A DNA stretch of 46,587 nucleotides. Origin: Haloferax elongans ATCC BAA-1513. Its GTDB lineage: Archaea > Halobacteriota > Halobacteria > Halobacteriales > Haloferacaceae. The stretch spans positions 1-46,587 of the forward strand of contig NZ_AOLK01000020.1 of the NCBI RefSeq assembly GCF_000336755.1, in the 5' to 3' direction. A program made the translations under genes and the position numbers. Shown one piece after another: positions 1 to 46,587 of the stretch; within the stretch, counting starts at the first letter, position 1, and every line of letters begins with the position of its first letter. Below the pieces are notes generated by a model that was not told the DNA's origin, did not search any database, and worked only from the letters and a program-made list of their open reading frames with translations.

Positions 1-89
1 CACCTACCAGCAGGGCGGAGCCGTCACCCTCGATCTGACGATGATCTACGGCGACGAACCGGACCTCTCGACGAGCATAACGCCGTCGA
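1..89. repeat. terminal direct overlap, left copy
   Basis: The 89 bases here are identical to the last 89 bases of the window (46499-46587). The tail tube reading frame continues in phase across the join, so this is the overlap of a circular or circularly permuted molecule opened at an arbitrary point. It is not a biological repeat inside the genome. Unique length is about 46,498 bases. Confidence 0.95.
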
Positions 90-523
90 ACGTCCAGAAG
101 CCCACTGACAGCGACGTTGTCGCCTTCCATGGCTTCGATGTCAGCGTCGACGGGGCGACAGTCACGAAGCTCCAGAACGCGACGCTGCAGTTGTCGCCGA
201 ACGCTCGCTTCCATCGTGGGAACGGTCGCCATCCCGTCGACGCCGTCATCGGTGACGTCACTCCGACGCTCTCGACGACAGGCATCTACAGTGGCCCCGA
301 AGAAATCGAGCGGGCGTACGGGTCGACTGGAGCGACGACACCCGCCGACCGTCTCGACGCAGTCAACGGGACGGTCACGACCACGAACGGCTCGGGGACG
401 ACCGACACGTACAATCTGACCGGTCTGAAGCCGCAGGGGTACAACTGGCAGGACCTCATCGCAGCGGACACGGACCTGACTGACCCGGTGACGTACAACA
501 TCAACGACGTGACGGTGGCCTAA
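2..523 (+). CDS. major tail tube protein, C-terminal part
   Basis: This is the C-terminal part of the tail tube protein, whose N-terminal part starts at 46101. Position 41 here equals 46539, which lies exactly 146 codons after that start, so the joined protein has 306 residues. It is acidic, rich in Thr, Asp and Gly, and predicted mainly beta, as expected for the subunit that polymerises into the tail tube. The role rests on position: it follows the neck and terminator-type genes and immediately precedes the frameshifted tail chaperone pair and the tape measure gene. The next gene starts 2 bases after the stop. No motif alone proves the function. Confidence 0.75.
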   Translation, partial: TYQQGGAVTLDLTMIYGDEPDLSTSITPSNVQKPTDSDVVAFHGFDVSVDGATVTKLQNATLQLSPNARFHRGNGRHPVDAVIGDVTPTLSTTGIYSGPEEIERAYGSTGATTPADRLDAVNGTVTTTNGSGTTDTYNLTGLKPQGYNWQDLIAADTDLTDPVTYNINDVTVA

Positions 524-525
524 TC

Positions 526-1074
526 ATGCCGCTTCGAACCAAACGCTACAACTTCACCGACGAGATCGACCGCATCGCAGACGAAATTGCCGACCTCCAA
601 GCCCGGCTTGACGACCTCGACGAGGCTGACGGAGACACGGACCAGGCCATCAAGACGGTCCGGGGACAAATCACTTGGCTCGAAGCCCAGCAGCGAGGCG
701 CTCGCTGGGCGCGCGACGAGGCACACCTCTCGGCCGACGAGGGCGGGGTTGTCTCGTGGGACCATCAGGTCGACAGCGTCGAACTTGCCGGGCTGACCGG
801 CGGCGAGCTCGCCCGCGTCTCCAAAGAGGTCACCGACCCGATTCCTGCTGTCCGGCGCATCCACATGGTCGCTTTGGGGACCGAGGACGCACCGTTCCAC
901 GACGAAACAGCCCCCTACGGCGACCGCGTCGCCACGGTTGGTGACCTCCCGGCGGCGTACATCAAGTGGGCGTACGGCCGCGTCGACGACCTCTCAACAG
1001 TGGGAAACAGCGGCGGGACCGCCTCCAAGCACTCGCCCACGGCGACGCGGTCCCAGACGTCGACGAACAACTGA
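526..1074 (+). CDS. tail assembly chaperone (G-like, zero-frame product)
   Basis: This 182-residue product corresponds to the lambda gpG class: the short, abundant form of the tail assembly chaperone that coats the tape measure protein. The N-terminal 60 residues are strongly charged and look coiled-coil. The gene lies between tail tube and tape measure, the canonical place. After residue 161 the zero-frame tail becomes Ser/Thr/Asn-rich, unlike the rest, while the overlapping -1 frame carries a well-formed acidic sequence. That pattern is expected for a frameshifting pair. Function is inferred from position and frameshift architecture; family members share little sequence. Confidence 0.7.
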   Translation: MPLRTKRYNFTDEIDRIADEIADLQARLDDLDEADGDTDQAIKTVRGQITWLEAQQRGARWARDEAHLSADEGGVVSWDHQVDSVELAGLTGGELARVSKEVTDPIPAVRRIHMVALGTEDAPFHDETAPYGDRVATVGDLPAAYIKWAYGRVDDLSTVGNSGGTASKHSPTATRSQTSTNN

Positions 1075-1205
1075 TTGCTGACTATCGTATCGGCCTCGCG
1101 ATGGTTCACGGCCACTCCCCGGAGCAAGCCCGCGAGTACTCGATGCGCGACCTCGAACTGATGGAGATCGTGAGCAACGCAACCGGAGGGCTGCTAAATG
1201 GCTGA
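526..1205 (+). CDS. tail assembly chaperone frameshift product (G-T-like)
   Basis: A -1 shift at the slippery heptamer GGGAAAC (1002-1008) would read 526-1008 and then continue from base 1008 to the stop at 1203-1205, giving about 226 residues. The extension starts QRRDRLQALAHGD and ends in NATGGLLNG. It has normal halophile composition and no good start codon or ribosome site of its own, which supports its being read only by frameshifting. In lambda-type phages the rarer GT form links the tape measure to tail tube subunits. The product's end overlaps the tape measure start at 1198. Confidence 0.7.
1002..1008 (+). promoter_or_regulatory. -1 ribosomal frameshift slippery site
   Basis: The heptamer G GGA AAC sits in the zero frame of the chaperone (codons GGA at 1003-1005 and AAC at 1006-1008). 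It fits X XXY YYZ, so both tRNAs can re-pair one base back on GGG AAA. It lies exactly where coding character passes from the zero frame to the -1 frame. GC-rich sequence follows within about 10 bases and could form a stimulatory structure. Confidence 0.75.
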
Positions 1206-2487
1206 AGACCAGGAGTTCGGAGCGGGTGCGACCCTCGCCGTCGAGGTCGACCGGCAGTCACTCCGCCACACTCGTGAGGTCATCCAAGATGGTATCGGCG
1301 ACGTTGAGGTCGCAGTCCGGCCGGGTGCAATGTCGCCCAGCGTTCGGATGGATGGCGGTACGGCGTCTGCTGGTGGCGGTGACGCGACTCTGTCGATGCT
1401 TGCCGACGAGGTCCAACGCCACGGCGAGCGCCGGTCGAAAGAGGCTGCGCTCGGTCGTCAGTTACAGTCCAGCCAGCTCGAAGTCCAGAAGGCCATCTGG
1501 GAGACGCTCGACGATATCGCCCATGACGTCGACGGCCTCGAAGGAGGTGGTATCCTCGGTGGCGGTATCGCCGATCTCTTCCTCGAGGGCGGCGCAGGTG
1601 CTGCTGGCGAGGTCGTCGGTGAGCTGGCGGGCGAGCTGCCGGACACCCTCGGCGACGTGTTAGGGACGGCTGCCGGGGAGGTCCTCGGGCGAGCTGTCAG
1701 CGACTTGCTCCCGACGGGTGATGCGTCTAGCGTGTCGGTCGAAGAGCCCGAGTGGACGCCGCTGCAGGTCGAGACTCCCGGCGACGTCGGCGTCGACCAA
1801 CCACAGTGGGGAGTCGAGGTTGAAAAGCCAGGGTGGAAAATATCGGTTGAAGAGCCGCCTGGGAATGAACCTGCACCGCATGACCGCGGGATAAACCCTG
1901 ATCCACTCCTCGACCCGATTTCCAACCTCTTCGACGATAACGAGTTGCAAATTCCCAAGCCGGACTGGATTCCAATCTCGGTGGATGACCCGTCGCCACT
2001 TTCCGTCGAGGAGGTCGACCCACTTCAGGTCGAAGAAATCGAGCCGATTAGCGTATCGGTTAGCGTCTCAACGACACCCGGCGATACATCGTCGACGACC
2101 GATCCGTCCCAAGATGGAGAGATGGTCGCCGTCGACACCGGGACGCTTAGGGCAGGCCCAGAAGGTGCTGGAATCAACTTCACCGGGCCGTCTGTCAACA
2201 GTGACGGCGAACTCGACCTCGGCCGGTACAACATCGGCGGCGATAATGGCATCTCCTACGATGGCGCGCGTGTCCGAAACGTCCCACGGAACAGTTCGTC
2301 GCCATCGACAGCATCGTCGGAACCAGAAACGGTCAACAAAGAGACGACCGTTGACGTGACGATTGAGCAAGGGGATATCACCGTCGAAGCATCCTCGATT
2401 GACAAACTCCAGCGCAAAATGGAACGGAGAAGCCAGAAGCAAGTCGATGACGCGATTAACGAGCTCCGGCGGAAGCTCTCGCTGTAG
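1198..2487 (+). CDS. tape measure-like tail protein with VEEP repeats
   Basis: The 429-residue product starts 8 bases inside the end of the chaperone -1 frame. Residues about 65-110 look helical and charged. Residues about 115-172 form a Gly/Ala/Leu-rich hydrophobic stretch like those in tape measure proteins. Residues about 180-285 carry irregular repeats built on V-E-x-P-x-W and SVEE/QVEE motifs. The C-terminus is again charged and helical (SIDKLQRKMERRSQKQ region). Position directly after the chaperones makes this the tape measure or its functional equivalent. It is short for the family, which would imply a short tail or a division of labour with another protein. The repeat region is atypical. 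Confidence 0.6.
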   Translation: MAEDQEFGAGATLAVEVDRQSLRHTREVIQDGIGDVEVAVRPGAMSPSVRMDGGTASAGGGDATLSMLADEVQRHGERRSKEAALGRQLQSSQLEVQKAIWETLDDIAHDVDGLEGGGILGGGIADLFLEGGAGAAGEVVGELAGELPDTLGDVLGTAAGEVLGRAVSDLLPTGDASSVSVEEPEWTPLQVETPGDVGVDQPQWGVEVEKPGWKISVEEPPGNEPAPHDRGINPDPLLDPISNLFDDNELQIPKPDWIPISVDDPSPLSVEEVDPLQVEEIEPISVSVSVSTTPGDTSSTTDPSQDGEMVAVDTGTLRAGPEGAGINFTGPSVNSDGELDLGRYNIGGDNGISYDGARVRNVPRNSSSPSTASSEPETVNKETTVDVTIEQGDITVEASSIDKLQRKMERRSQKQVDDAINELRRKLSL

Positions 2488-3123
2488 TCACTTATGCAGC
2501 AACCTCAACCGCCCGGCGATGAGGCCGAGAAGGGCACCCGTGAAGTGAGTGTATAAAGCACTACCGGGGGCACTGTAACTCGAAGTTAGAAGTGCTGAAG
2601 CTCCTAATAATGCGAGTATACCCAACCACATCGGCAGCCCAAGGCGGTCCAATACGTACTTCGAGAAGAGGTTAGAGGCTAGCACGTACCCCATTAATCC
2701 GAAGGTTGCACCACTTGACCCAAGTGTCCCTGCGATCACGTACCCGCGGAAGGACATCGAAACGATCTGCACGGACCCAGCAACGACGCCTGTCACCAGA
2801 AAAAATAGGTGAAATCTGAGGGGTGTAGACGCCAGAGCGACGATACTACCAAATATCAACACCATCACTGCATTGCTTGCTAAGTGCCCTAGGCCTGCAT
2901 GGGCGTAGATACTCGTCACGAGCGTCCATGGGTTGTCAGCCAACGGCGCACTTAGGACGAAGAACTCTCGTCTGAGTCCGAATGGCGTAGAGGCCCACGT
3001 CGCGACCGAGACGACGACCATTACGGCGAGCGTCTGTACGACCGGATTCCTCAGTACTGCACCGACGAGCGTCTCGTCCGCCCCCGGATGAGACTCCTCA
3101 AACCCGCTCCACTCTCCTGACAT
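2488..3123 (-). CDS. rhomboid family intramembrane serine protease
   Basis: The 211-residue protein has about six hydrophobic segments and the rhomboid signature. H80 and N84 lie in HLASN at the second-helix position, the catalytic serine is S137 in GSSGA, and the catalytic histidine is H193 in the last membrane segment (YTHFTGALLG). Rhomboids cut single-pass membrane proteins within the bilayer. The gene stands alone on the minus strand between the tape measure and distal tail genes, and its stop abuts the tape measure stop. Its base composition is lower in GC than its neighbours. It looks like an independently transcribed moron gene whose product acts in the host membrane. The substrate is unknown. 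Confidence 0.88.
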   Translation of the reverse strand: MSGEWSGFEESHPGADETLVGAVLRNPVVQTLAVMVVVSVATWASTPFGLRREFFVLSAPLADNPWTLVTSIYAHAGLGHLASNAVMVLIFGSIVALASTPLRFHLFFLVTGVVAGSVQIVSMSFRGYVIAGTLGSSGATFGLMGYVLASNLFSKYVLDRLGLPMWLGILALLGASALLTSSYSAPGSALYTHFTGALLGLIAGRLRLLHK

Positions 3124-3147
3124 ATTCTGAAACTGTCTCCTCCGACG

Positions 3148-3153
3148 AAATAA
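3148..3153 (-). promoter_or_regulatory. TATA-like box of the rhomboid gene
   Basis: On the minus strand TTATTT is centred about 27 bases before the rhomboid ATG at 3123. That is the usual TATA-to-start distance, so the mRNA would be leaderless or nearly so. A purine-rich GGAGGA also lies between box and start. This supports independent transcription inside the late tail operon. Confidence 0.5.
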
Positions 3154-3200
3154 GCGTAGCCCCGCAACCGACTACGATTTTTCAGTACCCAACCACAATC

Positions 3201-3851
3201 ATGACCACACGACTCACCGGCTGCGTCCTCGAAATCGACGCAAACCTCGGTGGACAAGAGCGCACAGGAGTATTCGAACTCGCCAAAGACTACGGCTGTG
3301 TCAGCGGAATCATCCGCGAATTCATCATCGGCCCAACTGGCGAGATTGGGGCCAGACTCGTCGGCAAGCTCGATGAGGAATTCGACACAGATGCGCTCGA
3401 TGGGACCGGGAAAAACCGACGAGCGTTCGTCGTCGACGCCGGCGGAGGGACGCGCTCGTACGAGATCACCTGCACACTCTCAGAGACGCCATTCGGCGAC
3501 CGGGGACACTTGCAGATGGGCACCACGGGGTCGCAGTCAGAGCTGACAAAGTTCGACGCGACCGGTGCGGGACCGAAAGACCAGGGAGATGTATTTTCGA
3601 AGTTCGCGACCGAGGCGACCACCGACTCGCTCAACCCCGCACGCCTTCATATCGGTCATCACCACGACGGCACGTACACAGTAGATAGCGAGCCGGGGCT
3701 GTACGAAGAGCCGCGACGCGTCTATCTCCCAGAGGGTCCTCGAATCACCGAATCGGAGGACACACCCTCGACCGTTGAAGTGCAGTTCACGTGCGTTCTG
3801 GCGGGGTCGTTCGAACGAGCACTCGATAGCGTCATCCAGGAGGAGTTCTGA
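3201..3851 (+). CDS. distal tail-like structural protein
   Basis: This 216-residue protein is acidic and beta-rich with no membrane segment. It shows no motif I can name. Its stop overlaps the next start by one base (TGATG). It sits after the tape measure and before two larger tail proteins, the usual place of a distal tail (Dit-like) protein, which caps the tube and anchors the hub. The role is inferred only from gene order. The short gap before it (3124-3200) holds the divergent rhomboid promoter and a T-run at about 3178-3182. Confidence 0.5.
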   Translation: MTTRLTGCVLEIDANLGGQERTGVFELAKDYGCVSGIIREFIIGPTGEIGARLVGKLDEEFDTDALDGTGKNRRAFVVDAGGGTRSYEITCTLSETPFGDRGHLQMGTTGSQSELTKFDATGAGPKDQGDVFSKFATEATTDSLNPARLHIGHHHDGTYTVDSEPGLYEEPRRVYLPEGPRITESEDTPSTVEVQFTCVLAGSFERALDSVIQEEF

Positions 3852-5032
3852 TGCGACGGAAGCTCTACACTTTGGCCACTCGCGATGAGGTGACACTCGC
3901 GCTGGGCAGTGAGTCGCGGCGAAACACGGCCGCCCAGTCGGCACTCTCGGGCGGTGTCTCAGTCTCCAAACCGGTATCGCTCGACCCGGGTCAGATACGA
4001 TTCGAGTTCCTCGTCGCCGGCGACGGTGCAGACCGTGTCGCGTCGCAGTTCGAGGAGTTGCTGAACTCCGATTACCAGTACGTTCCGTTCTTCGGCGTCG
4101 GTGAACAGACTGACTTCGACGGTTACTACGTCATGAAATCGGGCTCGACGAAGCCACTTGACGCACAGTCGTCGGGGTCGATCCATCGCGTCGACAGTGT
4201 TCTCGAGAACGCCGGAACGCGACGGTCGCACTTCCGTTCGGCTGCACTCAACACTCAAGACGTTGACAACGACTTCGGGACTGGCACAGCGGCCGAGGTA
4301 GCCGTCCCGTCGGCCGCTTCACTCGTCCGGTGGTTCGACCCTGCATCCAACGTGGTCACCACGGCGGATTCGACGGCGACTCGACAGACACAGTTCGACC
4401 CGGTGGACGTCTTCGACGCCACGGCCGCGCCGACCACGCAGTCGGAACTCATCTACGACCTGCCGTTCGACGAGGTCGGAAAGACGGACGTCCGGGTGTG
4501 GGACTCGCGAGGCACGACGAAGGTCTCTGCAGAGGGGACGGGCAATACCATCGGCGTCGATTTCACGATCGGGAGCGCGACCATCGGCCAGCAGCAGCGG
4601 GTCGTCCAGTGGCAGCGCGTATTCGTCGAGAACCACGAGTTCGTGGGTGACATCGTCATCGAGAACGGCCTCCTTCGTCTCACGCTCGACGACATCAACC
4701 AGACAATCGCCGCCGAGGAGTGGGACGACACCAACGAGGCATGGAACCCGGTCTCGCTGGGCTCATCGTCCTGGACGCTCGTCGACGTCGACCTCACCCA
4801 CGTCGGCCCAGTCGCCGTCGAGGCGCAGCTCCTCTTTGAGGACTCCGGGAGTTACCAGGCACTCGATATGCGCCTGTCGAGAGGTTCGACGGACGCGCTG
4901 TTCGCGACGCCGGCCAACGAGACGGCGCCGTCGACCGGTCTCAAGGACTTGCTATCGCCCATCGCGTTGACGAGCGATAAGACGGCGATGGAGTCACTCG
5001 GGCTCCGCAAACGGAGGGATGTGCGCCGATGA
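3851..5032 (+). CDS. tail structural protein, probably distal tail or hub-associated
   Basis: The 393-residue protein starts on the stop of the previous gene (TGATG) and overlaps the next start by four bases (ATGA), so the three genes are translationally coupled. It is beta-rich and acidic with many Thr, Val and Asp residues and no transmembrane segment. Residues about 170-375 resemble a beta-sandwich domain. It has no recognisable catalytic motif. Position between a Dit-like gene and the large hub-like gene indicates a virion tail-tip component. I cannot assign a precise role. Confidence 0.5.
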   Translation: MRRKLYTLATRDEVTLALGSESRRNTAAQSALSGGVSVSKPVSLDPGQIRFEFLVAGDGADRVASQFEELLNSDYQYVPFFGVGEQTDFDGYYVMKSGSTKPLDAQSSGSIHRVDSVLENAGTRRSHFRSAALNTQDVDNDFGTGTAAEVAVPSAASLVRWFDPASNVVTTADSTATRQTQFDPVDVFDATAAPTTQSELIYDLPFDEVGKTDVRVWDSRGTTKVSAEGTGNTIGVDFTIGSATIGQQQRVVQWQRVFVENHEFVGDIVIENGLLRLTLDDINQTIAAEEWDDTNEAWNPVSLGSSSWTLVDVDLTHVGPVAVEAQLLFEDSGSYQALDMRLSRGSTDALFATPANETAPSTGLKDLLSPIALTSDKTAMESLGLRKRRDVRR

Positions 5033-7188
5033 GTGCCGCTGCAGGCCGCGTTCCTTCCTCGGGATGGTACGTCGAAATCGTGCATCCCGATGGAAACGTC
5101 CTCTCGCCACAGGTCGACGATGGGGCAACACCACGGCCGAAACTCAAGGGGCTTCCAAAGGTCGAGTTACCGGTCGATCGCGACGACAAGTGGCTCGACG
5201 ACGCCTTCGACCGCGCGACTATCCGGGTGTGGCAGGACGGCACGCGCGTCCCTGTCGAGACACTCATCGACCGGACACACCGCGATGACTCGACGGTCCT
5301 CACCGCCCGTGGGGGCGACGAGCTCACCAAACGTATCGAGCGCAACGTCGTCGAGCAGGAGTCCCACACGTTCGTCGGGAACCTCGTGAGCTCGGAGACA
5401 TCGCTTGCGACGCACGTCGACACGCCGATCAACACGACGATTGTTAATTCACCGCTGCTGTCAGCCGATACGTCGACGGAACTCACGGACGCACTTCAGG
5501 AGGCCATTGCACCAACTGACCCCATCGAGGCGTCGGGTAGCGAAATCCGGTTGCTGGACTCGTGCTGGGTGTTTGAGGGAGAGGATTCGATTATCACCGG
5601 CGAATTCAGCGATGCCAGCTATTCTGGCGGAAAAGCGACTGGGATAGACTCTGGCATCTCATCAGCGGGTGACAAAGGCACGTGGTCGTTTACGCCCGAA
5701 TACGATGTCCCAGCGAGCGCGGTCGCAGTCAATATCCGTGCGGACTTCCGCGACGGCGACGGTACAGGAACAGTCGAGCCTCCGGAATTCGAGATTCGAC
5801 TGAACGGAAGTGTCCTCTTCAATGGTCAGTTCCTGACGTCGACGACGGGGATAGAGTGGAACGATTTTTCGACAGATAACGAGTACAACGGCCCAGACCT
5901 CCAAGCTGGGAGCGAGTATACGCTCACGATCGAAGTCACAGACGGCACAGTCGGCGACGCTGACGACCGCATCAATTTCGACGTACCAGTGGTCTACGAT
6001 AATCGCTTCTCGTACACTTGGGACAACAGCGTCGACGCGAATGGCTATCTGAGCGGACCAGAGCGCAAGCCCGACCAGTGGGACGTCATCTTCGGCGAGA
6101 TTCCGGCTGTCCAGTCTGTCTCCGGTGGACGTATCGAAGTCACGATGGACGACACAAGTGGAAATCAGCAACTCGCGCTCTCGGTTGACGATGGGTCGAC
6201 GTGGTCAACAGCTTCGAACACATCGACGTTCGAGACGGACTTCGCGAGTTTGGGTAACGGCCTCACAGCCCGGGTTCGTTTGTCGAGATACGGCTCGCAA
6301 AGCGGTTCGACGCCCACATCGGGCGTCAGTGGCCAGTCGCTCGACGTGCTCGATTTGTTTGCGGACCTCGACACGACACCGTTGGTCTCGAACCAGGCGT
6401 TCGACGGCGAAATCGTCGACGTCGTCAACACAGTTGCGGATGATGCCAACGCAATCTGGGAGCTCGTCTGGGACGACTCTATCGGCGGGCTCGCGTTTGA
6501 GTGGACTCAGCCAGGCCAACGAACCGCTTCTGGAGACCCGTCCATCATCGACTTCGAAGTTGCTATTGACTCCTCGAGCGTCAACGAAAAGGCCGTCGTC
6601 TACGGCACATCAAGAGCAGTGCGCGACGAGGAGATTACTGCTGATCTGGGGACTCCGGCCGCTCTCGACAACCAGTACAACCAACCCGGCCAGGTCTCGA
6701 TCCGTTCGAAGTCCGATGGCACAGAGTACACGCTCGGCGTTGACTACGAGTACAACGCTCTCGCCGGCAAGGTGACCGCACTCTCCGGCGGTGCGATTGC
6801 CGACGGCGAGACGCTTCTCGTCGACTATCAGGCGCGGGTTCGCGGTGAGTACTCGCTTCCGTCGTGGTCCGGAGACGAGACGCTCGCGACGACAAGGACG
6901 ATACCCAACGCAACCACTGACCAGTCAGCGGCACAGGCGGCGTACGTGCTCGTTCAGCAGACTCACGAGCCAATCACGACTGCGACAGTAACTATCGATA
7001 AGCGGCCTGCTGGGTGGTCGCTCATCGACGCAGTCTCGCTCGCTGACCTCCCAGCACCGGCGATGGAGATCTGGTCACTCAAAGACAAAGACGGTCAAGT
7101 CATGTTGCAGTTGGGGAGTCGCGACCGGGTTGAGGATGTTGTTTCCCGACTGCAAAGCCGACTCGAATCCACCGCCAACAAGGTCTGA
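5029..7188 (+). CDS. large tail-tip or baseplate hub-like protein
   Basis: At 719 residues this is the largest tail-tip protein. The first 140 residues describe a compact beta domain with RGGDELTKRIERN, reminiscent of hub proteins of the gp27/Tal class. Residues about 185-335 look like an inserted jelly-roll or carbohydrate-binding-type domain, with several Tyr, Trp and Asn residues in beta strands. The remainder is another beta-rich structural part ending in a helical tail (DRVEDVVSRLQSR). The sequence from about 5640 to 6000 is less GC-rich than the flanks, consistent with an acquired insert. Host recognition is a plausible role but is inferred. Confidence 0.5.
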   Translation: MSAAAGRVPSSGWYVEIVHPDGNVLSPQVDDGATPRPKLKGLPKVELPVDRDDKWLDDAFDRATIRVWQDGTRVPVETLIDRTHRDDSTVLTARGGDELTKRIERNVVEQESHTFVGNLVSSETSLATHVDTPINTTIVNSPLLSADTSTELTDALQEAIAPTDPIEASGSEIRLLDSCWVFEGEDSIITGEFSDASYSGGKATGIDSGISSAGDKGTWSFTPEYDVPASAVAVNIRADFRDGDGTGTVEPPEFEIRLNGSVLFNGQFLTSTTGIEWNDFSTDNEYNGPDLQAGSEYTLTIEVTDGTVGDADDRINFDVPVVYDNRFSYTWDNSVDANGYLSGPERKPDQWDVIFGEIPAVQSVSGGRIEVTMDDTSGNQQLALSVDDGSTWSTASNTSTFETDFASLGNGLTARVRLSRYGSQSGSTPTSGVSGQSLDVLDLFADLDTTPLVSNQAFDGEIVDVVNTVADDANAIWELVWDDSIGGLAFEWTQPGQRTASGDPSIIDFEVAIDSSSVNEKAVVYGTSRAVRDEEITADLGTPAALDNQYNQPGQVSIRSKSDGTEYTLGVDYEYNALAGKVTALSGGAIADGETLLVDYQARVRGEYSLPSWSGDETLATTRTIPNATTDQSAAQAAYVLVQQTHEPITTATVTIDKRPAGWSLIDAVSLADLPAPAMEIWSLKDKDGQVMLQLGSRDRVEDVVSRLQSRLESTANKV

Positions 7189-7210
7189 TGCAGGAGAATT
7201 TTCTCATCAT

Positions 7211-7218
7211 ATATAAAT
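7211..7218 (+). promoter_or_regulatory. TATA-like box after the hub gene
   Basis: The AT-rich string ATATAAAT stands in an otherwise GC-rich gap of about 100 bases (7189-7293), just after a T-rich stretch that may end the upstream transcript. Transcription would begin near 7240, and the strong ribosome site at 7280-7288 follows. This suggests a second late promoter for the fibre and lysis-side genes. Confidence 0.45.
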
Positions 7219-7293
7219 ATGGGTGTAGTCCCCCACCCCTTAATGCCAATATAAGTGAATGTACGTTCTCATCAACTGTAAGGAGGTGATGAC

Positions 7294-7440
7294 ATGAACA
7301 CACGACCTGCTCGTTCGCAAGTCGAGATTGACTGGCTTCCGCCGTTCGGACAGCCAGAGGTCACAGTTGTCGGACGGGTTGCGCTGCCAGTCGCCATATT
7401 TGCGGCTGGATTGACTGCGTGGCTGGCTTCACGTAACTGA
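7294..7440 (+). CDS. small single-span membrane protein
   Basis: A 48-residue protein preceded by a near-perfect Shine-Dalgarno sequence, AAGGAGGTGAT (7280-7290), a few bases before the ATG. That is unusual here, because most genes rely on overlap coupling. The N-terminal half is polar and the C-terminal half (VVGRVALPVAIFAAGLTAWLA) is one membrane helix. Small membrane proteins at this place in tailed viruses can be holin-like, or can anchor tail or envelope-modifying proteins, but nothing in the sequence decides. The next gene also begins with a membrane helix. Confidence 0.7.
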   Translation: MNTRPARSQVEIDWLPPFGQPEVTVVGRVALPVAIFAAGLTAWLASRN

Positions 7441-7542
7441 GCAACCACTCTCAATTTCTCATCACCAGTTTTCGCGCGATGACCCCACTTGGGGCGAGCG
7501 CCTGCCGGACGTAACACCGCGGTTTCCAGTACTCACAGACTC

Positions 7543-8115
7543 ATGTTTGACACAGTTCCACCAGCAGTTGCATCGATCATCGCCCTCGCGATGACCGCAC
7601 TCGGCGCGTTCCTTGCCGGTCGGAAGGGCCGTGCCCATGACCTCGCAGTCGACGTCGAAACCGAACTTCGTGAACTCTTCGACGAACAGGGCGTCTTTCC
7701 GTCGCCCGCAACGGCAGAGGTCGACCGTGACGACGTCGACGCGGCGCTCGCCGAAGCCATTCCGCGCTACGAGGAGTCGACGACCATCGAGACAGTGTTC
7801 TCGGACGGGACGTACCTCGCACCAGTGGCGGCCGACGTCCCGCTGTTGCGCACGCTCGCCGGCGGCGTGTCGTGGCTCCCCTACCGCCCAGAAAGGTTCG
7901 ACTGCGAACAATACGCACAGGCCTTCGCGGTCTTCACGGCGTTCCTCGCCGGCACGAACACAGTGGGTATCGTCCTTGACTGGTCGGGGAACCATGCCTA
8001 CAACGTAATCGTCACCGCAGCAGGTGGCGTCCGGTTCTACGACCCGTACGAAGACACATTCGTCGCCATCGGCGAAGGCAAGTACCGACTCGAGAACGCA
8101 CTCATCATTTTCTGA
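7543..8115 (+). CDS. membrane-anchored papain-like cysteine peptidase or amidase candidate
   Basis: The product has 190 residues from the ATG at 7543; an in-frame start at 7489 exists, but its codons look noncoding. Residues 6-25 are a membrane helix or signal anchor. The C-terminal half has the spacing of a papain or transglutaminase-like site: C121 in FDCEQYA, H151 in GNHAYN and D167 in FYDPYED. Such folds cut peptide or isopeptide bonds. Near tail genes it could process a virion protein or attack the host surface (haloarchaea lack murein, so the S-layer or pseudo-linkages would be targets). The triad is my reading and is untested. Confidence 0.5.
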   Translation: MFDTVPPAVASIIALAMTALGAFLAGRKGRAHDLAVDVETELRELFDEQGVFPSPATAEVDRDDVDAALAEAIPRYEESTTIETVFSDGTYLAPVAADVPLLRTLAGGVSWLPYRPERFDCEQYAQAFAVFTAFLAGTNTVGIVLDWSGNHAYNVIVTAAGGVRFYDPYEDTFVAIGEGKYRLENALIIF

Positions 8116-8118
8116 CCC

Positions 8119-8700
8119 ATGGCTGACGAAATCTTCTACGAGCAGGGCGATGACGCCACCGAGGACAACTTCGGCCGGGTGTGGGGGCGGCCGAACATCA
8201 TGGATTACGTCGTCCGTGGACTGTCGCTGTCAGATAACGGTGACGGAACGGCGACCCTCACCGCTGGCTATGCGACCATTCTCGACGGGATTCGTGGGTA
8301 CCACGTCTACCCTGACTCGCGGACGGTAACACTCGTTGACTCCGGTGGGGTGAACCACATCTACCTCGCCATCGACGTCGACCACACGACGACGTCGAAA
8401 AACAACCAGGTGAGCGTCCACGTCGACGCCGACGACACACCGCCGTCGCTCCCAAATCTCAAGCTCGGGACAGTTGACGCCAGCGCTGGCACAGCCACCG
8501 AGACCAACCGTAACCCAGACGGAACATTCGAGAACCTCGAGGCGACGCGGAAGCTCGACATGCGGGGCAACCCCATCGACAACCAGGGTGTCACCTCGGT
8601 CGCCGACGAGACGGCGCTCGCCGACGGCGAACCCGGTCTTTATCGGCTCGAAGACACGGGCGACGTCGTCTACTTCGACGGCGATACGAGCACGAACTGA
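8119..8700 (+). CDS. tail fibre or baseplate-associated structural protein
   Basis: A 193-residue acidic beta-rich protein starting 3 bases after the peptidase stop. Residues 1-130 contain beta strands typical of virion attachment domains (DGTATLTAGYATILDG, NHIYLAIDVD). Residues about 130-193 resemble the short linker and trimerisation segments seen in fibre proteins (KLDMRGNPIDNQG, then GEPGLYRLEDTGDVVYFDG). The last segment is similar in style to residues 60-85 of the large fibre at 9124, suggesting a shared connector module. Function is inferred from this and from position. Confidence 0.5.
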   Translation: MADEIFYEQGDDATEDNFGRVWGRPNIMDYVVRGLSLSDNGDGTATLTAGYATILDGIRGYHVYPDSRTVTLVDSGGVNHIYLAIDVDHTTTSKNNQVSVHVDADDTPPSLPNLKLGTVDASAGTATETNRNPDGTFENLEATRKLDMRGNPIDNQGVTSVADETALADGEPGLYRLEDTGDVVYFDGDTSTN

Positions 8701-8779
8701 GCCATCTCCGATGAACCCAGCTGCGCCGCGGCGGGTGGGTGAGGGGACGACCGCGGGACATCCTGCAGGAGACTTTTCC

Positions 8780-9124
8780 ATGCCACGAAAGCAATCGACA
8801 GCCAGACGCACCGATGAGCCAATTGAGACCGCCGACGCGGTCCTGTTGGCGACCAACACGCCGGGAGACGCACTTGTCTCGCTCAACATCGAGGCGACCG
8901 CCGACGCCAGCTACGCCGTCGACGTCCACCACGATGTTGGCAGCCGCACCACCCCCACAACCGGGTGGTTCGAAGACGAGATAGTCTACGACCAAGCCGA
9001 CGTCGACGACCCACAAGACATCCGTGACACGTTCTACGTGGGTGACGCGTGGCTTCGAGTGCGCGTGACGGACCCCGCGGGAGCGGGCGAAACAGCAGAC
9101 GTGACTATCCAGGAGGCACACTAA
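8780..9124 (+). CDS. small beta-sandwich structural protein
   Basis: 114 residues. I chose the ATG at 8780 because AGGAGA stands about 8 bases upstream; an earlier in-frame ATG at 8711 lacks such a site. After a basic N-terminus the protein is acidic with alternating hydrophobic residues, like an Ig-like or fibre accessory domain. The stop overlaps the start of the fibre gene (TAATG), so the two are translated together. No catalytic motif is seen. Confidence 0.5.
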   Translation: MPRKQSTARRTDEPIETADAVLLATNTPGDALVSLNIEATADASYAVDVHHDVGSRTTPTTGWFEDEIVYDQADVDDPQDIRDTFYVGDAWLRVRVTDPAGAGETADVTIQEAH

Positions 9125-10959
9125 TGGGAATTTTCAGATTCCTTCGAGAGTGGAAAGAGAAGGCAAACGGCGTCCTGACGGGACCGACGCTCGAGGCTGG
9201 TGAGGTGACTGCCGAAACGGCGACGCTGACCGACCTCATCGCCTCCGAGTCAATCAAGATCCCACAGTACGACGCGACCGCGAACGCCCCCCGGCAGTCG
9301 GGTATCATCGAGGTCCCGCCGAGCGGGTCCGATACGGCGGGATTCTACCGCTACGACTCGTCGAGCGACAGCTACGAGCTGCTCGACCAGTCCGGTGGGG
9401 TGTCGGCCGGTGATCTGTCTGGACTCAACATCGATACGGACAAAGACTGGGGCGGTTTTGAAATCACGAACGTTGGACCGAATGGGAGAGACGTGCCCGC
9501 AAGCGTGGAGCAATTAACCGTCACGGATTGGTCGGACCCGGTAGAAGACGAGTTCTACCGCCTGTTTGGCGGTGAATCAGATTTCACTACACAGGATAGT
9601 GTCGCTCTTAGCGGCAACGCGCTCAAAATGGATGTTGCCAGCGGAGCCCGCCGAATCGTCGGCACGGACCTCAACGCGGTGCCTCAAATGCGTGACGTGG
9701 TGGAGGTGCCGTTTTACTTCACCGACACGTCCGACATCCTCGAAATCGACATCGGTCGGCAGGGTAGTGAAGTCAAAGGGAGAATCCAGTTTGACGCGAA
9801 GAGCGACGTTATCGACGGCTTCGCGGAGGACGGAAACACGACTTACACGACACAGGCGGATATCAGTTCACACTTAAATGAGTGGTTGGTCGCACGGTTT
9901 GAGTGGTTAGACACTGGGCAGGTCAACATTCGGTTATTGGTCAATTCAGACGGCACCGAACTCGCGTACCGCGAAATGGCCGATTTTTCGACCATGGACG
10001 GCCTGTTCGCAATCGGCGGGTTCAACAGAGACAACCCCTCCACTATCTACGTCGAATCCCCGGTTATCACCAACCGACACGTGAGCGACCACGTGAACGA
10101 GGCTTCGGCGGGAGTGGTGGAACTCGGCGGCGACGTGGTCCGCCCACAGGGTGCGCTCGACGCGGGTCCGCATGAGGCGGTCGTCTCGGACACGACCGTA
10201 CACGGCCACCTGCGAACGGACAACGCGCTCTTGTCGGGTGCCGACGTTTCGTTAGTCGAGTGGGACGGAGGCTACGGACAACGTCGCCTCGAAGCGCAGG
10301 CGGACGGTGAGGGAGGGTTTTACGGCCTTCGGCGACCTCTCGCAGACAGGATTAACAACCGCCTCTTGTGGCAATACGAGAGCCTCTCGGACGTGCCGGA
10401 GTTAGTCACGGGTGCGGATGTTACGAGCGCATCGTTCGCACTCACGGGGTACCCTCGCCGGTTGCAAATTGCACACGACGGTTCCGACGCAGGAAATCTT
10501 GGCGCGTTCTTCAAGCCGATAATCTCCCCGGCGTCGGTCGGGAGCTTCCGCCTCACGTTCCACAACGTCATATACAGCAGCAACGACCTCAAAAACCAAA
10601 TTTCGATTGGGTTGTCCGATATTGACCCAACAACGTCAACCGTCCACGACTCGGGAAATGCCCTCATTTATAACCGACGACCGGACGGAAGCGGCGGAAA
10701 ATACGAAGAACTCCAACTAAACGACGGTACAAAAACAGCCGGAGGGATGATTGTCGATTGGTCTACTCCTCACGACATCTCGTTTGAGTACGACGCAAAT
10801 CAGTCTGTGGGGCGCGGGTTAGTCGATGGAGAACTCGCAGAAGAACTATCAAAGGAGCTACCAGACAAACCGATGCACCCAGTGATTCAATTAGTCGATA
10901 GCTCAGCCTCTACGGGAGAAACGCTTGAGTGCGAGCTTATTACGGTGGAGGTGATGTGA
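9124..10959 (+). CDS. large tail fibre or receptor-binding protein
   Basis: 611 residues. The N-terminus (residues 1-30, a basic amphipathic helix) may attach to the tail. Residues about 30-110 hold a connector like that of the 8119 gene (GFYRYDSSSDSYELLDQSGG). The remainder is two or more beta-sandwich lectin-like domains (residues about 125-325 and 420-610). From roughly base 9480 onward, codon choice changes: TTA, GTT, ATA and AGT codons appear far more often than in the head genes. This suggests that the receptor-binding part was exchanged with another source. Start is fixed by the TAATG overlap. Role is inferred. Confidence 0.6.
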   Translation: MGIFRFLREWKEKANGVLTGPTLEAGEVTAETATLTDLIASESIKIPQYDATANAPRQSGIIEVPPSGSDTAGFYRYDSSSDSYELLDQSGGVSAGDLSGLNIDTDKDWGGFEITNVGPNGRDVPASVEQLTVTDWSDPVEDEFYRLFGGESDFTTQDSVALSGNALKMDVASGARRIVGTDLNAVPQMRDVVEVPFYFTDTSDILEIDIGRQGSEVKGRIQFDAKSDVIDGFAEDGNTTYTTQADISSHLNEWLVARFEWLDTGQVNIRLLVNSDGTELAYREMADFSTMDGLFAIGGFNRDNPSTIYVESPVITNRHVSDHVNEASAGVVELGGDVVRPQGALDAGPHEAVVSDTTVHGHLRTDNALLSGADVSLVEWDGGYGQRRLEAQADGEGGFYGLRRPLADRINNRLLWQYESLSDVPELVTGADVTSASFALTGYPRRLQIAHDGSDAGNLGAFFKPIISPASVGSFRLTFHNVIYSSNDLKNQISIGLSDIDPTTSTVHDSGNALIYNRRPDGSGGKYEELQLNDGTKTAGGMIVDWSTPHDISFEYDANQSVGRGLVDGELAEELSKELPDKPMHPVIQLVDSSASTGETLECELITVEVM

Positions 10960-11655
10960 ATGTCACAAAGCAATAATCAGGGCGGTTTGGAGGCAATCTA
11001 CCTGTTTGAAAACGAAGATTACGACGGCGGTCGTGGCGCGTACCGTGACCGGAGCGGACATGGGCGGAACCTCTCACTCAATGGTGGCGTTGGTGTTCGC
11101 CAACCGTCGCCACTCGGGAGTAGTGCATTGTTTGACGGGGCCGACGACTATGGTCGAGCGGCCCCTCCAAACGGCGGCGACCACTTACTCGTGTCTGCGT
11201 TCCTTCGGTACCAGAAACCGACCGAGGACCCAAACGACTACGGCACGATTGTCTCGAATGGCCGCGAACCGGGGAGTGGTGAGGGGCCGAGCAAAGGCTG
11301 GTTCTTGGGAGTCAAGGGTGAGAACGTCCGACATGGCTTCGGAGACGGGTCTTCTGGCGAATACTACTACGTCCTCTCTCCGGGCTATGATAGGTGGTTC
11401 TGGACAACTCTAGCCATAGACACCGACACCGGAGTAGTTTCGATTTGGGTAGACGGCGAGGTAGAGCTATCTCAACAAACGACACTCACAGACTTCTGGG
11501 ACCTAAATGATGAGTTATCTGTGGGGGATGCGCTCGGGCTATCTAAAGCAATCCCGGCGACAATAGCGGCGGTCGTTGTCAGCCACTCTAAACCGACGGC
11601 ACGCCGGATTAAGCGGATGAAAGACATGGCTGCCCGGGGGGTGAGCTACCTGTGA
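10960..11655 (+). CDS. LamG/concanavalin A-like lectin fold protein
   Basis: 231 residues with the LamG-type signature: a D-R-S-G-H-G-R-N turn near residue 32, then SSALFDGADDYGRA near residue 55, then WFWTTLAIDTDTG and SIWVDGE strands. These match laminin G3 or concanavalin-like jelly rolls that bind sugars. Lying next to the large fibre and sharing its atypical codon usage, it is likely a receptor-binding or fibre-tip protein for glycosylated S-layer or other glycans. Sugar binding is a family property and is not shown here. The stop overlaps the next GTG start (GTGA). Confidence 0.7.
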   Translation: MSQSNNQGGLEAIYLFENEDYDGGRGAYRDRSGHGRNLSLNGGVGVRQPSPLGSSALFDGADDYGRAAPPNGGDHLLVSAFLRYQKPTEDPNDYGTIVSNGREPGSGEGPSKGWFLGVKGENVRHGFGDGSSGEYYYVLSPGYDRWFWTTLAIDTDTGVVSIWVDGEVELSQQTTLTDFWDLNDELSVGDALGLSKAIPATIAAVVVSHSKPTARRIKRMKDMAARGVSYL

Positions 11656-12110
11656 CTCTCTGTGCCCGCCACGTCGTCCGTTGCATGGTCACTGGTCCCC
11701 CGGACACGCTGGACGCTATCGCGTCTGACCTCCCGGACGGCGACGCGCCGTATATCGGCCCAGAATACGACGGCCCGCCCCGTCTCACGCCCGATGACGA
11801 CCCAACACTCTCCGACGGCGAGGAGCGCCTCACGGCCCGTGTGTCGTTCGTGAGCGACACGGTGGAGGCCGACGGCACGACCTACGACGGGAGCGCCGAG
11901 GCAACAGCACTCTTCGACGCCCTCACGTCGCACGACCTCCCGAAAGACGCGACCGTTCGCCACTACCGCTCGCCGACTGGCGGGGTGACGTCCGCCGAAG
12001 TCCAGGCGTGGTACGAGGCGCATCCTGACGAACAGCCGGTCAACGACGATGGCGAGGCGTTCGTGCCCTCGAGTTGGGACCCGAGTCGGCACGTCGTCAG
12101 TGAGTTCTGA
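11652..12110 (+). CDS. hypothetical protein downstream of the fibre genes
   Basis: 152 residues, GTG start overlapping the lectin stop. Very acidic, with a DDDP-rich stretch in the middle and an EVQAWYEAHPDEQP segment near the end. The high-GC codon usage of the virus core returns here, marking the right border of the exchanged fibre module. No known domain is recognised. It could be a fibre chaperone or accessory protein, judging only from position and coupling. Confidence 0.55.
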   Translation: MTLCARHVVRCMVTGPPDTLDAIASDLPDGDAPYIGPEYDGPPRLTPDDDPTLSDGEERLTARVSFVSDTVEADGTTYDGSAEATALFDALTSHDLPKDATVRHYRSPTGGVTSAEVQAWYEAHPDEQPVNDDGEAFVPSSWDPSRHVVSEF

Positions 12111-12113
12111 GGC

Positions 12114-12209
12114 CTATTTGTCAGTCCTCCGCTTCCGGAGCTCTTGATACAGCGATACCACAGTCTGAAGAACTCTAGCGGCTATTTCGAGTGCTACCAA
12201 TTCGTCCAT
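12114..12209 (-). CDS. possible 31-residue helical peptide
   Basis: A short minus-strand frame with ATG, running MDELVALEIAARVLQTV and ending RKRRTDK. It is an amphipathic helix of good composition that fits the gap between convergent and rightward genes. Its stop lies 4 bases from the stop of the preceding plus-strand gene. It has no clear ribosome site, so it is only a candidate. Confidence 0.3.
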   Translation of the reverse strand: MDELVALEIAARVLQTVVSLYQELRKRRTDK

Positions 12210-12390
12210 GGTCCGACCAAACCATGACGCGGACATAACCACCCGTTACGCTCCCACTCAACCCCTACTCTCGTGATGACCTCCGCTCGACGAGCGCCGA
12301 CGCCGTCGACGAGCGAGCACGACCAACAATACCGGGCACCCGTGACGCGAGAGGGGCCGTCGCGGCAACCGAAATCCCTCACACCCATGA

Positions 12391-12642
12391 ATGCGACTCC
12401 AAAAAGCACGGGCGTTAGCGGGGCTGATCTTCGCGGCGGCGTTCGCCGTCGCGTTGCTCGCCGACGTCCTCTTCCCGACGACAGCACAGCTCACAGGCAA
12501 CCACATCACCGTCTTCGCGTCAGTTCTTTCGGCGCTGTTCGGCGTCGAGATTGCCCGCGCACGGTGGGGACAGCTCGCCGCCGCAGCGAGCGGCGCACTC
12601 TCGGGATGGCACGCCGCCGACCAGGAGGACAGTGATGACTGA
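12391..12642 (+). CDS. small membrane protein (two spans)
   Basis: 83 residues with a basic N-terminus (MRLQKAR), two hydrophobic segments (about residues 8-25 and 40-55) and a very acidic C-terminus. The next gene starts inside its end with ATGACTGA overlap, so the two membrane proteins are made together. Two coupled small membrane proteins after the tail module are compatible with a holin/antiholin pair, but archaeal virus holins are poorly known and nothing proves it. The preceding gap, 12210-12390, shows no convincing gene. Confidence 0.55.
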   Translation: MRLQKARALAGLIFAAAFAVALLADVLFPTTAQLTGNHITVFASVLSALFGVEIARARWGQLAAAASGALSGWHAADQEDSDD

Positions 12643-12904
12643 CGTCCTCACCCTCGTCAACTACGTCATGCTCTTCGCCGGCGCAGCGGGCTTTCTCGCC
12701 TACCCCGTCCTCGAGCACTTCTACGAACCCGACGTGAGTGGGTGGAAGCTCTTGGCCCTCGTCGCCATCTCGTTGGCGCTCGTGTTATTCGGCGCTGGTG
12801 CGTGGACTGGCGGTGTCGACCTCGTCCCAGTCCGGGCCCTCGCAGCGCTCTGTCTCGTCGCTGCCGAAGTCGGGGTGATCCGAGAGACTGTCACAGCAGC
12901 GTAG
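12635..12904 (+). CDS. small membrane protein (three spans)
   Basis: 89 residues with three hydrophobic segments (about residues 5-22, 38-55 and 63-80) and almost no soluble part. Start at 12635 is set by overlap with the previous stop. It is the last rightward gene of the late region. Possible roles are membrane lesion formation at exit or superinfection effects; the sequence itself shows only that it is a membrane protein. Confidence 0.6.
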   Translation: MTDVLTLVNYVMLFAGAAGFLAYPVLEHFYEPDVSGWKLLALVAISLALVLFGAGAWTGGVDLVPVRALAALCLVAAEVGVIRETVTAA

Positions 12905-13057
12905 CCGTTGGACCACCTCTCAGAGTACTTTCGTAGTTGCACGTGTACTTGTAGTGAGTCCGCTCTTTCAGTTCGTTAAGGCTAGCGCTGCGACGACGTC
13001 TTCTACGTTGGCGGGGAAGGCGAGCGTTCGCAAACTCCGACCCACCGGCCGCTACTT

Positions 13058-13330
13058 TTGAGTGGAGTCTCTAAAACCACTATCAGTTTTCAGGATAAAA
13101 GCCGCTATCCTGACGAGTGCCACCAGTGTCAACGCTGGAATGCCGTTTTCGACCGTCTCACCCCCTGATTCGACGCCCGAAGATGTGGTCCTAGCACACC
13201 GAATAGGTCGAAAAGTACAACCAGACCGACTACAAACCGTATCTCGCTATACGAATATCAACGTCGCCTGCGTGCCTGCGTCCTCCTGGGCTTCCTCAGC
13301 CCACTCACCGAGGTGCTTGATGTCAGCCAT
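13058..13330 (-). pseudogene. possible frameshifted small membrane protein
   Basis: On the minus strand, MADIKHLGEWAEEAQEDAG starts at 13330, overlapping the stop of the upstream HTH gene, and runs into a stop after 27 codons. A different frame just beyond holds a hydrophobic segment, RFVVGLVVLFDLFGVL, before another stop. One lost or gained base near 13255 would join them into a soluble head plus a membrane helix. This may be a decayed gene in the otherwise empty stretch 12905-13322, which shows nothing else convincing. Confidence 0.25.
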
Positions 13331-14006
13331 CAAGTATCAAATCATCCACCGGTATGTCATCGAGCTTTATTCGGTCAGATGATGTGCTGTGGACCGATTG
13401 AATCGGCAGTCGGTCTTCGGGCACTCGGTCAATGACGTTGAGAGCAGCTGCGTATCCTGACCCGGACCAATCATCTTTTGATTCAATATTAATAGCCGAG
13501 TCGGTAGAGAGCGTGGCCTTCGCTGTCTCAAGTTTTTGCTTCACTCGTCCAACTTTCCCTCGGTAAGTTCCTACTGAAACCTCGAGTGCATCTGCTGCTT
13601 TCCGTTCACTTTGGTATGGGTTGCGGTAGGCAATTAGTGTAGCAAATTCTTTTGGCGAGAATAGTGTGCTCTCTTGTTCCTCTTTGATAATGGAAACAAT
13701 CTGCTGCATCCACGCATTGAAAAAGTGCGTGCACAACTCTTCACTGTCATCTCGCTCTATGAACTGGGGGTCGAGGTCTGGCGCAAAGTAGTACCCCGTG
13801 TCGTATCCATTTTCACCCAATCCGGAGGGATAAGTGTGGTATCCCACAGCGACGCCGACAGGCGACTCATCGACAATAAATTCGTACCATTCCGACCGTG
13901 TCTGAGCCCAGTCTCTAAGGACCCGATGGACGCCTTTCTGGTGCCATTCCGCTCTCTTTTTCCCAGGAGCGATATTCATGATGTAGGCTGCTAAGCTAGA
14001 CTCCAT
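13323..14006 (-). CDS. HTH-domain regulator-like protein
   Basis: 227 residues. Residues about 115-165 form a helix-turn-helix of the sigma-70 region 4/LuxR type (LFSPKEFATLIAYRNPYQSE, then KAADALEVSVGTYRGKVGRV). The N-terminal 110 residues form an unrecognised soluble domain. Base composition is clearly lower in GC than the virus core, so the gene may have come from elsewhere. An AT-rich TTTACTA box lies about 28 bases before the start, suggesting a nearly leaderless mRNA. It may control the neighbouring late or lysogeny genes; the target is unknown. Confidence 0.6.
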   Translation of the reverse strand: MESSLAAYIMNIAPGKKRAEWHQKGVHRVLRDWAQTRSEWYEFIVDESPVGVAVGYHTYPSGLGENGYDTGYYFAPDLDPQFIERDDSEELCTHFFNAWMQQIVSIIKEEQESTLFSPKEFATLIAYRNPYQSERKAADALEVSVGTYRGKVGRVKQKLETAKATLSTDSAINIESKDDWSGSGYAAALNVIDRVPEDRLPIQSVHSTSSDRIKLDDIPVDDLILDG

Positions 14007-14168
14007 ACAACTATCTCTTTCTGAGGAATAGTAAATCTATCTCTCCATTGGGGATTGTTCTGCCTCTGTAACTTAACCACCGCCAGCGTCACGGCGTTCG
14101 ATAGTGTGAATTGCTGGCTCTGTTGAAGTCCTCAGAAATTCACAGGGGGTGCATTGCGTCAAAACATC

Positions 14169-14176
14169 TAATATAC
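14169..14176 (+). promoter_or_regulatory. TATA box for a leaderless small gene
   Basis: TAATATAC is centred about 25 bases before the ATG at 14197, and no Shine-Dalgarno sequence lies between. That arrangement is the usual haloarchaeal leaderless promoter. Confidence 0.55.
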
Positions 14177-14196
14177 AAGAAGATATGAAATAAGCA

Positions 14197-14367
14197 ATGG
14201 CTGACAAAATTGAGGTCCATGTAAGCTATGGCGCTGGCTTTGAGAACATAGTCGTAGACGAAATTAAAGAATCTGCCTCAGGGATTTTACTCCGCAATGA
14301 AGTTGAACAAACTGTTGGCTTTGTGACGTACGAGAACCTTGCCTACGCAAAACCAGTCGAAGAATAA
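14197..14367 (+). CDS. small hypothetical protein
   Basis: 56 residues, too short to stand out in simple scans, but with a good leaderless promoter and balanced coding composition (MADKIEVHVSYGAGFEN start, AYAKPVEE end). It is acidic and soluble. It lies alone in an AT-rich island between the HTH gene and the partition locus, where GC content is lowest in the genome. Small proteins of this HalX/DUF type are common in haloarchaeal plasmids. Function is unknown. Confidence 0.55.
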   Translation: MADKIEVHVSYGAGFENIVVDEIKESASGILLRNEVEQTVGFVTYENLAYAKPVEE

Positions 14368-14462
14368 GGCTGCCAGAAACCTCAGTTTTCCAAACACCCA
14401 ATTGTCCACTTTTCCAGAGAATTTCTAAACACTAACCAACTCTAATTTAGATAAACTACTTC

Positions 14463-14480
14463 TGATTACCAGAGTAATCA
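14463..14480. repeat. inverted repeat downstream of the partition genes
   Basis: TGATTAC-CAGA-GTAATCA is a perfect palindrome with 7-base arms and a 4-base loop. It is flanked by an outer pair TTCTGAT (14460-14466) and ATCAGAA (14501-14507). It lies about 60 bases beyond the last gene of the leftward operon. It may be a transcription end signal or a protein-binding site of the partition locus. The rest of 14368-14540 shows nothing else. Confidence 0.5.
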
Positions 14481-14540
14481 TGAGTAGCCGCCCCTATGAG
14501 ATCAGAAATTGTGTGTTTGTCAAATTCGACATGATGTGAG

Positions 14541-14927
14541 TTAGGCATCAGTCTGTTCGATCGAGTAGCGTCGCTCGAGGTCGTCGAGTGCCTCCTGGAC
14601 GTCGTCGGGTTCCATCTCCTCGACGGCGTCGAGACCGTGCTCAACGACGAGAGGTTTCAGGTGCCGGTCTTTCAGGACCTCGAAGTCGCACTCGTAGTTG
14701 AGGCGGTCGTACTGCTTGTCGAGGCGGTCCTTCATCGCGTCGGGTAGATAGACAGTCACGCCGTTCCATGCGCTCTTGACGCTCTCTGCGTCCCATGGAT
14801 TCCTAACCGTCACTGCGTTCTCTGCGTTCATGTCGTTCTCTGGATTCTCTGTCGTGTCGTCCTGGTCGTCGGCGCTGTCGCCGCCGAACCGCCGGGAGAG
14901 TCGGTCGTTGATCTCGTCGTCGCTCAT
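14541..14927 (-). CDS. ParA partner protein (putative centromere-binding protein)
   Basis: 128 residues, starting by ATGA overlap with the parA stop. Residues 1-45 are acidic and probably disordered. Residues about 50-80 (WNGVTVYLPDAMKDRLDKQY) resemble the strand-helix of a ribbon-helix-helix or related DNA-binding fold. The C-terminus is helical and acidic. Partition loci usually pair a ParA ATPase with such a small site-specific binder. A 10-unit 9-base-period array (14761-14850) is written into its own coding sequence (MNAENAVTVRNPWDAESVKSA), so the gene may carry its own binding site. Partner role is inferred from coupling. Confidence 0.6.
   Translation of the reverse strand: MSDDEINDRLSRRFGGDSADDQDDTTENPENDMNAENAVTVRNPWDAESVKSAWNGVTVYLPDAMKDRLDKQYDRLNYECDFEVLKDRHLKPLVVEHGLDAVEEMEPDDVQEALDDLERRYSIEQTDA
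14761..14850 (-). repeat. 9-bp iteron array A, inside the ParA-partner gene
   Basis: Read on the minus strand, ten consecutive units begin every 9 bases: GAATCC, GAACGA, GAACGC, GAACGC, GACGGT, GAATCC, GGACGC, GAGCGT, GAGCGC, GAACGG. The last three bases of each unit vary. The first bases follow a G-A/G-purine-C/T-G pattern. Nine bases equal three codons, so the array is in frame with the gene. The same period recurs at five other places. Confidence 0.75.
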
Positions 14928-15691
14928 GGTTCCACCTCAGCCGCAATCGCGGCGTAGACATCGACCATGTCGGTCTCCTCGGCTTCGGGTCCGAAGATGG
15001 AGCAGTGAGCGTTCACGGTTCGCTCGATGGCGGCACGGTGGCGAACAACCCACACCGGAACTCGCCCCTCGAAGCGCTCCTCGTACCACTGCAGCATCCG
15101 CTTCTGTTCGTTGTCGAGCGGATAGTGGACGTCGGAGACGATGATGCCCGAGATGGCGATGTTCGTCCCGTAGTTCTCGTCGAGCGTGTCCAGCTGGCGC
15201 AGCAAGTGCTGGACGGCGAGCTTCGAGGACTCGTCGGCACGGACGGGGACGAGGAGGTTCTCGGTCGCGAGGACGACGTTGTCGTTGATCGGGCCGAGCG
15301 AGGGCGGGGCATCGAACAGGATGACGTCCCAGTTGTCAACGCCGTCGAACAGCATCTGCAGGCGCTGGCGGGGACGCATCCCGCTCGCAATGAGGTCCTG
15401 CTCAAGGGCGAACATATCGATGCTTCCCGGGAGAACGTCGAACTCGTCGTGAGCGACGACAAGGTCGTGAACGTCGTGGTCGTTCGGGTTCGCGAACGCA
15501 TCGTAGAACGTCGGTGGTTCGCTGGTGTAGTAGTCCTCAAACCCGAGGCGATGCGTGAGGTATCCCTGAGGGTCGGCGTCGACGGCGAGGACGTCGAGGC
15601 CGCGGTCGGCGAGGGCGCCCGCGACGTTGATCGCGTTCGTCGTCTTCGCGACACCGCCCTTCTGGTTCGTGATTCCTATCCTGACGGTCAT
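14924..15691 (-). CDS. parA: ParA-family partition ATPase
   Basis: 255 residues from the ATG at 15691; an upstream in-frame ATG exists, but its codons lie in the iteron array. The deviant Walker A is KGGVAKTT (residues 11-18), switch I is DADPQG (38-43) and Walker B is VILFDAPP (123-130), the set of the Soj/ParA class. These ATPases form dynamic patches on the nucleoid and, with a DNA-binding partner at a centromere, distribute low-copy DNA to daughter cells. The partner gene follows with ATGA overlap. In a virus genome this points to maintenance as a plasmid during latency. Confidence 0.92.
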   Translation of the reverse strand: MTVRIGITNQKGGVAKTTNAINVAGALADRGLDVLAVDADPQGYLTHRLGFEDYYTSEPPTFYDAFANPNDHDVHDLVVAHDEFDVLPGSIDMFALEQDLIASGMRPRQRLQMLFDGVDNWDVILFDAPPSLGPINDNVVLATENLLVPVRADESSKLAVQHLLRQLDTLDENYGTNIAISGIIVSDVHYPLDNEQKRMLQWYEERFEGRVPVWVVRHRAAIERTVNAHCSIFGPEAEETDMVDVYAAIAAEVEP

Positions 15692-15725
15692 GGCATTCCT
15701 ACCGCGCACGACGTTCCATGCGTTC
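15675..15725 (-). repeat. 9-bp iteron array B, across the parA start
   Basis: On the minus strand, six units at 9-base spacing begin GAACGC, GAACGT, GCGCGG, GAATGC, GACCGT, GATAGG. The array covers the parA start region. The location fits autoregulation of the partition operon by a protein that also binds the centromere. Confidence 0.7.
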
Positions 15726-15761
15726 AAATAACCACGTCAGACGCTTGAGAAAGAGATTGAG

Positions 15762-15902
15762 TCAGAACTGCAAGAGAACTACGACGCCGACAACCCACGC
15801 CCCAAGAGCAACGCCGATGAAGATACCCACGGAGAGGTACCACAGTCGCGATTTGTGTGGCGAGTAGGGCGAGTTGGACATCTGCAGGCCCCAGTCGCTC
15901 AT
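15762..15902 (-). CDS. small single-span membrane protein
   Basis: 46 residues starting by ATGA overlap with the upstream gene's stop, which makes the start certain. The N-terminal 20 residues are polar (MSDWGLQMSNSPYSPHKSR), followed by one long membrane helix (LWYLSVGIFIGVALGAWVVG) and a short tail. It lies just upstream of parA in the same operon. Function is unknown. Confidence 0.65.
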   Translation of the reverse strand: MSDWGLQMSNSPYSPHKSRLWYLSVGIFIGVALGAWVVGVVVLLQF

Positions 15903-16108
15903 CGCGACCAGAGCTCCCGGAGTGTCTCACGAATCTCGCCAGGGCGCCAGCCGCGCATCCACGGGTGCAGCGCGCGGTCGTAGCCCTCGAAGATGGGGAT
16001 GGCGTCGACGGGCGCGCCCTCAACAAGCGCGTGGTTCTGTCCGGCCTGGAGGCGTTGGTTGAGATCCCACATGACGCCCGAAAGGGCTCCGTCAGGACGC
16101 TCGGTCAT
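15899..16108 (-). CDS. small hypothetical protein
   Basis: 69 residues from the ATG at 16108, which overlaps the upstream stop (ATGA). The start MTERPDGALSG is therefore preferred over a longer frame beginning at 16174, which would overlap the upstream gene. Neutral to acidic and soluble, with a Trp-rich C-terminal half (PWMRGWRPGEIRETLRELWSR type sequence) that looks helical. No domain is recognised. It belongs to the leftward early operon. Confidence 0.6.
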   Translation of the reverse strand: MTERPDGALSGVMWDLNQRLQAGQNHALVEGAPVDAIPIFEGYDRALHPWMRGWRPGEIRETLRELWSR

Positions 16109-16263
16109 ACAGCCCTCGCTGGCGGGTACATATCGTCCCACCCTGGCCGCGTCCAGCACCCGCACTCGGGACACTCAAGGACGAGTTTCCCCGGGAGTTC
16201 GACGACGTCGGCGTCGGAGCCGCACCCCGTGCAGATTTCTCGCCAGTCGGAGCGATCAATCAC
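16105..16263 (-). CDS. small zinc-ribbon protein
   Basis: 52 residues from a GTG at 16263 that overlaps the upstream stop (GTGA). Two Cys pairs, CTGC and CPEC with a following GC, spaced by about 20 residues, make a classic zinc ribbon. Such mini-proteins in haloarchaea are often nucleic-acid-binding or protein-binding adaptors. Several others lie in the same operon. The specific partner is unknown. Confidence 0.65.
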   Translation of the reverse strand: MIDRSDWREICTGCGSDADVVELPGKLVLECPECGCWTRPGWDDMYPPARAV

Positions 16264-16751
16264 GTCGCCCACCCCGCCGACAGGCTCGACTGGTAGTCGA
16301 CGTCGATTTCGTCGTAGCCGTGAATTTCTACGACATCGTCGTTGTGCCAGAACAGCGACCGTATCTCGCCGTCCTGCTGGACCAAGTACTTCACATTCCG
16401 TCCCTGGTACCGCTTCGGCATCCCGTCCTCTCGGGCAGGCGTCGACGGGTCACCCAACGCAAATGACCATGCCGGAATCCCGTAGTACTCCCGTTCACGC
16501 ACCGCGAACACCTTTTGAATATCTCCATACGCAGTTTCGATTAGCGTACCGGGAGTGACTATGTCTGCAACTGTTGGCTGTTCGGGCGGTGTCACCCGGA
16601 CGAAAATCCCGTCAGGAAGGACCGCCAGACGGTCGGTTATGCGCTCGGCGATGTCGTCAGCGCCTCCACACAGCCAGTCCCAGCCATCTCGCTGATATGG
16701 GTTGTTGGGAGGCCACTCTTCCCCAGATGCTGTTGGTGGTTCGTAGCTCAC
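16260..16751 (-). CDS. hypothetical protein
   Basis: 163 residues from a GTG at 16751 that overlaps the upstream stop (GTGA). A longer frame from 16820 would overlap the upstream gene by over 70 bases and is less likely. The protein is acidic with many Trp, Tyr and Pro residues (GWDWLCGGADD near the start, KYLVQQDGEIRSLFW near residue 125). It has no membrane segment and no motif I can name. Part of the leftward operon. Confidence 0.55.
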   Translation of the reverse strand: MSYEPPTASGEEWPPNNPYQRDGWDWLCGGADDIAERITDRLAVLPDGIFVRVTPPEQPTVADIVTPGTLIETAYGDIQKVFAVREREYYGIPAWSFALGDPSTPAREDGMPKRYQGRNVKYLVQQDGEIRSLFWHNDDVVEIHGYDEIDVDYQSSLSAGWAT

Positions 16752-16987
16752 GACTCGACCACCATCCAGTCGGCCGTCGAGCTCACTGAGTACAGCATCC
16801 CGGGATGGACTTTTGAACACGATGACTCAGTACAGCGAACGAGCATCCGGCCGCCGTAACTCGTGGCGGCGACGTCCTCGACGACACCGGCGTACGACCC
16901 CGACTCGTTCGACCGGTCGATACGAACGACGTCGTCCACGTCTGGGAGCTCCGAGATACGTGCCTCGTGTTGTGCAGAGTCAGTCAT
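16748..16987 (-). CDS. small hypothetical beta-rich protein
   Basis: 79 residues starting at ATG 16987, overlapping the upstream stop (ATGA). It reads like a small beta-barrel: a V-x-R-I-D-x-S stretch followed by SYAGVVEDVAATSYGGRMLV and a WMVV end, with two cysteines in CTESSC. This is reminiscent of short SH3-like or OB-like modules, but no family is certain. It belongs to the same coupled gene string. Confidence 0.55.
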   Translation of the reverse strand: MTDSAQHEARISELPDVDDVVRIDRSNESGSYAGVVEDVAATSYGGRMLVRCTESSCSKVHPGMLYSVSSTADWMVVES

Positions 16988-17118
16988 GCAGACCACTCGT
17001 GCGAACACTCTCTGCAGCGGAGGATTTGGAGCGCTCCGAACTCGCTCATCGATTCTCTCGCCCTGACGAGTAGCTCCGCGTGGCCCGCTCCGCACTCTGG
17101 ACAGACTGGCCGCGTCAT
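16984..17118 (-). CDS. small zinc-ribbon protein
   Basis: 44 residues from ATG 17118, in ATGA overlap with the preceding gene. CPEC near the N-terminus and CREC near the C-terminus, 27 residues apart, form a zinc ribbon similar to the TFIIS or transcription-factor style (ILRCRECSHEW). Its size leaves room only for the zinc fold. Probably a nucleic-acid or polymerase-binding mini-protein. Confidence 0.65.
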   Translation of the reverse strand: MTRPVCPECGAGHAELLVRARESMSEFGALQILRCRECSHEWSA

Positions 17119-17438
17119 CCCGACACCTCCTCGGTCTCGGCCGCCGACAGCTTCGAGTACCGACACACCTCGCAGTACTCCCGGTCGGTCGTCGGGGAAA
17201 GCGTGCCGTACAGAGCGTCTTCGTCGCGCCACAGATACCACACGCCGCCCTCGAAGTCCGGGCATAGTGGTGTCTCGTGGACGTCGCCGTCGTGGGCGAC
17301 AACTCTCACAGCCCCGCCACCGAGCCAGCGCTCGCGACGGTCGAAGCACTCGACGCAGATGTCGCCGTGCGTGATGTGGGCCATGAGCCCGCAGCCGGGA
17401 CAGACTGGGACGTCGTCGACGGACGCGACGTTAGGCAT
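17115..17438 (-). CDS. zinc-binding hypothetical protein
   Basis: 107 residues; ATG 17438 is chosen because it follows the upstream stop region closely and a longer frame gives poor codons. Cysteine pairs CPGC, CVEC, a single C in LCPDFEG and CEVC suggest two zinc sites. The middle (GGVWYLWRDEDALYG) is aromatic-rich. It starts in the end of the 17431 gene and ends by ATGA overlap. Function is unknown. Confidence 0.6.
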   Translation of the reverse strand: MPNVASVDDVPVCPGCGLMAHITHGDICVECFDRRERWLGGGAVRVVAHDGDVHETPLCPDFEGGVWYLWRDEDALYGTLSPTTDREYCEVCRYSKLSAAETEEVSG

Positions 17439-17589
17439 CGTCAGCCTCCTGGCTCCCACGCCACTGCGAACAGTGGTGTGCGTGGTCGTGGTCGCTCACG
17501 ACGTGCCGGTCGCACTCGCCGCAGTACCTGCGGGCGAGGACACTTTCGTCGGCCGGGAGTTCGGGTGCGAGATCTTCGTGGTCAGTCAT
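17431..17589 (-). CDS. small zinc-finger protein
   Basis: 52 residues from ATG 17589, overlapping the kinase-like gene's stop. CGEC followed by HVVSDHDHAHHC gives a Cys2-His/Cys zinc site. Iteron array C lies immediately upstream, over the end of the previous gene, so this start may be regulated by the same binder as parA. Function is unknown. Confidence 0.6.
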   Translation of the reverse strand: MTDHEDLAPELPADESVLARRYCGECDRHVVSDHDHAHHCSQWRGSQEADDA

Positions 17590-18289
17590 CACTACCCTCC
17601 ATGCACGTCGTGCGTTCATTCCGTTCCATGCGCCCACTGCGAGTCGTGCGTTCATGGAACGCATCGCCCGAAGCAAACGACAGCCGCACGGCGAGGTTGG
17701 TAACCTGCTCGCGAAGCGCGTCGACGCCCCACTCGTTGCGGAGCTTCGCGTCGGCCCAGAACGCCCACTCGGGCGTCCCCCACATGGACTCGCGGCCGTC
17801 GCGACGGACGAGGTCGTCGGCGTCGAAGTCGCTCTCGTCCTGGCGGCCGCGGCCCTGGAGTCGGTCAAGGCGCTCGTCGAACGGGGCGTGGACCCACACC
17901 GTCGCCAGCGAGTCGAACCAAAGTTCGAGCGCTGGGATGGCCTCGGTGTCGCGCATCCCGATTACCACGACGGGCTTCGCGGGGACCGCGTCGGCGGCCT
18001 CGAGGCGGTCGATGATGTCCTGAGCGACGTAGTCCCCGCCGTCAACGTCGCGACGCATCGTCGAGTAGTCGCCGAGTGCGTCCGAGGAGAGGTCGTCCGT
18101 GGAGTCGACGTCGAAGTGGTCACGTGCGCCCTCGCGGACGATGTCACCTGTTTCGAGTTCGATAGCGTCGAGTTCGTCAGCGAGCATCTCGCCTGCGGTC
18201 GACTTCCCAGCGCCGGGCAGTCCGATCACGACGACGCCCTTACGGAGGTTCTTGGTGGGTGCCTCGTATCTATCGCGAGACTCACTCAC
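17582..18289 (-). CDS. P-loop kinase-like protein (UPF0200/adenylate kinase-like)
   Basis: 235 residues. Walker A is GLPGAGKST (residues 23-31), followed by ELETGDIVREGARD and a YSTMRRDVDGGDYVAQDI segment typical of UPF0200 and related nucleotide or dephospho-CoA kinase-like proteins. VVVIGMRDTEAIP and VWVHAPFDERLDRLQGR complete the P-loop kinase core. The C-terminal 30 residues (FHERTTRSGRMERNER) are encoded by iteron array C and are not part of the fold. It may phosphorylate a nucleotide or small metabolite. Start overlaps the DUF1643 gene stop. Confidence 0.75.
   Translation of the reverse strand: MSESRDRYEAPTKNLRKGVVVIGLPGAGKSTAGEMLADELDAIELETGDIVREGARDHFDVDSTDDLSSDALGDYSTMRRDVDGGDYVAQDIIDRLEAADAVPAKPVVVIGMRDTEAIPALELWFDSLATVWVHAPFDERLDRLQGRGRQDESDFDADDLVRRDGRESMWGTPEWAFWADAKLRNEWGVDALREQVTNLAVRLSFASGDAFHERTTRSGRMERNERTTCMEGSDD
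17594..17662 (-). repeat. 9-bp iteron array C
   Basis: On the minus strand, units at 9-base spacing begin GAACGC (17653), ACTCGC, GGGCGC, GAACGG, GAACGC, ACGTGC, GAGGGT. An inverted GAACGC (17657-17662) closes one end, giving the near-palindrome GTTCATGGAAC. The 19 bases CGTTCATGGAACGCATCGC at 17649-17667 recur exactly in array D. The array spans the end of the kinase-like gene and abuts the start of a zinc protein. Confidence 0.75.
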
Positions 18290-18819
18290 AGTTCATCACC
18301 GTCCCATTCCGTCGGAATAGCGTCTTTCGGTTGGTAGAGCGGGTGGTTCGGGTGCCCGTCCATCGTGGTGTCGAGCGCCCACAGTACCGGCTCGTCGAGC
18401 ATCGAGGCGACTTCTTCGGCACGACCGTGGAGCGAACCCTTCGCTCCCCACGCGACGATAACCTGTTGTGCGTTCTCGCAGACGTTTCGAAGGTGCTCGT
18501 CGTTGTCGGGGCCGATTGGGTCCGGGTGGTCTTCGAGTTGTGACGGGTCCGTTGCTCGCAGGCCAAACAGATTGGCGACGACGAGCGAACCGTATCCCCA
18601 GTCACGGGCGTAGTTGATGCAACGCCGAATCGTCGGGTCATCTTCCGTCGCGTCCGCCGTACTCGGGTTGAGCATCACGAACGCCAGAGTTGGTTTGCCC
18701 GAGTCCCACGTCCGCGAGAGTCGATAGCGGTACTGTCCGTCTTCGCTGATGACGGCACCAGCAGAGTTGGAACCGGCGAGCGTTTGCTGAGTACCGGATG
18801 CACATTGCTCACTCGGCAT
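18286..18819 (-). CDS. DUF1643 domain protein
   Basis: 177 residues. RYRLSRTWDSGKPTLAFVML, then NPSTADATEDDPTIRRC, then a GYGSLVVANLFGLRATDP stretch are the hallmarks of DUF1643, a family widespread in phages and plasmids. It has no proven reaction; structural proposals link it to nucleic acid or nucleotide chemistry. It stands next to a P-loop kinase-like protein and an ASCH protein, a combination that hints at nucleotide or RNA handling. The N-terminus carries a GTQQ tag shared with three neighbouring genes. Confidence 0.85.
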   Translation of the reverse strand: MPSEQCASGTQQTLAGSNSAGAVISEDGQYRYRLSRTWDSGKPTLAFVMLNPSTADATEDDPTIRRCINYARDWGYGSLVVANLFGLRATDPSQLEDHPDPIGPDNDEHLRNVCENAQQVIVAWGAKGSLHGRAEEVASMLDEPVLWALDTTMDGHPNHPLYQPKDAIPTEWDGDEL

Positions 18820-19042
18820 CGTCGAACACCTCTGGGAAGTCGTCGACGTGGAACGTGAGTTCGACAGTCACCGTGTGGTCCGAACCGTGGGCACACTTCG
18901 ACTCTGCTACCTTCGCGCGAGACGAATCGAGAATCTCGTCTAACTCTTCGTCGAGGGCGTCACTGGTGAGCAACTTTCCGTCCGGGTTGAGAGTGCCGTA
19001 CTCTTCCCGAAGTTCATCGTGGCGTGAAGTTCCTGTGCTCAT
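18809..19042 (-). CDS. small acidic hypothetical protein
   Basis: 77 residues, strongly acidic, helical in the first half (DELREEYGTL, DALDEELDEILD) and with a strand-like TVTVELTFHVDDFPEVF second half. ATG overlaps the ASCH gene stop (ATGA). It overlaps the DUF1643 start by 11 bases. It could be a partner or regulator of its neighbours. No domain is recognised. Confidence 0.6.
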   Translation of the reverse strand: MSTGTSRHDELREEYGTLNPDGKLLTSDALDEELDEILDSSRAKVAESKCAHGSDHTVTVELTFHVDDFPEVFDDAE

Positions 19043-19398
19043 TCCCAGAGGTCCTCCCAGTCCCAGTAGATGATTTCGAGCGTCGTCTCGGGCGTGATCT
19101 CTTCGTCCGGGTAGTAGCCTTCGAGTTCGTCGATGAGTTCCGCCGTGCTTCGGTACGTCCGGTGGCCGTCGATGTTTTCTCGTGCGGCCTGCTCGACGGT
19201 GATGTAACCAGTATCGGCGATGTGAACAGAGGCAAAGCGTTCACCTGACTCGTCGATTAGCTGGACGCGCTCGCCGGTCCTCGGCACATCATCGGTGATG
19301 CGGTAGGTGAGCGTCTTCCGGCCACCCAGAATCGCGTCGATGTGCTTGTCAGCGAAATTGAGTTTCCGGATTTGCTGAGTCCCCGTGCTCAAATCCAT
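19039..19398 (-). CDS. ASCH domain protein
   Basis: 119 residues with the ASCH pattern: KLNFADKHIDAILGGRKTLT at the start, a G-E-R-V-Q-L strand, then ASVHIADTGYITVEQAA and TTLEIIYWDWEDL. ASCH folds resemble PUA domains and bind RNA; some (YqfB type) hydrolyse N4-acetylcytidine. Which activity this one has cannot be told. It carries GTQQ near residue 6, like three neighbours. Coupled by one-base overlap (TGATG) with the upstream gene. Confidence 0.8.
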   Translation of the reverse strand: MDLSTGTQQIRKLNFADKHIDAILGGRKTLTYRITDDVPRTGERVQLIDESGERFASVHIADTGYITVEQAARENIDGHRTYRSTAELIDELEGYYPDEEITPETTLEIIYWDWEDLWE

Positions 19399-19760
19399 CA
19401 GTCGTCACGCTCCTTCGGCACGCGTCGAACATCCGTGTGAGTCGTCTGGATGAGTTCTCCACGGTACGTTCGCTCTGAGTCTGCCGATTCCTTCGCGTAC
19501 TCTTCGTTCGGTGCCTCGACGACAACGGTTTCTCGGTGTTCCGTATAGAACGTGAACTCGAAGTGTGCCGGTTCGCTGTTCTGATAAGGACCGTCTACGT
19601 GGTAGACTTCGTCGTACTCTGAACTATCGAGAGCCTTCTCACGGGCGTCTTTCTCCGTGTCGGCAGTGACGGCTTTGCACTCGCCGTCGCGGTGGGTGCC
19701 TACCCAGACAGCCCACGCCGCACCTTCGACGAGCCTCTCAATCTTCGTGTTCGAATCCAT
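19398..19760 (-). CDS. hypothetical protein
   Basis: 120 residues from the ATG at 19760 (a GTG lies one codon earlier). Mixed alpha/beta: AWAVWVGTHRDGECKAVTAD, then a helix TEKDAREKALDSS, then HFEFTFYTEHRETVVVEA. The alternation with two DxEKDAREKAL/NEEYAKESA helices suggests two small repeats. It is acidic and cytosolic. No family is recognised. Middle of the leftward operon. Confidence 0.6.
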   Translation of the reverse strand: MDSNTKIERLVEGAAWAVWVGTHRDGECKAVTADTEKDAREKALDSSEYDEVYHVDGPYQNSEPAHFEFTFYTEHRETVVVEAPNEEYAKESADSERTYRGELIQTTHTDVRRVPKERDD

Positions 19761-20122
19761 CACTCACTCACCTCAAAATCAGTGTCACACGTGTAGCATC
19801 GGTATGCGTCGTCGGTAGATGATACTTTGTCTGAGCCACAGTGCGGGCACTCGTCAACGTCTCTTTCGTCTTCGATCTTGTAGAGCCGCCCCTGAATTTT
19901 GATGTGTCCTTCGGGCACATCTCCGTTTCCGCTCTTTCCCGTCGTCGGGAAGACAGTGAGTTCACTGTACTCTTGCACACCGTCGCCAGAGTAGGTGAAC
20001 TCAATCTTCATGTGCGGCTTCTCGACGACAACCACGCCGGTTTTTCCAACGACGTGCGACGGAGTTTCGAGGCCTTCGTCGGTGAGTGCGAGTGTCTGGA
20101 TAGCTGATTCCGTGTCTTGCAT
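19760..20122 (-). CDS. hypothetical protein with C-terminal zinc ribbon
   Basis: 120 residues from ATG 20122, chosen because an earlier in-frame ATG at 20167 would lie inside the upstream gene. Residues 1-80 form a beta-rich domain (VVGKTGVVVVEKPHMKIEF). Residues about 93-115 carry CPHC and CYTC, a zinc ribbon. The combination suggests a nucleic-acid or protein adaptor. No family name can be given. Confidence 0.6.
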   Translation of the reverse strand: MQDTESAIQTLALTDEGLETPSHVVGKTGVVVVEKPHMKIEFTYSGDGVQEYSELTVFPTTGKSGNGDVPEGHIKIQGRLYKIEDERDVDECPHCGSDKVSSTDDAYRCYTCDTDFEVSE

Positions 20123-20123
20123 A

Positions 20124-20579
20124 TCAGTACACCTCAGATTCGCTTTCCGTGACAGTCGTTTCACCATCGGGTGACGTGCTTACGACCGTCTTCACACGCT
20201 TGTCTCCCGGCGTGTAATAACTCAGGCAAGCCTCAGGGACACCATCCTGTTCAACTGCTACGTCTGCGGTTTTCTCTATGTCGAGAGTGCAGTAACTGCA
20301 CGGGCGAACAGGATTCAACCACGAGGTCATTACGCTTTCCAGCTCGTGCGCCTGAATGTATCTGATTTTGTCGCCGTCGTATTCGAGCGGCTCAGTCCGG
20401 TGAAGTCGGTGACAGTGTTTGTCGGCGTGGAAGACTTCGCTGTTTCCAGAGGTGAACACCGTCGTCGATGCCGAGTGGTCCGAGTATGCGAAGGGCCTCG
20501 GACGGACTTCTACACCGTCTTGCATGAATGGTTGAATACGGTTCCATCGCTCGTCTTGCTGAGTACCAGCGTCGCTCAT
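20124..20579 (-). CDS. hypothetical protein
   Basis: 151 residues; ATG overlaps the upstream stop. The segment FHADKHCHRLHR followed later by PVRPCSYCTLDI gives Cys/His residues placed like a treble-clef or split zinc site, the pattern of small proteins that detect or bind nucleic acid. The first 20 residues include SDAGTQQ, the tag found in neighbouring genes. A similar H-x-D-R/K-x-C ... C-x-x-C arrangement occurs in the 32631 gene product. Confidence 0.6.
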   Translation of the reverse strand: MSDAGTQQDERWNRIQPFMQDGVEVRPRPFAYSDHSASTTVFTSGNSEVFHADKHCHRLHRTEPLEYDGDKIRYIQAHELESVMTSWLNPVRPCSYCTLDIEKTADVAVEQDGVPEACLSYYTPGDKRVKTVVSTSPDGETTVTESESEVY

Positions 20580-20719
20580 TGGTTAACAGCCTCGTAGTTG
20601 AATGCCGCAACACGGCAGTCTCGGTTCTGGCAGACGAACGAGATTCCGTTCCCGTTCCCCTTGCCGGTCTGTTCACAGCCTGGACACTGTTGAGTACCAG
20701 CGTCGGATGTTTCACTCAT
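20576..20719 (-). CDS. small zinc-binding protein
   Basis: 47 residues starting at 20719 and ending by ATGA overlap. After the shared SDAGTQQ tag come CPGC and, 18 residues later, CQNRDC, a Cys4 zinc ribbon. The stretch GKGNGNGIS between them is a flexible loop. Function is unknown. Its 5' region is nearly identical to that of the downstream 20579 gene over TGAGTACCAGCGTCG (complement strand). Confidence 0.65.
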   Translation of the reverse strand: MSETSDAGTQQCPGCEQTGKGNGNGISFVCQNRDCRVAAFNYEAVNQ

Positions 20720-21003
20720 CAGTAATCGTACCCCGTTCCACACCGCGTACACCGAACGCGGTGCTCAGTTTGTTCCCACTCGATCGATAGTCGATACTCG
20801 TCGGCGTCGAAGTCCGTCGCATCCCACATCCCGACGACCATGCGCCCGGTCGCGACCTCTTCGTCGACGAGGTCGCCGCCACAGTCGCAGGTGTCGACGC
20901 GCTCAGTCGCGACAATTCTCGAACCCTTCTCCGTCGGGTAAGTGGTCTGGTCCGTCGGCGGGACTGGGGGCGTCGGTTTCTGTTCGCCGGTACTTTCAGC
21001 CAT
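20719..21003 (-). CDS. small zinc-binding hypothetical protein
   Basis: 94 residues from ATG 21003. CDCGGD near residue 39 and CTRCG near residue 86 form a split zinc site around a beta-rich middle (GRMVVGMWDATDFDADEYRL). The last residues (TGYDY) follow the second knuckle. Iteron array D lies immediately upstream of the ATG, so transcription or translation of the distal operon may be controlled here. Function is unknown. Confidence 0.65.
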   Translation of the reverse strand: MAESTGEQKPTPPVPPTDQTTYPTEKGSRIVATERVDTCDCGGDLVDEEVATGRMVVGMWDATDFDADEYRLSIEWEQTEHRVRCTRCGTGYDY

Positions 21004-21007
21004 CGTA

Positions 21008-21076
21008 AGTCTCCGTACGCTCCATGTGTTCATGTTTTTCAGTGCATTCAATGCGCCCCATCCGTTCATGGAACGC
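21008..21076 (-). repeat. 9-bp iteron array D
   Basis: On the minus strand, seven units at exact 9-base spacing begin GAACGG, GGGCGC, GAATGC, GAAAAA, GAACAC, GAGCGT, GAGACT. An inverted GAACGC (21071-21076) stands at the far end, just as in array C, and 19 bases (21063-21081) are identical to array C. The array fills the gap between two genes, so here it is not constrained by coding. Confidence 0.8.
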
Positions 21077-21104
21077 ATCGCTCGAAGAGAACAACATCAC
21101 GGTT

Positions 21105-21380
21105 TCAGACATGGAATGTCACCTCGACGCCGTTGACTTCCAAAACACGGTCACCGCACTCGGGGCATTCGGTAGTGACGTGATCTGGGAAATGCAGCTT
21201 CCCATACCCGTCCGCCCGAACAGCAGTCTTCTCGGTTTCGAACTCCTCGACCCACCCATCGCAGAACTCAGGCTCGATATCCGGCGTCATGCACCGGACA
21301 ACGAGTTTCTCCGAGACGAGTGCTGCAGGGACGTGGTCGAAGCCGTCGGGAATCACTTTTGAATCGTTCGACTGGCTCAT
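21105..21380 (-). CDS. zinc-binding hypothetical protein
   Basis: 91 residues, start overlapping the upstream stop. CECPECGD-type motif near residue 72 (ECPECGDRV) with earlier cysteines at C30 and C40 may give one zinc site. The rest is a beta-rich acidic domain ending in VNGVEVTFHV. It is the last gene before array D. Function is unknown. Confidence 0.55.
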   Translation of the reverse strand: MSQSNDSKVIPDGFDHVPAALVSEKLVVRCMTPDIEPEFCDGWVEEFETEKTAVRADGYGKLHFPDHVTTECPECGDRVLEVNGVEVTFHV

Positions 21381-21643
21381 CGTCGTGAATCCACCTCCAG
21401 TATCTCGTCGAGCGTGTCCCGCAGTTCCTCCGTCGCCTCGCGGTCCATCGAGATGATTTGAACGCAGTCACGACCGGCGTAACTGTACCGAGCCGAGAGT
21501 TCAGTGCCGAAGCTTCCGCCAGGGACGTGCTGCAGTTTGAACTCGACATCGTCGTCGTCGAACACCCTCATCTCGATTTCGGCCGGCTCAATCTGCATGA
21601 AGAACCGGTCGGGAGCCGGAAGGTCGGTGAAACGCTCCGTCAC
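21377..21643 (-). CDS. small hypothetical protein
   Basis: 88 residues, start in ATGA overlap with the J-domain gene's stop and end in ATGA overlap with the next. A strand-rich N-terminal part (FFMQIEPAEIEMRVFDDDDV) is followed by a C-terminal helix (EATEELRDTLDEILEV). Acidic and cytosolic. Perhaps works with the J-domain protein encoded just upstream, but this is only proximity. Confidence 0.6.
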   Translation of the reverse strand: MTERFTDLPAPDRFFMQIEPAEIEMRVFDDDDVEFKLQHVPGGSFGTELSARYSYAGRDCVQIISMDREATEELRDTLDEILEVDSRR

Positions 21644-22218
21644 GACAACATCGCCTCCTTCGCGTTCTGCAGCTTCTGAAACTCCGCGTGGCTGCCACCC
21701 CTGTCGGGATGCACTTCGTGGAGTTTCTCGCGGTACGCGTCCTCGACCTCATCTTCCGACGCGTCGGGGTCAACGCCGAGAACGTGGTGCGGTGATCGCG
21801 ACGCCGGCGCTGCAACGACGTCGTCTGCCGAGGGAAGCCTCGCTGCGGCGAACTCGTCCTCACCGGTGACGACACCGCGCTGTGAGCGCATGCGCGTCTC
21901 GTGAATCCACTTGTAGACCTCGCGAACGTTGTCACGAAGCCGGGAGTAACGATCACACGCGACCGCGAATTGCTCGCCGTTTTTCGACCACCGCATCACG
22001 AATCCAGGGTCGTCGGGCCGGGCGTTGTGCCGCGGCAGGCTGTTCGAGAGCGTGTGTTGGTTCCCGATCGAGGCCCCCCAGTCGTCGACGTCCATCCGGC
22101 CCATCTCTGTCTCGAGGTCGGACGTCGTCTGGCCGAGGCTCGCTCGGTAGTTGTTGTTCTTGGTGCGTTCGTGCGCTGGCGTGCGCTCGAAGCCTGGCAG
22201 CCAATCGAGGTCGCTCAC
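21640..22218 (-). CDS. J-domain (DnaJ-like) protein
   Basis: 192 residues from the GTG at 22218, chosen because GGAGGTG stands about 8 bases upstream; a second GTG at 22239 lacks one. Residues about 142-192 are a complete J domain: SPHHVLGVDPDASEDEVEDA, the HPD tripeptide at 170-172, then EFQKLQNAKEAM. J domains stimulate Hsp70 ATPase through HPD. The N-terminal 140 residues contain a helical segment (VREVYKWIHETRMR) without known match. It likely recruits the host DnaK, to replication or assembly complexes. Confidence 0.8.
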   Translation of the reverse strand: MSDLDWLPGFERTPAHERTKNNNYRASLGQTTSDLETEMGRMDVDDWGASIGNQHTLSNSLPRHNARPDDPGFVMRWSKNGEQFAVACDRYSRLRDNVREVYKWIHETRMRSQRGVVTGEDEFAAARLPSADDVVAAPASRSPHHVLGVDPDASEDEVEDAYREKLHEVHPDRGGSHAEFQKLQNAKEAMLS

Positions 22219-22251
22219 AGTGCGAGCACCTCCAGACACTGTTCAGTCGGT

Positions 22252-22530
22252 CTAAGAGTGAGTTGTTGAGTCGTCATCTGTTTCCTCCTCGCGAGGGTCC
22301 TCGACGAACTCGTAGAGTCCGCGAGACACCTTGCGAATCCACCCGGCGTCGTTCAAACGCCGAAGATGGTACTCGACGTTGGATTTCGAGATGCCGGTTT
22401 CGTCGATGATGAACCGCGGGTTAGCGCGCCCCCACGGATTGCCGTTCTCACGGCCGCGTTTGAAGATGTCCAGCACCTCATCGGTCCCATCGCTGGGAGC
22501 GAAACTTCGATTTATGTCGTCGTTCGCCAT
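22252..22530 (-). CDS. winged-helix DNA-binding regulator
   Basis: 92 residues from the ATG at 22530; an upstream ATG at 22572 is closer to the TATA-like box than a transcript start allows. The fold reads helix, helix (GISKSNVEYHLRRLNDA), wing (GWIRKVSRGLYEF), the haloarchaeal wHTH pattern, with an acidic tail. It is the first gene of the leftward operon and lies beside an inverted repeat (22597-22624) in the divergent promoter, so it probably regulates that intergenic region and itself. Confidence 0.7.
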   Translation of the reverse strand: MANDDINRSFAPSDGTDEVLDIFKRGRENGNPWGRANPRFIIDETGISKSNVEYHLRRLNDAGWIRKVSRGLYEFVEDPREEETDDDSTTHS

Positions 22531-22596
22531 CGCGCTACTCATCGAGTACCACATGACATAGTTCGTTGCCATATGTAATAAATAGTGTGTTGCATT

Positions 22597-22624
22597 AAGC
22601 TAAGCACTATGCAAAGCATAGCTT
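22597..22624. promoter_or_regulatory. operator-like inverted repeat in the divergent promoter
   Basis: AAGCTAAGC (22597-22605) pairs with GCATAGCTT (22616-22624) in 8 of 9 positions. Nested inside is a perfect CTATGC-AAA-GCATAG (22607-22621). It sits between the leftward and rightward early operons and overlaps the rightward TATA box, a good place for a repressor to block transcription. Confidence 0.6.
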
Positions 22625-22628
22625 TATA
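22623..22628 (+). promoter_or_regulatory. TATA box of the rightward early operon
   Basis: TTTATA lies about 95 bases before the first ATG at 22720, so the mRNA would have a leader of roughly 70 bases. The leader (22650-22719) is GC-rich and can fold (GGCGCGG ... CCGCGC-type pairing around 22655-22703). On the other strand TATTTATT (about 22580-22589) may serve the leftward operon. Confidence 0.55.
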
Positions 22629-22719
22629 GTAGTCGGCCTCGAAGTAGTAACTGTGAGGCGCGGACCGTCGCAGAAAGCGACCGGCGTTGCACCGCCGACC
22701 GCGCTTCGGGAAAGAAGCA

Positions 22720-23175
22720 ATGTCAACTACGACTCCAACCGTTGAAAACGGTACTGACTGCACGGCGCTCAACAGGCCCGACGACGTGGACCTGTCTGAG
22801 CCCATCCGCTGCATCGTCACCCTCCAAGAGGGTACCCAAATCGCGACGCTCTACGACGCCCCCACGCTCATGGGCCCGAACGACGAGCGTCACATGGTCT
22901 CGTCGGACCGCGGTATCTCGGCCGCTACGTGGGCACTCCCCGACCACGTCTTCAACGACAACTACGTCGAGCTCGGCGTCGACGCCGACGGTTCGATCCA
23001 CGTCTGGAACGTCTGGGACAACGTTGTCCACGTCGTCGACGCCGACGGCCGTCGCGAGCGCGTCGAGCGCCTCAACGACTACGGCGGCAAGGACGTCCTC
23101 ACGTGGGTCGAGTTCGTCGCTGGCCGCCGTGGTTGGGCCGACCTCGACCCCGTCTTCGAGGAGGTGACCGCCTGA
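22720..23175 (+). CDS. hypothetical protein, first gene of the rightward operon
   Basis: 151 residues from the ATG at 22720. Acidic and beta-rich, with a long run of Val, Asp and Trp-containing strands (GSIHVWNVWDNVVHVVDADG). No family is recognised. The next gene starts on its stop (TGATG). Being first after the operator-controlled promoter it should be expressed early; high-GC codon usage suggests good expression. Confidence 0.6.
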   Translation: MSTTTPTVENGTDCTALNRPDDVDLSEPIRCIVTLQEGTQIATLYDAPTLMGPNDERHMVSSDRGISAATWALPDHVFNDNYVELGVDADGSIHVWNVWDNVVHVVDADGRRERVERLNDYGGKDVLTWVEFVAGRRGWADLDPVFEEVTA

Positions 23176-23615
23176 TGCCACGCCGCCGTCTACGGAAGGC
23201 TGAGAAAATGCAGAACTCGTTCGCCCACGACCTCGGTAACGACATTGAGGCGGAGGTGCTGCACAACCTCGTCCACGACGATCTCAACCAGGACGACCAG
23301 CTCACGCACTACTGCGACGCCGCCGCAGAGGCCGACGCGGCAGCCGACATTCGTGAGAGCTACGAGAGCCGTGACGCAGAGTTCGTCGACGAACTCGAGC
23401 ACGCGTGGGACTCCATCGCGACGGTCGCCCACCAACGGGCGTTCGAGGTTGTCGCCGAGTCCTGCGTGACGGTTATCAGCGACGGCGATGAATGGGCTGA
23501 CGAAGGTCACTACGACGTCGACGCTGTCGACAACGCCAAACACGAAGCTCGGGAGTGGTTGCAGACGCACACCGATATCGCCGAACGCGTCGGTGCGCTG
23601 GAGGTGCTCGCCTGA
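23175..23615 (+). CDS. hypothetical protein
   Basis: 146 residues; ATG at the stop of the previous gene. Basic N-terminus (MPRRRLRKAEKMQ), then an acidic mostly helical body rich in Asp, Glu, Ala and His (NLVHDDLNQDDQLTHYCDAA). No known domain. The helical, charged character is compatible with a DNA mimic or a protein-interaction role, which I cannot confirm. Overlaps the SWIM gene by one base. Confidence 0.55.
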   Translation: MPRRRLRKAEKMQNSFAHDLGNDIEAEVLHNLVHDDLNQDDQLTHYCDAAAEADAAADIRESYESRDAEFVDELEHAWDSIATVAHQRAFEVVAESCVTVISDGDEWADEGHYDVDAVDNAKHEAREWLQTHTDIAERVGALEVLA

Positions 23616-23953
23616 TGTCGGCACCCCAAACCACCACGGTTCCCGAGACGCACATGGACCTCTCTGCGCGTGACGCGAAGGCACTCACTGAACCGATGAA
23701 GGTCGTCGAGTGCGACCCAGGCGTGTGGAACGACTCCGAAATCGCGGTCTACAGCGAGGACCGACGCTACATCGTCTCGCTTCCGGCGGGGTACTGCGAG
23801 TGCGAGGACGCTCACTACCGCAACTCGAAGTGCAAGCACCAGCGCCGCGTCGAGTTTGCGCTGGGACTTCGTGACATCCCTTCGTGGGCGAACCCAAACG
23901 CCATCGACGACCAACTACTCCGCCGCCTCGAGGAGCGTGAGGACGATGAGTGA
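23615..23953 (+). CDS. SWIM zinc-finger protein
   Basis: 112 residues. C61-x-C63-x9-C73-x-H75 (CEC, then CKH) matches the SWIM finger, and the preceding YIVSLPAGY is the usual strand before it. SWIM fingers bind DNA or proteins and occur in haloarchaeal viruses and plasmids as stand-alone small proteins. The N-terminal 55 residues include MDLSARDAKALTEPMKVVE, a common lead-in for such proteins. A role in replication or recombination is possible, not shown. Confidence 0.75.
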   Translation: MSAPQTTTVPETHMDLSARDAKALTEPMKVVECDPGVWNDSEIAVYSEDRRYIVSLPAGYCECEDAHYRNSKCKHQRRVEFALGLRDIPSWANPNAIDDQLLRRLEEREDDE

Positions 23954-24137
23954 ATCCGTTCCTGATTTCAAGAGCCGCGCGCGGGAGTGTGCACACGCCG
24001 CTGCAGCGTATCGATACTGCCTCGGACCGACGCCACAGGAACACGTCGCGGAGCTCGACGCCAAACGGCGAGCCTACCGCCAGGCTGCTCGCGATGCGCA
24101 GTCCACAGTGGAAGTGAAGGGGGTCATCCATGCTTGA
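23946..24137 (+). CDS. small helical hypothetical protein
   Basis: 63 residues, overlapping the SWIM gene end (ATGAGTGA). Nearly all helix, with Ala- and Arg-rich segments (ARECAHAAAAYRYCLG, AKRRAYRQAARDAQ). It overlaps the next start by 8 bases. It could be a helical adaptor. No family is recognised. Confidence 0.5.
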   Translation: MSESVPDFKSRARECAHAAAAYRYCLGPTPQEHVAELDAKRRAYRQAARDAQSTVEVKGVIHA

Positions 24138-24312
24138 CGACGTGCGGCGTCGTCTTCGGAAGGGAGCGTTCGGCGTCGGAAGCCTCGCGGTCGTCGTCGG
24201 CGTCAGCGGTTCATCTGACGTTGCGTTTGGCCTGGGCTTCGTCGCGGTCGCACTCTTGCTTATCGACGAGAAGCTGACGACGTCCACGTGGCTCCCGTGG
24301 GGTGGCTGGTGA
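24130..24312 (+). CDS. small membrane protein
   Basis: 60 residues: a basic N-terminus (MLDDVRRRLRKG), two hydrophobic segments (about residues 14-28 and 31-46) and a Trp-rich end. The basic-inside rule puts the N-terminus in the cytoplasm. The next gene starts within its stop (TGATG). Function is unknown. Confidence 0.55.
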   Translation: MLDDVRRRLRKGAFGVGSLAVVVGVSGSSDVAFGLGFVAVALLLIDEKLTTSTWLPWGGW

Positions 24313-24551
24313 TGGTGCGGTCGTTCTCTAGCTCGGAGACGCACTTTCGCCTCATCAAGAGCGAAACGTCCGTTGGCCAGGATGGCTACCGAAAGGGAGA
24401 GCCGAAGGCGATGGAGTGCGCCTCCTGTGGGGCCAAAGTGCCAATTACAAGAGAGCCTTCGGTTAGCATTGAGGAGCTGCCTCACTGCTCCAATTGCGAC
24501 CAGCGGGATGTCAAAAGTGAGTACTGGATCGAGCGCTTCCTCGACGACTGA
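24312..24551 (+). CDS. small zinc-ribbon protein
   Basis: 79 residues from ATG 24312 (overlaps previous stop). CASC near residue 37 and CSNC near residue 61 form a zinc ribbon; the end YWIERFLDD is amphipathic. It is the last gene of this early operon. The gap that follows (24552-24655) holds T-rich strings and the orc1 promoter. Confidence 0.55.
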   Translation: MVRSFSSSETHFRLIKSETSVGQDGYRKGEPKAMECASCGAKVPITREPSVSIEELPHCSNCDQRDVKSEYWIERFLDD

Positions 24552-24623
24552 CGGCTAGCCGATTTTCTGCGTTACTGCTTTTGGAACGGTGTTTCTCTTG
24601 GTCGGATTGTCAACTACGTTGCG

Positions 24624-24630
24624 TTTTATA
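24624..24630 (+). promoter_or_regulatory. TATA box of the orc1/cdc6 gene
   Basis: TTTTATA is centred about 28 bases before the ATG at 24656 (a GTG precedes it at 24653). No ribosome site is present, so the mRNA is probably leaderless. Confidence 0.6.
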
Positions 24631-24655
24631 GTCGTCACTGGACGACATTCTCGTG

Positions 24656-25657
24656 ATGATCCTTAGTCGCCGCGTCCTCGACCCGACCTGGATGCCGTCA
24701 GGGGAACTCATCGTGCATCGCCACGACGAGATTGAGATTCTCACATCTGCTCTCTCCCCCGTTCTCGACGGCGAGAGCGGATGTCCGATGTTCATGTTCG
24801 GCCCGACCGGCGTTGGGAAAACGCTCGTCGCGACCACTGCACTCGACATGCTCGACGAGCACGCCGACTACCACCGCGCCGTCGTGAACTGCTGGCGGCA
24901 CTCCTCGCGCCACGACGTCACCGTCGAGATCGCGAAGCAAGTTCTCGGCGGGACAGTGAATCCGGAGGACTCCCAGACGGATCTGATGGACCGCATTCAA
25001 GACCGCCCAGACAAACCTCGCGTCGTTCTCCTCGACGAGGTCGACCAGCTGCACGACGACGGCGTCCTGTATGACCTGTACCTCGCTCCCGAGCTCACGG
25101 TGATCGGCATCGCTAATCGCGAGCAAGAGTTCTTCGCCAGTCTCGACCAGCGGACGCAGTCGCGCTTTGTCGGGAGTCGACGTATCAACCTCTCGGGATA
25201 CCTCGTCGACGAACTCGTAGAGATACTTAACCCGCGAGTCAAGCACGCCCTCGAACCCGGGTCGATCTCCGAACACGAGATCGAGACTATCGCGACGCTC
25301 GCGAACGGCGACGCCCGCGCCGCGATCACCATTCTCCGGGCCGCCGCCGAAGAGGCAGAGTCTCAGAATGCAGACCACATCGACGACCGGATTCTCGAAG
25401 GAGCGGGTCCAGTTGCGCGTGAGGACCTCCGACAGACGCACCTCGGTCAGCTGCACTCGCACCAGCGCACGGTGTTCGACATCGTCGACGACGCCGATGG
25501 TCCTCTTGCACCCAGCGAGATTTTCGACCGGTACGCCGAGCGCGTGTCCAACCCACGGACGTCGCGAACGGTGCGCAACTACCTCGCGAAGATGGTCGAC
25601 TATCGCCTCCTGGAGGCGACCGGCGAGACGTCCGAGCGGCAGTACAAATCTATCTAA
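24656..25657 (+). CDS. cdc6: Orc1/Cdc6-type replication initiator
   Basis: 333 residues. AAA+ core: Walker A GPTGVGKT (residues 49-56), Walker B VVLLDEVD (123-130), sensor 1 VIGIAN (149-154) and an arginine-finger region, LDQRTQSRF. A winged helix follows at the C-terminus (HQRTVFDIVDDADG, then RTSRTVRNYLAKMVDYRLLE). These proteins bind origin recognition boxes and load the MCM helicase. At this length it is slightly short compared with chromosomal Orc1. No MCM gene is present, so the host helicase would be recruited. The repeats right after its stop are the best origin candidate. Confidence 0.9.
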   Translation: MILSRRVLDPTWMPSGELIVHRHDEIEILTSALSPVLDGESGCPMFMFGPTGVGKTLVATTALDMLDEHADYHRAVVNCWRHSSRHDVTVEIAKQVLGGTVNPEDSQTDLMDRIQDRPDKPRVVLLDEVDQLHDDGVLYDLYLAPELTVIGIANREQEFFASLDQRTQSRFVGSRRINLSGYLVDELVEILNPRVKHALEPGSISEHEIETIATLANGDARAAITILRAAAEEAESQNADHIDDRILEGAGPVAREDLRQTHLGQLHSHQRTVFDIVDDADGPLAPSEIFDRYAERVSNPRTSRTVRNYLAKMVDYRLLEATGETSERQYKSI

Positions 25658-25668
25658 ATGTTGAAATG

Positions 25669-25756
25669 TTTTCCGAAGATTTCCGAAGATGGAGGACAGT
25701 TCGAGTGTTAGGAGTCTTCTACCTCCGAGATACAAATCTTCGGAAACTTCGGAAAC
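25669..25756. other. candidate replication origin (inverted iteron pairs)
   Basis: Two direct copies of TTCCGAAGAT (25671-25690) face two inverted copies, ATCTTCGGAA (25736-25745) and ACTTCGGAAA (25746-25755). Inside these, GATGGAGG (25689-25696) faces CCTCC (25722-25726). The set begins 11 bases after the initiator stop, and AT-richer sequence (GATTAAGTATTGATAG, about 25768-25783) follows. Paired inverted recognition boxes beside orc1 are the usual archaeal origin plan. The rest of the gap to 25876 shows no gene. Confidence 0.65.
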
Positions 25757-25876
25757 GTGCGCGTTGAGATTAAGTATTGATAGTGACGACAGAATTGTGT
25801 GCAGGCCGACATTCAGGGATGGGAGGATGCGCTCGCAACCCCTCAGCGGCAGCATTCGCGTCCTGCACACTCTCCA

Positions 25877-26155
25877 TCAGGAGTCCTCAATGACTTCCAG
25901 TTTGGAAGCATCCAATTCCTCATCGAGGTACTGCTCGCCCAGCTCGGTGATACCGTACAAACCCTTGTCGACGCGTTCGAGAAGACCGTATTTAGTCAAT
26001 TCCCGACACCGGACACCCGCGTACTGACGCCCGATGTCAATACGCGGGACCAAACCATCTCGACTCAGTGCGACCGGGGTCAAGTTCCCATCCTGGCGGA
26101 TAATCTCAAGGATCCGATCGTCAATTCGTTTCATCCAGTCCGCCCGCTTGCGCAT
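25877..26155 (-). CDS. PhiH1-like winged-helix repressor
   Basis: 92 residues: MKRIDDRILEIIRQDGNL, then a recognition region VRCRELTKYGLLERVDKG, then wing GLYGITELGEQYLDEEL. This is the layout of the halovirus PhiH1 repressor family, small wHTH proteins that keep the lytic genes silent. It is transcribed leftward while the PadR-like gene goes rightward, with an 18-base-arm operator region between them (26244-26270). That arrangement matches a lysogeny switch. ATG 26155 is taken as start; MKRID at 26134 is possible. Confidence 0.75.
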   Translation of the reverse strand: MRKRADWMKRIDDRILEIIRQDGNLTPVALSRDGLVPRIDIGRQYAGVRCRELTKYGLLERVDKGLYGITELGEQYLDEELDASKLEVIEDS

Positions 26156-26243
26156 GGGTCAGGAGAAACTCCCCAACCTGATATTACCACCGAACGGGAA
26201 TATACAGATTGCCAACAAGTGTCTGTAGATGTTCATTGGCTAA

Positions 26244-26270
26244 CTGTGGTTAGTTATTGGTTAACCACAG
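26244..26270. promoter_or_regulatory. operator-like palindrome beside the repressor gene
   Basis: CTGTGGTTA (26244-26252) and TAACCACAG (26262-26270) are perfect 9-base inverted arms around GTTATTGGT. TTGGCTAAC (26236-26244) and TTGGTTAAC (26257-26265) add a direct repeat with the same core. Both the leftward repressor and the rightward regulator could be controlled here. Confidence 0.65.
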
Positions 26271-26363
26271 ATTCACAATGGTAGTAAGTTATTAGTGGGA
26301 CTGGATACACGACTGACATAGAAGCCGAAACCGTGGTTCACGCATCGTACAAGTGTGTGAAAC

Positions 26364-26386
26364 GCCGGGTGTAAGGGCACCCGGCC
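26364..26386 (+). promoter_or_regulatory. leader hairpin with a 15-base element shared with 33193
   Basis: GCCGGGTG (26364-26371) pairs with CACCCGGC (26378-26385) around TAAGGG, a strong stem in the presumed leader of the PadR-like gene. TAAGGGCACCCGGCC (26372-26386) is repeated exactly at 33193-33207, again in a leader. Apart from this and the operator, 26271-26469 holds no gene I can support. Confidence 0.5.
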
Positions 26387-26469
26387 TACGGGATTGGCTT
26401 CCACGACGAATCTCAACAGTGCCTCTAGACGAGGGCTGTTTCGGTAGTGATCAGGCTACCGTGAAAGCC

Positions 26470-26874
26470 ATGAGTACAAAAGACAACTCTCCGGATAAAT
26501 CAACCGGCACGAACTGTCGCAACGCTCGCAACCAACCCCACGCCTCGGACCTGACACACTTCCAGGTCAACATCCTCATCATCCTTGCCGAGGAGGACAA
26601 GTACGGACTCGCCATCAAACGCGACCTCGAGACCTACTACGGCACCGAAGTGAACCACGGGCGCCTGTACCCCAACCTCGACGACCTTGTCGAGATGGGC
26701 CTCGTCGAGAAAACGGAACTCGACAAGCGCACGAACAACTACTCGCTCACGAGCGCCGGCGAGCACCTGCTTCGTAACCGTGCGCAGTACCTCGTTGGTT
26801 CTCTCGACTTAGAGGTTTCCCCACGCGGGGAGTCAGAGTCGAACGCTGTCGCGACCGACGGAGGTGAGATGTGA
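26470..26874 (+). CDS. PadR-like winged-helix regulator
   Basis: 134 residues from ATG 26470. LTHFQVNILIILAEEDKYGL, then AIKRDLETYYGTEVNHGRLY, then LVEMGLVEKTELDKRTNNYS is the haloarchaeal PadR-like fold, including the GRLYPNLDDL recognition helix and the wing. The ends are acidic and disordered. It faces the PhiH1-like repressor across an operator, so the two may form an opposing switch. It heads a rightward operon of coupled genes. Confidence 0.8.
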   Translation: MSTKDNSPDKSTGTNCRNARNQPHASDLTHFQVNILIILAEEDKYGLAIKRDLETYYGTEVNHGRLYPNLDDLVEMGLVEKTELDKRTNNYSLTSAGEHLLRNRAQYLVGSLDLEVSPRGESESNAVATDGGEM

Positions 26875-27152
26875 TGGAGCGTACAGACCTTGCAACAGTA
26901 GGAGTCAGTGACTCTCGCGGAGCTAGCATTTTCCTCGGGGAGCGTGACACAGAATGGGAAAATCTCGAAATCGGCGGTGAAGAGGGACTGACAGAGGTAT
27001 ACTGGAACCGCCGGATGCTACTCACACTCCCAGAGCCGATGGACAGTGATGAGTTCCGGCAGTTCGTCGAAGAAGCTGGCCACATCCGCAACATCCTCGA
27101 CAAGTGCCTGCCCGGAATCGACGTGATCGACGGGGGCGAGGATGCCCAGTGA
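26874..27152 (+). CDS. hypothetical protein
   Basis: 92 residues; ATG overlaps the PadR stop (TGATG). Acidic with strands in the first half (ASIFLGERDTEWENLEIGG) and helix in the second (SDEFRQFVEEAGHIRNILDKC). No family is recognised. It overlaps the next start by 11 bases. Confidence 0.55.
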   Translation: MERTDLATVGVSDSRGASIFLGERDTEWENLEIGGEEGLTEVYWNRRMLLTLPEPMDSDEFRQFVEEAGHIRNILDKCLPGIDVIDGGEDAQ

Positions 27153-27711
27153 TGCCGTCGAAGGCCTCACGCGCGAGGACGTTCTCGGAACGACGGTGAA
27201 GTCCTCGGCAGGGCACTGGTACGAAGTCACGGAGACAGACAACGGGGGTCGCCTTGACCTCGTCGCCGTCGACAGCGACAACGTCGGGCACACGATGGAC
27301 GCCGACGACCTGCTCGACCGGTTAAACGACGGCGAATGGGAGACCGTCTACGAGGGCACGACCCGGGAAATAGTCACCGACGGTGGGCACAACCAGTGTT
27401 CCAACTGCGGGAGCCACCTCCCCGAGGAGATCGACGAAGGGACGGGCGTTTATTGTCCTGACTGCGGCCTCGGCCAACTTGTCACCGACGGCGGGTGGAA
27501 CGTCGACGGCGAGGCGCCGCCGCGAGGCTGCGACCACCCCGAACCGGCCGTCCTCGAGGACGACCACGCGTGGGACCTAGTCAAAGGCGTCATGCTCGTC
27601 CGGGGAACCTGTACGTCCTGCGGTCGCGACGTCGAAGAGACCTACCACATCTCGCGTGAGTCTGTGAGCGACGAGCCGGTGGCCCTCACTGACGGGGGTG
27701 ACCGCACATGA
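27142..27711 (+). CDS. zinc-ribbon hypothetical protein
   Basis: 189 residues. The first 70 residues form a small beta domain. A zinc ribbon follows with CSNC and CPDC around residues 86-107 (HLPEEIDEGTGVYCPDCGLG), and a second with a CDH ... CTSC pattern around residues 130-155. The phrase IVTDGG/LVTDGG occurs twice before the knuckles, suggesting a duplicated module. Probably an adaptor or nucleic-acid-binding protein. Stop overlaps the next start. Confidence 0.6.
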   Translation: MPSDAVEGLTREDVLGTTVKSSAGHWYEVTETDNGGRLDLVAVDSDNVGHTMDADDLLDRLNDGEWETVYEGTTREIVTDGGHNQCSNCGSHLPEEIDEGTGVYCPDCGLGQLVTDGGWNVDGEAPPRGCDHPEPAVLEDDHAWDLVKGVMLVRGTCTSCGRDVEETYHISRESVSDEPVALTDGGDRT

Positions 27712-28406
27712 TTCGCGCCATTTTCGGACTCGTCGAGGGCGAGCCGTCGACGACCGAAATCCCCCGCCGACTCGGCAAGGGTCTCCCCGCGTTCGAGACA
27801 GAGTCGACGCAGTATCTCGACGGCAAGGAGATCTACCACGGGACGGCCGCCGACCAGGTCGACACAACGGTCCAAGAAGTCCACGTCGACGACGACGGGA
27901 TCTACACCGAGCGCGTTGAAGGTCAGGAGGAGTCAGTTACCGACTTCGTGGCTGACCTCGAGTCGGGGTTCGTCGGTGTCGACTCTTCGAACGGCGAGTG
28001 GTTCTTCGAACGACTCATGCCCATCGCGAAGGCCGGCGTCCACCGCGCGATGATCGACGTCACGGCGTTCGCAGCTCACGTCGACGACCAGGACGGCCGG
28101 TGCTGGCAGGTCAGCTACAAGCACGCCCTCGACGACGACGAAGACGACGACGGGCAGGCCAAGTCCGGGACCATCTTCCACCGCGATGCCCACTTCGGCG
28201 CCGGGAGCGGTAAGTACAACCAGTACGGCTTCGCCTACCACTGGGACGGCGAGTTCATCCGCGGAACTATCGCCGAGTCGGGCTACGTCGCCGTCTTCTC
28301 GACCGACCGACCCGAGGTGTTCGGCCGGTGGGTCCTCGACGAGGTGCTTCCGTACGCATCGCTCCTCGAAGACGACGTCCAGACCACACTCTCGGAGGTG
28401 CGGTAA
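27708..28406 (+). CDS. hypothetical protein
   Basis: 232 residues; ATGA overlap with the previous gene. Acidic alpha/beta protein with conserved-looking segments ESTQYLDGKEIYHG, SNGEWFFERLM and SGYVAVFSTDRPEVFGRW. The DDDEDDDG stretch near residue 142 is a typical halophilic surface loop. No membrane segment and no known catalytic motif. Function is unknown. Confidence 0.6.
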   Translation: MIRAIFGLVEGEPSTTEIPRRLGKGLPAFETESTQYLDGKEIYHGTAADQVDTTVQEVHVDDDGIYTERVEGQEESVTDFVADLESGFVGVDSSNGEWFFERLMPIAKAGVHRAMIDVTAFAAHVDDQDGRCWQVSYKHALDDDEDDDGQAKSGTIFHRDAHFGAGSGKYNQYGFAYHWDGEFIRGTIAESGYVAVFSTDRPEVFGRWVLDEVLPYASLLEDDVQTTLSEVR

Positions 28407-28407
28407 G

Positions 28408-29325
28408 ATGGCGATGTCAACGCCCACGCCCACGCTCGCGGGCTATCGCGAGGACATCGACGACGAGGGCACCGACCTTCGCGTCGAAGTGACGGCGGGC
28501 GAGCAGCACATCGCCTTGGAAGCACGCGCCGTCGACGGCGTCGCGACGGTCGAGATGATCAACCCGAAGGGCGACATGGTCCTCCGACGGAAGACGTTCG
28601 ACATCGTCGCGACGGCGGTCGACGAACTTCGCGACCGTGGGTTCGAGGTTGACCTCGGTGCGCTCGGCGCACTTGGTGTCAATCCGGTTGACGACCTCGA
28701 CCTCAGTTGGGGCGGCGATTACACAGGATCGCTGACGCTCACGGGGACTTCCGTCGACCCTGAAGACAGCTCCACGAACGAGACGCACTCTGTGAGCTCC
28801 GTCGTCGACAGCTGGGGCGACGACCTGGACGGCGAGGACGGCGAAGTCTGGTGTGGCATCTGTGGCAAGGGCCCGTACCAGTCGCTCGGGATTCACCACG
28901 GACAGATGCACAAAGGTGAGGACAAAGTCGCTCTCGACCACGAACCAGATCCAGGCGAGCTCGGCGTCCACGTCGGCGACCAGGACGAGGACGGTGGCGA
29001 CGCCGTCGACGGAGACGAACAGGAAGACGTCGACGACGAGGACGACGACGTCCCGCTGCCGCCGTGGCTCGACGAGCACCCAACGGACGTCATCGAGGAC
29101 TCGAGCATCAACCGGTCGCTCGAAGATGTCCTTCGCGAGGTCGAACGCCAAGACAGCATCCTCGGTATCCAGCAGCGCCTCGCCGCCGGCACGACCAAGA
29201 AGACCAAAGAGTTGCTGACGCGTCTCGGGCTGACTGCGCCGGGCGATAACGAACTCATCGGGGAGGCACAGCGTGCAACGCGGGTCCCCATCCTCCGGGC
29301 AATCGCCAGTGATGGCGATGCATGA
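28408..29325 (+). CDS. hypothetical protein with C2H2-type finger
   Basis: 305 residues from ATG 28408. Residues 1-110 form an alpha/beta domain (TDLRVEVTAGEQHIALEARA). A C2H2 knuckle follows (CGICGKGPYQSLGIHHGQMH, about residues 151-170), then a long acidic linker of Asp and Glu (about 175-220), then a helical end (NRSLEDVLREVERQDSI, TKKTKELLTRLGL). The finger plus helical tail suggests DNA binding or a scaffold for other small proteins. No family name. Confidence 0.6.
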   Translation: MAMSTPTPTLAGYREDIDDEGTDLRVEVTAGEQHIALEARAVDGVATVEMINPKGDMVLRRKTFDIVATAVDELRDRGFEVDLGALGALGVNPVDDLDLSWGGDYTGSLTLTGTSVDPEDSSTNETHSVSSVVDSWGDDLDGEDGEVWCGICGKGPYQSLGIHHGQMHKGEDKVALDHEPDPGELGVHVGDQDEDGGDAVDGDEQEDVDDEDDDVPLPPWLDEHPTDVIEDSSINRSLEDVLREVERQDSILGIQQRLAAGTTKKTKELLTRLGLTAPGDNELIGEAQRATRVPILRAIASDGDA

Positions 29326-29428
29326 ACCCACGGTCACCGAGGCGAAGTGCGACATCTGCGGGACGGACTTCGACGCCGACGTCGACGCGCTGCTCGACCA
29401 CGACTGCGACGGGGGTAACGAGCTGTGA
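29312..29428 (+). CDS. 38-residue zinc-finger peptide
   Basis: Starts inside the end of the previous gene and ends in GTGA overlap with the next. CDICGTDFDADVDALLDHDC gives Cys-x2-Cys ... His-x-Cys, a minimal zinc finger. Both ends are coupled, which supports it despite its size. Function is unknown. Confidence 0.55.
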   Translation: MAMHEPTVTEAKCDICGTDFDADVDALLDHDCDGGNEL

Positions 29429-30120
29429 GCGTCGGCCCTGAGCAGTATGCCACGACTTCGAACGGGGATGTTCAGTTGAGCACGTGGTGTGGCAAGCACC
29501 GCGTTTTGCCCCACCTGCTTCCGTTCAAGTACCGGAAGACGACGCCAATCGAGTTCCTCGACGCCGTCGTCGAAGGGCTGGACGAGCTTCCCCAGACGGC
29601 CGCGACGTTCACGCCGGCACAGATGGACGACATCGACGTCCGACCAGCCGCAGGAGCAAACATCATGACCGATATGCTCGGGACGCTCGGCGCCTGGAAG
29701 GTCGACCGGTCGAGCTCAGCCCGGTGGGTCAACCCGAACTACGTGCACCTTCGGAAACTCGACAATATGATCGAGTCCGGCGACCGGAGGGAGATCGTCG
29801 AGCGGTGCGCGTCGTACGGGACGCTCACGGTCGCTGACGTCGCGCCCCGGTTCGGAATCTCCGAGATGGGGCTTCGACGGTGGCTCACGCGCAAAGGCAT
29901 CACGTGGAGTGAACTTCGCCAAGAAGGGATCACTCGCCTCGCGCGGACGATCCATACTGCGTCGGCGTGGGGGCACTCGGAACTCCGGTACGCCCGTGTC
30001 CTGCCCCGGCCAGAAGGGACGATCCGGTCGTGGGTTCAGAAGTACGCTCGCGATGTCGACTTTGAACCGCCTGCCGACCCGAGCGGGAAGCAGTGGTTCA
30101 TGGGAGGGCAGGTCAGATGA
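29425..30120 (+). CDS. HTH-containing DNA-binding protein
   Basis: 231 residues, GTG start overlapping the previous stop. Residues about 112-165 include ESGDRREIVERCASYGTLTV, then ADVAPRFGISEMGLRRWLTR, a resolvase/sigma-like helix-turn-helix, followed by GITWSELRQEG. The N-terminal half (STWCGKHRVLPHLLPFKYRK) is unrecognised. It may regulate middle or late genes. The position at the end of the early string, followed by a noncoding region with hairpins, fits a regulator. Confidence 0.65.
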   Translation: MSVGPEQYATTSNGDVQLSTWCGKHRVLPHLLPFKYRKTTPIEFLDAVVEGLDELPQTAATFTPAQMDDIDVRPAAGANIMTDMLGTLGAWKVDRSSSARWVNPNYVHLRKLDNMIESGDRREIVERCASYGTLTVADVAPRFGISEMGLRRWLTRKGITWSELRQEGITRLARTIHTASAWGHSELRYARVLPRPEGTIRSWVQKYARDVDFEPPADPSGKQWFMGGQVR

Positions 30121-30200
30121 CCTCCCGCCGCTTCGCCGGCTGGTGGGCCGTCGTGTGCGCTGCAGTGCTCGTCACCGCGTACCTGGGGGTAACCTGGTGA
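30117..30200 (+). CDS. 27-residue membrane peptide
   Basis: MTSRRFAGWWAVVCAAVL continues to LGVTW; ATGA overlap with the previous stop and ATGA at its own end. A basic N-terminus and a single hydrophobic helix. Very short but coupled on both sides. Confidence 0.45.
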   Translation: MTSRRFAGWWAVVCAAVLVTAYLGVTW

Positions 30201-30922
30201 TGAGCGTGCAGCCACCAACCAATGGATCCGTGAACGCGTGGGTACAGCAGGACGGCCAGGTCGTCGACGGCGACGAAAGTGCCGCCCGGCCGCATTTCCC
30301 GTACGGTGGGAGGCCAGCGATGAGTGACGATAACCCTGTGGCGTCAGACATTCAGCCAAAGTATAAGAACCACGTCCGCGAAAGAACGCGATATGCAACG
30401 CTGACGCTCATCGGCAGTGAGGTCCGGGGACATCCCCGGCGACCTCGCGGCCACCGGGGACGGTCCACCAGAAGGAAGTTGACACTTGCCTCTTCTCGTG
30501 GATTCGTCTTAACGTTTGCCCACTCGAAGAGTCGTGACTCTGTCACGTGCGACTCGACGGCGACGACGGTGACCTCGACGAGCGTCTCGACCAGCATCGG
30601 CACCCAACCAGCCACAACAACCACCACGATGCACGAGATCTCCACGATAGTTGACCAAGCCCGCCCTGAACCCCAGAGAGAATTTTTTTCTTCGCGACCT
30701 GCCCTCCGAGAGTACACCAGGGGGACAGCCAGAACACCAAACGGACGCTACACCCCATCCAAACCCACGAATAGCCAAGCAACCATGAGGGGACCGGTAG
30801 TTCCACAGGAACCGGCCCCCTCCCCTGCCTCACATCAGTGTGATGTGAGTGGTAGGTGTAGAGACGGCCGCCTCACATCAGACTGCTGTGACTGCATCCG
30901 TGGGGGTGAAATCAATGCGTGA
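30200..30922 (+). CDS. doubtful open frame over a regulatory region
   Basis: An open frame of 240 codons begins with coupled ATGA (MSVQPPTNGSVNAWVQQDG). The first 60 codons have the high-GC third positions of real genes here, but after about 30420 the product turns Arg-rich and then Thr/Ser-rich, atypical for a halophile, and the DNA fills with hairpins, a T-run and operator repeats. Probably only a short or broken coding part at the left, with regulatory DNA at the right. I do not assign a product. Confidence 0.22.
   Translation: MSVQPPTNGSVNAWVQQDGQVVDGDESAARPHFPYGGRPAMSDDNPVASDIQPKYKNHVRERTRYATLTLIGSEVRGHPRRPRGHRGRSTRRKLTLASSRGFVLTFAHSKSRDSVTCDSTATTVTSTSVSTSIGTQPATTTTTMHEISTIVDQARPEPQREFFSSRPALREYTRGTARTPNGRYTPSKPTNSQATMRGPVVPQEPAPSPASHQCDVSGRCRDGRLTSDCCDCIRGGEINA
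30423..30438. repeat. strong GC hairpin
   Basis: CCGGGGA-CA-TCCCCGG is a perfect 7-base-arm palindrome, with a further CCACCGGGGAC close behind. In an RNA it would fold tightly. It lies in the poorly coding part of the region between the HTH gene and the RHH gene and may be an end signal or leader structure. Confidence 0.45.
30678..30695. repeat. 18-base inverted repeat, left copy (T-run)
   Basis: GAGAATTTTTTTCTTCGC is the exact reverse complement of 31132-31149. The seven T's could end transcription on the plus strand, while the right copy lies within the RHH gene and could do the same for the minus strand. Similarity extends loosely about 10 bases on each side. Confidence 0.5.
30829..30880. 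promoter_or_regulatory. operator-like repeats before the RHH gene
   Basis: CTCACATCA-GTG-TGATGTGAG (30829-30849) is a perfect palindrome with 9-base arms. A third CTCACATCA stands at 30872-30880. All lie within 90 bases upstream of the ATG at 30915. The likely binder is the ribbon-helix-helix protein itself. Confidence 0.65.
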
Positions 30923-32069
30923 CCGTACTCTCCTCGACTGGCGAGTCCCCAAATCCGAGTGGGAACGGTTTGTCGAACACGTTGAAACCGAATTTGGCAG
31001 TACTGAGGGATATCTCGGCCGCGAGGCGGAAGCTGCGATGCGAGAGTATGCAGACACCGACGGCTACGCTGGCGTCGAGGAACGCGTCGACCGTCTCGTT
31101 CAGGCAGCTGGTCGTTCCTCTGGGGGGGACAGCGAAGAAAAAAATTCTCAGTTCAACGGGGAGCCAACGACTCGAGTCACAGTCCGTGTCGACCCTGACG
31201 TGAAAGACGAATTCCGGAAGGAAGCCAAGAAGAGCGACCAGTCGTACGGCGTCACGTTCGCCCGTGCAATCCAGACCTACCGCAACGGTGGCCGCGCCGC
31301 TCGTCTCGAGCGTCGTCTCGACCGCGTCATCGACGACGCCGAGAAGATGCTCGAACATGTGGCGAACGAGGGCGACGACGAGGTCTCGATGGGGAAACAC
31401 CAACGGTGTGTGATCACGATTGCGGCAGACCTGGGCGACGAGTTCGTCGACGACGAGCTGGAGCGCAAGATTCGGGATGTCGCGAACGTCCACTCCCGGA
31501 AGCAGATTCGCGAGTACCGCCGCGACGTCATCGAACACAAAGGCGTCGAACCTCACCCGAAGGTCCCGCATCTGTGGGTCCAACCCGAGGAGGCCGAACG
31601 GCTGTGCCCAGGCGTTCCGAAAGAGTGCCGCCGCCCGGTCGAACATCTCGACTCGGACGCTCGCGTGAAACGACTGAAACTCGCGGCTGGCCGTCGAGCT
31701 GCGGCTACCGACGCGGGGAAGGTCCGCGTCACTGCCACAGAGATTCGTGAACACGTCTTCGACAACGAAACGTCGACGAAGACGACGCGTGAGCTGATGC
31801 GCTCTGCCGCCCAGGTCACAGGCATCGGTTTTGACGGCTCGACGTCGCCCGCGGCGCTGCAGGTCAACCTCCGAGTCTTAGGGGAGACAGAGTTCGACCT
31901 GTTTGACGAGATCATCGACTACCGCGACAACACTGACAGCGGACTCCTGACGTCGTCGACGCCGACGACAATGGATGACTTCGTGAGAAAACCGAGCGAT
32001 GCAACATCCGGCGGCGCGACCGCAGCTTCCGACGGCGGCGAAGACGGCCCGTGGGGTGGGGACAAGTGA
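30915..32069 (+). CDS. ribbon-helix-helix-like DNA-binding protein
   Basis: 384 residues from ATG 30915 with GGGGGTGA upstream. Residues 1-70 (LLDWRVPKSEWERFVEHVET) form one helical domain. Residues about 84-120 (TTRVTVRVDPDVKDEFRKEA) read as a ribbon-helix-helix strand and helices. Residues about 160-300 form a further domain with CVITIAADLGDEFVDDELER. The tail is acidic. Related proteins occur on haloarchaeal plasmids and viruses. It may be a replication or partition accessory, or the regulator of the operator palindromes just upstream. Seven A's at 31138-31144 are a possible slippage site. Confidence 0.55.
   Translation: MRDRTLLDWRVPKSEWERFVEHVETEFGSTEGYLGREAEAAMREYADTDGYAGVEERVDRLVQAAGRSSGGDSEEKNSQFNGEPTTRVTVRVDPDVKDEFRKEAKKSDQSYGVTFARAIQTYRNGGRAARLERRLDRVIDDAEKMLEHVANEGDDEVSMGKHQRCVITIAADLGDEFVDDELERKIRDVANVHSRKQIREYRRDVIEHKGVEPHPKVPHLWVQPEEAERLCPGVPKECRRPVEHLDSDARVKRLKLAAGRRAAATDAGKVRVTATEIREHVFDNETSTKTTRELMRSAAQVTGIGFDGSTSPAALQVNLRVLGETEFDLFDEIIDYRDNTDSGLLTSSTPTTMDDFVRKPSDATSGGATAASDGGEDGPWGGDK
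31132..31149. repeat. 18-base inverted repeat, right copy (A-run)
   Basis: GCGAAGAAAAAAATTCTC is the reverse complement of 30678-30695 and falls within the linker between the first two domains of the RHH-like protein. Confidence 0.5.
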
Positions 32070-32338
32070 GGCACGTCTGTCCGCACTGCGGCGCTGACTC
32101 CGAACGCCACGAGGCTATTGAACGTCGTCGCGATGGATTCCATGAACGCACTGAACGCCATCACTGCAGGGAATGCGGCTACTCGTGGGATGGCGACCGA
32201 AAACTCTCCGAAGACGCCGACAATCCCCTGTGTCCGAACTGCGAGACGAACCTACTCGTTCATCAGGCCAAAGGCAACGGCAACGACTGGGCCTGTGAAG
32301 GCTGCAACACGAAATGGTCTCGAACGGAGGTCGCGTAA
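32066..32338 (+). CDS. double zinc-ribbon protein
   Basis: 90 residues from a GTG at 32066 overlapping the previous stop (GTGA). Two zinc ribbons: CPHC with CREC, then CPNC with CEGC, the style of transcription or repair accessory ribbons (YSWDG, TKWSR after each). Iteron array E (32135-32176) is embedded in the coding for DGFHERTERHHCREC, and that peptide resembles the array-coded tail of the kinase-like protein. Function is unknown. Confidence 0.65.
   Translation: MRHVCPHCGADSERHEAIERRRDGFHERTERHHCRECGYSWDGDRKLSEDADNPLCPNCETNLLVHQAKGNGNDWACEGCNTKWSRTEVA
32135..32176 (+). repeat. 9-bp iteron array E
   Basis: On the plus strand GAACGC (32144-32149), GAACGC (32153-32158), CACTGC (32162) and GAATGC (32171-32176) follow at 9-base spacing, preceded by an inverted GGATTC (32135-32140) as in arrays C and D. 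Two more GAACGY units stand at 32102 and 32120, 18 bases apart. Weaker than arrays A-D, and coding. Confidence 0.5.
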
Positions 32339-32626
32339 ATGCCATCGGAGTGGCAACCAGCAGGGAAGGGAGACCGTCCACAGTTCCCCAGAATCGAGGA
32401 AGACGAAGGCGAAGACCCGGCCAGGTTCCTCGCCGAGCCTCTCGAAGCGGACTACGGCGACGGCGCCAGTGGGATGCTCGCCCTCGCCCGCATCCGCGGT
32501 ATCGAGTCGCTCTCACTCCTCAACGCCTACCGGTTGGTCGAGCGAGAACTGCATGGGGGCGAACGAAAGACGATCAAGGAAGCGCTTGACGAGCGCGAGC
32601 AAGAGCTCTCGAACGAGGTTCAATGA
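32339..32626 (+). CDS. small hypothetical protein
   Basis: 95 residues starting directly after the previous stop. Acidic, with a disordered start and a helical C-terminal half (SLSLLNAYRLVERELHGGER, then EALDEREQELSNE). No family recognised. Followed after 4 bases by the next start, over iteron array F. Confidence 0.55.
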   Translation: MPSEWQPAGKGDRPQFPRIEEDEGEDPARFLAEPLEADYGDGASGMLALARIRGIESLSLLNAYRLVERELHGGERKTIKEALDEREQELSNEVQ

Positions 32627-32675
32627 ATTCATGCCTTCCATTACACAACAAGAACGCATTGAACGCATAGAAGAA
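32625..32675 (+). repeat. 9-bp iteron array F
   Basis: Units at 9-base spacing on the plus strand begin GAATTC (32625), CCTTCC, ACACAA, GAACGC (32652), GAACGC (32661), GAAGAA (32670). Two are perfect, the others degenerate. It overlaps the start of the next gene (MPSITQQERIERIEE), similar to array B over the parA start. Confidence 0.5.
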
Positions 32676-33128
32676 GACGACGGCGACCCAAACGACATCG
32701 TCTACCTGTCGAGTTACTACAACCAGCAGGCGGCCTACCACGAGGATCGCGACTGTTCGTGGTTCAACGTGGATGACGACAACGTCAAGGAGAAGACTCG
32801 AGCATGGGCACAGAACCGCCTCCGCTACCCGTGTGGTTTCTGCGTCCTTGACCGTTACCAGGAGGGCGCGTCGAACGTCCATCGCGACGTCGACGCTGTC
32901 GGAGTTCCCGACGCCATCGAGAGCTCCGAACCCGTGACAAAACTCGTCTGGCTGGCTCTCCTAATTAACGGCCCGATGTCGACCGTCGAACTCACGGAAG
33001 TGACATCGATGTCGCGGTCGGCTGTCAAACGCGGAATCGACACTCTCGCGGACGAGGAGCTGGTCGAGTCGCGGATCGACCCTCGCGATGCCCGTCGCAA
33101 ACGACACACTCCCCTTCCCATCCCCTAA
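32631..33128 (+). CDS. winged-helix regulator with N-terminal Cys/His site
   Basis: 165 residues from ATG 32631. Residues about 20-85 contain YYNQQAAYHEDRDCSWF and PCGFCVLDRY, a possible split zinc site like that of the 20124 gene. Residues about 100-160 form a MarR/TrmB-like winged helix (TKLVWLALLINGPMSTVELT, then MSRSAVKRGIDTLADEELVE). Likely a regulator, perhaps responding through its zinc domain. A noncoding leader region follows. Confidence 0.7.
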   Translation: MPSITQQERIERIEEDDGDPNDIVYLSSYYNQQAAYHEDRDCSWFNVDDDNVKEKTRAWAQNRLRYPCGFCVLDRYQEGASNVHRDVDAVGVPDAIESSEPVTKLVWLALLINGPMSTVELTEVTSMSRSAVKRGIDTLADEELVESRIDPRDARRKRHTPLPIP

Positions 33129-33179
33129 TTATGCGTCATTCTACAGGGTATCTATCCCCGTTAAGTGCGTGGGCGAAGG

Positions 33180-33185
33180 TTTAAA
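33180..33185 (+). promoter_or_regulatory. TATA box before the 33276 gene
   Basis: TTTAAA in GTTTAAATGG, about 95 bases before the ATG. Transcription would start near 33206, close to the shared element. Confidence 0.5.
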
Positions 33186-33192
33186 TGGTAAG

Positions 33193-33234
33193 TAAGGGCA
33201 CCCGGCCGACCGAGGCGTCTTGCGGGGGACGCCG
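33193..33234 (+). promoter_or_regulatory. leader element shared with 26372, plus hairpin
   Basis: TAAGGGCACCCGGCC (33193-33207) is identical to 26372-26386. GGCGTC (33214-33219) can pair with GACGCC (33228-33233) around TTGCGGGG. Both copies stand in front of rightward operons, and both leaders end in a TGAAANCCATGAG start. A shared regulator or RNA element is likely. Confidence 0.5.
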
Positions 33235-33275
33235 ATGACGGAGTCCGTGCTAGCCCTGCCTGTATCCTGAAACCC

Positions 33276-33848
33276 ATGAGAGGCACCTGTAAGTTCGACC
33301 CGAGCAGCGGCGCTGCTCTCGGGGAGACCCAGTACCTACCAGACGGGACGACCGGCCGCGAGGTCGTTTCGGACCCGTGGGGCGTCCACTGGACGGCAGC
33401 GCGTGAGGGCGCGCTTACCCACGGCGAGCATCGTTCATCGACGACGGCACTCACCAGCTACTTCCGACGCGTCCAGCGTGAGGTGCGCGGCGGCGACGAA
33501 GACGCCAGTCTCACACGAGCTGCGTCGCTCGCCATCCGTCGCGTCAAGGCGGCCGCCACCGACGAACTCGATACGTTCGTCTGGCTCGCCGTCGCCGAGC
33601 GCCTCGCCGAGAAGGGCCACTGGACGGCGTGGATGCTCAACCACTACGTCCCGCGCTGTCCGCACTGCCACTCGGAAGCGAAGTTCCGAGCCGGCGTCCA
33701 GATGCACGAAGCAGTATGCGCATCATCGCCCGACCGCCACGGCGCCGTCGACGCTGCAATCGAGGCACGCGTCCGGTCACTCCTCGAAACTGCGTTCGAC
33801 GACGTTGCTTTCGACGAGGACGACCCGTCGGATCTCGCGCTGTTCTAA
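33276..33848 (+). CDS. zinc-finger hypothetical protein
   Basis: 190 residues. The first 50 are a beta-rich start (KFDPSSGAALGETQYLPDG). The middle is helical (LTRAASLAIRRVKAAATDEL, DTFVWLAVAERLAEKGHWT). A C2H2/C2HC-type knuckle is at residues about 127-150 (CPHCHSEAKFRAGVQMHEAV then C). The layout suggests nucleic-acid binding. It leads the operon just before the late promoter. Function is unknown. Confidence 0.6.
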   Translation: MRGTCKFDPSSGAALGETQYLPDGTTGREVVSDPWGVHWTAAREGALTHGEHRSSTTALTSYFRRVQREVRGGDEDASLTRAASLAIRRVKAAATDELDTFVWLAVAERLAEKGHWTAWMLNHYVPRCPHCHSEAKFRAGVQMHEAVCASSPDRHGAVDAAIEARVRSLLETAFDDVAFDEDDPSDLALF

Positions 33849-33861
33849 GCCCATCTCACCC

Positions 33862-34224
33862 ATGGCTGTCCAGAACCCACCTGCCGAGTTCTCGGCGTAC
33901 TCAGCATCGATCCACGTCATCCAGCACGCTAAGGGGCTGTCCAAAGGCCCCAACCGACACATCTCGGGGGACATCATCCGCGAATGCATCGAGGACGGGA
34001 CGCCGCGAAAGGTCAACCGCCACACCTGGCGCTTCGAGACGGACATCGACGGCGTCGAGTTCGCCACAGTCGTCGCGACCGACGAGCACGAGATCGTGAC
34101 CGCACACCCTGTTTCCGTCGACCACGACGTTGCATCGGACACGGGACGGTGGACGCCGGACGACCTCGCCGACATCGAGGCGGCCATCCGCTACCACGAG
34201 CGCAAAGAGCCCTACGACCCATGA
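33862..34224 (+). CDS. small hypothetical protein
   Basis: 120 residues from ATG 33862. SIHVIQHAKGLSKGPNRHIS and VNRHTWRFETDIDGVEFATV form an alpha/beta fold reminiscent of small RelE/BrnT-like or DUF4258-like proteins, which often bind RNA; the match is only by eye. Acidic C-terminus. Overlaps the next gene by ATGA. Confidence 0.5.
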   Translation: MAVQNPPAEFSAYSASIHVIQHAKGLSKGPNRHISGDIIRECIEDGTPRKVNRHTWRFETDIDGVEFATVVATDEHEIVTAHPVSVDHDVASDTGRWTPDDLADIEAAIRYHERKEPYDP

Positions 34225-34355
34225 TGCTGTGTGCCTCGCGCGTCTCCCCAGCGTGTGAGCGCCGACTCCCACTCGACGACGTCGCCTGGCGCGAGCCCGA
34301 CGGCGCGTGCATCTGTGCCGAGTGTGCCGACGTCCTCGACCTCCCGAACCCATGA
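34221..34355 (+). CDS. 44-residue zinc-binding protein
   Basis: ATGA overlaps at both ends fix the frame. C4, C12 and the ACICAEC motif near residue 31 give four to five cysteines for a small zinc site. Function is unknown. Confidence 0.55.
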   Translation: MMLCASRVSPACERRLPLDDVAWREPDGACICAECADVLDLPNP

Positions 34356-34591
34356 GCCGGACAACCTTCACTGTCGACGAGGACCTCGGCGACCGAATTC
34401 GTGAGTACAAGCGCTCAGGCGAGACGACAGACGAGTTCTTCGAGCGCATCGAGGCACTCCTATCAGACGGCGAATTCAATCCGAATTCAGACGTTCCGGA
34501 CGACGTCCTCACCGTCGACCACATCCCTGACATCGCGAACGCCGTTTCGAGGCAGACCACTCGCGACATCAAAGAGACCCTCCGCCGATGA
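34352..34591 (+). CDS. VapB-like antitoxin-type or RHH-like protein
   Basis: 79 residues: TTFTVDEDLGDRIREYKRSG, then ETTDEFFERIEALL. A short strand followed by two helices is the pattern of haloarchaeal VapB-like and other ribbon-helix-helix proteins. No PIN-domain toxin lies beside it, so it may be a regulator and not part of a toxin-antitoxin pair. Coupled to both neighbours by ATGA. Confidence 0.55.
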   Translation: MSRTTFTVDEDLGDRIREYKRSGETTDEFFERIEALLSDGEFNPNSDVPDDVLTVDHIPDIANAVSRQTTRDIKETLRR

Positions 34592-34728
34592 GCTTCGTCT
34601 GTAGTGCCCAGACCGACGCCGACTGTGTCGGCGAGGGTCTGTTTAACGCCGCTTACGAGGACGACGCCGGCGAGCCGGTGTGCGTGATGTGCGCTGTCTC
34701 GCTTGGTCTCACTGACCGCGACATCTAG
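34588..34728 (+). CDS. 46-residue cysteine-rich protein
   Basis: ATGA overlap with the previous gene. C5, C13 and CVMC near residue 32 make a probable zinc knuckle. Similar in layout to the 34221 gene (C-x7-C ... CxxC), so the two may be distant duplicates around the RHH-like gene. It is the last early gene before the late promoter. Confidence 0.55.
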   Translation: MSFVCSAQTDADCVGEGLFNAAYEDDAGEPVCVMCAVSLGLTDRDI

Positions 34729-34788
34729 CTGAACCTGATACATCCACGCCGACAGTATCGACGTTGACGCCTGCCCTGTCTGACCCCG

Positions 34789-34800
34789 TTTAAATTATAA
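34789..34800 (+). promoter_or_regulatory. late promoter TATA region before the terminase genes
   Basis: TTTAAATTATAA is the strongest AT-rich box in this part of the genome and lies 35-46 bases before the first packaging gene. The spacer 34729-34788 has no gene. It probably drives the whole head and tail operon. Confidence 0.6.
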
Positions 34801-34834
34801 GTACCATCTGGACGCCACAGGACGAATTCAATCC

Positions 34835-35542
34835 ATGTCTACTCGCGAACGCAGAGTCACCCTCGCTCTCAAGTGGCACCATCTCGACAATCTCTCAGCG
34901 AGAGAGATTCGGGACCGCTTCGAGGAGGAGGGTATCGGCGACTACACTCGGTCGACAATCCGGAACTACCTCAACGAGAAGCCAAAAGACGAGGTTCTCA
35001 AGCAAATCGAGAAAAAGCACGCCGACGTCCGGCTGCAATCTGCCGAGCGCTACGAGGAGCTCTACCAGGAGGCCCGTCGTGACCTCGAAACACTTGCTGT
35101 CGGCGACGACCCTGTCATTGCGATGGTTCCAAAGATGGAGTTGCACCAAGGCGATGAAGACAAACGCGTCTCAAACTGGACGTTTCTTGCCGAAGACGAT
35201 CCACGCCGACCCGAGTGGGCAACCGAGCACGACCGACCGATTGCGTTCGTTGACGGTGTCAAACACATCCAGTCTGGCGACGAGTATCCAGCGGGTGCTG
35301 ATCGTGGTGGGCCACCGGAGTACCGGGAAGCGGTCGTCGGCCTCCGCCGCGACCAACCAGACCTACAGAAACGACAGTTTGCCCGGCGCGAGATGGCTGG
35401 GTATCAAGACCAGAAGGTCGAGGTTCTCGGCGGCCCGGACGAACTCAACGTCAACGTCGACGGCGAAGTCGACCACAACCACGGCGTCGACGAGGCCACC
35501 CAGGAGATCATCGAAGACCTCGCGGACGACCTCAAAGCGTAG
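34835..35542 (+). CDS. small terminase subunit, putative
   Basis: 235 residues. The N-terminal 50 residues carry a helix-turn-helix (HLDNLSAREIRDRFEEEG, then YTRSTIRNYLNEKP). A helical middle (QIEKKHADVRLQSAERYEEL) would serve oligomerisation, and the C-terminus is acidic (EATQEIIEDLADDLKA), where small terminases contact the large subunit. It is the first gene after the late promoter and two genes before the large terminase. The role is inferred from position and DNA-binding domain. Confidence 0.6.
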   Translation: MSTRERRVTLALKWHHLDNLSAREIRDRFEEEGIGDYTRSTIRNYLNEKPKDEVLKQIEKKHADVRLQSAERYEELYQEARRDLETLAVGDDPVIAMVPKMELHQGDEDKRVSNWTFLAEDDPRRPEWATEHDRPIAFVDGVKHIQSGDEYPAGADRGGPPEYREAVVGLRRDQPDLQKRQFARREMAGYQDQKVEVLGGPDELNVNVDGEVDHNHGVDEATQEIIEDLADDLKA

Positions 35543-35550
35543 ATCAACCG

Positions 35551-36171
35551 ATGACCCCTCTCGCCTTCCACATCGCTGCTCGTTTCGTAAGGGACAGCGC
35601 AAGCGCCGGCACTACCGCCGACCAGAAGGCGCGGTTCGGTCGGTATGTGAACGAGCAACCGGCGTTCGCTCGCTCGCAGTATATGCCCGACTTGGTCCGG
35701 GACAATATCGTCGACGTCGTCCGCCTCGAGTTCGCACTCACTCCACCCGAGACACCTACTGAACACGACCCCATCCGAAAGCACGCTTACCAAGAGTTCT
35801 GGCTCGACGCTCTCGGGAGTGAGCCGTGGGACATCTACTCCATCTCCGAGGACATGGCCGACCGGTTCGACCTCAACCCTGGCTGGGCGTTCAAAACCGC
35901 ACGGCAGCACCTCAACCAACTCGTTCTCCAAGCACGGATGCGGGGCTACCGCCAACAGCGGCTAGCAGGACGTCGCTTCCGATGGGGTGGCCCCGACCCC
36001 GACCACCCAGCGTGCGCGTGGATTCGTGACCAGATCCCCGATGAGGGCTTGCCGTATCACGAAGTGGTCGATCTGATGCAGGAGGCAAAGCGTCGCTTCG
36101 TCGAGGACCCACCGGCGTCGACGCACGTCGTCCATGACTGGTGCCGGCACGAACTTCGGGAGGTGCAGTAG
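35551..36171 (+). CDS. hypothetical protein between terminase genes
   Basis: 206 residues, ending immediately before the large terminase ATG. Helical with several aromatic residues; the segment RQQRLAGRRFRWGGPDPDHP followed by CAWIRDQIP resembles the end of head morphogenesis (MuF-like) domains, but the fit is weak. It could be a packaging accessory or a minor head protein. No catalytic motif is certain. Confidence 0.5.
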   Translation: MTPLAFHIAARFVRDSASAGTTADQKARFGRYVNEQPAFARSQYMPDLVRDNIVDVVRLEFALTPPETPTEHDPIRKHAYQEFWLDALGSEPWDIYSISEDMADRFDLNPGWAFKTARQHLNQLVLQARMRGYRQQRLAGRRFRWGGPDPDHPACAWIRDQIPDEGLPYHEVVDLMQEAKRRFVEDPPASTHVVHDWCRHELREVQ

Positions 36172-37833
36172 ATGGCGACGACATCGTCGACACCGGCGGT
36201 CACGGAGTCACTGGCGAAGCTCGTACGGGACCGGCCGACGGCCCACCCGCTTAGCTTCTCGATCAAGCATCTGGGAACCGATGGCATCCTCGCCCCGCCC
36301 CGCCACCTCCAAGACTGGTACCACCACATCTGGGAGGCTGTTTACGACGACCACGCACCGAAGAACCTCGCGTTGTTCGCACCACGGAACTACGCGAAGA
36401 CTGTCTCGACAATCGAGGTCGTCCCGGCATGGCTCGCGGTCAACTTCCCGAGCATCCGGATGGCCATCGTCTCCCACAAAAAGGACCACGCCAACAAGCG
36501 GGCGAAAACGGCGGTTGCGTCCATCGAGGCGGCGTGTGAGCGCTACGGCGTCGACATCTACGACGAGTCGAAGACGACGATCCAGCTCGACGCCGGCCGC
36601 ACGAACATCGAGCCGACGCTCGAGCCCGTGTCGATTCGGACCTCTGACACCGGGTCGCACTACGACGTCATCATCTACGACGACATCGCAACGCTCGCGA
36701 ACCAGACGACGGCGCTTCGAGGAACCATCTCGGAGAACTTCGAGGAGTTCGCCGACAACGTCGCCGCCAAAGAGGGCGCGACGGTCCTCCCGCACAAGTC
36801 GATCAACATCGTAATCGGGACGCGCAAGACGCCCGAGGACGTCTACCGCGAGCACATTCTCACGACGAACAATCCCGAGTGGGACGACTTCATCGCCCGG
36901 AACGTCTCACGGCCGGGGTGGGCCGCTCGCGTCTGGCGAGCCACGCCCGACTGGCAGGTCATCGAGAACGAGGCGTTCGAAGTCCACGGAACTGACGGCA
37001 ACGTCTACGAGACCATCCGCGACGTCCCCGCCGAAGTCGAGATCATCGACGACGGTATCCAACCCGCCAACGACACGGAGTTCCGAACCCTGTGGCCCGA
37101 GTTCGAGCGCCCCGAGACGGTCCTGACAAAGGTTGTCTCGAAGGCCGGGAGCGCAGGGCTGTGGCGCGCGGAGAACCAACAGAACCCCGAAGCCGCAGTC
37201 GGCCGCGTTCTCGACCTCGACTGGCTCCGGTTCGTCGATCCCATCCCACGGGACGACTACGACGCCCTGGAGTGGTACGCTGGCCTCGACTTCGCGAACC
37301 CGAACAACCTCGCTGCCGAGCAGCGGGGCGAGACCGACTTCTGGGCGCTGGGCGTCGTCGCGTACGACCGTGAAAACGACCAGCAGTACGCCGTCGACGT
37401 CTGGCGTGACCGCGGGTTCATGTGGGAGGAAGCGGCGACCGACTTCGTCGCCGCGAACCTCTCCGGACTCCCAATCGGTGAGCTCTTCGTCGAGAGCAAC
37501 TTCTCCGGCGAGGAGATTGCAGAGGTCATCGCGGACCCCGAAACGTACGACGACGCCGCCGTCGACGTCCCCTCGTACCGTGTGACGCCGACGGCGTCGA
37601 GCGGCGAGAAGGAAGACCGCTTGCACCGCCTCGCGAATCGCTTCCAGCAGGGGAAGATCAAGGTCGCGTCTGAGGAGAACGAGCGCTGGGAGTCGTTCAT
37701 CCGCGAGGAGTGGCTCCCCTTCCCAGACGCTGCACACGACGACCGCTTCGACGCGCTCGAGATCGCGTCACGCGGCCCAGAGGGGACGGTCGACCACGTC
37801 TCCGGAGACGACTTCGAACATCTTGACTGGTGA
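36172..37833 (+). CDS. terL: terminase large subunit
   Basis: 553 residues. ATPase: Walker A-like APRNYAKT (70-77) and Walker B YDVIIYDD (164-171). An IVIGTRKTPEDVY motif (213-225) lies at the coupling motif position. The RNase H-like nuclease follows: D373 in GLDFANP, E441 in ELFVESNF, and acidic residues D519-D527 in FPDAAHDDRFDAL. It cuts concatemers and drives DNA into the prohead through the portal. Length and motif order are normal. Circular permutation of the assembly is compatible with headful packaging. GTGA/ATG coupling leads to the portal gene. Confidence 0.92.
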   Translation: MATTSSTPAVTESLAKLVRDRPTAHPLSFSIKHLGTDGILAPPRHLQDWYHHIWEAVYDDHAPKNLALFAPRNYAKTVSTIEVVPAWLAVNFPSIRMAIVSHKKDHANKRAKTAVASIEAACERYGVDIYDESKTTIQLDAGRTNIEPTLEPVSIRTSDTGSHYDVIIYDDIATLANQTTALRGTISENFEEFADNVAAKEGATVLPHKSINIVIGTRKTPEDVYREHILTTNNPEWDDFIARNVSRPGWAARVWRATPDWQVIENEAFEVHGTDGNVYETIRDVPAEVEIIDDGIQPANDTEFRTLWPEFERPETVLTKVVSKAGSAGLWRAENQQNPEAAVGRVLDLDWLRFVDPIPRDDYDALEWYAGLDFANPNNLAAEQRGETDFWALGVVAYDRENDQQYAVDVWRDRGFMWEEAATDFVAANLSGLPIGELFVESNFSGEEIAEVIADPETYDDAAVDVPSYRVTPTASSGEKEDRLHRLANRFQQGKIKVASEENERWESFIREEWLPFPDAAHDDRFDALEIASRGPEGTVDHVSGDDFEHLDW

Positions 37834-37838
37834 TTACT

Positions 37839-39518
37839 ATGCCTCCACGAACAACGAAACTCGGCGAAGATGAGAACGGCGAGCTGGTCGCAATCGACTG
37901 GCCCGACGGCGACGTCGAACAAATGCTCCAATCTCACATCGCTGCGACGCCAGAGTCGTCCGGCGGTCGCTCCGGTCGACGCCAAGGCGATATTGGACCC
38001 GCCCCCCGCGTATCCGATACCGGAGGCCTCTGGAGTGCAATCGACCTACAGACGTTCACGTTCAACTCGACGGAACTCGCGACGACGGTCAAGCGCTTCC
38101 GCGACGAGATGTACCGGAATCAGTTCCCGGTCCTCATCCCTGCGTTCACGCATCGGTGTACAGCGTGCGAAACGACGTACGGCGAAGAGCGCGACGTTTG
38201 TGAAGTCTGTGGAGAAACAGAGTTCGAGACGCCATCACGAGCACAGCGTCAACACCTCGAGGAGCGCTTCGCCTCGGTCAACGAGGACGACCAGTCGTTG
38301 GCGTCGCTGATGAAGTACGAGGAGGATTTCCAGTCGTTCTACGGTGTCTCGACGATTCTCGCCCGTCTTCGGTATCAGCACGTTAACCGAGAAACACACG
38401 TCGCTGGTCGCCCCGTCACCGCATCGGGGCGGTGGGAAGCAGTCGAGATCGAAGAACTCGTTCACGCCGACCCGCTGCGCGTCCGTCCGGTTGTCGACGA
38501 GAACAACCGCCACGGTGGCTGGTGGACGTGCCCTGCCCACCGCGAACAGTACTGGGTGAAAACTGCTCTCACGTTCGAGGACGGCGCTGACCGGCCACTC
38601 GAAGTCTGTCCGGAGTGCCACGCCGAACTCGCCGAAGTTGGGTACGTCGAAACCGGCGGTCGCGACGACGATGTCGAGCGCCTCTTTCTCAAGCACGAGG
38701 TCATCGACTGGGCACGGCACTTCCCCGTGCTGAACGGTCTTGATGGTCGGTCACCGGTGCTGCCACTCGTCAAGCTGCAGGCGATTCTACAGTGGTCGCG
38801 CAACTACGAATTGCAGTACCTCAACCCCCAGAACGACCAGCAACTCCCCGACAAATTCCTCGTCGCCTACGGAAAGAACATCCGCGAGTCGCTGCGGGCA
38901 TCGCTCCAGGAGGAAGAGAAAAAGAACCCCTGGGAAGAGGGCCGGCTGATGTACGAGGGGAACCCAGACGACGTCAAGCTGGAACTGCTCGACCTCTCGA
39001 GCGACGCGGGAATCAACGGCCGCGAACCGATGGTCGAGCGCCTCATGTCGCAGATTCGGGCAATGTTCGGCGTTTCAGACGCCTTTGAGAACGAACTCTC
39101 TGACACGGGCGGGCTCAACGCCGAGGGGACACAAGTCGAGATTACAAACTCGGCGGTCGCGAGCGCGCATCAGGACACTATCGACAAGGCCCTCAACACA
39201 CTCTGCCGACTCATCGAGCGCGTCGAAGGTCACTGCGACTGGGAGCTCGGGTACGTCAACCCCGAAAAAGAGGACGCGTCGCTGTCAGCGCTCGACGTGC
39301 TGCAGGGCATCGACCTCGCGCAGCAAACTGGGACGAAAGTGTCGGTCGAAGACGGCCAACTCATCATCCCCGACCAGCAGATCGACCCGGCCGAACCAGC
39401 GAGCAACACTGCGCCGGCGGACCCCCCGCCTCCTGATGGAACAATCTCCGGAGACGAATCCGGACTCAACGCCGAACACCCCCGACAGAACACCTCCCGA
39501 CCAAACTCCTCCCAGTAA
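37839..39518 (+). CDS. portal protein with inserted zinc ribbons
   Basis: 559 residues from ATG 37839 (a GTG at 37830 overlapping the terminase stop is an alternative). Size, position after terL and the helical C-terminal half (LPLVKLQAILQWSRNYELQY, PMVERLMSQIRAMFGVSDAF) identify the portal, the dodecameric DNA channel. Unusually, two zinc-type knuckle sets interrupt the N-terminal half: C107/C110 with C121/C124 (HRCTACETT, CEVCGE) and C231/H234 with C257/C260 (CPAH, CPEC). Residues near 505 onward are disordered and Pro-rich, typical of portal tails. Confidence 0.85.
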   Translation: MPPRTTKLGEDENGELVAIDWPDGDVEQMLQSHIAATPESSGGRSGRRQGDIGPAPRVSDTGGLWSAIDLQTFTFNSTELATTVKRFRDEMYRNQFPVLIPAFTHRCTACETTYGEERDVCEVCGETEFETPSRAQRQHLEERFASVNEDDQSLASLMKYEEDFQSFYGVSTILARLRYQHVNRETHVAGRPVTASGRWEAVEIEELVHADPLRVRPVVDENNRHGGWWTCPAHREQYWVKTALTFEDGADRPLEVCPECHAELAEVGYVETGGRDDDVERLFLKHEVIDWARHFPVLNGLDGRSPVLPLVKLQAILQWSRNYELQYLNPQNDQQLPDKFLVAYGKNIRESLRASLQEEEKKNPWEEGRLMYEGNPDDVKLELLDLSSDAGINGREPMVERLMSQIRAMFGVSDAFENELSDTGGLNAEGTQVEITNSAVASAHQDTIDKALNTLCRLIERVEGHCDWELGYVNPEKEDASLSALDVLQGIDLAQQTGTKVSVEDGQLIIPDQQIDPAEPASNTAPADPPPPDGTISGDESGLNAEHPRQNTSRPNSSQ

Positions 39519-39521
39519 CCA

Positions 39522-39941
39522 ATGACATCTGACGACACCATTCATCCGATAACGAACAGTTCAATCACTCTCTCAGCACTCGTCCGCGCTCTCGCAGACG
39601 ACGTTGAGCGGGTCTCGGGTAGCACGGAACTGCAGCAACACGCTCCGACCGAAGGGCGCGTCGCAGAGATCTCTGCAGGAACTCCTCCGTACGACGTCTA
39701 CATCGGGACCGGCGATGCGTGGGTCGCAGTGGCGTCCGATTTGGGTTTGACCACGGCCATTTCTCGAACGACACCGCAAGACCTCACTGCAGGGGATGCA
39801 CCCGCACCGGCTGAAAATGGTGTCGAAGCAGTTCATGACGGGACTGGGACGCCGGTAGCAGGCTCGTACGTGTCCGACCCGGCAAACAACCAGTGGGTCG
39901 GTGCTGACGACCTCACGACCGGAACCACAATCGCCTACTGA
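39522..39941 (+). CDS. hypothetical structural protein
   Basis: 139 residues, starting 3 bases after the portal stop. Thr-, Gly- and Ala-rich with beta character (PPYDVYIGTGDAWVAVASDL, VAGSYVSDPANNQWVG). It reads like a small virion decoration or attachment domain; proteins of this kind sometimes decorate capsids. Position between portal and protease supports a head role. No family recognised. Confidence 0.5.
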   Translation: MTSDDTIHPITNSSITLSALVRALADDVERVSGSTELQQHAPTEGRVAEISAGTPPYDVYIGTGDAWVAVASDLGLTTAISRTTPQDLTAGDAPAPAENGVEAVHDGTGTPVAGSYVSDPANNQWVGADDLTTGTTIAY

Positions 39942-39946
39942 TACTC

Positions 39947-40261
39947 ATGCCTCACCCTGACCTTTCAAACACTATCGAGCGTGCTCTCGAAAGCAGCGAG
40001 GGCGCCGTCGTCGGCGAAGAGTTCGGCGTCGATATCCACCGCATCATCGCACCTGACGAACCCCACGACTTCGTCCACCCAGTTCTCGCCATCGTCGTCG
40101 AGTTCGACAACGGCGCTGTCTTCGCTGACTGGAACATCGACGCGTGGCCGGACGACGAACAACTTGATGCGCCTCATGTGAGCATCTACGGCTCGCTTGA
40201 TGACCTCGGCCGAGTGACCGAGGGAACGCTCGAACACCTCACGCGGGTGACTGGCCGATGA
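39947..40261 (+). CDS. small hypothetical protein
   Basis: 104 residues; ends in ATGA overlap with the protease-like gene. Acidic alpha/beta sequence (HPVLAIVVEFDNGAVFADWN, then a helical end LGRVTEGTLEHLTR). No family is recognised. Coupling suggests it serves head assembly. Confidence 0.5.
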   Translation: MPHPDLSNTIERALESSEGAVVGEEFGVDIHRIIAPDEPHDFVHPVLAIVVEFDNGAVFADWNIDAWPDDEQLDAPHVSIYGSLDDLGRVTEGTLEHLTRVTGR

Positions 40262-41010
40262 GCATTCAGGTCCTCAACCACCCGTCCGGCGGAGTCGACT
40301 CCAAGGCCGCGGTCGGCGAATCCATCTCGGACACGTCGGGGCGCGTTCGCGACCGACGACTCACACGTGAGGACGTCCCCGACGAGTGGGAGTTCGCTAT
40401 CTTCGAGGCCGAGAACTTCATAATCGAAGGCCCGGCGTCGGTCGAGATCGTTGACCGGTCGGGTCAACAGATCCAGATGGAGGCCGTACGGGAAGCGCTC
40501 GACCGCTTCATGCTGTCCGACCGCGAGCCGGGGATCATCTCCGACAAGCACGACGACGTCCCGGTCGGAGTTCCTCTGTGGGACTGGACAACCGACGACG
40601 GCCAGCGCTACCAGACGGTCGTCGACGGCGACACGTTCCAGCTGGTCGCAAACCTCGGCAACGAGACGACGATGAGCAAGCTCGCCCGGCTCCGTTGTCT
40701 GAACGGCGACTACGGTGGCTACTCCATCACGGTCTACTCAAATCAAGAGGTCGCGAAGCCGGACGGGACGCGCGTCACCACTGATTGCGACCTACACGCG
40801 GTCACCATCGGTCACGAGGATCTCGTCATGAACCCAGCGGCGGACTTCGACGTAGTCGACTTCAAACACGGCGACGTTCTCGAAGCGTCGATCCGTCGTC
40901 GTCTCCGGCGACGAAACTCGCTGACTGGTCAGGTCGAGCAGAAGCTCCAAGGTGCGACGTCCACGGACGACGGCCTCTCCTGTGCGGTACTCGACCGCCT
41001 TCGTGACTGA
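40258..41010 (+). CDS. prohead protease-like maturation protein, putative
   Basis: 250 residues. The core from EFAIFEAENFIIEGPASVE to ISDKHDDVPVGVPLWDW resembles XkdF-like or related herpesvirus-protease-fold prohead proteases, with H179-like (DLHAVTIGHEDL) and serine candidates (GGYSITVYS). I cannot fix the catalytic pair by eye. Place between portal and scaffold/capsid genes is the normal location of the maturation protease, which removes the scaffold before DNA filling. The basic end (RRRLRRRNS) may bind the scaffold. Confidence 0.6.
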   Translation: MSIQVLNHPSGGVDSKAAVGESISDTSGRVRDRRLTREDVPDEWEFAIFEAENFIIEGPASVEIVDRSGQQIQMEAVREALDRFMLSDREPGIISDKHDDVPVGVPLWDWTTDDGQRYQTVVDGDTFQLVANLGNETTMSKLARLRCLNGDYGGYSITVYSNQEVAKPDGTRVTTDCDLHAVTIGHEDLVMNPAADFDVVDFKHGDVLEASIRRRLRRRNSLTGQVEQKLQGATSTDDGLSCAVLDRLRD

Positions 41011-41087
41011 GACTACGACAGACTGCAGCCCCCTGATGACCGAGCGCCTGGCCAGGCTCTCGAGGGGGAACGTGGCCATGTTCTACG

Positions 41088-42113
41088 ATGCCATTTTTCC
41101 GAAGTAATAGCTCGGTCGACGCCAAAGCCCGGGCCGTTTTGGATGACCTACCGGAGGGTGCCTCGCCGTTCGAGATCCTCCGTGCGGTCGACCAAAAGGC
41201 AGGCGACGACGTCGACCCCGACGAAGTTGTACAGAAACTGCGCCAGATAGACGCGACGGTCGACCAGAAGCTCGCCGACATCGACGGCGACGGTGTCGAC
41301 CAGAAAGAGATGCGCGACGCGGCCGGTGCGGTCGCCTCGCAAACGTCACTCTCCACCGAAGACGCGATGTCTCTACTCTCGGCAACCGTCAACGCCAGCG
41401 AGCAGCAAGACTCGTCAGCGCTCGTCGACGCGTTCGACGACGTCCACAGCACCACTGCCGGCGCTGGCGTTGACCAGAACGGTGGAGCGCACGAACCAGA
41501 TTCGGATGCAGACACGAACACGAACCCTACTCAGATGAGTGACAACCAGCCAAACGGAGGTACCGACATCGACCAAAAACAGACCGACAACGACCAGATG
41601 GACCCAATCGACCTCGTCGAAGAAATCGGAGGGTCGGACGCCCGAGACGTCGTCGAGAACTACGCGGAGTCCGTCAACAAGGACGTCCAGGACGCGGCCG
41701 CCGAATGGGTCGCTGAGAACGTCCCTGGCGTCACTGTCGAAGGCTACGGCTCGGACAACGGCTCGGACAACGGCGCAGCCAACGCAAACAATGGCACGCC
41801 TGCTGACCAGAACGGCCAGACAGCAGCGCCCGACCAGACGAACGTCGACCAGATGCTCGAGGATCTCAACCTCAACGAGCGCGTCGCCGACGCCGTCACG
41901 AGCGACGCCGTCATCGACGAGATGGCTGACGCCGTCGCCCCGGCCGTCGCGCAGAAGATGACCGACGACGACGAGCTCGCCGATCAGCTCGTCCAGACTG
42001 TCGACCAGAAGGGTGACTTCGCAACAACCGGCCAGACGACGACGCCGGCGCCAGGCAACGAGTCCGAGACTGTCGGCGAGTCTGGCGCGATTACTGGGGG
42101 TGAGGGCGAATGA
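41088..42113 (+). CDS. capsid scaffold protein, putative
   Basis: 341 residues, extremely acidic, helical at both ends and disordered in the middle. The phrase V/I-D-Q-K/N/M recurs about ten times (AVDQKAG, TVDQKLA, GVDQKEM, GVDQNG, DIDQKQ, NVDQML, TVDQKG). A tandem 12-base repeat, GGCTCGGACAAC twice at about 41749-41772, encodes GSDNGSDNG. Scaffolds are typically acidic, helical and lie directly before the capsid gene. The DQ motif may mark interaction or cleavage points. ATGA overlap with the capsid start. Confidence 0.65.
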   Translation: MPFFRSNSSVDAKARAVLDDLPEGASPFEILRAVDQKAGDDVDPDEVVQKLRQIDATVDQKLADIDGDGVDQKEMRDAAGAVASQTSLSTEDAMSLLSATVNASEQQDSSALVDAFDDVHSTTAGAGVDQNGGAHEPDSDADTNTNPTQMSDNQPNGGTDIDQKQTDNDQMDPIDLVEEIGGSDARDVVENYAESVNKDVQDAAAEWVAENVPGVTVEGYGSDNGSDNGAANANNGTPADQNGQTAAPDQTNVDQMLEDLNLNERVADAVTSDAVIDEMADAVAPAVAQKMTDDDELADQLVQTVDQKGDFATTGQTTTPAPGNESETVGESGAITGGEGE

Positions 42114-43351
42114 GCGCGGGCGCAAGCGGGCATCCGCTGATGACCTACGGTGGCGGGAATTCTCCCGAGCGCTTCATCGAGTCCAACCTCGTCGGCGACG
42201 TCCCGCTCGACTGGGACGGCGGCCTGCTCCAGCGGGCACAGTACGACACCACTGTCGAGGGTCACATCAACTCCATCTTCACGGCGACGCTGTATGCGCA
42301 GTACAACGCCGAACACGAGTGGTACAACGCCCTCACGCAGGTTGACCGATTCAACGCCTCGCTCGAAGGCCCGGTCACCGCCAAGGCGTTCCGTGCTGCG
42401 ACCGACCCAGTCGACCTCCAGACGCACTCTGAGGGCGGATCGGTCTCGTCCGGCCAAACCTTCGGTGTCAAACCCATCGAGTACGACCCGAAGCGCTCCG
42501 AAAGCGTCATCGAAGTCTCCGATCTTCAAGAGATTCGTGCGGCCATCGAGGACGCTGTCGGCTTCGAGGAGTTCTGGGCACTCCAACAGGAGCAACTCGA
42601 CCTCGCTATCGACCGCGACGGAATTGCGTCGGCGGTCTTCCAGGGCGACACTCAGTACGCCGACGAAGACCAGATCACGACGCTCGACCGCGTCATCGCG
42701 TCGAGTGACGAGGAAGCCAACGCGGTTGACCCCAACGGGAACACCTACAACGACGGCGATCTCGACTACGGGAACATCGACCGAACCTCGGATACGTTCG
42801 CCGACTCGTTCGTCGACCACAACGGTGCGAGCGGCGTTCGGCAACTCACCAACAACCTGTTCAGCTCGTTCCTGAATTCGTTCAACGAGTTCGCCGACGT
42901 CGACGTCTACAACGACGTCGCAATCCTCACCGGTCACGACACCGCTGGCGTCCTGTCTGACCTCGCTGCTGAGCGCAACGGCGTGCGCAACGTGGCCGCG
43001 ATGTCGGACTACCGCTCCGAAAACGTCGGCGATGCGTCGACGATTCGCGGCCTCTCGGGAACCGCCCGGTACCGTGACTACGATGGCATCCCGATCATCG
43101 GCAACCAGCACGCCATCAAGCACGGCGACATCTCGTCGATCTTCCTCGTGCCAACCGACACGATCCGTGGCCAGCCGCGACTCTCTATCGAGCAGTTCGC
43201 GCAGCCGTACGTCGAGACAGCCGGCCGTGGCCAGTCGCAGGGCTACCTCGCGACCGGCAACTACCGCGATGAAGCGCTGATGCTCCTCCACCACGAGGTC
43301 ATCAACCGCGACTTCGCGTCCTGTGGTCTGCTCCGCGACCTCTCGGAGTAA
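42110..43351 (+). CDS. major capsid protein (HK97 fold)
   Basis: 413 residues. The order scaffold-capsid and the sequence pattern fit HK97-fold capsid proteins: a helical start, an acidic spine-helix region (DLQEIRAAIEDAVGFEEFWA), a beta-rich P-domain, and late segments IPIIGNQHAIKHGDISSIFL and QLSIEQ-type strands ending in MLLHHEVINRDFASCG. It assembles into the icosahedral shell. Halophilic adaptation shows in the very high Asp/Glu content. Expression should be high; codon usage is strongly GC-biased. Confidence 0.85.
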   Translation: MSAGASGHPLMTYGGGNSPERFIESNLVGDVPLDWDGGLLQRAQYDTTVEGHINSIFTATLYAQYNAEHEWYNALTQVDRFNASLEGPVTAKAFRAATDPVDLQTHSEGGSVSSGQTFGVKPIEYDPKRSESVIEVSDLQEIRAAIEDAVGFEEFWALQQEQLDLAIDRDGIASAVFQGDTQYADEDQITTLDRVIASSDEEANAVDPNGNTYNDGDLDYGNIDRTSDTFADSFVDHNGASGVRQLTNNLFSSFLNSFNEFADVDVYNDVAILTGHDTAGVLSDLAAERNGVRNVAAMSDYRSENVGDASTIRGLSGTARYRDYDGIPIIGNQHAIKHGDISSIFLVPTDTIRGQPRLSIEQFAQPYVETAGRGQSQGYLATGNYRDEALMLLHHEVINRDFASCGLLRDLSE

Positions 43352-43387
43352 TCATGACTCGACTGAGCACCCTCATCGCGTAAATCG

Positions 43388-43696
43388 ATGACCAACACCA
43401 CTACCACCACTACCGAGACCGACGGCGCAGAGACCATTACGGTCACCATCCTCATCGACGGCCACGAGTACATCCGGCAAGTTGAGGGGACGCACTGGGC
43501 TCGAGACGACTCTCGAACACTCTACGTCTACGACGGCCCCCAAACCGTCCTCGAAGCTGCTGACCAGCACGTTGTCGAAGTGTTCCGTGAGGATCGCGTC
43601 GATACTGTCGGAATGATCGACCGCAGCACCGAGCTCGAACACGGGCAGTCAGACGACGAGGCGCCCGCCTCTACTACCACTACTAGGAGCGACTAA
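43388..43696 (+). CDS. hypothetical head protein
   Basis: 102 residues. Thr-rich ends flank a small beta domain (ETITVTILIDGHEYIRQVEG) and a helical part (QTVLEAADQHVVEVF). Position just after the capsid gene fits a decoration or minor head protein. Stop overlaps the next start (TAATG). No family recognised. Confidence 0.5.
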   Translation: MTNTTTTTTETDGAETITVTILIDGHEYIRQVEGTHWARDDSRTLYVYDGPQTVLEAADQHVVEVFREDRVDTVGMIDRSTELEHGQSDDEAPASTTTTRSD

Positions 43697-44469
43697 TGCC
43701 AATCAGCACACTCCCGAGCGCAAAGAAATTCGAAGAGAAAGGCCACGCTGAAGTCGAGTTCGTCGGCTTTCAATATGTGGGCGACCAGTCGACCAAGACC
43801 GACCACGACATCCGTCGACGCGTCGGGTACTCCGGTCCTCCAAAGTTCCAACAGGGCCAGGTCTACTTCGCTCTCCTACCGACGTTCCTCGATTCGGACC
43901 ACGTTGCGAACTCGAACATGGGCGTGCACGCTCTCGAAGCTCGCAACGACTTCGAGGTCATCTACGACGCCGAACGCCTCGCTGAGGCCTTACTCGAACG
44001 GAACTACCTCCCACCAGAGGTCTTCTACGAAGGATTCGACCGCTACAAGCGCCGAAAGGTTCTCGAAAAGCTCGACCTGGACGACGCCGGTCGCGTCTTC
44101 GCCAAGGACGACGAAGAACCCTATCGCGACCAACTGCGTGCTATCGCAGGCATCGAACGCGATGAGGCCGCAGACGTCTCCCAACAGCGTGCGGACGAGT
44201 ACGTCTCTCGCTTCTCGCGGTCGGGGGCCTCGGAGATCGTCAAGCTCCTCCGGCAAGACGCCGACGAGATTGACCTCCGAACTGCCGGTCTCACAGACAT
44301 GGCGAAGTACCTCACGCGATTCGACCCGGCTGTCGTCGAGACAGCTGTGGACGTCGTCGACGGCGAGGCCGATGCGGACGACCTCGACCGAGTGCGTGCT
44401 GAGGCAGCAGACAAAAATGAGGACGAGGACGAAGCCGACTCTGACGCCGACAGCGACGGCGAGGAGTAA
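43696..44469 (+). CDS. hypothetical protein of the head-neck region
   Basis: 257 residues. The N-terminal 110 residues form an alpha/beta domain (VEFVGFQYVGDQSTKTDHD, NDFEVIYDAERLAEAL). The rest is helical and increasingly acidic, ending in a long Asp/Glu/Ala tail. It may be a head completion or assembly chaperone factor. No family recognised; its place between capsid and connector genes is the only clue. Confidence 0.5.
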   Translation: MPISTLPSAKKFEEKGHAEVEFVGFQYVGDQSTKTDHDIRRRVGYSGPPKFQQGQVYFALLPTFLDSDHVANSNMGVHALEARNDFEVIYDAERLAEALLERNYLPPEVFYEGFDRYKRRKVLEKLDLDDAGRVFAKDDEEPYRDQLRAIAGIERDEAADVSQQRADEYVSRFSRSGASEIVKLLRQDADEIDLRTAGLTDMAKYLTRFDPAVVETAVDVVDGEADADDLDRVRAEAADKNEDEDEADSDADSDGEE

Positions 44470-44475
44470 GCTCCC

Positions 44476-45177
44476 ATGTCGACCGCGCCAGATGACGTCC
44501 GGTACGCGAGCGTCGACGCGGTTCTCACCGCTGCGACCGACTCCGACCCGTCGAGTGCCCAACAGTGGGAGCGCGACCGGGCGAAACGCCGGGCGGCCGC
44601 CGCGACTGAGACATGGATTAACCAGACAGGGAAAGCGTTCCACGAAGTTCGTGTGGGTAACCCCAGCGACCCACGGACATGGCCAGTCTTCGACGTGCAT
44701 GACGCCATCTCGTGGTCGCCAGCGACGGTCATCCTCGACGAACAGCCGCTCCCAATCGACGCGGCTCAAAGTGACGCGGTCGAAGTCCGCGACGGCCGCG
44801 ACTCGTGGGATGACATCACCAGCGAGGAGGGAGATGAGTGGACGCTGGACTACCGTCGCAAGCGCCTCCGTATTCACCGCCGGCGGTTCAGCCGCAAGCC
44901 GTGGGACAACCCAAACACTCGATTCTGTCGGCTGACCTACCGGTACGGGCCGATCGACGAAGACGTCACGATCACTGATGGCCTCGTCGAGAACGTTCCG
45001 AACGATGTCGCCGAAGCAGTCGCGGCGAGAGCGGCGATGCGCCTGACACTCGATGATAACGCTCAGCGTGGCGTCCCCGACAACGGGCAGCAGACGAGTC
45101 GCGGGTCAAAGCGAGCTGCGCTCAAAGAAGAGTGGGAAGAGACAGTCGCCGATTACACCGGCTTCTCGACCCTGTGA
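44476..45177 (+). CDS. head-tail connector (adaptor) protein, putative
   Basis: 233 residues. A helical start (DAVLTAATDSDPSSAQQWER, then RAAAATETWINQTG), a beta middle and a helical C-terminus rich in Ala and Arg (NDVAEAVAARAAMRLTLDDN) match the helix-bundle adaptor class (gp6/gp15-like) that docks under the portal. Synteny supports it: after the capsid, before neck and terminator genes. Sequence similarity in this class is low, so the name is tentative. Confidence 0.55.
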   Translation: MSTAPDDVRYASVDAVLTAATDSDPSSAQQWERDRAKRRAAAATETWINQTGKAFHEVRVGNPSDPRTWPVFDVHDAISWSPATVILDEQPLPIDAAQSDAVEVRDGRDSWDDITSEEGDEWTLDYRRKRLRIHRRRFSRKPWDNPNTRFCRLTYRYGPIDEDVTITDGLVENVPNDVAEAVAARAAMRLTLDDNAQRGVPDNGQQTSRGSKRAALKEEWEETVADYTGFSTL

Positions 45178-45179
45178 CG

Positions 45180-45599
45180 ATGGAGCTTGAATCTGACTTC
45201 GAGGCTCTTGCAGAGCAGGCACTCCTGGCCAACGTCGCCACCACCCTCCGCGACGAGCATGGCCCACTCCTGAAAGATGCCATCGAAGACAACTTCAAAG
45301 CGTACGCCGCCGCGAACGACTACGACATTTCGTTCATCTGGGAAGCCGCTGAAGACCCTGTCGTCAAGCGCTCTCAGCAGTCGGTCCAGCTCCGCATCGA
45401 GTGGCCTGGCTTGACAGCGCTCTTCGAATTGGGTGTCGAGCCCCACACGATCACCGGTGATCTGCACTTCTACTGGGAGGCGAAGGACATGTGGATTCAA
45501 ACCGATTCCGTCAACTGGGGAAGTGAGACCGGCGGCATCCCCGAATCCCGGGCAATCCGAAACGGGATCGAGGACCTCCGTCAGGAGATCCAGCGATGA
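45180..45599 (+). CDS. neck or minor tail protein (HK97 gp10-like), putative
   Basis: 139 residues from ATG 45180. Helical start (LESDFEALAEQALLANVATT) followed by an alpha/beta body with strands HTITGDLHFYWEAKDMWIQT. The layout and place, two genes before the tail tube, match the gp10-like neck or tail-completion class. It ends in ATGA overlap with the next gene. Confidence 0.5.
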   Translation: MELESDFEALAEQALLANVATTLRDEHGPLLKDAIEDNFKAYAAANDYDISFIWEAAEDPVVKRSQQSVQLRIEWPGLTALFELGVEPHTITGDLHFYWEAKDMWIQTDSVNWGSETGGIPESRAIRNGIEDLRQEIQR

Positions 45600-46066
45600 C
45601 GCTCGTCGATGACGTCCTCGGATGGATTCAGGCCGACTTTGCGGGCGGTTTTCCCGACAATCTGGAGCGTATCAATCGCGACGACTCGAACAAGCTCGAC
45701 GGCGGGATTCGGTCCCGGAAGCAGGACCTCGCACGCTCGAACCTCGTCGGCGTCGGCTCGGTTCGAACGAACCCCACCGCTGTCGGGACCGAATACGAAC
45801 ACAAGCAAGACGCGATACTCTCTTGCCGCATCGAAGCACTCCACGAAGACCAGCGCGGCCATATCGCGGACGGCGACGCGTTCGAGGCCCTCGTCCGAAA
45901 CGTCAGGCTCGCCATTCTCGCCCACCGCAAGTATCCCACAACGTCGACGCCGGCGACGTACCACACAGTTCTCATCGAGAACGAGCGTAACGACTCGAAG
46001 AACTACCGCGATTTCTACCAGTACTCGTTTGACATCCGCTTCCGCGGATACGACGACCTCAGCTAA
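45596..46066 (+). CDS. tail terminator protein, putative
   Basis: 156 residues directly before the tail tube gene. The pattern (helical start DVLGWIQADFAGGFPDNLER, central strands, GDAFEALVRNVRLAILAHRK helix, YQYSFDIRFRGYDDLS end) is that of small alpha/beta tail terminators (gpU/gp17-like) that stop tube growth and join tail to head. The name rests on position and overall pattern. A GGAGGTGA ribosome site follows at about 46090-46097 for the tail tube. Confidence 0.55.
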   Translation: MTLVDDVLGWIQADFAGGFPDNLERINRDDSNKLDGGIRSRKQDLARSNLVGVGSVRTNPTAVGTEYEHKQDAILSCRIEALHEDQRGHIADGDAFEALVRNVRLAILAHRKYPTTSTPATYHTVLIENERNDSKNYRDFYQYSFDIRFRGYDDLS

Positions 46067-46100
46067 CGACCATGATACCAATACACATCGGAGGTGAGCG

Positions 46101-46587
46101 ATGAGCGCCGGCGCCGGTAGCTCGACCGTCGCGTTCACGCCCGAGCCGTCGTTCGGGACCGATCCGGACACGGATACGGCGACGTTCTACCTCCCGTTTA
46201 AGAACCCGACCATCGGAGAAGCATCGCTCTCGAACGAACTGCGCCGTCTTCGCGACCCCGACTCGGCCGTGAGCGTTGGCTCGCTCGCTCAGAACTTCGA
46301 GGGAGCGCTCAACATCTCGGGTGAACTCTCGACGAACGACTGGCATCAGCTCGTGTTCAACAACGACTCGAACACTGGCTGGGAGCCCGGTCGCATGCCC
46401 TCGTCTCGCTGGTACCTCGGCGTCGACTACCTCAACGGCGCGGGAACCGGGACGACCGAACGTGAGCTGGCGATGTGCATCGTCACGAACGCCCAGATCA
46501 CCTACCAGCAGGGCGGAGCCGTCACCCTCGATCTGACGATGATCTACGGCGACGAACCGGACCTCTCGACGAGCATAACGCCGTCGA
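46101..46587 (+). CDS. major tail tube protein, N-terminal part
   Basis: Begins MSAGAGSSTVAFTPEPSFG after a GGAGGTGA ribosome site and runs off the window end. The last 89 bases are repeated at 1-89, and the frame continues to the stop at 523, for 306 residues in total. Beta-rich and acidic, with YLPFKNPTIGEASLSNELRR near the start. Together with the segment at 2-523 it is the tube subunit, made in large amounts. Confidence 0.75.
   Translation, partial: MSAGAGSSTVAFTPEPSFGTDPDTDTATFYLPFKNPTIGEASLSNELRRLRDPDSAVSVGSLAQNFEGALNISGELSTNDWHQLVFNNDSNTGWEPGRMPSSRWYLGVDYLNGAGTGTTERELAMCIVTNAQITYQQGGAVTLDLTMIYGDEPDLSTSITPS
46499..46587. repeat. terminal direct overlap, right copy
   Basis: Identical to 1-89; marks closure of the circular molecule. 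Confidence 0.95.

Follow-up and report, generated by a model that had tools for sequence, protein, structure and literature searches.

The ParF-ParG/parH system of TP228, assigned to type Ib, comprises a ParA-like ATPase and a small centromere-binding protein (CBP), which is encoded downstream and carries a flexible N-terminal tail; its site, parH, contains iterated short boxes upstream of parA. In the phage-plasmid N15, several sites are distributed around the genome, and these are separate palindromes bound by a helix-turn-helix (HTH) ParB protein of the SopB type. In Bacillus subtilis, parS is located within spo0J, the gene of its own binding protein, and is a 16-bp palindrome for the CTPase ParB. 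In pSM19035, the ribbon-helix-helix (RHH) protein omega binds contiguous 7-bp repeats that overlap the delta (ParA), omega, and copS promoters; an uninterrupted run of four such repeats is enough to activate ParA (PMC9499535). In the SegAB system of Sulfolobales, sites lie directly before segA, and many are found within genes (PMC5120986, PMC12284271). The centromere features of archaeal chromosomes and plasmids, including whether the sites are clustered or dispersed, are listed among the open questions of archaeal segregation (PMC5120986).

In this work, we describe a stretch of 46,587 nucleotides from Haloferax elongans ATCC BAA-1513 (contig NZ_AOLK01000020.1), referred to below as the window, which includes a virus genome whose assembly closes into a circle through an 89-bp terminal overlap. 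It shows several features of type Ib systems, namely a Walker-type ParA (starting with MTVRIGITNQKGGVAKTT) that lacks an N-terminal HTH extension, a small partner gene downstream, and contiguous short-unit arrays upstream of parA (Table 1).

Table 1. Location of the repeat arrays and associated features in the window, with array scores.
Feature	Position	Strand	Array score	Description
Partner gene	14541-14927	-		128 aa; putative centromere-binding protein; overlaps the parA end; phrog_29165 (unknown function)
Array A	14752-14850	-	70.9 (shuffle maximum 19.9)	11 contiguous 9-bp units in the tail-coding part of the partner gene
parA	14924-15691	-		Walker-type ParA ATPase, 255 aa; Pfam AAA_31 1.5e-33, CbiA 1.5e-17
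Array B	15675-15728	-	30.6 and 25.7 (two scans)	5-6 units, reaching from the TATA-like TTATTT as far as the parA start codon
Conserved parA promoter	15726-15742	-		GTCTGACG-TGG-TTATTT, adjoining array B
Nucleoside-monophosphate-kinase-like gene	17582-18289	-		3' end bears array C; phrog_10255 kinase 1.7e-45, Pfam AAA_18 2.8e-10
Array C	17585-17665	-	38.5 (- strand), 30.0 (+ strand)	From the last kinase-gene codons, whose final residues it encodes, to the start of the next gene; holds an inverted unit
Array D	21017-21079	-	38.9	Within a small ORF of 38 residues (20996-21112), immediately ahead of the gene that starts at 21003
Array E	32141-32176	+	30.0	4 units and a flanking inverted unit, within the zinc-ribbon gene 32066-32338
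Array F	32622-32675	+	31.8	6 units across the start codon, at 32631, of the MarR-like winged-helix gene 32631-33128

By analogy, the closest described relative of this arrangement appears to be omega/parS of pSM19035 rather than the N15 ParB system. Both loci combine a ParA with a small protein that binds DNA (a predicted property here), both carry multiple arrays in which short non-palindromic units follow one another without gaps, some direct and others inverted, and in both the arrays occur at the parA promoter as well as in other parts of the element (PMC9499535). Here, however, the setting is archaeal, the unit has 9 bp and varies widely between elements, one array lies within the coding sequence of the presumed binding protein, and no sequence or structure match of the partner to any RHH protein was found. 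With TP228, the locus shares the ParA-like ATPase, the small downstream partner, and short repeats upstream of parA; box size and sequence differ, parH is not located in the CBP gene, and the likeness is one of layout. As in B. subtilis, a candidate site is found in the gene of the presumed binding protein, here as a tandem array that would mould the protein tail. The SegB site is a 13-bp palindrome (TCTAGASTCTAGA), in contrast to the 9-bp tandem units of the window. With up to 3 mismatches allowed, this palindrome had 5 matches in the window against 7.1 expected by chance, so it is not enriched there, and a SegB-palindrome reading was set aside. The same gene pair, with a similar tail array, occurs in phiH1 (PhiH1_265 and PhiH1_260), whose partner was published as uncharacterized or hypothetical; a term search of the phiH1 paper (PMC6210493) found no such repeats described.

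All six arrays announced by the original prediction were recovered at their positions and strands, and they coincide with the six top period-9 chains in a GAACGC scan covering steps 6-21 (scores of 15.0, 8.0, 7.2, 7.0, 6.8, and 6.2). Nothing comparable was seen at steps 7-8 and 10-17; the sole exception among the steps other than 9 was step 18, a multiple of 9. Against the six chains scoring at least 6.2 in the window, 400 dinucleotide shuffles gave a mean of 0.06, which is the check that had been proposed, and 200 local triplet shuffles gave a mean of 0.09. Arrays C and D do share 19 identical bases (GCGATGCGTTCCATGAACG) together with an inverted unit, GCGTTC facing GAACGC. The placement of the arrays at gene starts or ends needs some correction: A is not at a gene edge but in the part of the partner gene that codes for the N-terminal half of the protein, E is intragenic, F lies over a start codon, C encodes the final residues of the kinase, and D encodes the 38-residue small ORF. 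The 9-base step had also been regarded as unusual and non-helical, and it is not odd in itself, given the contiguous 7-bp repeats used by omega (PMC9499535).

Since the GAACGC hexamer was derived from the arrays themselves, independent evidence has to come from relatives. The refined unit reads approximately (A/C)(A/T)(T/G)GAACGC. Exact GAACGC-type strings in viral contigs gave matches from many sources, and these loci were left out because so short a unit is too unspecific for collection-wide searches. When applied to two Haloferax elements syntenic with the window (G243:C6 and G076:C9), the window-derived model found arrays in the partner gene, at the parA start, and at the start of the winged-helix/MarR-like gene, as well as some at places new relative to the window; in pHME132, it found an array in the partner gene. 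Array A is conserved in G243, G076, and pHME132, array B occupies an equal position in G243, G076, and many distant elements, and array F has equally placed counterparts in G243 (50570) and G076 (8103). At the place corresponding to array C, G243 carries arrays at 33012-33107 and also at 32801. A search found no phage relatives of the 38-residue ORF under array D.

The partner belongs to a previously undescribed family, present in 142 of 391 haloarchaeal genomes and encoded nearly always directly downstream of parA (35 elements compared). The 128-aa partner of the window is built from an N-terminal DRLSRRF motif, a variable acidic tail, and a C-terminal strand-plus-helices domain (NVKxEW..YLPD..). 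Among viral contigs, the window itself was the sole match of the partner protein, which had no match in Pfam, NCBIfam, or PDB; across the family, Pfam RHH_1 made weak contact with one of 28 members (E=1.4), and profile searches against all PDB sequences matched no DNA-binding protein. In the domain model (mean pLDDT 83.5, above 90 in helices), the order of extended segment, helix, and helix fits a ribbon-helix-helix fold, with no Foldseek, Pfam, or PDB match for it; the model is a monomer, so an inter-subunit ribbon cannot form in it. Foldseek returned no match for either the full-length model or the confident domain model.

Comparison between elements provides the main evidence. In distant members, the strongest de novo 9-bp periodicity was found in the DNA coding for the N-terminal part of the partner in nearly every case, and the array unit in the tail differs between elements. 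In 21 of 31 elements, the unit taken from the tail is found again upstream of parA (p<=0.01), the other ten showing no clear array there at the sensitivity used; given the common ancestry of the elements, such numbers do not represent independent trials. Within the 120 bp that immediately precede parA, the mean z was 5.7 for an element's own unit, 4.6 for similar foreign units, and 0.16 for dissimilar foreign ones (own versus dissimilar, p=1.3e-12, 32 elements), whereas random segments of equal geometry gave a mean z of 0.9 (real versus random, p=4e-9). The own unit often ranked below first among all 34 models because an AGAACGC-like unit is common to many elements, an ambiguity that was settled by grouping the foreign units by similarity. 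The residues of the partner strand track the unit, S/T-x-Y-L occurring with AGAACGC-like units, K-L-I/V-H-L with GATAAA, R-T-I-Y-I with AAACGAA, and R-Y-M-Y-L/I with TTCCnAA-like units. In most elements compared, GTCTGACG followed by a TATA-like run precedes parA. In phiH1, one 9-bp array lies in the tail of the partner gene and a second, out of frame, at the 3' end of that gene, with no clear array before parA. A few extra chains were seen in phiH and G123, and they may be real or coding coincidences.

On this sequence evidence, the arrays are probably sites of one DNA-binding protein, as had been proposed, with the partner as the best candidate, because the unit in its gene specifically matches the unit before parA (32 elements). 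Quite probably, the arrays are the parS (centromere-like) sites of a haloarchaeal type-Ib-like ParA system, in which the partner would be the putative centromere-binding protein. Its C-terminal domain would read the 9-bp unit and fill contiguous units cooperatively, while the conserved N-terminal DRLSRRF segment probably contacts and stimulates ParA. The array copy that separates the TATA-like box from the parA start codon would also autorepress parA and the partner. A further full-length array is written in the partner's own tail-coding region, whose protein sequence is under little constraint, so that the gene would hold part of its own centromere. From one element to the next, the unit shifts along with the strand that is presumed to read the DNA, and segregation would consequently be element-specific. 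In the Haloferax virus group, the extra gene-junction arrays C-F could serve as further loading sites and may also damp the genes concerned; it counts against this reading that C and D sit in tightly packed operons with no obvious promoter.

An alternative is that the arrays are transcriptional operators through which the partner represses its own expression, that they play no part as centromeres, and that the ParA system relies on another site. Array B overlaps the parA promoter region, and each of arrays C, D, and F either ends at a gene start or spans one. We nevertheless regard this as unlikely, for array A and the 3'-end arrays lie inside the partner gene, away from promoters, and the long non-coding arrays far upstream of parA in some elements (several in G189, at -95, -213, and -300; arrays of 6, 9, and at least 7 units at a ParA locus on a 4.48-Mb contig) exceed what an operator needs.

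It is more improbable still that the arrays are by-products of three-residue repeats (ENA, TSE, SDK) in a disordered acidic tail, selected for the peptide. The tail-coding arrays always encode three-residue repeats, and synonymous shuffling of the genes leaves a large share of the 9-bp regularity in place; some of the regularity of the tail does come from the peptide repeat itself, which counts against the centromere reading. However, when synonymous codons were permuted with the protein fixed, the regularity fell in 30 of the 33 genes that could be tested, with p<0.05 for 13 of them, so codon choice adds to it. In the 10 elements where a second array is readable at the 3' end of the partner gene, this array is out of frame (1 mod 3) with respect to the tail array, and the unit also occurs in other genes of the window, where array A is read as ..AAC-GC. 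and arrays C-F as GAA-CGC. Together with the unit matched element by element in non-coding DNA before parA, the frame change and the codon-choice bias show selection on the DNA and not on the peptide alone, by which the by-product reading is already largely refuted.

The N15 model favored by the original prediction, with dispersed centromeres and an HTH ParB linking partition to gene silencing, agrees with the window in having several sites around a circularly assembled virus genome, and yet it is very improbable: the sites here are direct repeats of a short unit, and ParB_N (PF02195) had no match in the whole host genome, whereas the same search was positive in 10 of 14 control genomes, which refutes an N15-type protein. 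That the arrays are replication-origin iterons or host-factor sites hardly deserves credence, for although halovirus parA regions lie near replication genes (e.g., repH in phiH), the unit tracks each element's partner gene, changes between elements, and occurs within genes unrelated to replication.

Returning to candidate parS arrays read by the partner, a wider proposal is possible, and we put it forward tentatively. The CBP gene of haloarchaeal viruses, plasmids, and even chromosome-sized replicons may hold a dual-coded centromere, a tandem parS array in its tail DNA whose unit diverges together with the DNA-reading strand, so that new specificities (incompatibility groups) would arise inside one gene; in the Haloferax virus group, arrays spread genome-wide might couple partition to lysogenic gene control.

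The literature searched yielded no account of a centromere in haloarchaea, nor of the partner family. Runs of a 9-base label are found both before and inside the genes of a putative two-gene DNA-sorting system, in the window virus as in dozens of plasmids and viruses related to it. The label varies from element to element in step with the small protein that is its probable reader, which makes it a strong candidate for the centromeres that have long been missing for plasmids and viruses of haloarchaea. If this is true, a simple rule would follow, in which the 9-bp unit is read in the partner-gene tail and then found before parA; it would yield centromere predictions for roughly one haloarchaeal genome in three and would offer testable incompatibility groups and sequences for stable vectors. 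It would also mean that the coding sequence of a DNA-binding protein has been shaped by the very sites which that protein probably reads.

The six period-9 arrays of GAACGC type (A–F) are real, as the original prediction had held: in a scan over steps they were exactly the six top-scoring chains of the window, and no other step gave anything comparable save 18, a multiple of 9. Six chains scored at least 6.2, against means of 0.06 in 400 dinucleotide shuffles and 0.09 in 200 local triplet shuffles. Their supposed placement at gene starts or ends holds for B, C, D and F but not for A and E, both of which lie inside genes. Since the reading frames differ (..AAC GC.. in array A, GAA CGC, or 'ER', in arrays C–F), one single peptide cannot explain all arrays.

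Positions of the six arrays in the window
Array	Strand	Coordinates	Location
A	-		part of the partner gene that encodes the tail
B	-		stretch between TATA-like TTATTT and the start ATG of parA
C	-	17585-17665	final codons of the nucleotide-kinase gene, up to the next start codon
D	-	21017-21079	38-residue small ORF, up to the next start codon
E	+		within the zinc-ribbon gene
F	+		spanning the winged-helix gene's start codon

Arrays C and D lie at the 3' ends of two unrelated genes, where they encode peptide tails (..AFHER..ER..ME.). In the related genome G243 (32798-33107) array-encoded tails likewise end the kinase gene and the small gene after it; it looks as if arrays have been added onto gene ends, lengthening the proteins.

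The window is the genome of a Haloferax-associated tailed virus with terminase and portal genes, also present as IMG/VR contig IMGVR_UViG_2554235478_000002. Its last 89 bases (46499-46587) are identical to its first 89 (1-89): the assembly is circular, as would suit a plasmid-like provirus. The closest relatives occur in H. mucosum and H. mediterranei, and two are syntenic at about 65–85% DNA identity, namely G243:C6 (54.6 kb, terminal overlap of 127 bases) and G076:C9. A unit model, (A/C)(A/T)(T/G)GAACGC, iterated on the window and its relatives, detected array A in the partner gene of all four elements, the window, G243, G076 and pHME132 (scores 63-87, shuffle maximum 19.9), and both array B before parA and array F at the winged-helix gene start in the window, G243 and G076. 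G243 carries further arrays where C would correspond, and both relatives have arrays at new places.

The partner, the 128-residue putative centromere-binding protein encoded after parA, has no relative in Pfam, NCBIfam or PDB and matches one PHROG without assigned function. Of 391 genomes in the class, 142 encode a homologue, as do 24 of 295 in an evenly drawn phylum sample, these 24 all from the same order; the family includes PhiH1_260 of phiH1 and proteins of many plasmids. Nearly all the genes lie directly downstream of parA. In the alignment a DRLSRRF-type motif is conserved at the N-terminus, the tail varies greatly in length, and the C-terminal domain reads NVKxEWNxxSxYLPD before passing into helices. 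The domain is confidently modelled (helices above 90 pLDDT), and its predicted extended segment ahead of two helices fits the ribbon-helix-helix (RHH) order; a structural search with the partner models returned no match supporting that fold. A more classical RHH-like stretch, TTRVTVRVDPDVKDEFRKEAKKSDQSYG, occurs in a 406-residue protein of the virus (30849-32069, +), a second candidate DNA-binding protein without link to the arrays.

One subfamily (MTDGWGDASG...ETSETNETSKT...RTIYIPD) comprises near-identical partners from many haloarchaeal genera. Its genes are carried both by plasmids and by contigs of chromosome size; on one of the latter, G161:C1 (4.48 Mb), the partner gene of locus L166 has 12 tail units, and three arrays, with 6, 9 and at least 7 units, stand in the 300 bp before parA. 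The ParA-partner pairs of this subfamily (L162-L181) are nearly invariant, are accompanied by long non-coding AACGAAACG arrays, and in some genomes lie on the largest contig, one of chromosome size. In a 51.6 kb region of pHME132 (L067), the partner gene is intact with a 14-unit array and the parA match spans only 39 residues near the C-terminus; this locus is a decayed ParA-partner system retaining its array.

In nearly every distant member, the early part of the partner gene holds the strongest 9-bp periodicity of the locus, but the unit differs: ACAGATAAY (G267), GATAARTCC (G154), AGAACGCA-like (phiH, G122, G168), AACGAAACG (G189, G341) or TTCCRAA-like (G175, G308). Models trained for each element solely on partner coding DNA, then scanned over the DNA before parA, found arrays matching the element's own tail unit in 21 of 31 elements (p<=0.01 against shuffles), counts that are not independent, since the compared elements are related; in about a third no upstream array was detected. 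Examples lie at about -35 in G134, G018, G319, G380 and G122, at -62 in G267, -437 in G311 and -809 in G258 (20 units), while G189 has three (-95, -213, -300). Scored over the 120 bp directly before parA, the own unit gave a mean z of 5.7, similar units of other elements 4.6 and dissimilar ones 0.16 (p=1.3e-12); random segments of the same geometry gave 0.9, with z>3 in 11/96 against 22/32 real segments (p=4e-9). Such an element-by-element match of coding and non-coding arrays is what a shared reader predicts, and it supports the proposal that the arrays are sites of one DNA-binding protein. From linkage and covariation, we infer the partner as that probable reader.

In ten elements (G168, G230, G134, G018, phiH, G123, G319, G380, G229, G122) the partner gene carries, at its 3' end, a second array of the tail unit; by coordinate subtraction its frame is shifted by 1 mod 3 relative to the tail array in 10/10. 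When synonymous codons were permuted within each gene, the 9-bp regularity fell in 30 of 33, 13 of them at p<0.05. Together, these two results show that both peptide and DNA are constrained; the DNA-level constraint is real, alongside that on the peptide.

Most parA genes compared share a box, GTCTGACG, followed after a few bases by a TATA-like run; in the AGAACGC group the array begins in or just after this run and extends to the parA ATG. Haloarchaeal transcripts are often leaderless, so a protein bound at array B would sit over the transcript start, and autorepression of parA through this array would follow naturally. The box (15726-15742, - strand, in the window) is conserved even where arrays differ completely, which suggests a separate promoter element or a site for a shared regulator.

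Among known partition systems, SegAB was rejected by site, the SegB-type palindrome not being enriched in the window. The N15 model of the original prediction fell as well: a PF02195 search found no ParB_N protein in the host genome, and an N15/SopB system was rejected. By analogy, the ParA-partner-array system may instead work like omega/parS of pSM19035, a likeness in workings, the RHH class of the partner being putative here. The partner would occupy contiguous 9-bp units and, array-bound, make its N-terminal motif available to ParA, in the manner of RHH-type ParB on 7-bp heptads, four contiguous repeats of which are enough for ParA activation (PMC9499535). Given such contiguous heptads, the 9-base step is not strange, contrary to the first impression that it was unusual. 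Term searches of the genome papers on phiH1 and ChaoS9 found ParA named, with neither a partner function nor a centromere, and a review counts the features of archaeal centromeres among the questions still to be answered (PMC5120986). Against the open-access literature, two points are new: a full array sits in the stretch of the partner gene that encodes its flexible tail, and the unit diverges along with the presumed DNA-reading strand of the partner.
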